Part shown: positions 1 to 64,000 of the stretch, piece by piece
How positions within the stretch are numbered: the stretch's first letter is position 1
Layout: each line of letters opens with the position of its first letter
Assembly (NCBI RefSeq): GCF_000165425.1
Contig: NW_001799028.1
Coordinates: forward strand, 148,274 to 212,273
Source of the DNA: Paramecium tetraurelia
Taxonomy: Eukaryota > Ciliophora > Oligohymenophorea > Peniculida > Parameciidae
DNA: 64,000 nucleotides
Direction: 5' to 3'
The notes under the pieces: model-generated
The model's database searches: none
What the model was told of the DNA's origin: nothing
Seen by the model: the letters and a program-made list of their open reading frames with translations, nothing else
Made by a program: the position numbers and the translations under genes

Positions 1-226
1 GTCGATTCTTAATTGGTCAGATTGATGAAATCAAGAAAAACTATTAAACATCATGAATTGCTAGAAAATTGCTAATAAATGATTTCAATCTTTAAACCTG
101 ATATATTATTCATCAAAAAGAGAATTGAAAATTTGATAGAAAGAGAATACATCAGAAGAGATGAAAAAGACTGGTATTTATCAATCTTAACAATTTCTTA
201 GGAATATTTATCATTATTTGAATTGA
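1..226 (+). CDS. Cullin, C-terminal end (5' part outside window)
   Basis: This is the last 65 or so residues of a cullin, the scaffold of cullin-RING ubiquitin ligases. The frame opens at base 1 with LVRLMKSRKTIKHHELLE, which matches the cullin neddylation site; the lysine to which NEDD8 is attached is the codon at 28-30. It continues with IKKRIENLIEREYIRRD, the winged-helix signature. A 28-nt intron (174-201, GTA...TAG) interrupts the final tryptophan codon. After splicing the protein ends WNIYHYLN before TGA (224-226), which is how cullins normally end (aromatic-rich, YLA-like). Reading through without the intron gives no sensible ending. The cullin subtype cannot be decided from this fragment. 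Confidence 0.9.
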
Positions 227-295
227 AAATTATTAAATCAAAATTGTTATCATACATTTATATTTATTAACTAAAAGAAAACAAATTCAAATATT

Positions 296-853
296 ATGTC
301 GGACATGACAGACCTTCAAACAACCCTTTGCACAGAAGATTTTACCCCCATGAGGAAAGGTACTCTCATTTTAAATCTCTAGGCATATTTGTCGAACTCT
401 TCCTTCTCTACTTAATTTATATGGTTATTAGTATTGCATCATACTATTAACATCCTGAGTAGGACACATCTTAACCAGGTTAACATAATGATGGAGCTGC
501 TCCTCCAAATCAATCTTAAGTAATTATCTAATAATCCATATTGAGGCTAAACCCTCTTTTATCAGCGTAGAAGCATTGAATAAATTCTTCACTATTTTTT
601 TTGGATATCACATTATACCTATTGGAATGGCATTATTATACTAACCTAGAATTTTTTCAATTGTGGTATGTTATCTACATTTCGTTGGTACCGAATTTGT
701 CATATATTAGCCTACATTGTGATTATGGTTGCTCATTATAAAGAGAAAGAGTCCATTTTGAAAATAGCCTACACTGCATCAGGCTTATTTAACATACTTC
801 TAATTTTGGGAGCCATAGTTGGACTGTCACAAATGGAAAATGGTTGTCTTTGA
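296..853 (+). CDS. Small multi-pass membrane protein, unknown
   Basis: The product is not recognised. The ATG at 296 plus three short introns (360-382, 520-545, 688-710; 23, 26 and 23 nt) gives 161 codons ending at TGA 851-853, with all junctions in phase. The protein has a short polar N-terminus, a hydrophobic segment around residues 22-42, a Gln/Pro/Asn-rich loop, then three hydrophobic stretches in the second half separated by a charged HYKEKES loop. About four transmembrane helices are likely. There is no signal for a known transporter or enzyme family. The gene starts only 69 bp after the cullin stop, on the same strand. Confidence 0.7.
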
Positions 854-1007
854 TCATATAAAATTCAAATAATCAATAGTTTATAGATTAAGATTATAAT
901 TATTTTTATTTGTTGTTAATAGTATTAATTATTAGATCAATTACAACTAATAATTACTACATTTTGAATTTTCAGCATTAGCATAAGTCTAATATATAAG
1001 TAATTTA

Positions 1008-2002
1008 TCATATCAATTTTTATTGAAATCCTGCGCTGTTTCGTAATTATTGATCGGTTTAATAATATTATTTAATGAATTTAGTGATTTGAGCAGAAAC
1101 ATCAAATTCTGCCAATAGGTTTTTGCTTACTGAAGTTCTTTTGGGATTAACTATTCTGATTAGCGAAGGTTTCTCAGTTTTCAATTTTCTATCCGGACTA
1201 TTGGGAATGGATTAAGTTTGAGAATAATATTGTTTAATTTTGGTAGTGTCTGGAGGAGTCTTGTTTCTTTTGACGATGGTTCCTTGGATATCCTTATAGA
1301 TCAGACACAATGATAGTTGTTCTTTTGCTTGAATGATAATTTTTGAATTTTCTAGGAGTAAACTATTAGAGATTTGCCTAAGTGCATGTAACTCTTTGAG
1401 AATGGTTTACAATTTGAGTTTGACAGAAGCAGGCTGATTTAGTTTATCTTCTTAGGCAATGATTCTTAGGTGTTCGCTTTCAATGGCATAAGTTTAAAGT
1501 TGAGTTTGGTAGAAGACAACTTTATCTTTTAATCTATGAATCTTGTCTTATGCTTTCTTTTTGAGTGTTTCATACTGTTATCTATAATTATCTTTGTCTT
1601 CTTTTTTTTATCTATTTAAGTCTTCATATTTAATCCGTTAATCGATTAACTTTTACTAAAGTTCCTATTTCTGGAATTCAATTTGTTAATTACATGCCTT
1701 GAGTATGAGAAACTCGGTATTGAGGTCATCGAAGCGTTATTTCCATGAGTCATTTTGAACATCTAAGGTTTGGTCAAAAAGTGATTACCTAAAATGGGAG
1801 ATGAGTTGTACTTGGAATAATCGCCAGAATAGTTAGGTATTGTATTGATGATTTCATTAATAAAATGTTTGATGGTTATAAAAAGTGAATCGATGACATG
1901 TTCCAATTCTAATTTTAATTTGTCAGATGGATCGAATTCCTTTGATAAAATGAGGAATAGTTGTTTTGGAAATTGTTATTGTAGCAAAAGAATGCCTTAC
2001 AT
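1008..2002 (-). CDS. Coiled-coil protein, unknown function
   Basis: Read on the minus strand from ATG 2002 to TGA 1008 with one 26-nt intron (1763-1788), this gives 322 residues. The N-terminal 80 residues are hydrophobic/mixed and predicted helical. From about residue 80 to 210 the sequence is a Lys/Glu/Gln-rich heptad-like stretch (for example YETLKKKAQDKIHRLKDK), typical of a coiled coil. The C-terminal third is Ser/Thr/Lys-rich and probably disordered. Many glutamines are encoded by TAA or TAG. It could be a cytoskeletal, basal-body or adaptor protein, but nothing in the sequence identifies it. Confidence 0.75.
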
Positions 2003-2035
2003 TTAATAATTGAATATTTTAATTTATATTCTCAT

Positions 2036-2765
2036 TCAATAAAGGGATATGCCCTATTCTTACAAAGACCTAATAATTGATTACTCGAAATCTTGTAAAG
2101 CTACTTTGCCATCGCAATCTGTATCGGTCATGTCCATCCAAGCTTGGACATCTTGAGGTGTTGGTTCAAACTCAATATTCAATTGCTTATAGGTTTCCCT
2201 CAACAACCCTGGAACCTAACGATTGTCTCTATTTAAATTACTTCGTTTCTAGTCAAGAAACCACATTGAGTGACATCAAATTTCTTAAATAATCTTCTGG
2301 CGACTTCCAATCTCTCTTCAACCATTCTATTATATTGTCTCTAGGGTGGTAATTGGATACTGTAAGAGGGTAGTGGTTGGATACCAGCCTAATTAATTAA
2401 TATTATTTTGAACAAGTATGCGCAAAGCATAATTCTCCACATCCTAATAGGTGATCTTGCCGTCTCTGTTGACATCCAAAACCTAGACGAAAGTATCTAC
2501 ATCTGCCTGTTCTTAATATGATATTTTACTTGTGTTGGATTGAAGGCCTTGCTCATTCCTCTGTAAGCGTCTACCAACATTGGGGAAACTACTGTAGGTT
2601 CTATTTCTAACCTTCTGGACCATCAATGATGCCATTTCTGTCTCTATCGTACAAATCAAAGAGTTTCTTTGCTATGGCTTTGGCTTGTTCTGGATCGCAA
2701 ATCCCTTGAGGAGTTACATACTGACTGGTTATCACTTAATCTGATCTTCTGGCTGTGGATCTCAT
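2036..2765 (-). CDS. EF-hand calcium-binding protein
   Basis: A protein of about 210 residues with four EF-hand-like loops on the minus strand. In order they are DRDRNGIIDGPE, DVNRDGKITYQD, DVTQCGFLTRNE and DTDCDGKVALQD. The first, second and fourth carry the DxDxxG pattern needed to bind Ca2+; the third is degenerate at positions 3 and 5 and may not bind. The start is ATG 2765 (MRSTARRS...) and the stop is 2036-2038. Four introns of about 20-26 nt are needed; the first may end at either of two AG sites 3 nt apart. The spacing resembles the calmodulin/centrin superfamily in general, but the sequence is too divergent to name. It is probably a calcium sensor or a flagellar/cortical protein. Confidence 0.85.
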
Positions 2766-2892
2766 GAATCAAAAACGATAATTTATTTATTATATTTTAA
2801 CAATTATCATCCATCTCACTTCTTCCATCAAATCAGAATCATTATTTATATATAATTTTATAATGTACTCTTTTAATTTCAATAAATTGCTA

Positions 2893-3389
2893 TCACTTTC
2901 CAACAAAACCCTTAAGATAAGTCTCCTTCTGAACTCTGATGACTTCTCTCTTGTCAGTCTTTCTGGACATGTAGATTTTTGTTTTTTCAGCTCCTCTGGT
3001 CTTCTTCAACTTGGACTTGACTTCCTTCCATCCCTTTCTGCTTCCATCTCTCTTTGGGATGATGCCTCTTCTTCTCAATCTGAATTTTGGTTCGAATTTC
3101 ATAAGATATCTAACATTATTTCTCTACCCATTACTATTATGTATCGTAGATCAAAGCGAATCCAGTTGTTCTGTTTCCTCCGAATGTTGTTCTCAATCCA
3201 TACACGACAACATTTCTTTCGTCAGCCTTGTACTTTTAAGCCAATTCCTTCACCACTGATTCCTAAGATGGAGTGGGCTTATTTGGATGGAGTAATTCAA
3301 CACTCTTTTATTAACCACTTTCTTACTAATTATCTTCTATTCAAGAGTTTGTTAAGCAATACTTTTCTGGTCTTCACAATAAATGTCAT
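2893..3389 (-). CDS. RPS24: 40S ribosomal protein eS24
   Basis: The spliced minus-strand product is 149 residues, close to the usual length of about 133. It begins [21 protein letters not shown] and continues [13 protein letters not shown]. The hallmark eS24 segment is [24 protein letters not shown], followed by [13 protein letters not shown]. Two introns, 22 and 25 nt, restore the frame exactly. The basic C-terminal tail is longer than in animals. eS24 sits in the small ribosomal subunit and is needed for pre-18S rRNA maturation. The start at 3389 puts the gene head-to-head with the giant gene starting at 3695, with about 300 bp of shared upstream DNA. Confidence 0.93.
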
Positions 3390-3694
3390 TCTCTTTCCTA
3401 TTTTTTCAAAATTAATTAAATCTTTTTTTTATGAAAATAAACTCAATTCATTAACATAATCTCAAATATTCATTATTTTATTATCTCTCTTCACTCCTTG
3501 CTTAATTCTCAATATACTCCATTTAATGACTAATTTACAATATACTGTTTGAAATTTCCTTTCAATCAAATTACATCTATGTAGTTAACCAAATTTAGAA
3601 ACGACTTGACAAAAATACCTAATAATTCATTCTGACGATATAAATATTGGCTTTACATTTTAATATTAGAAAAGAGATAAAATATTTTTTTTTA
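3390..3694. promoter_or_regulatory. Divergent intergenic region, eS24 / giant gene 1
   Basis: About 305 bp between two divergent start codons. It is AT-rich and stop-rich, with no convincing coding frame. It must hold both promoters and both 5' UTRs. An in-frame upstream ATG for the giant gene exists at 3647, but the ATG at 3695 gives a normal signal peptide that aligns with the start of the paralogue, so 3695 is preferred. I recognise no specific motif. Confidence 0.5.
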
Positions 3695-6600
3695 ATGATT
3701 CAACAGATTTCAATCCAAATTTACATAGCTCTTATGTTGTTACAACATCTGATTATAGGGGAGTGCGCTTCCGTATGTCCTTTTACTAACTACAAAAATG
3801 CTCTTTTGGTCATTGACTCATCTACCCAAAGCTACACCGAATCCATTAATGATAGTGAAAACTATGATACTTTTGGATTTGCATTCTGGAGTATCAGTAT
3901 TCCATTGCTTGAGAAGCTTGAAACTGCAAATAGAGATGGGCCGTTTAAGAATGATGTGTCAGAAGATGGACAACTGTTATTTTTTGTCAAAGATTCATCG
4001 ACTACCTCAAACTTTATTTACGGTTTTAAATCCTACGACTATTTAAACAGGCAGGTCAAGCACACCATTAAATTCATTAATCAAGATATTAGCCAAAAAT
4101 TTATATTCTCATTTGGATCATTAGAATACGAAGGAATCTGGATTTACCATCAAGTTTTATTGTAGCCAGCTTTAAACAAAATTATTGTTGAAATGAGTAA
4201 CTAAGAAAAACAATAAGCAAATTTTGATTTATAAAATCAATTGAGTTTATAAATCAGTATCGGAGGAAGAGGATATGTAATTAATCATATAATCAAATTA
4301 GATTGATTCGTTGAACCTCAACTCGTTTAGAGGAAAATAATCGAAGTTAATTTATCTGCCCAAATTTGCTTATTCAACAAATACTTTTTCATAGTAAGTG
4401 TAAACTTGCAAGATACCACCAATGGTTACTGGAGAATAAACCATCAATATCATCTCTGGATTAAGGTTATTTGAAGGAAATTAAGTGCTATAGCAATTCT
4501 TAGATCTTTATGGAAATAGGTACTGCATTTAGGGATGGGTTAAATATTTATTACCAAAAGTGGACGAACAAAGTTATACGCTATTGAAGTTGTCAGGCTA
4601 ATCCAACTTTGAGAAAGAAATTACACTAGGAGATGAGCTGTTCCGAGTAGAAAGTTTCATTTCAAAGAAGAATCCTAAATCCACATCATTAATTATAAAT
4701 GCTGATGCTTATGGTATGCCTGTGAAGTAGTCATTCCAATCACAATATGATCTATTATTCTAAGGATCCGGAAATCCAGACTACAGCGTATTATAAGCGA
4801 AAAGAACTTATCAAGATCTCAATACATAACTATATTTTGAAGGATTGTAACAATGGCATTATATTTAATATGAATATGGAAGAAGTAATATTGATTAAAG
4901 GATGTTATTGTAGATTTAATTTTCAAATGATTTAGGAAAGCTATACGAAAATCTTGGAAACCATATTTTTAGTGGCTCTTTTACAAATGCTAGACTTAAT
5001 TTATTTTTTGGTGGAGACACTACTAATTCAAATACCAATCATGAATTTATTGAAGCTTATATATATGATTTCAAAATGCAATTTAACTATGCCGAAGATA
5101 AACTATTTAACCTAAGTAACTATTAACATTATGCTAGATTGCCATTATACTTGTAAGACATGTGAAGGACCATTAATATCGAATTGTTTAACATGCGATG
5201 CTAATTCCAATAGATTTTATCAAGTTGAATTAAAAATGTGCAAATGCAATTCTGGTTATCTAGATAAGGGTATCCCTATTTGTGACAATAAATTTTATTC
5301 ATCAGTTCAATAAGAAGAATAGCCAATTGATTTAGAAGTGCCATGTCCAATTGGGTATTTTAGATTACCCAAAGATGATGGGAGTGGATATGATTGTCTA
5401 TTATGGTATTTCTAATGAATATTACATTTAGTCCTTAAATGAAAAATTTCTTTGGAGTGCTGTGTGCGGATTGCTACTTCTATCCTTTAACTTTTTATTT
5501 GGAACCTGTGTGCACTATGGATTTTTTCACAATCAAACAATTAAATGATTATGAGGCATACCATTTAATAAAGAGGACTGAAGCTCAAAACGATGCTTAT
5601 TCTATAGAATCTGATAGAGCATTGCACCTAAATCCTGAAATAGCATATTATTGTTATATTGATTCTTGCTTGCCGTAGGTTAAATACCATCTTGGTAAGC
5701 CTATAACGGCTGAATGCAAACCAAGTTACTACTATCACGACGAGGTGCAACTCTGTTTAAATCCAGGCATTGCTAATTGTTTAAAAGTCAATATAATACC
5801 TGGATGTAGTCTATGTGCTCAAGGTTATTACCTTGTTAATTATAATACTTGCGGCAGATGCCCTACTAATTGTTATGCTTGTATTTCTGATTGTTATGAT
5901 TGTTCTGGTAATAGAGGTGCGATATGTAACACTTGTATATAATATTACAACCTGTAATAAGGAGTATGTAAACAATGTGGACTTCGCTGTGATTTTTGCA
6001 AAGACTATTATGATTAGTATTTGGGAAAAAACTATCTAAAATGTTTAAAATGTATTGACGACTCTTTGTACTCATTTTCTTTTGATGGTATTAATTGCAT
6101 ATCAAATGTAATTCCTAATTGCGTTCATTCATTTTCTGCACTTATAGATGATTACACAATAAATACTCTTGATATCTATTTCGTACCTTAATTCGATTAA
6201 AGCAAGATCGAATTATTATGCGCAAAGTGCTAGCCAAACTATGTTTTCGTATTTGAAACTAAATCCTGTGTTTTTAATAATATTAACAACCAATGCGATA
6301 TTGGTATTGGTTCACTAAAATCAAGTGATCAATCATTAGAAAGTGTCACTTGCCTCAAATCATATTATTATGAAAACCAAATTGTTGAATTTATGGAAAA
6401 ATGCGAAAACTTAGTTAATGATTGTTAAGTCTGCCTTGAAACTAACATTCAAAATTATTACACCTGTTTGGAATGTTAAAATGGATATTATGCAGAATAT
6501 ATAAGTAATCGATGTGTTTAATGTCCAAGTCAGCTTAATTGTATTTCATGTTACTCTCAACATTCAGTCTCAAAAGATCATTGGAAGAAAGATGTTAGGG

Positions 6601-9600
6601 CATTTTATAAAAAGTATATTGAAATCAAAAACACACATTAATATATCCTCAATGCATAGAGTTAGAATGTCAGTGATTATGAAGTAGTTTGTTCAGTCTG
6701 TTAAGATGGGTATAGGTTATATAAGAATAAATGCATTAAATATTGTTCTGATACCTGTGCAGAATGCTTATTTAAGGATGATCAGTATTATTGTGTTAGG
6801 TGCTAAAACGATCAAAAAGGAAGAAAACAATCTACTTACCTTAATGAATGCATAGAATGTCCAGAAGACTGTGCCTTATGTAGGCCGAGAACAAGCGATG
6901 AGATCTTATAGATCAATCCTTTATTTAATAGCACTAAATATGCAAAATACTCTCATTAGTGCATCTTAAGCTTTCAAGATTAAGACTATAGTTATGATGA
7001 AGATATTGGTGTTTTTATTCATTGCGAATCACCTTCTCCTGGGGGCTGTTATAAGTAGTTGGTTATCCGCATGAATGCCTATGGAGACGCAACTAAATAC
7101 TATCAAGATTACAATACATTAACTGATGAAGAAAGCAGGTTATAATTTAGAAGGGAAAACTTTTAATTAAATAATTTTTTTGTCTTAAATTAAACATTTG
7201 GTGAAGTATTATTATTGTCTATATTTAGTATCAAAATGATGAATTTTACTCCTTAGCCAATGCTAACCATGTTAAGTCAATTTTGATTTAAATAACTTCT
7301 GCTTACACATTCAATTTCAGGTCCTCTTACCTGGAAGTAAGCGTAATCAGACAAGTGTTCTCCTAAAGTATATTTTCGCTGATGTATTACTTTTTATTAT
7401 TTCAAGCAATGTGGAACTTGAATTTAATTTCCATGAAGGTTCTACTTTGACTTTAACAAGAGATATGAGTATTTCATTTTTAAACTTCAATAAAGTCACT
7501 ATTAAGAATCTCAAAATCATTGAATGCGCTTATTGTGAAAATGACAGATTCTTATTCAACAGTGTATTTCCTTAAACGGTCGTACTAAATAATATATATA
7601 TTGATCACACCTCTCAGTATAGTGGCAGCCCCTTAATTTTTTCATTACAAAATATCTCTAAGTTTTATTTAGATGGTTTTACTATTGAAGGAATAAATAA
7701 TGACGGCCCTTCATACATATTTGTACTAGAAAGTACAACCTTTTCGAAATAGATAGCCATAAAGAATTTCAAAATTTTTAATACTTAAATTAAAGATAGC
7801 AGAATACTTGAATTAAATTTAAGAAGTGATGATTAAGTATCCTTTGAAAATTTCAATATATCTGGTATTTATGAATTAGTAAATCTCATCAAAATTAATT
7901 CAGAAGATTTCAAAGGTGGTTAGATTACTATGAACAATATACTCATAACTGCCAACATTACTAATTCTCGTGAATTTATACATTTTGAAACGGCTAGCTC
8001 TCTATCCATATCAAATTTTGTACTCTATACATCCGTTCTTGGATAATCAGTGCTAATTTTGCTCAATCACGTTGCCAAATTAGAAAATATGAATTTCACA
8101 GAGAATCAGATTATGGACAATTCAGTTTTACTTTACAACTCCAATCTAAGGAATAATTAAATAAAATTAATCTATTAACTCAATAACATTAAATTTGAAA
8201 ATAATAAGTACAATAGTGTAATTAAATTTATTTATTTTCAAAAATACTCAAGTCTAGACCAAACTATACAGATCAGTCAATTAAGTTAACTCAATAACCA
8301 ATTAATAGATGCCACCTTAACTTACAATATGAAACTAGAGACCTCATCCCTAATACTCATTTAATTCAATTAAGTTCAAGTTTCTGACTTTCTCATTAAT
8401 AGAGGGTATGGATTTAATGATATCACTATCACTGAGTGTTTAACCCTATCAATTCAAAATGGGATTATAATACAAAATAAATTTAACTTTCTAGGATTGC
8501 ATAAGTATTTGCCCTGCTAATTATTATATGTGGATGGATAGTATTTCTCAATCTCGCTGAATATAATATCTTCTAAAGATATTAGGATGCAAAACCTCAC
8601 ATTCTCTAAAGTAGAGTCATACAATTTTCCATATATTTCAATCATTTTAACTGATATTTTGAAGGATATAGATGATTCAAATATTGTTCTAAAGGACATA
8701 GTCTTTTCGGAAAGCCTTATTTTATTATCAGATCCCATCTTCCAGACTGCCTTAATTGGTATTTAATCCTCCTAAGAAACTGTCATTTCGATTTACAATG
8801 TTACCTTTAAGAATAATCTCCTACATTCTTATATAGAAGAAGGGTTTATATTGGCAGCTGGATTACTTTATGTAGATTGTCCTTATTGTCAGATTAGTAT
8901 CCAGCACTCAACCTTCTTGAACAATCTAGTCACCAATAGTAGTTCAAGTATTATGTACATTAAAAGTCAGCAGTTAGAAATCAGCAATTGCTTATTTGAA
9001 AATAATAATATCTTCAATTACAAAATCCTTCAACCTTATTTAATCTGGGCATTCACTCAAACTGTAACTCAAAAAGCAATCCGCTAATTCTTTAAGGTTA
9101 CTTCAACAACTGGAAATGGTTAAATTATAACTGAATAATTGAAAATTCTAAACAGCACATTTTCCAATTCTGGTGGAAAATTGGGAGGTTGTTTTTCAGT
9201 TTCTGCATTACGAACATCCAGAATTGAAATCATTAACAACGTATTCCAAAATTTTTCAACATTATTTATAACTGAAATCGAGTAAGGAGGTGTCTTCTAC
9301 ATAGATGGTTCGTCAACCTCATATTTGGAAATTATAATCAAAGACTTAACTGTTCGTAATGTACATTGTAGATAGTATGGAGGCTTCCTATATCTGAAAT
9401 CTAACAACTCTGAAGTTCATCTTACGATTACAGATGGAATGTTTAATGATATCTATGCGTAGTAAGGATCTGTCATTTATGCGTCATATTCTAATTTAGT
9501 AGAAGATCCATAAACAGTAAACATATAAGAAATAGAAATTATTAATTCTCAAAGTGGCTATATTAAATATCTTAATGAATTTAAAGAACTTTCTACTTAA

Positions 9601-12600
9601 TAAGAAATAAGTAGTTTAATTAATAATAGATCATCAATTTATATAGAAGATGGATCTAACATCCTAATTCAAAATATATCCGTTAATAATTTGAAGTTTG
9701 AATCTTTTCTAAACTTGGAAAGTTCAAATTTCATATACATATCAGACATCGTTATCGAGGATAGTCAAATTAGTAATAATCTTATTAGAATGTCCTAAAA
9801 TTAATGTAATCATTTATTTAAACTATTTAGATGTAAACTTAATTCGCATTTTGTTTCGATCAATAATTGTTGGATTTAAAGAGTAATCTACAGGCTGTTC
9901 AATCACACCTGACACGAATTAAATTATTAATTATGCATGTGCAGTTGGATTTGGAGGTGCTCCTGCATATATAGAAAATGACATTGATGATGACAGTGTA
10001 GATAGAGGATTGTGCGTCAATAATATTATTAGATTAAATTTAGACTTATCTATTTCAGGCTTAATAATTATTAATGATATAGAAGACCAAGACTACGTGA
10101 AAATAAGTTAGTTTGATTTGAGTAACATCTCCTGTTCCAGTTGCACTAACGGAGTGCTGTATCTGCAATTTTTAAATGAAACCACATTGTAATAAACATA
10201 ATTAGTCTAAAATCTCAAGGTAACTAATTCGATTTGTGGGAACAAAGGATGTATGGTTGTTGAAAAGCTGTTAGGATAGGATGGTAGAATTCTTACTTAA
10301 CAGGAGGCATTTTAATAAGAATATGAATTATAGATTACTGATTACATTTGTGAAAATAATTTAGGATTTACTGGAACTTGTCTGATTCTGAATTCAATTT
10401 TCACTTTGATTTAAGATAGTGTGTTGTAACATAATAATGCAACATTCTAAGGAGGAGCTATTGTAGTAAAAGGGTCAGACTAAATAATCATAGAAAACTC
10501 ACTTATTTAATATAATAAAGCAGAAGTGGGCGGAGGAATGTATCTCGAAAAGATATTTGCTCTAAATTATGAATTATTAAAAACGAGAGTTATTTTGAAT
10601 TCTGCTAATTTTTATGGAGATAATGTAGCATCAAATCCTGAAAAGCTGGCCATATAAATCACATAAAATGAGATGCTTTAAAGTAAAATCTTAGTTGAAA
10701 ATTCAACAACCAAAATAGAAGAAGTTGTTGTAAAGCCTTTCACCTCTATTAATGGAAAAAATTCTAAATTTGTTTAATTGCCCACTGGACAGTAGATATC
10801 GACGTATTAATTTTTTGATTGGAGGAATTAAAATTATATTAATTATGATTTGATTTTTAGAATTCATGCTTAAAATAGAAAAATGCACTTGATTTAAAAT
10901 TTATCTAGTACTGCTTGTACCATAAATAGTAGAAGATATAATATTTCAGAGTAGGATGAGGATCAAGAATTTACAAACAACTTCACTAAATAAAATACTA
11001 TTTTTTATAATTCTGAGACTTAAGATTACAATTTAGATGAGCTGATTGTGTATTTTGATAACGACGTTCCTGAAGAGATTGTATTATAATTAGAATTTCA
11101 ATGTGATTCAATCAAAATTCCAATATTCAATACCACCTATCCTTATTAGACTTTAAGTTTTCATAATGATTATAGTCTTAGAATCAATGTTAAGACTTTA
11201 GAATGTTAATTTGGAGAAATTAAAAATTTAACTGACTTCTCATGTGCAATTTGCGATTCAATATAAGGTCTATTTTCTTTAACTTTAAATGCTCAAAAAT
11301 GTGATATTTAAGATGATATATCAACAATATCAGTCAGGTCAAATTAATTATAACTTAGACCTGGTTATTGGAGACCGTATTTCGATACATCAGAAATCAG
11401 CACTTGCATAAATTTACAAAGCAATTGTTTAGGAGGTTGGAAAAACGGGGATATCTCCTGTTACGTTGGTCATATAGGAGCACTTTGTGAACAATGTGAC
11501 CTATACGATACGAGAGGAGACGGTTCATTCTCAGTTGTTAGTAGATACTCTTGTGGATCATGTTAAGATAAATACGAGAATATTGCTCTTATTGCTGGCA
11601 TCATTATTGTTACCCTCATATTTTTGCTTATCTCTATTAAAGGAACTTTGAATTCAATAGATGAGTTTAGCAAATTTAACCCCTTTATTAGATCCTCACA
11701 CACTAAACTCAGTCCTCAATCAAGTATTCTGATCAAAATTTTGACCAATTATTTTTAAATTATAGCAACCATTACTACCTTCTAATTACAATTACCTTAA
11801 GGATTAGTCAGTACCATTGATGGAGTAGGTAATCCTATTCAAACAGCAACTTATTCACTTGATTGCTTTTTAGTTAATTTTTCTAATATTTAAATACAAT
11901 ATACTAGAATGATATGGCAGATCATTTTACCAATCCTTTATATTACTCTTTTTATGGGCTTATTTTTCATTGCTTCTAAATAGCGTCTAATAGGATCGAC
12001 CTTAAATTGTAGTGTAATGTCAACCACTTTAATTTATTGCTACATTTATTTCTAACCAAATTTAATAAATGGTTTTGTCCAATTAGTGTCCTATAGAGAT
12101 ATATCCGGCTTTAAGTGGATCAAGGCAAACGTAGCTGATAGATACGATACTCTTAATCATTTATAATGGATGCTGAAGTTTAGCATGCCAGCTCTCATTA
12201 TTTTGGCTATTCTCATACCGTGCTTCTTCTTCTATGGACTTTTCAGCAATAGAAACAATCTAACTTCCAAAAAAGAAGTAAAAATGCGTTGGGCATATCT
12301 GTACGTTGAATACAAAGATACAGTATACTTCTGGGAATTGGTTAAAATCATTGAAAAAGAACTGATTATCCTATCACTTATATACTATGAAGACAGTATA
12401 GTCATTAAGGGTGTCTTGGTGCTTCTCATCACTTATTTGTATTAGGAATTAAATCAAAATTATCAACCATATTCAATGATTAGAATGAATAAGTTAGACT
12501 ATTATTCAGCTAATATTTGTATGATCACTATTTGTTTAGCTATTGGAGCCTATATAGCATAGGAGGCGGAGATTAAAGAGTTGTAAATACCCTTTTTAGT

Positions 12601-12976
12601 GATTATGGCCCTATTAAATTTTCTATTCCTTCAATCCATTTTAGTATAGATTGTATCCAAATACGCATAATAATATGAAGATACTTTAGATAAAATCAAA
12701 GACTTCATTAAAAAACAATATCCAAGCTATAAGAGTTCTAAATATCTGGATAAGGTCTTGGAAAGCCGAACTGATAAAAGAAATAGAATAATGATGTTAT
12801 TCCAAAAACTTAAGAAATTTGCTATTCCTTTAGGGAAACTTATGATCTAAACCAGAGAAAATTATCAAAAAACTAAACAAAAAATAAGTACGATTGAATT
12901 TCACACTAGATAAGAGACTTTGGATGTGGAAAAATCATCTTAAAAGAGATTACTTGCTCTACCAAATATAAAATGA
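3695..12976 (+). CDS. Giant LamG/Cys-rich/beta-helix membrane protein, copy 1
   Basis: A product of about 3,000 residues read through dozens of TAA/TAG codons to TGA 12974-12976. Order of parts: a signal peptide (residues 1-25); two LamG/jelly-roll-like regions (about 3.8-5.1 kb; GIWIYHQ is typical); a long Cys-rich furin-like region starting CHYTCKTCEGPL (5.1-7.0 kb) with many CxxC pairs; a repetitive Asn/Ile/Phe-rich stretch (7.4-11.1 kb) resembling right-handed beta-helix repeats; a GDGSF-containing Cys knot near 11.5 kb; then about 8 transmembrane helices (11.57-12.7 kb) and a basic cytosolic tail. Small introns are seen at 5116-5137, about 4276-4300, about 5405-5430 and elsewhere; I did not resolve every one. 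It is probably a cell-surface protein. Function is unknown. Its paralogue lies at 52,009-61,285. Confidence 0.85.
5116..5137 (+). other. 22-nt intron found only in giant gene 1
   Basis: The exon ends at ...TTT AAC CTA A and resumes AT TGC CAT TAT, so the spliced protein reads LFNLNCHYTC. The paralogue at the matching place reads LFNVDCHYTC straight through with no intron. Unspliced, copy 1 reaches TGA in the same frame after about 30 more nt. The intron has GTAAC at the 5' end and CTAG at the 3' end. Confidence 0.8.
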
Positions 12977-13744
12977 GAATTATAAAAAATTTAAAATATT
13001 TCTTTTTTTTTATATAAACCATTAAAATATCAAATTGGAAACTTAGATCTTAAAATTCTTAAACTTATTGACTTTTTTAAATATTTTTATTAAATTTTGA
13101 TGTTGTAACATTTCTCTAACACTTTATTAAAATTGTATATTTTTACTTTGTAAATATATTAACAATTAACAATTATTATTGAATTAAATATAAAATATAT
13201 ATACAACACACAATTTAACATTATATTGTATCCTTATTCCTATTGTTATATATAAATAATTCATTTATAACATAAATTTGAAGCATTTTGAGTCATTGTT
13301 TTTCTAATTTAAGTGATATTTCTGTTCTATTTAATTATTAGTAACAAACAAATTGTCAAAATTTTATTGAAATAATAAAAAAGTAATATCTCATAGTCAA
13401 ATATGAGAATAGTAATTTTAAATTATTATATGAATATACATCTTGAAGTCAAAATGAAGATTTATTAATTTGTAGAAGATTATGAAAAATTTGATCATTA
13501 TTATTGTTTGAGATGACCCTTTTCCTTTAACTCTACTTTTCTTCGAATACCATCTTTTTTGAATTAAATAAAAAGGAAACAGATTATTAAACCAATTGTT
13601 TAATTCAAGTAATCAAAAAACTCAAAGACATATTTCATCATAATTCAATAAATATGTATTTTCTTTAAATAAATCTTATTAATAATAATTTTTATAATAC
13701 AACATTTTTCATTATTTTTAATTATAAATTATTTACATTAAATA
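12977..13744. other. AT-rich intergenic stretch, nothing recognised
   Basis: About 770 bp of very AT-rich sequence between two plus-strand genes, with no frame longer than a few dozen codons that looks coding. It should hold the 3' UTR of the giant gene and the promoter of the carrier gene. It is long for this genome, where most gaps here are under 150 bp. I see no tRNA or repeat structure. Confidence 0.5.
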
Positions 13745-14780
13745 ATGAATGATGACACATTAATAATCAGGATTACTACTTACTCTAGTATGTTTGCAGG
13801 AATCATAGGAAAGATAGCCTGTCATCCCATTGATACAATTAGAGCTAAGATACAGGTATTTTATATTCTCATTAAAAGATTAGACAAACAATGATGCTTA
13901 AGATTAAAGCTGACAAATTGATTTCAACTTTGGTAAAGGAGACCTTAAGAACTGAGGGTCTTCGTGGACTTTACAAAGGGCTTGGAATAACGATAGTAAA
14001 AATGATAATTTCTATATAGATAGGAACAGGACCTGCATATTCTTTATATTTAACAACTTACGAGACATCAAAGTACTTTTTAAATTAGTTGAGTGTAAAT
14101 AGTGTCATTTATCTTAGTTTATGAAGGACAGTCCCAATTTAATATCCTTTACATCTGGAATGATGGCTGAAACTATCAGTTGCATCTTCTGGTTGCCAAT
14201 AGACGTGATAAAAGAGAGATTACAAGTTCAAAGCAATTTAAAGGTTTTTGATTATAAAAATACATTTGTATAATGCTGTGAATATTCTAGGATGCCATCC
14301 AAAAAATTCTAAAGTCAGAAGGAGTGGTTGGTTTATATCGAGCTTATGGAGCAACTGTAGCCTCATATGGACCCTTTAGTGCATTCTATTTTATGTTTTA
14401 TGAGAAATTAAAAAGTAATTCAGTTTATAGGAAATAAAATAGCAATTTTGGAAAATCCATTGTAACCGTCCTTTTTAGAGAGTCTTTGTCTATCGGGGAT
14501 AGCAGGATCGATGGCAGGATTTATATGCAATCCAATGGATATCGTGAGACTGAGAATGCAGGTATAGAGAGCCTCATTGGCCACTCATGCAGAGACAGGC
14601 AATTTTGGATACAAGAACTTAATACATGGAATGTACAAGGTTGTAAGCAATGAGGGGATATTGTCTTTGACAAAGGGATCGATGGCAAAAGTGTTGTACA
14701 CATGCCCTAATACTGCAATTTCAATGAGTGTGGCAGAAGTAACTAGATCTTATTTTATTAATAAATACAAGAGTCATTGA
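13745..14780 (+). CDS. Mitochondrial carrier family (SLC25) protein
   Basis: Five small introns (23, 24, 23, 23, 28 nt) give a 304-residue protein, the standard SLC25 length. All three signature repeats of the PxDxxRxxxQ type are visible: HPIDTIRAKIQ, LPIDVIKERLQ and NPMDIVRLRMQ, each opening one of three two-helix modules. Glycine-rich matrix helices such as GLRGLYKGLG and GVVGLYRAYGA follow the first two. Members exchange metabolites or ions across the inner mitochondrial membrane. The substrate cannot be told from sequence alone; the second signature has Lys for Arg. The C-terminus ends in a basic YKSH. The 3' end lies 36 bp from the convergent kinase gene. Confidence 0.92.
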
Positions 14781-14816
14781 ATATAATTATAAATAGCTAA
14801 AGGAATAAAATTTACA

Positions 14817-16192
14817 TCAGATTTAATTAAAGAATTCGTGTTTTAGTAATTCTTTGGCTTCTGATCTCTGAGCTGGATCATAGGCTAGACATTGTTTTAG
14901 TAAATCTAGGAGTTAATTTTATTTGACTAAAGATAGATAATTGCAGTTCTGTCTTACGACTGAATTCAGTTGCAATTGCTATTGTTTTTAGATGATTCTT
15001 GATGAGTAGTTTGTATAATTACTTGCTTAAATCTCTTCCTTTGACAGCAAATAAGCCATACTTGATTTAGGGTCTTCCTTATCTCATGATTTTCCCTTTA
15101 TAGGATAGCCAATTAGGAACACCATGTAATATGTCAAGTATTATTGCCCCTTGATTTGTTTATAAAAATACCGTAACTCCAAACATCTATTTTTGGAGTC
15201 CCATGCATTTGAGTAAGGGCTTCAATTTAGCTGTTGTATTGATTTGAGTATTTGGTCCAATTATGCATGATATCAAGGGCTTCAGGAGCCATGTATTCAG
15301 GAGTTATCATTCCGAATTGATCCTTGTCCTCATTTGAGAATGCTGATCCAAAATCTATGATCTTGGGTATGTTATTTTCAACTAATATATTGTCTGGTTT
15401 GAGATCGAAATGAGTGACACGTTTGTCATTGATACATGAGATTCCATTCAAAATTCCATGCATTAATTCGATGAGTTTTTGTGGATGTTCATACATGTCC
15501 AACAATTATTGAGTCTCACTTATCTACGACATTAGATTGCTTGTACCGCATAGACTCTTTCTCCCTTGTAGAATTCGCCTTTCATGGTGTAGAGCACTTT
15601 GCTTAGTGGTTTGCCTCCCAACTCCTGTATAATCCAGGTATCTTTGTTTGAATGTTCGACTCCCATGATCTAAACTATGTTATCGGATTTGATGTAACTG
15701 AACTTTGCCTCCTTGCTCTATTGTGGTTTGGCTATTTGTTTCAATGCCACCTTCTGATTGCCTTTGGATGCCAACCAGACCAGGGCAAATCCTCCCCTGA
15801 ATAAGAGTAAAATAAATGATGTACCTTCCCAAGAGTTCAAGCTTGTCGAAACCCAACAATTACCTATCTCCGTAAGTTCCTTTCTCTTCCTCTGTGAGTC
15901 CGTAATCTTTAAGCATCTTAAGGGATGGCAATCTATTAGGTTTGAGGGTGAAGCTACTGTGCTTTTATAATTTCATGACTGTGATTCCAGGGGATTAGTT
16001 TGACTCTTTTTGCACGAGGTCTATGATTATTCGTTAGTGTAACAGCGAATCCAATCCTACAATATTGTCTATATGAAAATGGGATATAAAAGTGTGGTAA
16101 TGGAGGAGGTGATATAAATACATACTGTTGGTGGAGACGGGAGTTCTTCTGGATTTCTGCGACAGTTGTCTCTAATAATGAATGGGCATCAT
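14817..16192 (-). CDS. Serine/threonine protein kinase
   Basis: After four introns (28, 23, 22, 25 nt) this is 425 residues. An N-terminal extension of about 130 residues has no recognised domain. The kinase domain follows: glycine loop LGRGGFALVWLA, the ATP-binding lysine in VALKQ, catalytic loop HFDLKPDN (Phe in place of the usual Arg of HRD), the DFG motif, and PEYMAPEAL as the APE motif. The short C-terminal part with LAYDPAQRSEAKELL is a normal helix alphaI region. HFD in place of HRD makes it an RD-negative kinase that may not need activation-loop phosphorylation. The subfamily is not clear. The start uses the first of two tandem ATGs, 68 bp from the divergent gene at 16,261. Confidence 0.88.
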
Positions 16193-16260
16193 ATTAATTA
16201 ATTATATTTATACTCTTAACCAATTATTGATAATGCATAATTATTTATATAATATTTGAA

Positions 16261-16730
16261 ATGTAGGAGTGGCCTAAGAAATTGTTTCTTGCTATTGCAT
16301 TCGTCTCTTGCTTCACCTGTTATGCAAGACCAGACTACAATCTCCCGCTATTCGCCTTTGCATATTTGCTTTGGGACATAGACAGACCTGTAAGTGAATC
16401 ATCTAAGTCAATTTAGGTATCGCAAAAGATTAGATTAATTTACCTATTTGTTTATTCGTGGATTATTGATTTCGTTTGGCTTGTTTATTGGGGTCCATTT
16501 TGGAATTCATCCACTTTCAGTCATAATTGGGCTGATGGAATTTAAACCTTTGTGTTAGTGTTGTCCGTTATCAACTTTATCTTGAAAGTAGAAATTGAAT
16601 TAATATTGTGTAGTTGGGTACAATTGTAGTGTGCATTTTGGCAGAGAAAGAATGCAAAGATGCATTACATCCTGAAAATGCAATGGGACATGCGAAGAAC
16701 ATCTTTAATAGTGATGGTTAGCATTAATGA
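16261..16730 (+). CDS. Small four-TM protein, possibly ATRAP-like
   Basis: Two introns (27 and 26 nt) give 138 residues with four hydrophobic segments: residues 6-20, 27-35, 49-65 and 82-110. The central YSWIIDFVWLVYW segment, the loop with aromatic residues, and the short polar C-terminus recall the AGTRAP (angiotensin receptor-associated protein) family of small membrane proteins, but the similarity is weak and rests on layout more than on exact residues. The first intron is a multiple of three and could be retained without a frame change. The second codon is TAG, read as Gln. Confidence 0.55.
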
Positions 16731-16775
16731 ATTACTTAAATTTTTTAAAAAAAAATTAATATCTATTTTAAATTA

Positions 16776-17275
16776 ATGTCTTAATCAGTGCTTTGGGAAG
16801 TAGTTAAGGGCAACAATGGTCATTTTTTGGTCAAGAGAAACGGATTGACCCTCTCAACCGATCCATTCAATAACACCGGAGTTTAAACATACAGCAGCAC
16901 AGGTACAGAGGCAATATTAATATCAAAAGGATTCATTACATAAAATGCTATTGGAGTAGTACCAACATAAGCAAAGGCTAATTAAATCAACAATGTGAAT
17001 TTGGTTGCCAGAAAGAGCACCAAATTCCAATAGGCTGACAGAAAGACCAAGAATACTCAATCAGTTTATGCTTCAACCTTGAGTGTCAAACACGGAATTC
17101 ACATCAGCCTCAAGAGTATGTCATCTCTTATCAACCCTAGGTAATCAGAAAGAGATTCGGCACAAGAAGACTCGGATTGTAGAAGGCAGCTCTCAGAAAA
17201 TTGGTTAAGTTGAACAGAGCCAATGCTGTCAGAAGAAGAAATGAAATTGCTGCAACTAAGGCATAAAAGAAATGA
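16776..17275 (+). CDS. RPL28: 60S ribosomal protein eL28
   Basis: The N-terminus LWEVVKGNNGHFLVKRNGLTLSTDPFN matches eL28, whose start contains a W..V..N..FLVKRN pattern followed by S.EP/DP.N. A 27-nt intron joins TYSSTG to FITQNAIGV, aligning with the conserved NGLIHRKTVGV part. A second, less certain intron of 23 nt before PQEYV restores the frame to the basic tail RKRFGTRRLGLQKAAL...AQKK. The spliced product is about 149 residues, against 137 in human. It is a component of the large ribosomal subunit. It is the second of three ribosomal protein genes in the first 19 kb. Confidence 0.85.
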
Positions 17276-17435
17276 TTTGCATTATCAAACGATGTACAAT
17301 AAATATATATAAATAAATAATATTATTATATAAATGGGAACTATTCTCACAAATAAATATAAAAGGATAATATTTATTAATAATCACATCATAATACATT
17401 GATATCTTATTACATGATTTTTAATTTAAATTAAT

Positions 17436-17759
17436 ATGAAATAAGAAAGAGTTGCACCTAAGCCTTAGTTCGGGATTTTAAAGCAGCAATAACCATCCTT
17501 TCCAGATGATGTATTGTCATATAACAGCAGCAAATCGATGAAGCTATCAAACGATGCAACACTTAAAGTTCGTTATGATCGATTTGGAAATGTCATCGAT
17601 AAGGCAAGACGAGATCATTAGATCTCCTTTAGAGATAGAGTTACAAAACAATAAAAGGTCTATGACTTATTCTTGTTTGATTTGTTTAAAGTTGAATAGT
17701 TGTAAATTGAGAATCGGAAAAAATAATAAAATAAGGGTTGGTGTTGCTCGATTTAATGA
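17436..17759 (+). CDS. Small basic protein with C-terminal CaaX box
   Basis: An intron-less 107-residue frame from ATG 17436 to TGA 17757-17759, with TAA/TAG read as Gln. I do not recognise the family. The middle contains RYDRFGNVIDKARRDHQISFRDRVTKQ (basic and polar) and the C-terminus is KGWCCSIQ. The last four residues, CSIQ, fit the CaaX rule for farnesylation, and the preceding Cys could be palmitoylated. This suggests a small membrane-anchored regulatory or adaptor protein. The adjacent downstream gene (eS4) is convergent, with 49 bp between stop codons. Confidence 0.65.
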
Positions 17760-17808
17760 AATGAATTATTTAATATTTTATGTAAATGTGTACTATACTT
17801 TAGAATTA

Positions 17809-18720
17809 TCACTATTTTTTAGTTTCTTCTTGGTGTTCTCTGGCTTATTTCTTTTCAAGAGCTGTCAAATACAATCCGTTGTCATCTGGGAGTGAAATCA
17901 AGGACTTCTTTCCTTTTCCGATTGTGAAGATATTGTTGATTCTTGTAGAGAAGTGCTTTCCATTTGAGTCCTAAGATATATCTTTATTAATTCATACTTT
18001 AACATGGACGATGTCAAATGATCCAAGATGTCTTTCTCTGTGTTGGATGAGACCCACTCTTCCAATGTTATTACCTCCGATAATGTAACATAAATTTCCT
18101 AGTTGATATTATAGATACAGATATTACCTGGTTCTTCCTTGAGGAAATCGACAACCTTTCCAGTTTCCAAATCGATTTTTAATGTGTCATTGACATGAAT
18201 ATCAGGGTTGGGGTATCTGATGGTTCTGGCATCGCTGGTGACAATATAGGGGACATTGTTTGGTCCAACCTTCTTTTGGGTTACTTTGACTAACTTGAAT
18301 TTGGCCTCATCTGGTTTGATTGATTTTAATATGAATTTTCCTTAGACATCATACAAAACTCTGTAACTTTCTCTTGTCTTGTCAATTGTGATGACATCTG
18401 AGTCATTAATGATATAAAAGTACCTTATAAGCCAACTGGATATCCAAAGTCAGATCTCACTTTTCCGTCAACTTTAATATTACCATCCTTATCAGCAAGA
18501 ATCGTTTAGACTTCTCTTGCATACAAAGCGTATTTCAGTTTATGTTGCAATATTACAGACAAAGGAATTGATTCTCTCAATTTATGGGGTCCTTATGAGG
18601 GTCTTGTTGTCCAATTTCCTCCCAATTTTGAGAGCATCCAACTCTTGGGTGCTGTGATTCTTTTCATATGTTTCTTGGGTCCTCTTGCCTATAGATAATA
18701 GTAATCACTATTCTTACCAT
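17809..18720 (-). CDS. RPS4: 40S ribosomal protein eS4
   Basis: Four introns (29, 26, 29, 27 nt) give 266 residues, the normal eS4 length. Recognised parts are [19 protein letters not shown] at the start, [15 protein letters not shown], the S4-type RNA-binding part [15 protein letters not shown], then [15 protein letters not shown], and [19 protein letters not shown]; the KOW region follows around [21 protein letters not shown]. The first exon holds only the ATG: a GTAAG intron follows immediately and the second exon begins at GCA. The protein binds 18S rRNA in the small subunit body. It is divergent from ADAT3, with 240 bp between starts. Confidence 0.94.
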
Positions 18721-18960
18721 GATTGTTTAAAGAAAAAATTAAAATCTTTTTAATTTAATTCAAAATGCCAATACTCATAACATCAGAAATATTTTATTAT
18801 TATGTACAATATTTATGCTATTCATATTATGACAATTTAATATGAAGGTATGAACTACGCAATTACAGAGCACAATATCTTCTTGATTCAGATTCTGATA
18901 ATTAATACAATGAGAGAATCAATTTTAAATTACAATAAGCGATTTTAATATTTAATATAA

Positions 18961-19757
18961 ATGCAATTCTAATAATTAATGCCCGTAGGATATGTGAAAC
19001 AACCTCCTCTTAAGACATTTGTTATTGCGAAGATTAAGAAGGAAAATACTGAGAAATAGATAAAACTGTATAAACAAAAATATCACCAATACTTCTATCA
19101 GCATGATTATCTGAAATTGGTTAAACAAGGTAAAGAGAAGGATCATGTATTGATGTTATTTTGTTTTCCAGAAGTAAGTCTGCTGATTGTTATCAATAGG
19201 ACTTAGAGAAGATGAAGGTGGACTTTGAAGTGGAGGAATATATTGAAATTGAATTGCCAAGCATTGCCCCTATTCACAAAGATTAGAAGTCTCTGTATAA
19301 TGACTATTGGAATATCTTGCATCCGAATTACGAGTATCCGCATAAGCAAAACAAAGATGCAGCTCTGAGAATGCAATAGATTTTAGATACCAAAGTCACA
19401 AGGAATAAATGCATCCTCTATGATGAGGACAACACTATTGTGATTGAAGCAGAAGATGAAACGCACATCAATAATGCTAGACATTGTGTCATGGTAGCAA
19501 TGGAGAAGTTGGCAGAACACAACAAAAATGAGAATCAATAGAAGCACTTTCATGATTTATAGTATTATGCTAAAGAAATGACTTTGGTAATATACTTTGA
19601 ACCATGCATAATGTGTGCTATGGCTTTGGTTCATTCAAGAATTAAGGAGGTGTATTACTACCAAAAGAGAGTGGTAGATGGAGGACTCAATGATCAATTA
19701 TAACTTAATAACCTGAAACAACTAAATCATAAATATTTAGTGTTCTATTAGCATTGA
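18961..19757 (+). CDS. ADAT3: tRNA adenosine deaminase subunit ADAT3/Tad3
   Basis: A 256-residue protein after one 26-nt intron. The C-terminal half is a cytidine/deoxycytidylate-deaminase fold: NARHCVMVAM aligns with the zinc histidine motif, and EPCIMCAMALVHSRI is the PCxxC zinc motif. The HxE catalytic signature reads HCV (codons from 19492), so the catalytic glutamate is missing. This is characteristic of ADAT3, the non-catalytic partner of ADAT2 in making inosine at tRNA position 34. The ending LNHKYLVFYQH also matches ADAT3 proteins. The N-terminal half is less conserved. The 3' end is 18 bp from the convergent BRO1 gene. Confidence 0.9.
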
Positions 19758-19775
19758 TTTAATTTTATTTATAAT

Positions 19776-21960
19776 TCAATTGCTATTATTTGTAAGTTCA
19801 TTTATAACGTTGGTTAATTAAGCAACCTATTATGAAATGGAACTAAACATATATCTGTTAATAAATACTCGTAAAACTATTGAGCGTACTCTAAATTGTA
19901 AAATACTTCCTGAATGACTTTTAGAGAATCCTCAAATTCTTGCTCTCCCTAATTGGCAAGTTTAAGAAACTCTTATTTATCCTCCATTTGACATGCAATC
20001 TATTCTAAATCCTTTAGATTTATGGAAGCAAACTAAATAAATGTAATTGTTGTTACTATAGCATCGTATTCTGTAATCTTTATTTGGATCATCTTTAATG
20101 CTTATAATAGAAGATTTGCGTCGATTTTTTAATTGCTGCTCTGATCCAATCCCATATCATCGATGTACTTCTCTAGACTAGCCAATTGGAGTTTTATTAA
20201 GTCCATCTTGTTAATTATAGTCTCAACAGCAACAGACAACTTTTTCAAAGTGTTTAGATTCTTCCTGAAGAAGTTCTGAGACTCCTACAAGGAATTCTAC
20301 ATTTTACTGGCGATCATTTGATTATTGTTCTATTCAATAAATAGTAATTGTTCCTTAATGCCCTTAATCTGTTCTTCTGTGGTTCTATTTATTAGGCTTG
20401 CCTCTAAAAGCTTCTTTTGTACATCTATTTATTATAATGACATCAAATACCCTCAACAATTCTTCTGAAATTTTCAATCTATTATGATAAGAGTTAATAT
20501 CCCTGAGTGGGAGGTTCCTTTTACACAGAGCATAAATCCAATTGATTTTTTATATTTATTAATTTCTTTCCTTATTCTTACTGCAATTGATGAATCTTTT
20601 GAATTTATTGTTGGCATCCTTTCCATCCTCCCTTTTGTTTAATAAAATCAACTTTAAGTTGGATTGATTGGGTTAATTTTAGAGTTTCAGCATTTTGATA
20701 AGAATCAACCATGAATTGTATGTTGTATTAGAAATAAATCTAATTAAAATTATTTTGTAGATCTAATAGTTTTTATTAGGCATAAGTTTTATGAGCATTT
20801 ATTTCTTAGATTAGTTTTCGGGTTTCCACATGTACTTCCTATTATTTGTTATCCCACTTGTTTTAAAATGACTCTGGAGGCCTAGCCTTAATGAGATCCT
20901 ATTTGACTGGCAATTGCAATAATTCATACTCCTTTGCTATAGGGTGTTTAAAAGCATTTTCATTGAGATACAAGTACTCTTTCTTAAGTGCTATAAGCTA
21001 CTATTATTGCAAGAGAAGGAACTCATTCTTGTGTTTAAACTTTTTAAAAAGTTCCACTATTGATTATTCAGCCTTATTCAAATAGGTTATGGCTTTGCCC
21101 ATTCTTTATTCTCGTGGAACCTCTTTGGCAGTGCTAGCCATCAATTTGGCCAACTCCATATTGGTGATAACAACAGTGACAGTGTGATCATTGGAGAACC
21201 TCTCCATCAACTAATTATAAATGATGGGGGGTATTGGTTTCTTGTTACTGGTTTTGGTTTATATCAAGCATCTAATAGTTTACTCGTACATCTTGGAAGA
21301 CTCTTGTAACAAACCCAAAGCTATAAGAAGTTCATCTGGATTTTTGATTGTTTGGAAATGATCATACAATTTCTTATATCCATAGGCTTAGGCCTATTGA
21401 TTAGAGGAAAGATTACGTAGCAATTGTGCATGTGAATGTGCACTAATGATAGATCGGAATGCTATTAGATAGTCCTTGAATTGACAAAGGCCGTGACTTC
21501 AGAGAGTCTCTAAAAACACCACTGGGAATTACGACTCTTGCTAATTGCATCCTTGATGGTTGGCATGTTCTGTCCCAAATGATAATAGAGCAATCCAAGA
21601 TTGTATAGAGAGCAGGAGTATTCGTAATGCCATTAATTGGATTGAGTAAATTTATTCTAAAATATTCTATCTGTGTTACAGGTTCATAGGAATCATTCCA
21701 CGAGAATGAGATTTCAAGCTTAACTTGTTAATCTATGGCTGAGTCCAAAAGGAGAATATATTCGGTCAGTAATTTCTCAAGTTAGAGACAAGCCTCCACA
21801 TCCCCCTTATTACAATCCTACCAACGATAGTCAGTGATCTGCTTTCTATATTCATCGATTTTATTGACTAATTAATTCTTATTCGATATCAATAGACTAT
21901 TACCTCAGTCCTGGGAAATTTGATTGCCTTAGTTTATTTAAATCTGAAACCAAAGTTCAT
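19776..21960 (-). CDS. BRO1-domain protein (ALIX/Bro1-like)
   Basis: The start MNFGFRFKQTKAIKFP is typical of BRO1 proteins. The core contains EISFSWNDSYEP, then after a 23-nt intron QWHYEYSCSLYNLGLLYYHLGQ, the conserved BRO1 segment in which the Phe/Trp-Asp-Ser motif precedes a helix packed with Leu and Tyr. The second half is long, helical and Gln/Lys/Glu-rich, similar to the V-shaped domain of ALIX. BRO1 proteins bind ESCRT-III and act in endosomal sorting, membrane repair or cytokinesis. No proline-rich tail is evident. A final 26-nt intron near 19,850 leads to TGA at 19776-19778. Some inner splice sites remain approximate. Confidence 0.75.
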
Positions 21961-22017
21961 ATTATTATTATTTATGTATTTGGCGAGAATAAATATTACA
22001 AATATTTAAGTTATCAC

Positions 22018-22320
22018 TCATAATCTCTACTTCCCTTAGGCTTACTTTAATAGATGCAACAAGGTTTCTTGTCTACGACTCTTTCGTTTCTTCGTCTATC
22101 TCTAGAACACCATCATCTTTTCTTGATACTACAATGAGAATCGAAATCATACTCTGGTCAACACCAATGAAATGTTGTTGTGAGAATTGTAATTGCTGAA
22201 TTCGCAAACCCTCTCGAATTGCTAGAAGATATCTATGTATTATCCCATAATCTTTTCCTAATCATCGTCCTCCTCCTCAGAACTATCATCTAACTTTAAT
22301 TTTACTGATTTTCTTCTCAT
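22018..22320 (-). CDS. Small unknown protein, boundaries uncertain
   Basis: A coding-like frame of about 90 residues between the BRO1 gene and the K+ channel. One plausible reading starts at ATG 22320 (MRRKSVKLKLDD), removes a 26-nt intron and continues RKDYGIIHRYLLAIREGL, ending with a charged SRKDDGVLEIDEETKES region. Another reading keeps an acidic EEEDDDQEK run and would join it to the upstream channel gene as its C-terminus. In the first model the ATG overlaps the channel's TGA by 2 nt. No family is recognised. Confidence 0.4.
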
Positions 22321-24785
22321 TATTTAGTTTATCTGTAATGAGGGTACTTACAAAACCTATTAACATCCTTGTTCATTCATCACATACAACGACTCATTCA
22401 CTCCCTTCTTCACACCCTTCTCATTTACAGGCACTTCCTCATCAGGAGACTCTGTCTGAGATCCATAATTTACTGAAGTCTTCCTGTGATTCTTGCCCCC
22501 AGTTGTATTCAGAAATTGATTATTCTGACAAAACCTAAAAGTTCTAGGAGAGGAATCATCCAAAGACACCAAGACCCTCTATGATAAAGATGACTTCCCC
22601 ATAGTCTGGACATTATTTTGCATCTGATTACAAGTGGGTTGATTTCCAAAATGGATACCATGTTGTTATTACAATTCCTTCATCTCCTCTATCTAAACTA
22701 GATCTTCATTCTTCATCATGTAATTGAGAACACTCTCCAAAACAATGAAATGATGCTTCAATGCATACATTTTCCTCGTATGGTTATGTCTAAGGTACTG
22801 TGGTGTTCTGTCGACTGGAGTGAACTTCCTGTAATTGTACAACGTCTTGATTCTATTAGGTAATCCAAATAACAAGGGACAAGTATTTGTAAAATGACAA
22901 TCGCTTTGGCAACTATTACATTTTATTTGAATTGCTTTAAAATTTTAATTTTGAACAATGTCATCTGTGATCTACTAGAAAATTTCCTAAGCTTATACAC
23001 TTTAAATATATACATAATCCAACGGATGATCCTTAAAGATGAAGTGCAATTACTCTCTTGAGATCTGGAGAACTTTAGTTGTTTGTGAAGCTATGGCATC
23101 ATAGGAGTAGGCTCTTTTTGAGAAGAAATCCAATTACCCAACAAAAGAGGGATTGTTTATCTTTTATAACAATCTCGATTAATCATTGAGAGTAACGACT
23201 AGTTTTATCTCCCCTGTTACGAGAATGAATAATTAAGTTGATTTATTATTTCTTCTGAATAGGTAATCGTCAGATTGGATTTATCTCTCCTCTAAATACA
23301 TACATAATTTATTCAACAAAGGTTAACTGAAATTCTTAAAGAAAGATAATTGATTTATTATTTTAGCATTCACATCTACAATCATCTGATCTTTCAAACT
23401 TTTGGGGATCAAATCTGCAAATTAAATTACTTTCTAAGAGGGTTTGCTCCACAAATATTCAAAATATCTTCTAAACTTGATTTAAAGATCATCAGACACA
23501 TTCTAGCTTTTTAAATATCTATTTAATTGATTCATGTTATTCTTTAATTGAACTGATTACTTAGAGAAGTCTTGGAATATGCCTCCTATATTGTTGACAG
23601 TATATGCAAATGTTGCAGATGAGATCATAGTCATAAAGATTACAAAGATACGTTCAGTCAAATTCACAGGGATGATATCTCCATATCCAATGGTTGTCAT
23701 TGTAACAATACTCCAATAAAATGAGACTACATATCTATCCAACCAAGATTCGTTCTACAATTAGGCAACCTTCAACCAAGTCTTGCCTTCATGATGACCC
23801 CATTCTCCCCACTGTCCGATGATATGCCAAATGCAGGCTGAAAAGTGGGCTACTAATATCATAAAAGATCTAATGCATATGTATAGGCATACATCATCTT
23901 GAATAAATCGAATATTGCCGTTTGTCTATTCGTCAACTCCAAACGATTAAACAGAGATGAGAATAAACTTGACAACTAGAATACTTTCAAAACTATCACA
24001 AAATCAAAGTATCTAAAGTTGAATTGTTGACCTATAAAGAAAGGAACAACCAAAAACAAATCAATAAAAAAGCCTATCCAATATTAATACCCATTAACCT
24101 TCAATGCAATAGAATTTGACTATCTTTGCTCTGCTTGTGATTAGTATTCCCTTGTTGTAAATGCAAGTGTTGAATTTCAATGCGATATCCAAGAGAAATG
24201 AATAAACAGGTAATTGTTCGAAGATGAATTCCTTACTGTTCAATGGAAATTCTTCAATTTCTGGAAAGGAAATACGCAAAGAAACATAAAACACATTTAT
24301 AGTAACAATCACTATTAGATAGATATTCCAAATGATTATGATAGCATCATCTGGTTTTAAGAGCCACTTTCTGAAATTGCTTTTCTAAAAATGGTTGTTG
24401 TGTTCTGCTATATTGATACATATATACACAGTATGCAGGAAAACCAATTATTTAATTTGAGCAGGAAGCGAGAGGGTCTATCTTTAGGTAGGAGTCCTTG
24501 ATATCTGTAATAATTATAGTGAGATGCATTGTCATTAATTAAATTGAATTCTTGCTTTGAAAAATGAGTCAGATCCCTCTTTGTGATCTGTCTAGTGATC
24601 AGAGCAATGAATCTGGAGACTATCAGTATTATTTTGAATGCTTTGTATTTCCAAATAGGATTTTCTATTCCAAAACTTTGATGTTGAGTCCTTCTACCCC
24701 ACAATAGCACTTTGGAGCTCTTGTTTATATTTGTTTCAAGGGGATCTGGACAATCCTCGATGTTGCTGATTTAACTTATAATCAT
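22317..24785 (-). CDS. Voltage-gated-type K+ channel with cyclic-nucleotide-binding domain (1)
   Basis: The CNG/EAG-like layout is clear. The N-terminal cytosolic part ends with KWLLKPDDAIIIIWNIYLIVIV, which leads into S1. The pore helix and selectivity filter read SFYWSIVTMTTIGYGDIIP (filter at about 23,670-23,700), the GYGD of K+-selective channels. After S6 comes a C-linker and a region like a CNBD (QLSFFKNFSQPLLNKLCMYLEE, then DDYLFRRNN). The exact C-terminus is uncertain; a 19-nt intron would give a stop at 22317. Such channels set membrane potential, which controls ciliary beating in ciliates. The start at 24785 is 24 bp from the F-box gene on the other strand. A paralogous channel lies 4 kb away. 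Confidence 0.88.
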
Positions 24786-24809
24786 AAAATTATAATAATT
24801 ATTTAAAAC
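24786..24809. promoter_or_regulatory. 24-bp divergent gap between start codons
   Basis: The chosen start codons of the K+ channel (minus, 24785) and the F-box gene (plus, 24810) are only 24 bp apart. Both must share core promoter elements that overlap coding or UTR sequence, or one start lies further inside. The stretch is almost entirely A/T. Confidence 0.45.
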
Positions 24810-25679
24810 ATGGATAAACTTGATAAAATTATTGCACAATTAGACGAATTGGAAATTAGTCAAAAACACAGGGAAGAGTTGCTCAAAAGAAATCAAGCAA
24901 CATTCCTCCTGAGATTGCCAAAAGTACTCAATCAGATTTGTTATTCAGGTCATTTTAATATAGAGAGTGTGTGGATTTTTGGATGATAATGATCTATATA
25001 GATTTACAGCAACATGTTCCACACTCAGAAAGGTGATGTTTTGTCCTTTGGGATTCAAACTATTGATGTTGAGTAGAAATGCTAATCATTTGGTTGGAGG
25101 ACCCAAACATTCTCAAATACAACTGAAACATGAAAAGATCGACATTATCTCATGTGGCAATTTGTCAACCAACAGCAGTATGTTTGACACAGAGGAGGAT
25201 GCACTAGCCTAATTAGAGGTTTTGAAAGCTGTGAAGGATTTCTTATAGAGCAAATTGCAGGATTCGCAAGCAACCATTTAAAAATTACAAGACATGTTGG
25301 AAGATGCCCAAGCTACTCTAAAATATGAAAAATCAGTCAATTTAAGGTTGCAATCCAAAATAAACATTCTGCAAAATCAACTATCGATATCTGAACTCTA
25401 GAGGTAGGATGTTAGGGAGAACTTGGCAGAATTGAATTCTAAATACAACAAAATTGTATCGCATTATAGATATTCTCATAGATCACTTAAATGGAATAGG
25501 ACAAAATCATCTTGTTGGAAGACAAGGAGAAGCTTCTAAAACACAAGCAAGTCTTGATCGAAGAGGTCTACAGATTGAGAGGTGTGGTGGCCAAGATGGA
25601 GGAAAACCAAAACAATTATAAGGAAGCCTTAAGACAGGTTAAAACCTTTATGGAAAGCGTAGAAGTTAAACCTGTTTGA
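24810..25679 (+). CDS. F-box protein with C-terminal coiled coil
   Basis: Two introns (28 and 26 nt) give 271 residues. Residues about 35-75 read LPKVLNQILCGFLDDNDLYRFTATCSTLRKV, which has the F-box pattern (LP...L..IL.FLd..DL.R...tC..wr). After residue 120 a continuous coiled coil with many Lys, Glu and Gln runs to the end. F-box proteins link substrates to SKP1-cullin ligases, and a cullin gene is also in this window, though the substrate-binding part here is only a coiled coil. The N-terminal 30 residues before the F-box are charged and helical. Confidence 0.7.
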
Positions 25680-25818
25680 TTTTGTTATCGATTGAATTAT
25701 TAATTAATTTTGATGATGTACTATTTTTCACAATTTACAAACTCAATTAAAATTGGATATTTTAGAGTGTGTATTTTTAGTTTAAAAATCTTATCAAATA
25801 TTCCAATTTTAATTATTC

Positions 25819-27076
25819 ATGGATTATTAATTACCATCTCTAGCTGATCCCTTCACATGGGTTTCTTACAGTATTTTGGGCATCCTGGTAGGCTTATCAT
25901 AAGCTGGTGGTATTGGTGGTGGACCAATCATATCCCCAGTCATGATGGTTTTGTTAGGGTGTCCAAGTAAAAAGGCAATTTGGAACACTTACATAATGCT
26001 TTTAGGAGGAAGTCTTGGTAATTTCCTTCGGTTGGGCAAAGAAAGAGTAAAAATTTATATTTAAACTTCTATAGACTGCCAATGGAAATGCACCATTAAT
26101 CAATTATTAATTAGTTCAAATAACATTGCCATTGTTATTAGCTGGAGCCATTTTGGGCGTAGCAACAGGTAAATGGTTACCAAAATTGATCATTGTGATC
26201 TTTCTATTTGGAATATTGATGACAGTCTTCCTGAAAACCAAGAGTTTGTACGCCAAAACTCGTAGCAAAGAAATGAATGAACAATTAATCCCAGTCGAAC
26301 TAAAAGACCTGACAGTTTAAAAAGAGAGCAATCACTCAAAAGAATTGAATATATTAAAGGAGAAAGATGCAAGACTCTACCCAATAGAGCCACTTACAGA
26401 AATCAGTTTGACTATTTTGATCATCATAGTCGTAACTCTATTAAAGGGATCAGGGGCAGTACCATCTCTTTTGGGTGTTGATTTTTGTGGCTATGGCTAT
26501 CATTTCTTAAATTTTGTTATTTTTGGAATAGCCTTTTATAATGTTTAAAGATATAGGAAATAAATATCAAAGGACGAAGAATATAGGGAATCCATTGGTT
26601 ACGATTTTGCAGATGGCAAAATGAGTTCTGTATTTGATATTACAGTGAAATCCAGTCTATATGCTGGCTTTTTGGGTGGACTGGTTGGATTAGGAGGAGG
26701 TGTGGTATTGACTCCGCTTTGGTTAGAAACTGGAATCAACCCTCCTCGAGCAGCTGCTTCAGCTACTTTCACAGTATTATTCACTTCATCCATATCAGTA
26801 TTTATTATAGCTCTATCGGGAGGCTATTAATTTTCTGAATTTATAATTTTGGGGGTAAATATAATTTGTTTATAATATTAGTTGGTTTCAAGTCTTGGCA
26901 GTTATTTGGTTGCAGGATTCCTGAAAAAGTTGGTGAAAAAATATAAAAGAGAGTCGATTCTCATTCAAGTGCTTCTAGGAGTAATTTCGTTTGGTTTGAT
27001 TATACTTCCCTTTCAATCTATTAAGGATGTTTATCACAATCCACTTGGTGCCATTTAATTTGGTCGTTTGTGCTGA
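25819..27076 (+). CDS. TauE/SafE family transporter
   Basis: Two introns (28, 27 nt) give 400 residues with about eight or nine hydrophobic segments. Two inverted glycine-rich repeats mark the TauE/SafE (sulfite exporter) fold: GLSQAGGIGGGPIISPVMM near the start and GGLVGLGGGVVLTPLWLE in the second half. The central loop (MNEQLIPVELKD...) is cytosolic and charged. In bacteria and plants the family exports sulfite, sulfoacetate or related anions, or acts in ER-related trafficking. The substrate here is unknown. The family is widespread in ciliates, so transfer need not be invoked. Confidence 0.85.
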
Positions 27077-27149
27077 TACTTCTGACAATTTTTATCTTTA
27101 TTTAATATATTATTATGTATCGTAAATTAAAGACAATAAATTGATATGT

Positions 27150-28645
27150 TCATAACAAAGTGAGTGAGTAAGATTGTGGATTGAATGGCACATAGGCTTG
27201 CTAAAATAATTTAAATTTGACCTCTTTTATAAATAAAATATATTACTGTTTTATGAAATTTCTAAATGTTTCATGATTAAACTATATTCATAAGCCAGAA
27301 CCTTTTTAGTAGAAATTAAATCTGACTCATTAAAACTACCTAAAAGTTCCATTTCTACGAATTATTCCTTTTGAACTTAAATAGTAACAAATAATTCTTT
27401 GGATTAAAGAGCTTCCATCATAGCAATTAGAAAAACACTAAAAATGGATGGACACGTTTTAATCTTGATTTATTGTTAATTAGAAACTGTAATTTTTTTG
27501 GACTTATACAATTGATTTAACTGTTGAAGGATTGTATCTAGATTGACAAATTTGGCTTTGATTTGTGAATTGTTTAGATCTTGAATCAGTTTAATAAGCA
27601 TCAACTTTTTTTATACCTTTTTCACATGATCCTGATTGAAATTCTTTTTTTAAATCAGTTGACATAGCTTAATAATGATATTGAGTAATTGATCATACTT
27701 TGTTTGCATAAGTTCATTGTTAGTCTAGACCAGATTAGAAATCTAAGGAAATACAAGGAGTATTGTTGGTTTATTACTGAAATAAACAGAGTATTCAATT
27801 TTGATTATGAGTTTTTAATGTGAAATTGTGATTGTCTTATTAAACAGATCAACACAATTCTATTTAAAATTCTTAATTTCATTGTATATCACTTATTCAA
27901 TAGTTTAATCATTGTGTTTTGCCTCTCTTAAGAACTTCAGTGCATCTTCATTGGAACTAAATAATCGTTGGCAATTCAAAATTTTGATAATCTGGAATTT
28001 GAACTACTCCTCATCGAAAGAGATCAAAATGTAAGGGATTTACTTAGTAATTTGGGTCAGTATGTTTTCCCATGATTGATCCACCAATGTTAATAAATAT
28101 TAGGATCTGATTGCCTTATGATATTGGTATAAATATCTGGATGCGTAAAGGATGAGGATGAAGGCTGAGAATATTGCAGAATACTCTATACTGGTGCTTT
28201 TAGTGAAGATAATGATGACCCTTATGATTGAAATGGAAATAAGAGAAAACATTGCATCTATGTACTCACCAGCCAGAATAATTAAAAAGTTTGATCCCAT
28301 CTGGTTGACGCCTCTAAGGTGAGCTGATAATGAATCAGAGGATTCTTCGACAAACAAAAAATAAATAGTGAAAGCATGATTCAACAAAATTAAGGATGGT
28401 CTCAAAAATCGTTTGTATTTCTTACTCAAAAGATACTGCAGAAATATATAGGAGATCATGGCTATATAAGTATACACATTAAAGTAATTTTATTACAATA
28501 GGCCCTGTCCTATTCTAACAATGAAAACTACTGCGAAACCCAGAGTTATCAGCGTAAACATTGTCATTCTAATCTCACCAATACTCGTCTATTAATATTT
28601 AGCCTCAATCTACGGGTTTTTGAATGTAAGTAAGTATTTGTTCAT
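27150..28645 (-). CDS. Six-TM membrane protein with cytosolic helical domain; 3' end uncertain
   Basis: The start at 28645 (MNKYLLTFKNP) is followed by about five or six hydrophobic segments in the first 200 residues, for example MTMFTLITLGFAVVFIV, then a long cytosolic part with SFDEEQFKFQIIKILNCQ and helices rich in Leu, Gln and Lys. The layout resembles membrane-anchored sensor proteins such as ciliate histidine-kinase-like proteins, but I see no H-box, no N-G1-F-G2 ATP-binding boxes and no receiver domain. The last 150 bp need an unresolved intron: one frame stays open past 27,100, another ends ...YVPFNPQSYSLTLL at 27150. Treat the end as provisional. Confidence 0.55.
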
Positions 28646-28787
28646 GTGTGACTTTAATTTAATAAATATAAATGGAATTAAATTATTTAAGTATTTTGGA
28701 TTTTCTATTTTTATAATAAATTTTTATAAAATTAGAAATTATGTTTAATTATATATAAGAATTGAATTCATTCCCAAATCCACTATT

Positions 28788-31166
28788 TCAATTGCCTTAT
28801 GTTTTGTAAGTGTTCTTATTTGTCTTCTTCCTCCATTGATTGTAAAACTTAATGACCGAATCATAATTATAAGTTGGGTAATACATCCTAAAGAATTTCA
28901 TCTTCTCAAAGTCATTAATGATACAGAAATCGTCGTGCCATACTTTTTAATTGGTATAATTTTGTAGAATTCTGACTATCGAAGCACCTTTGATCTTGGT
29001 TCTCACACTTTTGAATTCAGGCTTACTGTTTTATTTTGGAGTAGCTTATTTGTCAAAGAATACAGATATAGAGTCTTTGTTTTCATCCAAATAATGTCTT
29101 GATTACTCTAAGTCATCATAAGACTCTTGCTTATTATATATATCTTACATCGCTCTCCTCATTCGCTGACTTCTCATCTTCATCATCACTCTCCATCTCC
29201 CTCTCTTGCATTTTCATCGTCTTTATAGTCCTCTGATAACACAAATTTGCATTTCTCCTCCTAAACTCCAATTCATGAAATGCCCTTGACTTTTACTTTC
29301 GCCTCCTTTTAAATTTACCTTGCCTCTCCTGCTCTACTGAATATTGATGTTTAGCTAGAATCAATTCTTTATTTAAATTAAAATAGATATCCTCGCATAT
29401 CTCATGTCCTTATTTTCTACAAAGTAAGCACTTCAAAAATAAATTATCATAATTCTACACCATGATCCTATCTCTAATCTAATAGAATTAATCTAAATCA
29501 GTGTCCTTTAATTTCTTAAAGAAATCTCCCTGAGAGATGCAATAAACAGTTGAAAACCCTTCACTTACGAACCCCAGTTTCCTATTCTACTACTCATTAA
29601 ACAAAGATTTCAACCCTACACCATCTCCTGGTTTCAAATTCCCAACTATAGTCCTGTTCTCCCCAAATATTATATTGATATTTCCCTTCAATAAAATGTA
29701 CAATCCCTGATCATTCGGCAGTCTCTCTTAAGGAGTTAGATTAATTTCCTGAACACTTTCAATTAGTTCTTTCAGCAATTTCAACGAGAAATTGTTCACC
29801 AATACTGGTTATTTTAACAATAACAACCCTTTATCCTATTCATTTAACTCTTGCTTTAACTGGGGACTCAGTTTACCAAAGATCTTCTTTTCCTAAGTAG
29901 AGGGCTGATGTTTATATACTAATCGAAGATAACTAAATTTAAATGACGACTTTACTTTTCTACTCTCTTTTGTAAATCTGAATCGATGTTTCTCTTCTTC
30001 ATATAATGACTCAAGATTTCCAAATCATGTTTGACCTTACTCTTGTCTGCATCCAAGTCTTTCAAAATTGAAGTTATCGTATTGAACACATATGCAAATA
30101 TACATGATGAAAAGAGAGTTAAACAAATGCTCACCAAGACTTCATATGGATTTATTGGTGTAATGTCACCATATCCCACTGTAGTCATGGTTGTAATGGC
30201 AAAATACAATCCAGTCAAATAGATTTCAACCCAATGTGAATCTTCTAATCCTCGTTGGACTATCCAATTCTTATCCATTGAATGTTGACCTATTCCTATC
30301 CAAACACAAGCAAAACAATGAGCTAACAATACTACTGTGATCAAAAGTTTCAATAATTTAAGATGGTTTTTAAATTTACCTTTTGGATCTATTTCATACT
30401 TGAAAACCTCCATAAATGTTGACAATTCCTTTAATTTTAAAATGAATAAGTATTTTAGAGGAGTAACTGTTGATAGCAAGAAAACAACCAATCCCAACAA
30501 TCCTCCAAAATCAATCAAGAATTCCTTTCGAAAATATTAAATAATTATTTTTCTTGTTTATGTTATCAAAATCCCCTTGTTATATATCTACACATTCAAT
30601 CTCATTATTATGTCAATCGTCAATATCACTATCTCAACAAAAAATATTGGCATCTAAATATCAATAAATTCATCCAATTAGTATACAAATGAATCAGATA
30701 ATGGAAATATGAAACATAAATGTAATACCAAAAGAAATTTTAAGAAACTCCAAAATATAAGCATGGGATGACTTGCCTTTATGCTTGTAAAACTGCGATG
30801 TTTAACCATAGTCATCAGACTAGATACCAAGACTTACAAACTCACATTCTGCTGTTTGTATTGATAATACTGTTTTTCAAATTAAGATGAGTCTTTCTCC
30901 CTCTTTGATTGCTAAATATAACTGCTCGAAACATCATTAAAGGCTTGCAATTACTACTTACTCAACAGAGACAGATTCTTAATTTTCGTATACTTCCGTA
31001 ATTTTTATATTGCTTAAATTAGAAGTTCCTTCAACCTTGCCTATATGTTTATCTGCCTGAATTTTATTTGGCCTAGAGCTTCTTGAAATAATACACGTTG
31101 TTCTCCATTAGGAGAATGCACCTAAACATGACTAGCCTGAAGATCATTGAGGTCTAGTTAATTCAT
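28788..31166 (-). CDS. Voltage-gated-type K+ channel with cyclic-nucleotide-binding domain (2)
   Basis: This is an EAG/CNG-like channel. The cytosolic N-terminus (start MNQLDLNDLQ) has a coiled-coil-like Gln/Lys region, then S1 around HPMLIFWSFLKFLLVLHL, S2 with EIVILTIDIIMRLN, S3-S4 with LIDFGGLLGLV and YLFILKLKELSTF, S5 with LLAHCFACVWIGIG, and the filter MTTVGYGDITP (about 30,160-30,190). The C-terminal part carries a degenerate CNBD: KQPVLVNNFSLKLLKEL, then EQNRKLGFVSEG, and a basic KRRRKQKSRAFHELEFRRRN tail. S4 has few regular arginines, so voltage sensing may be weak. A 19-nt intron near 29,150 is needed to reach TGA at 28788. Confidence 0.88.
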
Positions 31167-31545
31167 CAATAATTTAATTCAATTTATAATATATTAGAAT
31201 GATTCAAATTATTTGAGAGAAGTAAAATGAATTTCAATAAATTAGGTACTGCATTTTAATTTAAATTCAAATACCAAGTCAAAAGCCATTATTGCAATTT
31301 TTGACTACTTCTAACAGCAAATTCGATATTCCAAAATATCCTTAATCCTATATCACACAATAAGGATTGCTTAATGAAAAACAGATTAATTAATTTTACA
31401 TTCAATCAATTCAAATCAATATAATATTAATATTATAAATTATAATATACAAATATTATATCTAACAATTAGATGGATACTTTTTTACTTTTATGAAGAA
31501 AACATTTAAAACAAAAATACTATTTATAATTTGAAGTTATAACAA

Positions 31546-33142
31546 TCATGATATCATTGACAAATTCAGTTTGTTTCTTTTTGCCTGTTGAACTGAAAAT
31601 GTATTTGATAATAAGGGTCTAAGTAGTAATTTGACTCCATTGCTTTTAGGAGATGTGTTTATTTTTTTTTTACTTGAACTTTACCTTGTAGTAAATGGTT
31701 GATCTTCTATTCCTGTAAGATATTATGAATTCCTTTTTGAGAAGCTTTTTCTAAGAGATTTAGTATCAGATATCAACTTTTGAATGGCATTCTTTTTAAA
31801 ATTCATGGATTCATTATCTGTATCAATTCCAAATAATTCTATAAATTCTGCAAATATCCTCATCTGAGATTTGAATATCATACTCATAACATTGAATTGA
31901 TCCTCAAGAGTCACAAAATCTTTTAAATTCGATTTAAGTTTTAATGAATCAGAAACATCAACCTTATTTGCCTTAGCTTTCAAGAAATCTTAAATACGAT
32001 CTATTTATTAACCAACATCTTCAAGTTTATATAATTCCATTTATTTATTTACATTATGCTTAATAGTATCTTCAATACTACTTATTATTTATTCTGATAA
32101 CTACTTAGCCATCTGTTATCTCTATTCATCAAAGTATTAATAACATCTAGTGATTTATTTTTATGTATCTTAAATTTATAGTAAGTTTTTTTAATAATGT
32201 AGTTTATAATCTTCTTGTTCTTTTTTTAAAATTATCAAATCCATTTTGGTCGCCTTTTGTAATAATTCATAATCTGTTGCTTTGATTATTTTACGAAACT
32301 CTTGGACTTCATTGAAATCCTTATCTACAATATCTGATAGATCTTTGATTTTTGGTAGCAATTGCTCCTAAAAGGCTGAGAGTTGTGTCTAAGTAGCAAA
32401 TATTTTGGAGGAATCTACAAATTCTTAAAATTCATGTAATTTCACAGTTGTAGTTAGGTCTGAGAGAATGAACTAGAGGGAAATTTATCAATTACATAAA
32501 TACATCTTATTTTTTGATTACATCATTGATGTTTGAATTGGTATATCGCTTAAGTTCGATTAATTGCTCACTCAAATGATGGAATCGACATTCGAGGAGA
32601 TCTAATTATTACATAGTCATATCTTTGGGAGCAAACTTGGCTTAGAAATGACTCATGTGATCGCTCATCTATTCTTCAAAGAGCATATGAAAATCTTGGG
32701 CGTTCAGATACGAATTGAGGGATTCTTGAATAGTTATTAATTAATTATTGATTTGTGTTTATATCTTGATGAATTATCCCTCGCATTAATTTTAAAGCTT
32801 TCGAATTTGCATTTAGAGATCACACAGATCTTCTTGACTTGGTTTTTCATTGATTTGCTAAGTAAGCTGTTAGAGAGTATGATCTTAACTATTGAATTTA
32901 TACATGATGGCATCAGTCTATTATCTAGATTAATCTCTTAAGAGATCTATTTTTAAGGATATTGAATTATTAAGTTCTGCAGAGATCTGGCTGATCAATT
33001 TATTTTTTGGTTTAAATGATAATTTCTTGGGAACGAAGTTCTGTTTGCATCTCACTTAAAACAGTCTGTCTGTATCGAATTCAAAGATATCACTAAAACC
33101 CAGTATGTAATCTATGAGTAATGATAAGGTTTCTTCATCCAT
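31546..33142 (-). CDS. Long coiled-coil protein, unknown
   Basis: About 530 residues, almost entirely helical and rich in Gln, Lys, Leu, Asp and Ile. The N-terminus MDEETLSLLIDYILGFSDIF looks like a short globular or dimer element. The body contains repeated heptad-like runs, and the last 100 residues switch to Asn/Lys/Thr-rich sequence, ending ...NLSMIS. The TGA is at 31546-31548. The middle has several AT-rich spots that may be introns I did not pin down. Candidate roles are a cytoskeletal or basal-body structural protein or an SMC-like tether; nothing decisive is seen. Confidence 0.6.
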
Positions 33143-33276
33143 TAGAGAGATATAAAGAAATTATTAATTACTCGTTTAATTGCATAATTATTGATATTAA
33201 GAAAGTAAAGGGAGAAATGGAGAAGTAATCAGTAAAATTCCTGAATAAATATTTGATTAATGTAAATTGCTGACTT

Positions 33277-33630
33277 TCATAATATATTGACGATGTTATG
33301 GAAAATAACCCAAATCATTAAGAATAATAACAAATCTGTTCCGATTCCTGAATAGTATGCATCATAACTTGATTTGAAGTACTCTTTGACTCTGAAATTC
33401 ATTTTAATTGCTAAGCAAGCACTCACAATCAAGAATACCACAACATAAATTCCCATGCCAATCCATCCGTCTAAAATTATTCATCAATTTCTACCCATTC
33501 CCAATATACCTGCTATCATACCAGCATTCAATGATCCATACACTCTGAGGTTTTTAAGTTGATTTGTGTTTTATTTTAATCGTTCCTAATTAACTTCCAG
33601 ATCATCCAATTCAACTTTTGGTTCCTCCAT
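33277..33630 (-). CDS. EMC6: ER membrane protein complex subunit 6 (EMC6)
   Basis: After one 24-nt intron the product is 109 residues, identical in size to EMC6 elsewhere. The layout also matches: a polar N-terminus, then NLRVYGSLNAGMIAGILGMDG (conserved first-helix region), a second hydrophobic segment IYVVVFLIVSACLAIKM, the short charged turn FRVKEYFKSS, and a third segment TDLLLFLMIWVIFHNIV. EMC6 is a core subunit of the EMC insertase that places tail-anchored and multi-pass proteins in the ER membrane. It is immediately upstream of the coiled-coil gene, with 134 bp between them. Confidence 0.88.
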
Positions 33631-33935
33631 TAATTAATTTATATATTAAATTATATTAATTCCAGCTCTTCTACAATATATATCTTAAATAGGTAGAACC
33701 AGAGTCAATTGATTGATTAGTTGTCTACAATCTATAATTCTGGAGTAGTCAGTAAACCTAAGTTAATACAATTAAGTTTAATGTATATTAATTTGATTAA
33801 TTCAAAAGTGAAGATCGGACATAGCAAAAGATATGATAATGAGTAAATCTATCAGGGATGATAGCCAAAAGAAAAGGAAATTAATTTAGCACAATTGATT
33901 TAATGAATACTATAATGTTTTACATTATTAATATT

Positions 33936-34559
33936 TCAAAATCTCACGCAATTCGTAAATAAGTACTTGACTATTTTGGAAAAAACTAAATTTTGAATAT
34001 CCAAATCTTTGGTGTCTTGATTATCAGCTTTGAGCAATGATACCATTTTAGCTATCTCCTCACTTAACTTCTCAAGCTTAACACGCTTAGAAAACTGTTT
34101 TTATAATTTCTCAAATCTTAAGCTAGATTTCACACTCATATACATCAGAATTACTAGAACTATACTCAATACAATTATATCGATACCTATTAGATAGAGA
34201 GGTAGCATCTTATGGATTATTCTCCATACCTGTTTAGAATATTCAATAATAATTATCATCATTGTGTGATACCATTTTCTTCTATTTCTCAAATCCATTC
34301 TCTTTTGGTAATTTAAAACTCTCAACTAATAATTTTATTCACTATTGAATTCCTATTTGATAAGATTCTCCAACAAAATGTTCACCTTAAACTAGTTCAA
34401 GTATATCTAAATTGGTGCTCTGCAAACTGGACATGAGTTGTAACTTTGATAGAAGTATTTACTTCGAACACATGGTTTACAAAACGTATGGCCACATGTT
34501 AAAGTAATTGGTTGTAACAATGTTTATAAACATATTGGACAATCGAAAAGTTGTTGCAT
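33936..34559 (-). CDS. RING-finger membrane protein (E3 ligase-like)
   Basis: An intron-less frame of 207 residues. Residues 7-48 are a canonical C3HC4 RING: CPICLQTLLQP, then CGHTFCKPC, then CPVCRAPI, with all eight zinc ligands present. After a linker and a basic RMDLRNRRKWYH patch comes a hydrophobic helix around LPLYLIGIDIIVLSIVLVILMYM (residues 125-147), so the protein is probably membrane-anchored, followed by a short coiled-coil tail. Such proteins usually act as ubiquitin E3 ligases on the ER or endosomal membrane. The start at 34559 is the only Met before the RING. Confidence 0.85.
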
Positions 34560-34731
34560 AATTAATTAATAATGGACACATATTTACACACTATTTAGAG
34601 TATATAAATAAAATTCATCCACAATCTTCAAAATCATGAAATATACTCATCTATTAGACTGTTGATTACAAATTCAAACTCGCAATTTACTTCTTCTGCA
34701 ATTATCAACTCATTCACAGTTAAATCAATCA

Positions 34732-35084
34732 TCATATAATTGAGGATGTACTAAATCCTTTAGGAAATAATAATCTAAGCTATTCACAACTAATAAATGC
34801 ATCAGGATTTAAACTGTCACTCAGATTAATCATTAGCAAGTTATATTCTAATGAATTATGGAAATGATATTAAAATGGACTTTTATCTATGCAATTCTTA
34901 TGAGATGATTATAATAGACAATTTCCTACTTTTTCATTTGTTTTAATATACTATTTCTGGTTATTAAATAGATATTAAAAGAATTAATAATATTATTTGT
35001 TCAATATCTATTTTTAAAGAAATCTCAATTGTGCAAATTTAGTTATTATTAATTTTAGAAAGCCATCAGATGGAAGTGATAATT
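34732..35084 (-). CDS. 3' end of an unknown gene cut by the assembly gap
   Basis: A stop-free frame (TGA only) runs from the edge of the N gap to TGA 34732-34734, about 117 codons. It is protein-like near its end (HNSLEYNLLMINLSDSLN, then ISCEQLRLLFPKGF) and Gln/Tyr-rich nearer the gap. If the gene spans the gap on this strand it might begin at ATG 36015 on the far side (MFFIPVICI, hydrophobic). No family is recognised. A second short frame (MIDLTVNELIIAEEV, ending at 34634) lies just downstream and may be a separate tiny gene or 3' UTR. Confidence 0.4.
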
Positions 35085-35988
35085 NNNNNNNNNNNNNNNN
35101 NNNNNNNNNNNNNNNNNNNNNNNNNNNNNNNNNNNNNNNNNNNNNNNNNNNNNNNNNNNNNNNNNNNNNNNNNNNNNNNNNNNNNNNNNNNNNNNNNNNN
35201 NNNNNNNNNNNNNNNNNNNNNNNNNNNNNNNNNNNNNNNNNNNNNNNNNNNNNNNNNNNNNNNNNNNNNNNNNNNNNNNNNNNNNNNNNNNNNNNNNNNN
35301 NNNNNNNNNNNNNNNNNNNNNNNNNNNNNNNNNNNNNNNNNNNNNNNNNNNNNNNNNNNNNNNNNNNNNNNNNNNNNNNNNNNNNNNNNNNNNNNNNNNN
35401 NNNNNNNNNNNNNNNNNNNNNNNNNNNNNNNNNNNNNNNNNNNNNNNNNNNNNNNNNNNNNNNNNNNNNNNNNNNNNNNNNNNNNNNNNNNNNNNNNNNN
35501 NNNNNNNNNNNNNNNNNNNNNNNNNNNNNNNNNNNNNNNNNNNNNNNNNNNNNNNNNNNNNNNNNNNNNNNNNNNNNNNNNNNNNNNNNNNNNNNNNNNN
35601 NNNNNNNNNNNNNNNNNNNNNNNNNNNNNNNNNNNNNNNNNNNNNNNNNNNNNNNNNNNNNNNNNNNNNNNNNNNNNNNNNNNNNNNNNNNNNNNNNNNN
35701 NNNNNNNNNNNNNNNNNNNNNNNNNNNNNNNNNNNNNNNNNNNNNNNNNNNNNNNNNNNNNNNNNNNNNNNNNNNNNNNNNNNNNNNNNNNNNNNNNNNN
35801 NNNNNNNNNNNNNNNNNNNNNNNNNNNNNNNNNNNNNNNNNNNNNNNNNNNNNNNNNNNNNNNNNNNNNNNNNNNNNNNNNNNNNNNNNNNNNNNNNNNN
35901 NNNNNNNNNNNNNNNNNNNNNNNNNNNNNNNNNNNNNNNNNNNNNNNNNNNNNNNNNNNNNNNNNNNNNNNNNNNNNNNNNNNNNNNN
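35085..35988. other. Assembly gap (904 Ns)
   Basis: The sequence is unknown here. Any reading frame reported across it is not evidence. The gap may hide the main part of the gene whose 3' end lies at 34,732-35,084. Confidence 0.99.
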
Positions 35989-36407
35989 GATACAAATTAC
36001 TGGAATAAAGAACATTAAATATTATCCATATGTGTATTTTATAATAAGTTTAAAAGAACCCACAGAATTAATATTTATGGATAATTCTATTATTTAATCG
36101 AATTATTATTTTGTTTATAATTATTATGTTTTTCCTTTTAACTTAGACTTTATTGAAGTTCTTAAAAAAATAGCCTGATCTCACAAGAATTTACTTTTGA
36201 ATCTTATTATTCAAAGTTGATTAGAATGTAAATCAATTGTTGATTTCGAATGATTCCTTAATTAACCTAAAAATCTCCATTAAATAGGGTTATCCCATCA
36301 CATCATTAAAATAATATTTATATAACATTTTACATATATTTATTATCATAGAGTTGCTTCATCATAGTGTCTTCATAAATGCGTTTTTAAATTATAAATA
36401 TAAATAA
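35989..36407. other. AT-rich intergenic stretch
   Basis: About 420 bp with no convincing gene. A very short minus-strand frame around 36,235-36,300 (MGQPYLMEIFRLIKESFE) looks protein-like for 20 codons but has no extension in either direction. The upstream region of the DHHC gene must be here. Confidence 0.5.
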
Positions 36408-37459
36408 ATGAAATATTATAAGCAAGGACAATTACTTTGTTACATTGGAACATGGATGCCTTTTGTTATATTGGTCACGATATTTCTATTCTTCTATGGA
36501 GTGTATATGTAGGTATATGACACCTATTAATGTTCAAGACCTACTTGTTGCCCCGAATAAGATCGGAGTACATTGAAAAACCAGTCATAGAAATAAACAC
36601 TTACTTGATTCAATTAGTACACATCAATGACTATGTCTTCAGCAATTCAACTGTAGTAATTACAGTATTATTGCATACAATACTTGTTCTATTTTTAATT
36701 ACATTAATAAGAGTAGTAACAACATTGCCTGGGAAAGTGCCTAAGGAATGGCTGAACAGAGTGGAGGGAGAGATCAACAAGATGATAGAGAATGAGGAGA
36801 ATATGATCAATTTTCACAAGAAGGGATCACAAACATCAACATCCTTCTCTTCAGAAATAGATGATGAACAACGATTGCAATTAAATTCTAAAGCAAGGTT
36901 GGAATTGATAGATAAGTCTGGTCATCGGTTTTGTAAAGAACTGTTAGGCATTTAAACCAAAACGTTGCCATCATTGCCGTTAATGTAAGACATGCTGGTT
37001 GAAAATGGATCATCATTGTCAATGGCTCAACAATTGCATAGGTTACAACAATTATAAAATGTTCATCAATTTACTCGGTTATTCATGTATAAGATTAATT
37101 ATATCTAGGGTTGCTAATAAGTTTTATAATGATAACTTATAGTCGTTGCTATTATGATACCCTTAATTCATATTCATCTGATAGTAAACTATTCCTGGTT
37201 TCTTTCACTTTTCTGTATTGTAGTTTTTTGTGGATACTCTTAACAGCCTTCACATTATTCCATTTATGGTACTCTAATTCATTATAATGAGATAAATAGG
37301 GCTATCAAATCTAACATCACAACCCTTGAATATTGCGAAAATAAACCCAGACTACCAGTTCAGAAGAGTGCTTTAGAGAATATTGTCGAAGTGTTCGGCA
37401 TCAATCCTCTAATTTGGTTCTTACCCATTTAACCAAATACGAAACCAATATTGGATTGA
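36408..37459 (+). CDS. DHHC palmitoyltransferase with an apparent one-base frame break
   Basis: An S-acyltransferase with four predicted membrane helices. Conserved parts: [11 protein letters not shown] before the catalytic core, then HRFCKE / [18 protein letters not shown], the active-site DHHC in [17 protein letters not shown], and the TTLEY (TTxE) motif near the end. Introns of 26, 22 and 31 nt restore frame elsewhere. Between HRFCKE and CQAF the frame shifts by one base at about 36,941; no GT-AG intron fits there, and omitting one C would give the canonical CxxC spacing. This is either a sequencing/assembly error, a recent mutation, or a frameshift site. The rest of the gene is intact. 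It probably sits in Golgi or plasma membrane. Confidence 0.85.
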
Positions 37460-37507
37460 AAAAAAGATAAATAAATTTACATAATCATATAATTATATTT
37501 TTATATA

Positions 37508-38126
37508 ATGGAAAAAATAGATATGTTAGTTAAAGTAGTAATCATTGGAGATACAACGGTGGGAAAGACAAACATAATGACACAGTATTGTGATACCAAT
37601 TTTAAAATGAACTCTCTTCCCACAATTGGAGCTGATTCAAGGGTAAAGATGATATAGATGAATGAAAGAGAAACTATAAAGATGATGATTTGGGATACAT
37701 GCGGTCAAGAACGATTCAAATCCATCACAAAAAATACATTTAAAGGAGCATAGGGTTTTGTGTTGGTGTATGATATCACATCAAAAAGCACTTTTGAACA
37801 TGTGGAAGATTGGCTAGAAGTAAAACTTAAGTTAATCCAAGTCAATCAATGATAACATTGATACAAATACAGTTTCGATTGTTTTAGTTGGAAATAAGTC
37901 TGATCTGGATGAATTGAGATAGATTTCTAGAGATCAAGGACAGGCTTTGGCCAACAAACATAATCTCAACTTTTTTGAGACTTCAGCCAAGTTGGGAATT
38001 AATTTAAGTGAGGTTTTCGTTTCACTTGCTAGAAATATCAGGAAAATCATAAACTCAGCAAACAAAGACACTGAGATGCTCACTACAGACAAAACTAAAA
38101 GTAAAAAGAAGAAAGGTTGCTGTTGA
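37508..38126 (+). CDS. Rab-family small GTPase
   Basis: One 22-nt intron gives 198 residues. Motifs are in order: P-loop GDTTVGKT, switch I around TIGAD, WDTCGQERF (G3, normally DTAGQ), VGNKSDL (G4) and TSAKLG (G5). The C-terminus KSKKKKGCC is a double-cysteine geranylgeranylation signal after a polybasic stretch, as in Rabs. The G3 alanine is replaced by Cys, which is uncommon and could slightly alter switch II. Rabs direct vesicle targeting; the specific Rab cannot be identified. It is 48 bp downstream of the DHHC gene on the same strand. Confidence 0.92.
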
Positions 38127-38150
38127 TATTCCATATACTAAGTTAATATA

Positions 38151-38612
38151 TCAATATTATTCAATTTTGTTTCTGCAAGTGGGACACTCTGCTTTTATTA
38201 TCAGCCAATCCTTTATACATTCATTATGGAAGTAATGATTGCATTTTAGAATTTTGATTAAGTTTTTGTCATTTATCTCTGATAAACATATTGCGCAAAT
38301 TCTATTCTTCTTTATAAATATTTACTCTGGCTGTGGGATTTCATCCACTCCTACCAAAATCGGTATGTCATCAAACCAATTTTTCGGCTTCCTTGCCTTC
38401 ACTACCTTTAGATAAGATGGAATCGCTTGAGGTATTTAAGTTAAATTCAAGTTCATGTAAATTTTGTAAAGGAACCTTTCTTCATAACACATTAATTACA
38501 TAAGTTGCCAAGGGAATCGCGGTTATTCGGTTTAACTCTTTTGAATCTTTTTCTTTATTTCCTACACTCTCTCATAAGCATTGTTCAATTATAATTATCT
38601 TCTTCTATTCAT
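38151..38612 (-). CDS. RING-H2 finger protein
   Basis: An intron-less 153-residue protein. The N-terminus is basic and Gln-rich, the middle contains FDDIPILVGVDE, and the C-terminal 50 residues form a RING-H2 domain: ICAICLSEIND, then LKCNHYFHNECIKDW, then CPTCRNKI, ending KIEQY. The two adjacent zinc-ligand histidines define RING-H2 and a probable E3 ubiquitin ligase. In-frame TGA just upstream of ATG 38612 fixes the start. It converges on the Rab gene, with only 24 bp between the two stop codons. Confidence 0.85.
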
Positions 38613-38695
38613 TTGATTATTTATTTCTCATTATTTTACTATAATCCAAACTAGATTTATACGAGATAAAATCTTCTATTTTAAAGAGTTATAAA

Positions 38696-39197
38696 TCACA
38701 ATAATAATTATAATTCACTAGACAAATCAAGAATTTATGATAAGTATTAAATTTTCTAATTATCCATGTACTTCAAAGATTGTTATCTATGTTGCTGTAA
38801 CTCACTACTCAACTGCTCTATTATTTTATCCCTATTCCTCAACAAATTTTGACAATTCTATATATCTTGTGCATATTGATTCTTTAATTTGGCCACTTCC
38901 TACTCCTTCTCCAATTACAAAGCATTCAAATACTCCTTCTAATATTGTTTCTCAGCCTCCAAATCCTTCTAACTCTACTCAGTCTTCACCTTGTTTACGC
39001 CTTAATTTTATTAACTAAATTGCATTATCTCCTGATCCTTCTTGCTCACCTCTTTCGTCAATAATTACAACTTTGTATTCAAATAATTGATCTTCACTGT
39101 TAAAATTCAATATCTTTACTTTCTACTCATATACTTATTGCATTAATTGAATTTCAGCTTGCTTTAACTCTTCCAAACGAGCAATCTCCGAATTCAT
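38696..39197 (-). CDS. Small coiled-coil protein
   Basis: One 22-nt intron joins MNSEIARLEELKQAEI...EYK to VSKKDQEIMQF..., giving 159 residues. The whole protein is a single charged coiled coil rich in Gln, Glu and Lys; the last part reads RNRDKIIEQLSSELQQHRQQ. No domain is recognised. It may be an axonemal, basal-body or scaffold component. Confidence 0.65.
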
Positions 39198-39280
39198 CTA
39201 ATCGTTATTTAAATTAAATATTTTATATAATATTTATACTCATCCTTTTCTTATACATTAACTTAAAATAATTAACTCAC

Positions 39281-39454
39281 TCAAGTGTTCTAATTACTAT
39301 ATTTACACCACTGTTCCAATAATATAATTTCCCTATTCATTTAAATACATTCTCTAGCATGCTCGGCTTATGATTTTTGTTTGGATTCAACAATTTGATT
39401 TTACTCTACACCGCTATTGCTCTGGTGAATCAGAAACAACTCTATGTATTTCAT
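39281..39454 (-). CDS. Very small helical protein (57 residues)
   Basis: An in-frame TGA precedes ATG 39454, and the frame ends at TGA 39281-39283. The product (start MKYIELFLIHQSN) is charged, helical and Cys-containing, with REIILLEQWCKY near the end. It is separated from its neighbours by 83 and 154 bp. It is not recognised and may be a real short gene or an exon of a neighbour. Confidence 0.4.
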
Positions 39455-39608
39455 ATTAATTTAAAATCATTTGGGAATCTATTTTCATAGATCTTCATTT
39501 TTGATTTCAAAAATCATATATAAATTGACCAAAAACAATACATCATCCCTTGTTTAAGTATAATTTTAATTAGCTTTCTTCCTTATTTTATAATGTATTA
39601 GTATGCCG

Positions 39609-39945
39609 TCAATTTTAATACGAAACACATATTGGATTTTCAATAATTCTCATAAAATCTGCAATGTATTTTATACCCTAAACATTTCTGATTTCCTCAT
39701 AACTATCGTCTTTTTCATCTGTCATACATTAGCCATTTTTCAATGAACTCTATAAAAGAGAGTACGTACAGATATCACAACACTCTATCTACTAAATTTT
39801 TTGTAACAAAGGTATCAATGATTTGTTGGCTAAATAAATTGCATTCAGAATTTCCTTTTTATGCTTATCAATATTTAAACAGTATTTCTCAATTCAATAG
39901 ATTTCCTTATACGTTTTTATATGATTTTTTTTGGTCATCATCCAT
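39609..39945 (-). CDS. Small Cys-containing protein, unknown
   Basis: With one 25-nt intron the frame from ATG 39945 (MDDDQKKSYKN) to TGA 39609 gives 103 residues. The middle contains YLANKSLIPLLQKIQQIECCDICTYSLLQSSL and the C-terminal third is acidic then hydrophobic. Two CC/CxxC-like cysteine groups are present but do not form a known zinc finger. An upstream open stretch in the same frame lacks a Met, so the start is moderately sure. Confidence 0.5.
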
Positions 39946-40150
39946 TTCATCAAAATACTATGCAATTAATCCTCTACGACTCTCTCTTCTTATTAATAAC
40001 CAAAGCACATTAAGTAATTAATGTAAATAAAAGTTGACACAAACTCATCTCTAAGCATTTATTATTGACATTATTTCTTAAGAAAAATTAATAAAGAAGG
40101 CAAGAAAAGGAAAGCAAAAAGTGCAAATTGAATAATATAATTTTTAAAAT

Positions 40151-40743
40151 ATGTTAAAGGAATTAGAGAAATATCGTGTCCCAGATAATTTCACTGGAGC
40201 TCGTTTGTAGATTGCTTGTACTCAAATAATCGAGAGTTGGGTAGCTTTGAAGCTTGCTTTTGAGCATTAAACTCAAACGATCCAGGAGAGTCCTGAGAAT
40301 ATCAAAAAGCTGATGTCTTACTAATTGGCAGCTTACATTTATAATTGCGAGACCGAAAAAGAGGACTTAGTATAATTTCTCTCAGTGTATTTGGAATAAT
40401 ACTTATAGTTGATAATTGAAGACAATTCAGATCAATATGTAAAATATTGATTTATTATAAGATTGCTGAGAGACTGTTGGATGTGTATAACGATTTGGAA
40501 TAAGATAAGGAGGGTAAGTATTTGCAGTTGCTAGAAGATATCAGGTTGTATAATGAGCAGAATAAGAATCTTAAACATGTGGCTAATATTTAAGATTCAG
40601 ATGAGGACTCTGAAAATGAGGAACCTCCTTAATTGGTTCAATAATAGCAGCAATAAATGCAAGTTGAGGAGGAGGAAGATAGTGTTGATTCGGATGGTTA
40701 TGAAACAGTTAAACCAAAGAAAAGGTACAATAAGCGTAATTGA
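40151..40743 (+). CDS. TSR2: Pre-rRNA-processing protein TSR2
   Basis: After one 23-nt intron this is 189 residues. The core begins FTGARLQIACTQIIESWVALKLAFEH, matching the TSR2 pattern (F..G...a...Wpal..A), then a helical region containing FLSVYLEQYLQLIIEDNS. The C-terminus has an acidic low-complexity run followed by SDGYETVKPKKRYNK, matching the conserved DGWT-V-KK ending of TSR2. TSR2 chaperones ribosomal protein eS26 and acts in 20S pre-rRNA maturation. The C-terminal acidic, Gln-rich part is longer than usual. Confidence 0.8.
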
Positions 40744-40898
40744 TGAATGTTAGCTTTATATATATTAATTGTTTAATTGGGATTAATAATTATTGACAAT
40801 ATATTTTTTAATGCTAGAAAATACTAATAATATATATATAATAATTTTATATGTAACCATAATCTAAATAGTAGGCAAAAGAGGAGGAATAGAAGAGG

Positions 40899-42521
40899 AT
40901 GGAAAATCACATTTTGGAGAAGTTTGAATTGCTGGAATTCAAGGGGAAAGGAGCATATGGAGTAGTTTGGAAGGCTCTTGATCGCAAGACTAATTAGGTA
41001 GTAGCACTCAAGAAAGTATATGCTATAAATAGGATTTAGATTTTTGATGCTTTCCACAATGACACTGATTCATAGAGAACATTTAGGGAGGTGATCTTCT
41101 TGGAGCAACTCAGGAATCATGAAAACATAATCAGATTGACATCTGTCATAAAGGCAGAGAACAATAAAGATTTGTATATGGTATTCGATTACATGGAGAC
41201 GGATGTGCACAATGTATGTATGCTTGTTAGAGAACTAGGTGATAAGAGGAAAGATTCTGCAACCCCTTCACAAAAAATATATAGTTTATCAAGTGTTGAA
41301 GGGTTTAAAATATTTACACACTGGCGAAGTAATCCATAGAGATTTGAAACCTTCCAATTTGTTGATCAATTCAGAATGCAAAGTCAAAATAGCGGATTTT
41401 GGATTGGCCAGAAGTGTAGCTAAGCCAGAGGACGACACAAATCCCATACTCACTGAAAGTGTAGCTACAAGATGGTATAGAGCCCCTGAGATATTGTTTG
41501 GATCTTCAACTTATTCCAAGGCAGTTGACATTTGGAGCTTGGGATGCATAGTGGGAGAAATGTTATTAGGAAAAGCTCTCTTCCCAGGGAGCTCCAATTT
41601 GAATTAGATTGAAAAGATAATGGAACTCATAGGACGACCTACTCCAGAAGACCTAGAAGCCTTATGTGCTCCGATGGCAGAGCACATGATGCAGAACTTA
41701 ACAATTAAGTAGATGATTGGTTTTGTGCAAACCTTTCCAACTGCTACTGAAGACGCTATTGATTTCCTCAAGTAAATTAATATGTATATACCTTTGCAGG
41801 AAGACTCTGGTCTACAATCCAAATAAAAGAATGACAGTGGAGCAGGCATTGGAACATAGCTATATCAAAGAGTTTAAGAATAAAGAGGTGGAGTCTAAGA
41901 GAGGTATAATAATTCATGGTATAAACGGTAGATACACCGTTGGAAACATTGATGGATGACAATCATAAGTATTCAACTAAGGATTATCAGAATTTTCTGT
42001 ATAGTCGCATAGATCAAAAAAGGAGAATTGAATAGAAATAGAAGCTCATCAAAAGTTAGAACAATAGTGTGAATACAAGTCTTGACAAGTCCTCATCTCC
42101 TACTAAAAAGGAATCTTCCACTGCAAAGAAGGATCCTGAGAAACCCAAAGTTGAAAATGATAGTCAACAGCCTCATAGAGGTCTTCATTGGAAATCTCAG
42201 TCCTACTCTTAAGGGTAGTTTATGCGGAGGACTGCTTCATAGGAGGATAATTAGTTTTAGGTCTCGATGTATCAAAGTCCCACTTAAAAGAAGCAACAGC
42301 AGATGTTTCCAATGGTCGATTCCAATAGTCCAATGAACAAGGGGAATAGGAGATCTTCATTGGACAAGAAGTTGCTGAGCACCTTGACTGCCACTCTGCA
42401 GAGTACTCTATCTCAATAGTAGTTTTCGAGAAAAGGAATGCAAGCTTCAGTATCTAAATCGAATGTTTTCAATAAATCAATGAACACACAGTACAATGCA
42501 TTATTGCAGAAGAAGAAATGA
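40899..42521 (+). CDS. MAP kinase of the ERK7/8 (MAPK15) type with TES loop
   Basis: Four introns (24, 25, 28, 28 nt) give 505 residues. Kinase motifs: [37 protein letters not shown] and RWYRAPE. The insert [19 protein letters not shown] and [13 protein letters not shown] are typical of ERK7/8. The activation motif is TES (codons 41453-41461) where this family has TEY, so the phosphorylatable Tyr is replaced by Ser. The C-terminal 160 residues are Ser/Gln/Lys-rich and disordered, as in ERK7/8. Members act in cilium length control and starvation responses. The protein may still be activated through the remaining Thr or by autophosphorylation. Confidence 0.9.
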
Positions 42522-42586
42522 ACTTGATATTTTACATATATCTATATACGAAATTAAATGGGGTGACAAATATTATTAATATTACA

Positions 42587-43662
42587 ATGAAAATTAACAT
42601 TATTTTAAATCTAATCAAGTTAAAAAAAGAACGAGGATAAATATAAAAAATATTAGACAACCTCCATCCTGAAGAACAAGATTTTGCATCCAATAAGTAA
42701 GAGGAAATCCTTTATTTCAATATTTACATTTTGACCATCCTTCCTATATTGAGGATACTGGAGATTATTAAACATTCTCTCATTGAAAAGTTCATTACTA
42801 AAATACCAGCATTCTATCCCTTCTCTAAATAGTAGGTCGAAGAGGAATCCCTGCATATCTTCAACGACTTTCTCGAATCTCTTTCATAGAAAGGGTAGAT
42901 GAATGTTAATAAATATATCCACAATGTCATCAAAAAGTAGATCACTTATCAAGAAGCCTTGAAGTTAGCCACAACTGCTAAAACTCATCTAGCATAGTCG
43001 AGTGATTTCCAAAGACAATCTTCAATTCAATTGAAACATATCAATGGGAATGTGAAGTCAAATCTAAAATGTCTGACTTTTATGAGAATACGGCTGATGA
43101 TCATTTGTAAAGGAATGCTACCGAAAACAGAACATTTGATTTTCTGTACATCTTTATAGGAGACATACACAATCATAAATTGCTTGAGGATCCAGAATAC
43201 ATTTAGAACCAAATCTAGCATATGAATCCTGAATATTGGAAAATCAAATACACACCAGTTTTGAAGAAGATCAGCGAATGCATCGACGAAGATTTGGAGG
43301 ATTTCATTAAGCAAGAGGATACTCAAAAGAAATAGGAACAATAATAATCAATATACGAGTATTGTTGTATCCTTAGATCAATTTGCTAATATGCGGTAGA
43401 TCTATTAAAAAGTGTGAATGTGGCTACGCTGTATTACTATTCTGTCATCTATTCATTTCAGAAGTTTGTGAACCGTTTGGATGGAGTTGAAGATCTGCAG
43501 AGAATATTGTATTTAACTTAGAATCATATTAAGGAGAGGAAGTACAAGTAACATGTGAGAGACTTTTTGAGAGGACGTTCAAATTTCATAAGGGAGATGC
43601 GAAATAAGTCTTTAGTTGATAAGGGAGAAAGAGAGTTGATTAAAATAATTTTAAATTTCTGA
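42587..43662 (+). CDS. Unknown protein, gene model incomplete
   Basis: Coding sequence is clear, especially in the 3' part (frame MSDFYENTADDHLQRN... ending ...KGERELIKIILNF before TGA 43660-43662), which is a helical, charged protein. Upstream, a second frame (FLESLSQKGQMNVNKYIHNVIKKQ) is also coding-like. The two frames do not join simply: at least one intron (length 2 modulo 3) is needed between about 42,960 and 43,060. The 5' end at ATG 42587 is provisional. No family recognised. Confidence 0.45.
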
Positions 43663-43678
43663 TTTTTTTATTTATTTT

Positions 43679-44363
43679 ATGTTAAAACCACATAAAGTGC
43701 TGCTGCATGAGTTTGCTGAACTGATATTGAATCAGAGAGTAGAGTAGAAACCCTCAAGTTTGAGACACTCGAATGTGTTGAATCTGTGGCAGATCAAGGG
43801 GATATGGGTGAATGAGAATTCGGATTTAAGATTGCAGATGAATTTCTACATTCAGAAATGGAATACTCGGATTCTAGTTGAAGTTTGGGTCTTAGAAGTA
43901 ATCATAACAAACGAGTAATAGAACAACACTAAAAAGATAATTTAAGATTAGCGATCAGGCATTTAAGAAAACACAACGTCTAGCTCTTTTACAATCTAGG
44001 AGTATTCTAGGAATATTGGCCAATCTCCCACTTTCTCAAGAAATCCCCTCCTTCAACAAGCATATGAAGATAGCATACAATATTGAGAACTCTTCAATTC
44101 CACAACATTTTCAAACCATCAATTTTCCAGTGATCCCTTGTCCCAGCAAAAAGGTCACTTATTTGTACATCCAAGTCCATTACTAGAAGGAAATCGTATT
44201 CTCTCCACAACCAAAACTAGCCCAGAAACCAATCACCTAAAGAGAAGATGCTGAAATGAACACTTTGCATCAGATTCAGAAGAGCTTCAGAAACAGAACC
44301 AAAGCTTCTTCTTAGATTGCTGAGACTCTTGAATACTTTAATTTAATAAATTAAACACTTTGA
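43679..44363 (+). CDS. ATG13-like HORMA protein
   Basis: One 22-nt intron gives 220 residues. The layout follows the autophagy ATG13 HORMA domain: an N-terminal helix HEFAELILNQRV, NLWQIKGIWVNE, a beta stretch TRILVEVWVLEV (compare IVLERW), then AFKKTQRLALLQSRSILGILANLP, matching the ATG13 KK-LRSLY..RLLP helix, and a closing VTYLYIQVHY strand. There is no long C-terminal tail. ATG13 works with the ULK/ATG1 kinase at the start of autophagy; an ULK-like kinase gene lies at 49,488-51,234. Similarity is by pattern, not by long identity, so the assignment needs a profile search. Confidence 0.6.
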
Positions 44364-44376
44364 AATGAATTATTAC

Positions 44377-44397
44377 TATATATATATATATATATAT
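44377..44397 (+). repeat. (TA)n microsatellite
   Basis: A run of about ten TA units in the 48-bp gap between the ATG13-like stop (44363) and the next ATG (44412). Such runs are common in AT-rich ciliate spacers and probably have no special role beyond the start region. Confidence 0.9.
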
Positions 44398-44411
44398 TTA
44401 TTAATAACTGA

Positions 44412-46442
44412 ATGATCATCGATTCAACTTTGGTAGTCAAGATCACTTTCTATGCAAGCATGGTGATTTTCATTTCCCTAACATTCACAAGCATTCTCTT
44501 TGGTTAACCTGAAAAGCTGACAAGAGGATTTGATCCAGATGGTAAAACACATATTAATATCTAGGCATTGCATGTGGTGCTGATTTTGGATCCAAAGAAT
44601 ACCCCTACATTTATTTCAGTAATCCCACCCCTTCTACTTAGTATTAATCAGTTTGTGTGAAATCATGTCCCAAACCCGATCGCTAGAATACAAGTACATA
44701 TAAAATTCAAATCATTAGTGCCCACACAACTGGAATGTGTACCAAACTCTATTGTTCAGTAATGTAAGGCTAAATTCTCCATTGATAATCCAGACGACTA
44801 GTTTTTAATATATGATACTTTCCTTTACAAAGGCAATATCTGTATGCCTAGAAATTTAGCCTATTATGAGGCGATCAAAGATATAGCAACTCCTCCATCT
44901 AGGTTAACAAATACAAGTGACGTGTTTTATAATAAATGGATGCTCCTCATCTATATTATCCTTGCTGGTATTGCTTCAAAATTACTGCTTGTCTAATTAA
45001 AGGCCAATACCTAATATAGTGTCTGGGGTTTGACCTTGGGATTATTTGTATTTGTGGGAAGTCTGGGAATTATTTTTATTTCCTAAGTAAGAGAAGCTAT
45101 CAAAAACTCATTAGAAACTAATTCAATATCTTCCTTTTAGGTTGATGAAGAGTATATTTTGAAAATGACAAATGTACCAGATCCAATCAATTTAATATTT
45201 TTATCCTTTGTTTTTGTAATACTGACATTTTATGGAGCTTATTTCCTATATAACAATTATGATAGAATCAAAAATCTGTCGGAATTATTTGAATAAGTGG
45301 AAAAGTTTATGGCTGAACACGAATACCTTCAAGAATTCTCATATCCTATGATTATAGTACTTAATTTCTTTCTATTTTTAACCATCTACACGGTTCTGTA
45401 TTAATTCATATATTCACAGTAGATCATTAAGAGCTTGTTTTGTGATTGATTTCCAATAGATTGGACCCTTTGAAAAGATCTAAGGAGGAGTTCTCTATTA
45501 TTTCCAGTTCTTGATATATATCTTTTTCTTTTGGGGAGTCCAAGTAATCTTCGGATTGAATAACTACATCATATCATCATCCTTAGTATAATGGATTCAA
45601 GTGGGTCACGTACATAATCAGGAGTAAGAACTTCAATACAATCACAATTAATCTTCCCTTGTTTTAACCAGATACTTTTTGCAAGAAGCCTTCTACAACA
45701 TAGGTAAGATAACTTTTGCCTCACTTCTACTACTGATTTCCCCAGTCAAGTTTGTGTGTGATGCTTTGAAGGATTGGGCAGTCAGGAGAAAAAATGAGAA
45801 GTTTAGAAATTTCCTTGTAAAATATTGCTGTTTGCCCTTCATTGAGATATACAATAAAACCAGACAAATCGAGGAAGTTGTTTATGTGGAATTAGCAATA
45901 AATAGAAAAAAAAATTTATCCATCAATTTGTGCTTGAAATTCATTGATGAATATTTGGAACTGAAATAGGAGGATTCGAGCACTGCAGAAATCTTCGAAT
46001 AATTAAGTAATTTTTCATTAATACAGAATAGGAAATACCGTTGATTCATTCTTGTTGATAACCAAAATATTTATTGCCTTGTTTTGTGCAATAATCTGTA
46101 AGGTCATTTTGGGTTTCAAATACTTTTCAAAAGAGATGTATGAGACCAATCTCACTTGTTTGGTTGCTGCAATGATAGGATATTATGTTGCTTCATTGTA
46201 CTTCTAAACCTATTCGATTGTTCTTTAAGGTTTTGGCTACATTTATTTGAGAACAATGAATATATGTAAAAAGAATAATGAAAATTTTGAGAAGAATCAA
46301 TAGAAGAAGAAGGACAATGCGTTTGATACATTTAAGAATCTTTTTAAAGTATCTAATTATACTATTTTAGGAATTCTCTGATATCATGATTCAATATGAG
46401 AATAAACTGAAAGAATAGAAAAATGAGGAACTTCCAATTTGA
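44412..46442 (+). CDS. Choline-transporter-like protein (SLC44/CTL)
   Basis: The N-terminus has a first membrane helix, then LTRGFDPDGIACGADFGSKEYPYIYFSNP (joined by a 23-nt intron), which is the CTL signature, with CVKSCP following. Ten or so hydrophobic helices follow; the C-terminal half contains WVQVGHVHNQE-like and LTLPLF-type segments and the cytosolic FLVKYCCLPFIE stretch. CTL proteins move choline or ethanolamine across the plasma or organelle membrane. Several introns of 22-30 nt lie within the gene; not all were placed. The spacing to the ATG13-like gene is only 48 bp. Confidence 0.85.
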
Positions 46443-46537
46443 TAAAATATATATGTTTAGACAATTAGATATATATTATTTATATGTATGTATAATTATA
46501 TATAAATATTATCAAAAATATAGGAAAAAAGCAAAAG

Positions 46538-48912
46538 ATGGATAAAATAATTGCTTCTGCTACAAGTGTCAAGGAGAAACTAAAAGCGCTTGAGTAGAGC
46601 TGTAAAGGGTTGAACTAACAAGAGATTGAAGGAGTATATAAACACATACACACTTTAGGAGAAGACTCTTTGGTGTTATTGGATTAGGCATAAAAAATCA
46701 ATTTCGGAAATATTTTCAGTGATCTTCAATTATTTAAGAGAGTGAGAGAAAGCATAAGGGAATTGGATCAAATTTGCATCTACCTTAATTACTTGGATGA
46801 CAGAATTTAAGGATATAGAGGATTTTTGAAAGAATTGGGATTCTAAAGTGAAAAGCTCATTATGGAATTCAGACAGAAAGGAAACATTCTATAAAAGCTG
46901 CATCTCGATACACAGGATCTAAATGTTCAGAGATAGATGATTGGATTGATCATTAAGTTGTGTCCGAAAGACTTAAGCTTTAATCCTGAGTTGTTTTAAT
47001 TGATGCAAATCCCATTTAAATGTTTGAAACAATAAAATCGTTAAGATATCGAATTATTGGATAGTCTGGCAAGTGTTTTATTGCTACAATGCGATGGAAA
47101 AGGAGAGGCCGATCAAAATTAAGTGCATGATTGGATGTGTCTCATTAGTGGGATTGTGTAGCATGCCTATGATGGAAACACAATGGGATTGAATATCTTA
47201 CTAAGCAAAGTACTAGTATCAATATATAATCATAGATAAAATTAGATTATTTGAGTGATTTGTTGATTAGCAACAAAAATTACATGTTGGACAATTACTT
47301 TAAGAACTCTCAAGATACAATCAAAATATTTCAAGGCTTGACATCCCATTGCATAAGCCAAGAAGCAATTTTCATCATCAAAACTGTTAGTCAAATGTTT
47401 TATGATATAGTAAAGGATCAAAATGATGAGTAATATTTACACATACTAAGAGAAGTTTATTAGGAATTCATCCTCACTAAGATATTGGAAAATTTGTAAA
47501 TTTTGAACCTGACTCATGAAATCATCGATCTTTTACTCTTCTATATTATAGGAATGTCATCAATTGATTAAGAACCCTTTAAGCGATCAATTAAGCTCAT
47601 GGTATCTAGATTAACATTGAATGCATCATTGAAATTCAATACTGCAGATCACATAACTCCTAGATTTCAATTCCTGTAAATGATAAACTACAACTACAAA
47701 GCATTGAATTAAATTGAAGATTTCCATAAGATTTACAGGTTTTTCGAAGAGAAATCATTAGAAAAAAATAAATACACTTAAATTAGTAAATGCTACCCTT
47801 GGGAATTCCAAACTGTCAAAAGTCAGATTACTCCCAAGAGTTCTCTATAATAGAGAGATTCCAAAGACTTTGTAGGATTAGAGAATCTTACTAACACTTG
47901 CTTTATGAATAGTATCCTTCAAAGCTTATACATGACTGAGAGTTTTAGAAAGTTCGTTTTGTAAATGTAAATTCCTAATTCAATTCTCCAACTAACACCT
48001 CAAACTTCTCTATGGAATTGTCTCAAAAAACTATTCACATAATTAACATATCAAAATTATGGCTATTGTTCCCCTTACGAATTGAAACGATCCTTGAGAC
48101 AACCCTATTGTAACACCAACGACTAATAGGATGTTGGGGAATTTGTTCATCATTTCTTGGAAGACTTATTTGAAGTAACTCCAAACGAAGCCTTTAAAAC
48201 TACTATTGGAAACCAGTTCTTTGGGTATCAAAGATAAATCATTAAATGTTATAATTGTGTCAAACCTCAACCAAATTACGGATACAAAGAAAAATTCTTA
48301 GGCATTGATTTGCATTTCAATAAATAAAATAACATAGACATTATAAGTATGATCAAGAAAGCCTACGAAGAAGAATAAATAGAATTTACATGTGAAAGAT
48401 GTAGATAAAAGACAAATAAAATCTATAAATCTCAACAATTGCTACAATTACCATCAGTTTTATTTATGACACTCCATAGGTATCTCCTATCCTTGTATTT
48501 ATAAGGTTCACATATGATCAGAATAGCCAAACAATGACCAAAATCTTAACTAAAGTTCCATTCCAATTTTAAATTGATTTCCGAGAAGCCTTCCCAAATA
48601 ATCATCTTAATAGTTAAGATAGCGTTTATAATCTTTATGCATTCATAGTTCATTTGGTATTACTTAACTACTAATTAATTTAAGGGTAAAAACAGTAACT
48701 CTGGTCATTACATTTGCTATGCCAGATAACTAAATAAGCCTGACACCTGGATTGCCTTTGATGATACTATGATTTCGGTCTTTTAATTCAGTAGCAAACA
48801 ATTGGATGAAGAATTGATGTATAAACAAATATATTTTAATAGAGTAGAGGAGTCACCTTATTTGTTGTTCTATTAAAATTTATCAGGATAACCATTGATA
48901 TTTAATAATTGA
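46538..48912 (+). CDS. Ubiquitin-specific protease (USP)
   Basis: Three introns (26, 32, 28 nt) give about 762 residues. The N-terminal 400 residues are a helical, repeat-like platform. The peptidase C19 domain begins GLENLTNTCFMNSILQSLY, where Cys in NTCFMN is the nucleophile (near 47,900), includes QDVGEFVHHFLEDLF and the zinc ribbon CYNC...CERC, and ends with NSGHYICYARQ, carrying the catalytic His. The acidic DDTMISVF segment follows. The order and the zinc-binding cysteine pairs are those of large USPs such as USP9X/USP24/USP34. It is a deubiquitinase, substrate unknown. Confidence 0.88.
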
Positions 48913-48950
48913 TTTTATGATTATGAATTCTTTAATATAAATAGATGAAG

Positions 48951-49423
48951 TCAAACTGTAGATTCAATTTAAACTTTAAAGCATCTGATGTCACCCGTTT
49001 ATTTATAATATACATAATTTTTGAAATTCTTGGTGTATTGATCCCACATCTACTTCTCCTTTAATTCATCTGTCACAATATACACTGTCGCATATGGTAA
49101 GCCAAAAATCATTAATTTCATCAAAAATGATGTCCATTTGCCTTAAATTCTTGAAATCAAAGGGAGATTCTTATAAAAGTATATTGCAATTAAAGAGACA
49201 CCAACTGAACCTATCAAACCATAATCTCGATATTTTTGTAATTCAACATGTTATTTGAAGAATTCATTCTTGAAAACATAATAATTAAGCAATTATTCCT
49301 TTAATAGAGTTAAATAGCAGATACATTCTTCATCATGTCTTTATAGAATTGATTATTATTAACCTTAGGATAGAATTTAACGGTATAATCGTGATTATAG
49401 AGATCTCTCTTGGGTAACAACAT
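48951..49423 (-). CDS. Small two-TM protein
   Basis: One 26-nt intron gives 148 residues from ATG 49423 (MLLPKRDLYNHDY). Two hydrophobic segments, LIGSVGVSLIAIYFY and LMIFGLPYATVYIV, flank a basic loop. The C-terminal third is polar. It could be a small organelle membrane protein, possibly mitochondrial; no family is recognised. It sits 38 bp from the convergent USP gene and 64 bp from the kinase on its other side. Confidence 0.6.
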
Positions 49424-49487
49424 TATCAATTTAATAAATATATTTAAATCCCATTCCAATTTGGTTACAAAATATTCTTATAATTAA

Positions 49488-51234
49488 TCATTTTATTAGA
49501 GCAGAATACATGACATTTAGATCATAAAGCTTATTTTCCAATTTTTGAGTTGATAATGAAATTATTTCGTTTTCTAAATTCTTTGGTTCAAATTCATTTT
49601 ATATAAACTTCTAAGGATGAAGCGAGAAGTACATGTTAATTTATAATGTATAAATCTGTCTTAAAGTAGCTTCGTCAATGATTTACCTTTTTTTGATTGA
49701 CTTGGTGATTTCATCTATAAATTAAATGTACATTTTGTTAAAGATTTCCTGTGATCTTTTATTTTTCTAATTGGTTTGAACTAATTCAGCTATAATTTGT
49801 ATCTAGGTATGATTAAATGAAATTATTTACAAGTGGATTATTCTAATCAGCTGCTTTTAATTTCACAAATTATGGTAATAATTTTTCATTATAAAATTAG
49901 TTCATTTATTCTTGATTGGTTTTAAAATAGTTTAACACTTTGTAATATTTGGCTTAATCAGTTTAAAACATTTTGATGTCATTCTCCTTGAAATTGATTT
50001 CGCCTGGAGGAAGCTAAAAGTTTAAATGATTATCAATACATTGCTCTGCAAGATTTACAAATAAAAATTATACTCATTTAACAAATACTTAGTTGATGTT
50101 AAACTAAACAATATTTACATAGATTGATTGATTTAAAGTTTCTCTTGTAATGTAAAGAATAGTCGAGTAGTATTATTATTAGAAAATGAGATTATTCTTT
50201 GAACATAATCAAAGTAGTCCTTCATTTCATCAATCTTATTGATCTACTATTCAACCTTTTAATATTTGGTTTGAAAGCTTTCACTATCACTCATATGAGT
50301 AGATGCCATACTCAAATTTTCATTGGTCACAACCTGAAAAGGTGTGTCTTTTGATAAAAATAAGAATAAATCATCCCATCTGATTCTCATTTCTGGATCT
50401 ACCTTTAGCATTTTTGTTAATAAAGTTTTGTAAGACTCATTTATTTGAACTTCTTGAGGAAATTTAAGTGGTTCTGTTGTTATCTTCTTATGCAATCTAT
50501 TTGGATGATTGTCAATAAATGGAACAACTCCATACAGCATTTCATAAAAGATGACCCCCAAAGACCAAATATCAACTTTAGATGAATATTTTGAACTAAC
50601 CATCATCTCTGGAGCCTGATACAAGAGTGTGCCAACAACAGTTTAATCTACGGCTAAATCCATTTCCTCTATTATCTTCGCAAATCCAAAATCTGCTATT
50701 TTAGCTACACCCTTAGAGAATAGTATATTTTCTGGCTTCAAATCTCGATGAAGAGTCTTCAAACTGTATAATGTTTTATAGCCCTCCGCTATTTGACAAA
50801 AGATTTGATAGGCACGTTCTTGGTGCAATTGTCTCTTTTGTTATCGATTCAATAATTTATTTAGGTTTCCCTCCTCGCAAAGCTCTAATATTAAGTTTGT
50901 CGATTGATCACATACAACTACATCTAACATTCTAATTACTATTTAAATTTGATACTTCACAACATGTTCGCTGTCTATATTGCAGTGAATCTCACGTTCT
51001 CTCTTATATAACGTCTTCATTTTTTCTATTGTTTAACCCGGAGAATTAGCAGGCAAACTTTGGAGAACCTTTATGGCCACTTTCTCTTATGCTTTTCCTT
51101 TCACAAAACCTTCAAAAACTTAGGCAAAAGCGCCCTATTTTCAAAATATTCATTACTGCTCCTATCATTTTTTTCTTGTATAAAATATACTTTTCTCCTA
51201 TTGGTTTTGTATCTAAATTTTAAGAACTAAGCAT
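49488..51234 (-). CDS. ULK/ATG1-like protein kinase
   Basis: The kinase domain is intact: IGAGAFAQVFEG (an intron of 22 nt lies within the glycine loop), VAIKVLQ, LHRDLKPENILF, IADFGFAK, and YQAPEMMVSSKYSSKVDIWSLG (APE motif). The activation loop is short. A C-terminal extension of about 250 residues is helical and Asn/Gln/Lys-rich. The kinase core resembles ULK/ATG1 and aurora/CAMK-like kinases; ciliates have large ULK-like families, so a role in autophagy is only a possibility, supported by the nearby ATG13-like gene. Several introns are needed in the C-terminal part, not all resolved. Confidence 0.65.
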
Positions 51235-52008
51235 AGTTTTTTTATTATTTTATAAATATTAATATCTACAAATCGAAATCTCAAATAAATAATTCAAGTT
51301 TGCATAAATGTCTATCTGAGATCTGCGAATGTCCATACGATTTATAAGTAGAATTATTTAAAATTCTAATTACTAACATTTTTTCTGGAATTATTTAAAA
51401 TATATTTTTTAATTGAAAACATACCCCATTCTAGAAAATTAATTTCTATTTTCTAAATTTAAGTGCGAATGAGGCTAGAAACATAATAAACAGAGTATAA
51501 GTTCAAAAGGGTTTAAATATCCTCTTAGCTCTAAATTGAAATAAATTTACAATAAAAATAGGAAAATTTCTGTAAATATACAAATTCCCAAGTTGATTAT
51601 AATAAATGGTAAAGGAAAAATTAAAATTATAGAATTTTGATAAATTTCCTATTCACGTTTAAGAATATGAATTTCTCCCAAATTAATATAAATTATTTAT
51701 AATAGTCTTAAGAACTCATATGATATCTAAAAGAATACATATGTAAAGTATTGCTTAAATATAATAATATGATGAAGGAGGAGATATTAATAAAAATACT
51801 GTGATGCTTTCAATATAGAATCAAAGATACATATAGATAATTCTGTAATTATAACAAATGATAATATTAAGAGGTTATCAAAGTTTTTAATCAAGTTGAA
51901 ACTAGTTTAGTGTGATATTAAAATAATATAGTTATAAAAAATGAAAATTATATTATTATAAAACTTTTGGATATTAATTTAATACTAAATTATACCATTA
52001 TCATAAAT
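51235..52008. other. AT-rich intergenic stretch
   Basis: About 770 bp between the ULK-like kinase start and the end of the second giant gene, both on the minus strand. It must hold the kinase promoter and the giant gene's 3' UTR. I see no coding frame or RNA gene. The length is almost the same as the stretch after giant gene 1 (12,977-13,744). Confidence 0.5.
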
Positions 52009-55000
52009 TCAATAATGGCTACTCTAAAGAAATCTTTGCATAGTTACTTTGTCAGGTTCTTAGAGATCTAGTTTGGTCTCTTTTCTCTAATACCCTTAAG
52101 AATCAATAATTTCACTAATTTTAAATCTTTTGTAATTTTCAATTGATTAATTTTTTTATTCAATTATTCTTTTTGCCAAAGTTATGCCAAACACTCTCAA
52201 TTTTTTGAATGCTTTTTAAACTCTTTCCTTTTCTTAGGTTTTGTTTTTTAGTAGGTTCTTGAAATATCTTGAATGCTGTAAATTTGGTAATTTGGATTTA
52301 ACTATTTCTTTTAATTTATCAAATGCAAATTAATAAGCCTTTGAATACTCTGCTATTATTTTAGTAATTATCTTATACAGGAAAAGAAAATTAAAGAGGG
52401 CCATCATGATAAAAAATAATATTTAAAGTCCAGATATATCTGAAGATTAGGCTAAATATGCTCCAATGGCTAGGCTGATGGTAATCATACATATATTTGC
52501 AGAATAATAATCTAAATTGTTGAGACTACTTAATTTGTAGGGTCTGTAATTGCTATTGAGTTCTTAATAGAGATAAGTGATGAAAAGTACTAGGATACCT
52601 TTAACTGCTATGCTATCCTAATAATAAATCAGAGATAAGATGATTAATTCTTTTTAAACTATCTTTATCAATTCCCAAAAGTAGGCTTCTTCTTTGTATT
52701 CATGATATAAATAACCCCAATGAAGTCGAGTAGATCTTTGATCTTAGACTCTTCTGCATTTATAAAGTCCATATAATAAATAGAATGGGATTAAGATACC
52801 CAAAATTAGTAAAAAAGGTAGACAGAAATAAACCATCCATTTAATGTGAATAATCGTATCATACCGTTCTGATACATTGGCTTGTATCCATTTAAATCCT
52901 GAAATTTACCTATAGGATGCCAATTAAACTAAGCCATCTGCTAAATTGGGAGAGAAATAAAGGTACCCATAAATCAAGGATGTAGTGGGAACACTGGAAT
53001 TGTACGATGCTAATTTAAAATGAGCTGCCATCAAATAGAATCCCAGAAAGAAATTAATATACAGAAAAGGCATGATGATTTGCCATATCATCCTACTATA
53101 TTGAATATCTACATGAATTATATTTACTAAAAAGCAATCAAGAGAATGAGTAACTGTTTATAAAGGATTTCCTACTGCAGATATGGTACGATTCAACTCT
53201 TATGGGAAATTAAGTTAAAATGTAGTTATGGTAACAATGATTTAGAGATAAGTTGTTAACATCTTAATCAATATGCCCGACTATGCTTTATTTAAAAAGT
53301 TTGAGATTCTCATGTTTTTGAATGGCTAACCTCGAGTGTGTTACTCAACTGTTTTTATGTTACCAGAGACTGAGATAACAATAAAGATCATAGTCATGAT
53401 AATTACACCTACAATCATAATTACATTTCTGCCCTGATCCAAACAAGTTCCACAGGTATATTATTCAGTCACTGAAAATGAACCATCTCCTCTGATATTG
53501 TATAAATCACATTATTCACAAAGAGCTCCTAGATGTCCAATATAGCAAGAAGTATCACCTTCATTCCATCCACCATTGCAATTCTTTGGTAAATTGATGC
53601 AATAACTGATTAATTTTGTATCAAAATTAGGTCTCCAATATCCATTCCTTAATTGTATTTAATTATTCTAAACAGCAATAGATGACATATCATCCTTTAC
53701 ATCACACTTTTATGCATTCACTTCTAATGAATAGAGTCCTTGAGTTGAATCACATTGTTCACAAGAGAAATTAGTTATGTTTTTGATTTCCCCAAATTAA
53801 CATTCGAAAGTCTTAACATTAATCCTTAGTTTATAGTTATCATGATAACTTTCAACAAAATATGGATATTCTAAACCAAAAATAGGCACCTTAATTGTCT
53901 CACACATGAATTCAAGTTGAAGTACAATATCTTCTGGTACTTCATTATTAAAATACACAATTAATTCATCTAAATTATAATCTAAAGTATCTGAATTAAA
54001 TTTAATTGAGTTAAGATTTGTGTAATTGTTAGTGAATAATTAATCCTCATCTTCCTTAGAAATATTATATTCTCTGCTCTGAATAGTACATATTGACCTT
54101 TCAATTGATGGATTTAGATTGATAGTCTAATCTCTGTTTAATGTTAATATTCGAAATATCATTTTAGCATTTATGAATACTTAATTCTTCCAATCAAAAA
54201 ATTGATATTTAGATATCGATTGTCCTGTTGGCAATTGAACATATTTAGAATACTTTCCATTGATAAGTTAAAATGGTTAAACCATAATTTCATCAATTTT
54301 CATTGTTTTATTGTCAATATAATTAACTGTATTCAACATAGCCAAATCATCCTTTAATTAAATTGACAATCTTTCAGGATTCGAAGCGATATTATTACCA
54401 TATAAAATAGCTGAATTCTTCTAAAGTATTGTATGAGTTTATTCGTAATTCATCGATAATTAATCTTGAAGATAAATGCCCCCTCCAACATTTGCTCTAT
54501 TATTTACAATCATACTGTTTTCAACTAAAAGAGGTTGGTCTCCTAAGATATACAGAGCTCCACCATTATTTGAAGCATTATTTGATTAAAATGTTGAAAA
54601 TTGTATCATAGTTTTAATTTAGTTCAAATAGAGGCAAGTTCCATCTTTACCAAGATTAAGGAAACATAAATAGTTAGAAATTTGTAGATCATATTGTAAC
54701 TACGACTATATCTCAATCAAGTTTCTTCTACTTAATAATTAGATCCTCTCGACAACTATACACCCTTTTTAACCACAATTTGAGTTTAGTACTTTTATTT
54801 GATTTAGTTATTAGCTATAGGCTTTCCACTCCTGTAAATTTGAATCTTAAAGTTATAGAGAAATCAATCCTGAGTTACAAACCTTACAGTCTACTTATCT
54901 GAGGAAAACAACATACATTTCTAATTAACACTGGAGAGTAGAATATTTGAAAACTATCAATCCTGAATTAGAAACATCTAATTGTTTCCTTAATGATATA

Positions 55001-58000
55001 TACAAACATTGTCCAATCAATTCGTAGTTATCATCATCCTGCTCGAGAGAATTAGGGGCCCTTTAAGATACCATTGGGCATTCATAGAAAGCATCTTATA
55101 CTGTGGATGTTGAATTTGTACAAGTCAGATTTTTAAATTCAAATCCTACAAAAATAAACTCTATGTTGAAGTTACGTAGCCTTATTGTAACATTCTTATC
55201 TATTAATTTAAATTAGATAAATACATAAAACGGGATTTATTGAGATCAATTAATTACTGATATAACTATTTTATATATTTATTGTATCCATATAAATATT
55301 CCTTGTGTTTTACAAATTTAGAAAAGATTCTTGAATTAGGTAATATGAAGATATATTTTACAATGTAAGAGAGGATCCATATTCCACAAAAAATAATGTT
55401 CTATTATTAATTACATAGTATTTTTCAAATTCATTAGCAACTATTGTAAATTTATTTAAAAATTGAAAATAGCCATTTTGAGAGTTTGTAATTTCTAATT
55501 TTTAGATGAAAATAGTTTATTGATCCTCAACTAATCTCGAATAGGATATGAACACAACAGATCCTTGTTATGCATAAATGTCTCTTAGAATAATGTCGCT
55601 TATTGTGAGATTAGTTTAAGAGTTATTAGATTTTAGATACAGAAATCCTCCATATTATCTGCAATGTACATTTTCAACTTTTGTGTTTTTTATGAAAATT
55701 TCAAGAGCTGCTGCAGAAGAACCTTCGATGTAAAGGACTCCTCCTTGTTCAATTTCTTAATAAAACTAGGTCGACAAATTGTAAAATGAGTTATTTTCAA
55801 TTATCATTCGAGATGATCCTTAAGCAAATATAGAGAAACAACCGCCTAATTATCCGATTGAATTGAAGAATTTACTATTAAGTATATTCAATGATTAAAC
55901 CCAAATTTATCCATTTCCAGACAACGATTTTACTTAAAAGACTTTATTGATAATTTTTTAAGTTAAAGGTTGAGTAAATCCCCACAATAAATGAGGTTTT
56001 AAGACATCATAATTAAAGATATTGTTACTTTCGAAACTACAGTTTGTTAATTCAAAAGATTTAGTTACTATTGATAAAATAGTTCCACTACTATTCGTGA
56101 CAATATTATTGTTGAAAATCGAATTCAATAATCGGATTTAACAGTTTGGACAATTAATTAATAGCAGTCCAGTTTATTTTACTAAATCATCTTAAATGTA
56201 TTCGTGGAGAACATTAAGTTGAAATGTTAGATTATTGATTACGATTATACTTTCTTAAAGAGAATCAATTTAAATCAAAGAAGGTGAAAATTATACTTTA
56301 CTTAATAGTAGTAAATTTTATTAAAAAAAAATATTCTCTAAAACAAGATTTTCCAAAATTCTTCTTTGACTCAATAAGGCTGATTGAATCTTGATAATTG
56401 GAAAATTGTATGTTGAAGCCTATATTATTGAGACATTCTAAAATGAAGCATTCTAAAAAGATCCAATATTTATTGAAGAAGGATATAATTGACCTTTAAC
56501 TTATTTTAATTGGCAATTTAAATTCTTATGCAATCCCAAGAACTAAAATTATTCTTACCTTATTTTTCCATTTATTATTGATAAAACCTTTGATTCTTAT
56601 AATGAGAATTCAATTAATCCAAAGCCTCTATTAATGAAAAAGTTGATTATCGAAATCTCGTCAAACTGAATTAAGACTAAAGAAGAATCAATCTGTTATT
56701 AGTTATACTCTAGGGCTTCATCTACTAAATAATTATTAATAAGCTTAATTTCTTCAATTTTAACCCGTTAAATTGAACTCTAATATTTGTTGAATTCAAT
56801 GAATTTAATGACATTATTATATTTATTGTTTTCAAATTAGACATTATTAAATTAGTAATCATAATCCAAATAAGATAATTAGTTCATATTAATAATTCCA
56901 AAGCTACTAGATATAAAAGAATTACTTAGAAACTGTACATTATTTAATAAAGCATCATTGTTCAGAATGAGAATTGTTGAACTATTTATGACTGTTTACA
57001 TTATACTAAAATTTGTTATTTCTATTTCCTTAAAGGATTATAACGCAAAAAAGGTTTTGCTATCAGATATTTCACTCTCGATTTCTATGTTTTTTAATAT
57101 TAAATATCCTGCTGGAGCCAAAGTGTCGATTTAAATAAATGTTATATTGTTGAATTATGAATTTTATACAGTAACTTTATCAAACTCAATCACATCATTT
57201 TCTTACAATTCTATCCGAAATATAATTGAATTTGAAAATTAACAGTTTGTTATTTCTAAATCTTTAAAAATAATAGATTTATTAGCATTTGATCCAGATA
57301 TCGTAAGAAACTAATCTACACTTGTTTAACCAAATGAAATAAGTTTAAGTCCATTGGCAAAGAGGTTTTGTAGATTTTATATTTAAATCTTGAAATAATC
57401 AAAATATGATGGCTCGTATATTTGTTAGATTGTAATTTAATTCAAAGTAATAATTTACGGGAATACACTATCAAAAATAAGGTTTATCTAAGAATTACAA
57501 GGAACACATGCATCAAAAGTAATATTAATTAGTAAAATCTTGTTGAAATTACTGAACTACACTAATTCTTTTATAGATATTACAGTTCCTTAAGGCATTT
57601 CAAAAATTAGTTCAACATTTCTTTCTATAATAAATAATAATTTACATAACTGAGAAAATGTTATTGCAAAATTTTTGACTAAGAATACCAGTAATACTAG
57701 CATTACTAATTAGAACACTAACAACTTTTATTACAATAGATTTAATTTATTTCATATTGGCCAGTGTGTAGAATTCTTCATTTTCAAACTAAAATACATT
57801 TACTTAAATACTTCACCAAATAACATATCAAATGAATTAAAACTTTAGAGATAGGTGTTTCTTTTTTTGAATTCAATTCTACTATCTTCATCTTATAATT
57901 TATTCAAATCATCAAAATAAAGAAATTAATCCTAATATAAATTTAATTCTATAATTAATTATTTATAACATCCATTTCCATTTGAAGTTTATTAACATTC

Positions 58001-61000
58001 TACATATAATCCTAAATCTTTATCATAATAATAACTTTAGTCATCATAACTCTTAACGCATTGATTAGTGTACTTTTAATATTTCTAATTGTTGAATAAT
58101 GGATTAATTGCTTCAATCTCTTAGGCTGACCTTGGCCTACATAACTGACAATTTTCTGGGCATTCAATACATTCATTATTGATAATAGATTATTTTCTTC
58201 CTTTTTAATCCTTAAAGCACTTTACACAATAATATTAATCATCTTTTAATAAGGATTCAATGCAAGAATCTGAAAAATTTTTTATGCATTTATTTTTATA
58301 TTCTCTATATCCATTTTAGCACACTTAACAAACAAATTCATAATCATTTACATTTTAACTCTGAGCATTTAGAGTAAATTAATGAGTATTTGTTATTTCT
58401 ATGTATCTTCTATAAAATGCTCTAACATCTTTTTTCCAATGATCTTTTGAAATAGAATGTTGCTAATAACATTAAATACAATTCAGCTCATATGGACATT
58501 AAATACACTAACCAGACGCTTATTCTGCATAATATCCAGTTTGACACTCTAAACAAAGAAAATAATTTTGAATGTTAGTCTCAAGACAAACCTAACAATA
58601 CATTACTTTTTTGCTGCAGTTTTCAATAAATTCAACAACTTCTTTTTCATACTTATCTGACTTTATACATGATAATAATTCTAAGGTTTGATCACTTCTG
58701 AACTATCCAATCCCTGTATAACAATTTTCAGTATTATCATAATAAATGCATTATTAGCTTCCAAAAACAAATAAATAATTTGGTTCACATTTTGCACATA
58801 ATAATTTAAATTTACTTTAATCAAACTATGGTGTGAAATTGATATCCAGAGAGTTTATAGTATAATCATCATCTAATGTTTAAAATGCATACTCACAATG
58901 AAGAATGTCATTTAATATGCAATTAATACCATCAAGAGAAATTAGGTATTGAGAATCATCAATACATTTCAAACATTTCAAATAACTTTATCCCAGATTA
59001 TCATCATAAGTATCTTTACAAATTTCACAATCACTACCACATTTAATACATGCACCATTTTTAATAGCATATTATTCAATACATGTTTAACACATCAATC
59101 TATTTAATTGATCTCTTTAGCATGAAGTGCAAGACTTAGGGCATGAAGAACAAAAGTAAAAAATTAAGTACATGCCTAATGGACAATCAACACAATATCC
59201 AAAAATATCATATGTCTTACAAATATAATCACTTTTCAAACACAATTAATTATCCATATCAAATAAATAATTATATTTGCATTTTAAAGTAGCTTAAGAC
59301 CCGAGATGGGAATGAGCTGTTTTATGACAGTAACTGTTTATATTTATAGAATACTAACAATAATCTTCGTATTCTGTATATAAATGTATCTATTTATCAT
59401 TCCCAATCAGATAAACATCATTTTAAGCAGGAATCCTCTATTTAAGGACTAAAGTTTCATCATGATATTTTTAAAATATTTATTGATAATCTTATTTACA
59501 TTACTGGGTTTAGATACCATGTTTTTGGATAGAACAAACAATCAACACATTAAATTGATGTAGTTCTCTTCAAAGATGGACTACATTAAATATTAATCAT
59601 ACCATTCTAGACAATCATAATTACTTCCTATCTCATCAGGTAACATAAAATATCCAAAAGGACATTTATCTTCTAACTCTATTGCAATTTCTTCTTGAAT
59701 TATTGAAAAGTATAATTAATTCTCACATTTAATATTACCCTTTTCAACGGAACCTGAGAAACACTCGCATATTTTTAATTCATCCTAATAATATCTATTC
59801 GAATTAGGATCACAAGTTAAGCAATTTTTTTCCAATGGTCCAAAACAAGTCAAACATGTGTAATGGCAATCAACATTAAACAGTTTTTCTTCGTTATAAT
59901 TGTACTGCATCTTAAAATTATAAATTTGAGCATTGAGAAAATTATTATTAATTACATTATTTAAGTTATCTCCACCAAAAAATAGATTAAATTTAGAATT
60001 CGTAAATGTTCCACTAAATATATCATTTCCTAAATTGTCCTTTAAAAGTCCTAATTCATTTGAAAATTTAATGATTAATAACATTCTTTCATCAAAGCTG
60101 CTCCTTCCATACTCATACTAAATAAAATGCCATTCTTATAATCCATCATAATAAAGCTACGAATTTAAATCCTAATACTTTTTTCTTGTCTGTAATACAC
60201 TATAATCAGGATTTGATGATCCTTAAAAAATTAAATCATATTGAGATTGAAATGATTATTAAACTGGCATACCATATGCATCAACATTCACCATCATATA
60301 TGTTTATTCTGGTATATTTTAAGATACAAATACATCCACCTTGAATAATTCATCTCCTAAAGTTTTTTCTTATTCAAAGTTAGAAATCCCCTTTAATTTT
60401 AATAAAGTATATTTTTGATCACTTACAGTTGTCAATGTGTATTTAACCCATCCTTGTATACAATATTTATTTCCATATTGATCGATTAGCATCTATAGAA
60501 CTTGGTTTCCTTCAAATAACTTTAATCCTTGTACAATGTTGATGGTCTATTCAAGTCCTATTTTTTAAGGAATCTAGCATTCATTCATTAGTTCTTAAGT
60601 AATAACATTTGAATAATCAATAGAAGATTTGAATATTAATTTACTTTATATTCCTTTAAAATAGTTAAGATTTAAATTGTTGATCTATATTTTTAGAAAT
60701 AATTACATATCCTTTTCCACCAATTATTATTTCTAAATTTAATAGGTTTTAATAACTAAAGTCTGCTGATTATGCATCCTATTAATTTACTTTAACCATC
60801 ATTTTTTTTTATTAATTCTCCAAAACCACTAAATGAAACACCCATATTCCTTCATATTGTAATGAATTGAAATCAAAAATGAATTTAAAATTCCCCAAAC
60901 CATTTTCTAACAGAAATATATGTTACACTTTTTATTAAACATAATCAAAAGACTTATAACAAACTATTAAATTGTCATTTGTTTCAGTATTTTTTAGTAA

Positions 61001-61285
61001 AAAGAGGAATTCTCCAGTCTAAAGTTCATTAATTTTAAATTCTTCACCAACATTTACATTATCAGTTTGAATTAACAATGGAATGCTGAAAGTCCAAAAT
61101 CCAAATATAAATACATCTCCATTTGACTTATTATCAATTTCTAAGGATTTCATCCATTTTTAGCTACCACTATTTATTATTGCCTCTTGATAAGTACTAA
61201 AGGGGCAAGCCAGAGCATTTTTAATAAAATTAAGGTTTAGTATCAATGTTAAGATGGACAAGAAATAAATTCTGTGATTTAACAT
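52009..61285 (-). CDS. Giant LamG/Cys-rich/beta-helix membrane protein, copy 2
   Basis: A minus-strand paralogue of the gene at 3,695-12,976, with the same order of parts. Start MLNHRIYFLSILTLILN is a signal peptide; LamG-like regions contain YEGIWVFHLVVLEN and ENDGLGNFKF-type strands; the Cys-rich part starts VDCHYTCLTCFGPLEKNCL (59.8 kb); the repeat part runs about 57.8-54 kb; the C-terminal module begins near YTCGTCLDQGRNV (53.45 kb) and contains FWELIKIVQKELIILSLIYY and LDYYSANICMITI, both shared with copy 1. The product ends ...QRFLQSSHY, TGA at 52009-52011. It lacks the intron found at 5116-5137 in copy 1 but shares at least two others. Function unknown; probably a surface protein. Confidence 0.83.
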
Positions 61286-62957
61286 ATTTATTTGTGTCGA
61301 ATTAAAATCTTTAATAAATGAGAATTGAAATCAATCCGGAATAAAGGAAAATAATTACTTATTCTTGAATAGCTCAAAGAATAAGCTAAGATGATCTAAG
61401 ATGATCCAAGATGAATCCTCTTTGATTCTTCATCAATAACATCAAATATCTTTCAGACAATTAAGATTATTTTTAAATATATAATTAATTTGTATTATCT
61501 CAAGATATAATAAGATAATGTTATTTTATGTAAGGATTGGATATAAAAGATTTAATACAATCATTACTATTTAATTCTTATCATCGAATATTCAAATTCA
61601 ATATTTAGATAGCGAAATTGATTAACAAACTAAATCAGTAATTTGAGAAATCATATAACCATTTAAATATTTCTCACAAATCTGAAATAATCAAATCTTG
61701 GAAATTTATTAGACATTATTTATATGTCAATTTATTAATTAATTTAATTATTTGTATAATTGAGATTTTTAATTTGAATATTTTTAAGTTATTTTGTGAG
61801 ATTAGCAAATAGGATGACCAATTCTAGTTATTATTTGTAATTTAACTTCACTCGGAGTCAATTAAGAATAGAACAAAAGATATATAGAGCCTCTTTGTTT
61901 TAGGAGAAGGCGTTTTATAATTGATTATTAGTAAAGGTTATAAGGAAATCATCAAAATTATTATGTATAAATTGCCATTTTTTAAAGCAAAAACTTGGCA
62001 AAATAGGTTTAGTAAATTTAATTACTTTTTATTAAAATTATGATTAAAATGAGAAAAATTCAATCAAAATAAATTAATCAAAGAAAAAATAATGGACTCT
62101 GATTAAAAATCATTTGAAGATTTACAGATATATGTGAAATGTGACTAAATTTGTAAAATAAAAGTAAAATGAGTAAAAGAAAAAAGAGCATTGCAGGTAA
62201 TAAATGTTTTAATCCTCAAATAATTTAATTTCAAATTCTCTATTATCTTTCTATTTAAAAAGCTTAAATATTAATTTGAAGAAATGAACCATAGAATTTT
62301 AGGCAGCATTTCTATCTTTTTAGAGCAGTTATTAAAGACTCTATGCATTGATTGAGAGTTTAAATTGCAAGTTTTCATTTTAAAGAAAGTTGAACTTCTA
62401 AGAAATTAATTTCTTAAAATTAACTGATTTTTATGGATCTTAACTTTCTTAATCAGACATTCCTAAAAGAATATATTAAATAATTTGGAAACTCTACTCA
62501 GACTAATTTAATTCCATTATTATTGTAAAAAAATTGTCAATTGCTTATTTATATTACATGAATAATTGCAATTTTGGGATATGTTTAAATCATATGAAAT
62601 ATAAAATAGCAAATTCTAAAATTTGATTCTAATAAGAGTTTTGAATTAAACTAGCAGTTCTTTTAAAGACTTATCATTAATAGATTTATTCTCCTGACAT
62701 TATAATCACTAACTAATTCATATTAATATTGAAACAGATATATAATATTTTGGATATCTAATTTTGCAACAAAATATCATTATATTTTCTTGACAAAAAT
62801 TATTAAAATAAAAATTTAATGATATAATTTATATAAATAAATTTTAGCTTAACACTTTGTGATACTAGGCTATAAAAGCAAATATAGAAATTATTAATTG
62901 ACATTATATATTAATAACGTTGTTTTTGAAATAACCAATTTTATTACTAATCTTTTA
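61286..62957. other. Gene-poor AT-rich stretch
   Basis: Nearly 1.7 kb without a convincing gene, the longest in the window. At 61,388-61,420 a short direct repeat of an AAGATGATC(T/C) unit is present. A 36-codon frame near 62,169 (MSKRKKSIAGNK...) begins well but ends at TGA and has no extension. The stretch includes the promoter of the giant gene and the 3' UTR of the WD40 gene. No tRNA or structured RNA is recognised. Confidence 0.5.
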
Positions 62958-64000
62958 TCATTTATAAATCAAACTCCCTTTTGATTTGAATAATTAACTT
63001 AAATCTACACCTTGAAAATTAACAAAGTCTCCTTTCAGGATTAATGCTCCTTGCGCCTCTACATAAGGAGTTTAGGAAATGTGAAGTATAGAAACATAAG
63101 GTGAAGCTAAATAAGATCATATATTAATACTTCTTTCTGTAAAAATAGGTGATTTGGATTATAATTGAGTATCTTTTTACAGATTATTTTAAGTTAATTT
63201 TTCTTGTCCAGATTTTACATCCCATAAACGGATAGACTCATCAGCACTACCAGATGCTAATGTAGTACCATCAGGAGAGTAAACAGACAGAATTAACCGA
63301 ATTTTAATGATCACTTAATTTGGCTATTTATGATCCTGTCTTAACATCCCATAAACGGATAGAGTTATCAAAACTACCAGATGCTAATGTAGTACCATCA
63401 GGAGAGAATGAGACTGATCTAACAACACTCGAATGACCATCTAATTTGGCTTTTTATTATCCTGTCTTAACATCCCATAAACGGATAGACCTATCCCAAC
63501 TACCAGATGCTAATGTAGTATCTTCAGGAGAGAAACACACTGATATAATTGGGTCTTCATGACCTTTGAATTCAAGCATTGATTATCCTATTTTGACATC
63601 CCATAAACAGATAGACTCATCTAAGTTGTCGTAAGCTAATTTAGTACCATCAGAAGAGAAACAAACAGAACTAACTGAATATTAGTGACAATCTATTTTG
63701 GCTTTTTATTATCCTGTCTTAACATCCCATAAACGGATAGTGTTATCGCTACTACTAGATGCTAATGTAGTACCATCTGAAGAGAAACAGATTGAATCAA
63801 CCTCACTAGTATGACCATCTAATTTACCTATTTATGATTCTGTCTTAACATTCCATAAACGGATAGTTTTATCTCTACCACCAGATACTAATGTGATACC
63901 ATCAGGAGAGAAACAGATTGAATTAACTGCACGAGTATGACCATCTAATTTGACTTTTTGTGATCCTGTCTTAAGATCCCATAATCGGATAGACATATCT
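62958..64000 (-). CDS. WD40-repeat protein, 3' part (5' end outside window)
   Basis: Seven WD40 repeats of 42 residues, each like [19 protein letters not shown], encoded by near-identical 126-bp units (unit markers at 63,221, 63,348, 63,474, 63,600, 63,726, 63,852, 63,978). The C-terminal tail after the last repeat ([17 protein letters not shown], then [11 protein letters not shown]) ends at TGA 62958. A TGA in the tail frame at 63117-63119 lies inside a probable 24-nt intron (GTATT...TTAG). The interval between the two repeats nearest the 3' end is 127 rather than 126 bp because of an extra T near 63280, which shifts the frame. The gene is possibly active if this is an error or part of an intron, otherwise damaged. 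Confidence 0.8.
63205..64000 (-). repeat. Tandem 126-bp WD40-coding repeat array
   Basis: At least seven copies of a 126-bp unit, very similar at the DNA level, each encoding one WD40 blade. The strict period shows recent duplication or gene conversion. The array continues beyond the right end of the window. Confidence 0.9.

Follow-up and report, generated by a model that had tools for sequence, protein, structure and literature searches.

Results

Organization of two giant genes in mirror orientation

We analyzed a 64,000-nucleotide stretch of Paramecium tetraurelia DNA (the window), which carries two giant genes in mirror orientation, gene A on the plus strand and gene B on the minus strand. 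The splice model of gene A, a sequence-based prediction, was corrected by homology to B and to one relative; its fifth intron (7384-7406) was placed by homology and then has the same phase as that of B. Both genes start with ATG and stop with TGA (genetic code 6) at the coordinates listed here with their predicted parts.

3695-12976, plus strand: gene A, 7 exons, 3045 amino acids, about 350 kDa (splice model by Viterbi search)
3695-4276, 4302-5115, 5138-5405, 5432-7205, 7229-7383, 7407-9805 and 9831-12976 (including stop), plus strand: exons of gene A
3695-4276, plus strand: hydrophobic, signal-peptide-like N terminus (hydropathy) and putative first LamG-like region (no Pfam match) of A
4395-5115, plus strand: second LamG-like region of A, 65% identical to B
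5138-7070 (end approximate), plus strand: cysteine-rich region of A, more than 60 Cys (weak Ephrin_rec_like matches in relatives)
7407-10741 (end approximate), plus strand: N/I/S-rich repeat region of A, probably a beta-helix (PMP-repeat matches in relatives, motif counts)
11162-11566 (approximate), plus strand: cysteine-rich neck of A adjoining the membrane, GYWR...GALCEQC...CGSC (alignment of 18 members)
11567-12691 (approximate), plus strand: C-terminal module of A, about 8-9 predicted membrane helices (family hydropathy; PF06011 matches in relatives)
12692-12973, plus strand: predicted basic cytoplasmic tail of A, the least conserved part (30% identity to B)
61285-52009, minus strand: gene B, 6 exons, 3052 amino acids when read through one frame break, about 355 kDa
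61285-60707, 60684-59603, 59580-57812, 57788-57646, 57620-55225 and 55199-52009 (including stop), minus strand: exons of gene B
60707-61285, minus strand: N terminus of B (hydrophobic by eye) and first LamG-like region
59872-60594, minus strand: second LamG-like region of B
57950-59871 (approximate), minus strand: cysteine-rich region of B
59499-59508 (near 59504), minus strand: single one-base frame break in B (frame change against A)
54290-57619 (end approximate), minus strand: repeat region of B, probably a beta-helix (motif counts)
53434-53838 (approximate), minus strand: cysteine-rich neck of B (alignment of 18 members)
52314-53433 (approximate), minus strand: predicted C-terminal membrane module of B (family hydropathy)

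The introns of both genes are small (22-26 nt) and of the GT-AG type. Five are common to A and B, in the same position and phase, and one (5116-5137) occurs in A without a counterpart in B. When the translated genes were aligned, 1521 of 3018 aligned residues were identical (50.4% end to end). A blastp comparison gave 2907 bits end to end, versus a single match of 28 bits with shuffled B (n = 20). The dN/dS ratio was about 0.2 and dS about 2, so that synonymous change is near saturation. A and B are homologues with a common order of parts, under purifying selection. An earlier note, made from the sequence of the window, had described a pair of mirrored paralogues with the same order of parts and the shared motifs GDGSF, ISGFKWI and LDYYSANICMITI, and all of this holds. 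Its spans of 9282 and 9277 bp are also correct; the agreement to within 5 bp means little, because 12 of 20 other modelled members of the family described below span 8.4-9.6 kb. The remaining eight fall short of this range, in most cases because N, contig ends or errors in the model truncate them.

A frame break in gene B

The earlier note took both copies to be intact, which fails for B: as assembled, this gene is interrupted by the single-base frame change near 59504. The other 9.2 kb of B are open, suggesting either a lesion of recent date or an error in the assembly. Whether B is a decaying copy and A alone works is a question separate from that of mechanism, and we regard decay as rather doubtful. 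The break itself and a slightly longer branch for B (0.48 and 0.40 versus 0.39 and 0.34) speak for it, whereas there is one break in more than 9 kb, conservation does not drop downstream of it, and a one-base assembly error is equally likely.

Recurrent local inverted duplication in a large family

About 87-89 loci in the 69-Mb Paramecium genome carry an A/B-type neck and C-terminal membrane module. A and B thus belong to a large Paramecium family of putative giant surface receptors, in keeping with the earlier interpretation as surface-type receptors or adhesins. The earlier note had missed the size of this family, the break in the reading frame of B and the distant relation of the C-terminal module to PF06011.

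In the family tree, A and B are sisters with a support of 100/100; this and the near-saturated dS support an old local inverted duplication, as had been proposed. Four further neighbouring opposite-strand pairs are sisters as well (one weakly), and these five pairs, A/B included, indicate that local inverted duplication is recurrent in the family. Inverted duplication of the whole neighbourhood was rejected, as the flanks are not mirror images and similarity is limited to the two genes. The outer flanks gave no match to each other, and the inner flanks gave a 35-bp match and a 56-codon match (34%) between two minus-strand genes, not mirrored.

Relatives were also sought outside the genome. With two peptide patterns, no relative was confirmed in GTDB prokaryote contigs or in viral contigs. 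PDB sequence searches with two pieces of A and four family profiles gave nothing useful, apart from one chance-level cystatin match. A Pfam scan of 10 exon pieces of A and B gave no convincing match in either protein. The claim that no named family combines these parts is thus borne out for Pfam, but published descriptions of the apicomplexan and ciliate CRMPs and of Tetrahymena MRC2 show a partly shared architecture.

Predicted extracellular parts

With regard to the signal peptide proposed earlier, the N terminus of A exceeds the threshold used for hydropathy, and that of B, judged hydrophobic by eye, lies below it. The LamG-like regions are weakly supported: in an alignment of 14 members that included A and B, Laminin_G_3 matched one member at 3.2e-4, in the second LamG-like region, and the matching member was not A. 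No Laminin G profile matched A or B in the Pfam scan, and none of the seven Laminin_G_3 matches genome-wide fell in the family. Cysteines total 107 in A and 103 in B, and an alignment of 17 members shows conserved cysteine columns. Four of eight genome matches of Ephrin_rec_like lie within 10 kb of family loci.

For the long repeat region, remote evidence supports a beta-helix of the PMP-repeat type. PF02415 (PMP repeats) had 16 of its 17 genome matches in the family, 1.6-2.4 kb from the family's C-terminal matches. Three relatives alone exceed the curated cut-off of 20.6 bits, and A and B themselves have no PF02415 match. Over the whole repeat region of A and B together, the motifs N..F..N and GG[AILVFG] were observed 11 and 10 times, respectively, versus 1.7 expected for each. 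The earlier beta-helix interpretation is strengthened by these matches and counts, but the Beta_helix profile PF13229 placed none of its 16 genome matches in the family, and hydropathy showed no rung periodicity above shuffles in the repeat region. PMP-type repeats are known from adhesins, and the chlamydial PMP is a bacterial autotransporter that is not known to carry a multi-helix module. The family resembles it in GG[AILV] and N..F..N repeats and differs in that its PF02415 matches are confined to the end of the repeat region.

The C-terminal membrane module

Family hydropathy (18 members) showed ten peaks, three of them adjacent, which we read as about 8-9 helices, and many polar and charged positions of the module are nearly invariant in these members. 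Between A and B, identity was 70% in the neck, 56% in the membrane module and 62% in the post-helix part, versus 41% in the first LamG-like part and 42% in the repeat part. These part comparisons and the trees used a slightly different A model, differing only around residues 1185-1199. The neck and module were likewise more conserved than the beta-helix part in all six other scorable pairs (seven compared). Between A and B, the second LamG-like part (65%) is as conserved as the module, against a simple picture in which the outer parts diverge.

We found the C-terminal module to be supported, though remotely, as a relative of Pfam PF06011 (TRP), the family which we take to contain yeast Pkd2. 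All ten PF06011 matches in the genome fell on the family's membrane module; they are not independent, because the members are paralogues, and the best (20.5 bits) stays below the curated cut-off of 28.5 bits. A direct scan matched three of 15 members, and A and B have no match. Readings of the module as an adhesion GPCR (7tm_2, PF00002), OSCA, polycystin channel or anoctamin were rejected, as none of 117 genome matches of the control profiles fell on it (PF00002, 0/2; PF02714, 0/3; PF08016, 0/45; PF04547, 0/67). One anoctamin match on contig C193 comes within about 4 kb of a family locus but falls outside the membrane module. Structure prediction of the last exon from two sequences gave a mean pLDDT of 29.6, too low for a fold search. 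The family resembles the fungal TRP-like channels of PF06011 in having a multi-helix module, with a remote but specific profile match in relatives, and differs in scoring below the cut-off. Fungal PF06011 proteins have small ectodomains. The available description of fission yeast Pkd2 gives it a nine-helix membrane domain and stretch-dependent Ca2+ passage (PMC11277609).

Discussion

On these sequence comparisons, we tentatively propose that the A/B family comprises giant receptors for contact, with a coupled membrane module of a TRP-like, PF06011-related type, possibly serving as touch or contact sensors, and we give this reading somewhat less than an even chance. The protein would sit in the membrane of the cell or its cilia, the N terminus facing outward. 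A partner such as another cell, food or the substrate would be bound by the N-terminal LamG-like parts and perhaps also by the surface of the beta-helix. The stiff beta-helix and the disulphide-rich neck would then transmit binding or pull to the membrane module. This module might admit Ca2+ or start another signal, and Ca2+ could in turn elicit, for example, ciliary reversal, the release of trichocysts or adhesion in mating. With neck and module strongly kept and the outer parts diverged, the many copies would provide many input specificities for one output. Alternatively, the proteins may be passive adhesins or a surface coat with the module as a mere anchor, as huge, repetitive ectodomains and the adhesin-like PMP-type repeats might suggest. 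We find this improbable, since one helix or a lipid anchor could fill that role, and the module with its several helices ranks among the better conserved parts and keeps its near-invariant polar and charged residues.

The closest known systems were compared by description only. As outlined in PMC9670195 and PMC9815656, CRMPs combine Cys-rich repeats (EGF-receptor-like, ephrin-receptor-like and furin-like) with a conserved core of two EGF-like domains and transmembrane helices, of which Toxoplasma has nine and Tetrahymena a predicted five; parallel beta-helix repeats are listed for some (PMC9815656), and knockouts of two of three Tetrahymena genes impaired mucocyst discharge (PMC9670195, PMC9815656). 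The Paramecium family might by analogy be exocytosis sensors of this type that are not channels, linking contact to trichocyst discharge via a complex like Toxoplasma CRMPa/b or Tetrahymena TtCRMP1/2, which we consider unlikely. The Cys-rich region and a multi-pass core of about 8-9 helices adjoining a cysteine neck, to which no profile assigned an EGF-like identity, fit this plan, as does the placement of the Ephrin_rec_like matches. However, those matches are weak in the family (E between 0.3 and 5.6), with the top two of the genome located elsewhere; the LamG-like parts and the repeat region of about 1100 residues are extra; and three Tetrahymena candidates in the published screen stand against about 87-89 Paramecium loci. 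PMC9815656, moreover, terms CRMPs apicomplexan-specific. A Kringle or MAR domain occurs in TgCRMPa and PfCRMP1, not in Tetrahymena, and Kringle matched none of the 10 scanned exon pieces of A and B.

A role in mating or conjugation recognition, as relatives of MRC2 of the Tetrahymena mating-type recognition complex, appears very improbable. MRC2 is described as a large membrane protein with a pectin-lyase fold and eight predicted helices, and MRC1, MTA and MTB as having five helices together with GFR domains rich in Cys (PMC10901506). On the Paramecium side, motifs suggest a beta-helix and hydropathy about 8-9 helices. Against this role, the family has very many members for one mating complex, and the components of that complex are predicted at 92-212 kDa versus about 350 kDa for the A/B proteins. 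The description of MRC2 used here (PMC10901506) mentions neither LamG-like nor Cys-rich parts. The O3 mating substance of Paramecium caudatum, reported as a kinase-like protein (PMC10974281), was set aside as unrelated to the A/B family. A broader and quite unlikely proposal is that the multi-helix cores of apicomplexan and ciliate CRMPs, MRC2 and the Paramecium family form a single superfamily of adhesion-gated Ca2+ channels that are TRP-like and related to Pkd2, in which contact pull on a beta-helix and Cys-rich ectodomain would open the channel and trigger exocytosis, mating or ciliary responses.

Paramecium produces Ca2+ signals in response to touch, food, mates and predators, and to our knowledge the contact receptors upstream of these signals are poorly known. 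The family, with approximately 87-89 loci for giant receptor-like proteins that share one membrane output module, provides a concrete set of candidates for such receptors. If the PF06011 link is true, Ca2+ entry gated by force or ligand would also become a direct hypothesis for the step that leads from contact sensing to secretion in CRMP biology and is so far unexplained.

Two paralogous genes similar up to their limits

We modelled A and B, the two mirror-oriented giant surface-protein genes at the ends of the window, in code 6 by a Viterbi splice search followed by homology-based correction, as predictions from DNA rather than from RNA:

3695-12976, plus strand, gene A, seven exons, 3045 aa
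61285-52009, minus strand, gene B, six exons, 3052 aa

Introns in this assembly are tiny, in keeping with Paramecium. Four introns were equal in position and phase in the two genes, and a fifth matched once the A intron was placed at 7384-7406; A intron 5116-5137 was absent from B. Gene B carries a single frame change, by one base, near 59504, and its remainder is open. The earlier note had called the genes paralogues, and this holds: their translations align from residues 12-13 into the tail, with 1521 of 3018 positions identical. With approximate domain borders, identity was 40% in the first LamG-like part including the N terminus, 65% in the second LamG-like part, 57% in the Cys-rich region, 42% in the repeat region (probably a beta-helix), 62% in the post-helix part, 70% in the Cys neck, 56% in the membrane module and 30% in the tail. 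Overall dN was 0.42 and dS 1.96, giving a ratio of 0.21 that is rough because dS is near saturation.

The similarity stops at the gene limits. No match was found between the outer flanks of A and B, and the inner flanks shared only two short matches in an arrangement that is not mirrored. The interval between the genes (13894-51336; scanned as nine pieces, two without any match) contains unrelated genes, including a mitochondrial carrier, a ubiquitin hydrolase, two ion-channel genes (one with a cyclic-nucleotide domain) and two protein kinases, plus a TauE-like exporter match below cut-off. An apparent GC drop around 35085-35988 is probably due to a run of 904 N there.

Recurrent inverted duplication in a large family

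In the 69-Mb assembly, a 166-residue C-terminal query matched at least 80 places and a 270-residue neck-plus-helix query at least 117 pieces. Merged, they give at least about 87-89 loci, a lower bound in which whole genes and fragments are mixed. We sampled 20 loci of up to 10 kb (L013 mostly N; L015, L016 and L018 partly N) and 19 of 2 kb. The modelled span was 8.4-9.6 kb in 12 of the 20 long loci. A majority of the 20 align with A, with 22-40% identity across the greater part of the modelled sequence. On 17 contigs of determined length, six of 25 matches were less than 10 kb from the end of the contig (C38, C9, C216, C13, C62 and C194), and the family perhaps leans subtelomeric.

A tree built from 40 C termini joined A and B as sisters with support of 100/100; two of its rows had fewer than half of the columns filled. 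Support was 100/99 in a first tree of 18 of 22 sequences, each covering more than 450 C-terminal residues (L013, L015, L018 and L022 dropped). Of the 80 family matches, 22 had another no more than 50 kb away; 2000 simulations using contigs of the same sizes averaged 8.0, and the largest simulated value was also 22. Neighbouring pairs within 60 kb were on opposite strands in 11 of 13 cases (one-sided binomial about 0.01, with members in common between pairs), and five of these 11 were sisters:

Opposite-strand sister pairs
A/B, window, contig C75
C47 206-/230+
C80 257-/274+
C74 108+/155-
C155 883+/885-, support 94/78, one poorly filled row

Other opposite-strand pairs were separate in the tree (C220, C47 339-/363+, C134 64-/108+) or fell in small mixed clades (C186, C134 108+/110-); C34 formed an unresolved trio. 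The five sister pairs indicate that local inverted duplication recurs in the family. The tree supports the earlier proposal of such an origin for A and B, which on this phylogenetic evidence are one instance of it.

Weaker neck matches, with open frames of just 56-64 aa, occurred at C34:194592, 216010 and 263845 and at C87:12090 and 46171. Three of them are situated some 9 kb away from a trio of similar C34 copies, whose DNA identity to one another is 87-91%. The weak matches may be relics of copies within repeated units; on C34, one unit of the three is inverted.

Two tandem members, L018 (C216:100181-102046) and L015 (C216:107937-110159), showed 97.8% and 98.5% DNA identity across some 1.7 kb at their 3' ends, which encode the neck and the membrane module, whereas the upstream protein was only 28-41% identical. 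An assembly error could produce such near-identity, and a run of N does lie inside one copy. The membrane module looks homogenised beneath differing ectodomains, via gene conversion or duplication, much like the transmembrane (TM) exon of Tetrahymena MTA/MTB, which is common to all mating types.

A possibly TRP-like membrane module

Scanned against Pfam as ten exon pieces, A and B had no convincing match (two unrelated ones lay far below cut-off), and a PDB search with two A pieces gave none. Among 15 scanned family members, three matched PF06011 (TRP), which we take to include Pkd2, with a best E of 0.022. Searched across the whole assembly at E up to 10, PF06011 gave ten matches (best E 0.0048), all below the curated threshold and none in A or B themselves. 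All ten fell on the family membrane module, which with margins occupies 0.44% of the assembly; none of 117 matches to four control membrane families (PF00002, PF02714, PF08016 and PF04547) did. Because of this specificity we take the remote link seriously, although the ten are paralogues and therefore not independent tests. Averaged over the family, the hydropathy profile of the C-terminal module had ten peaks, of which three adjoin one another; we interpret them as about 8-9 helices. A two-sequence AlphaFold model of the last exon reached a pLDDT of 29.6, and no fold reading was drawn from it. Anoctamins (PF04547; 67 pieces, many nearly full length) are themselves a large scramblase/channel family in this genome.

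Repeat region and ectodomain

PF02415 (PMP repeats, a beta-helix type) had 17 matches in the assembly, three over cut-off on their own, and 16 of the 17 lay 1.6-2.4 kb from family C-terminal matches. Of six inspected, three gave a convincing alignment to A 2174-2235 and three a weak one; the PMP matches therefore point to where the repeat region ends. N..F..N and GG[AILVFG] were several-fold above shuffles in A plus B and in 19 members, with no excess in a Cys-rich control; F..N alone showed no excess in A plus B. PF13229 had no match in the family and a search of the repeat region for a rung period found none, both of which count against a beta-helix.

For the Cys-rich region, Ephrin_rec_like gave eight weak matches in the assembly, four within 10 kb of family loci; the two best were away from the family. 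Laminin_G_3 matched one of 14 members, none of its seven genome-wide matches lay inside the family, and the first LamG-like parts of A and B had no Pfam match. The LamG label is tentative.

Relation to known proteins

Fission yeast Pkd2 has a domain of nine helices (PMC11277609, PMC11333956) and, when reconstituted, lets Ca2+ through under stretch (PMC11277609). CRMPs are Cys-rich multi-pass proteins. Nine helices are predicted for those of Toxoplasma and Plasmodium, five for those of Tetrahymena; Tetrahymena cells without one or the other of two members discharged their mucocysts poorly, and in Toxoplasma a role as host-contact sensor is proposed (PMC9670195). Their conserved core comprises two EGF-like domains and transmembrane domains, and their domain labels include ephrin-receptor-like, furin-like and parallel beta-helix (PMC9815656). 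Tetrahymena MRC2, part of the mating-type recognition complex, pairs a pectin-lyase fold with eight predicted helices (PMC10901506). The mating-type proteins MTA/MTB combine Cys-rich furin-like repeats with TM exons (PMC3608545). In Tetrahymena, GFR Cys-rich domains rank within the top seven by frequency in species-specific genes (PMC6564038). CRMPs, MRC2 and MTA/MTB resemble the A/B family in plan, as compared by published description, and may serve as leads to its function. In the literature covered, which included few subscription papers, we recognised no description of the family and no paper joining PF06011 and ciliate.

The best reading of the family is a giant contact receptor with a TRP-like membrane module, with topology, localisation, ligand and channel activity inferred. 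The outer parts would bind a putative ligand, and the putative beta-helix and the Cys-rich neck would transmit force or a conformational change to the module. Ciliate surface proteins that cross the membrane several times and carry a Cys-rich or beta-helix ectodomain are already known; what this family adds is the four-part combination at such scale and the specific PF06011 signal.
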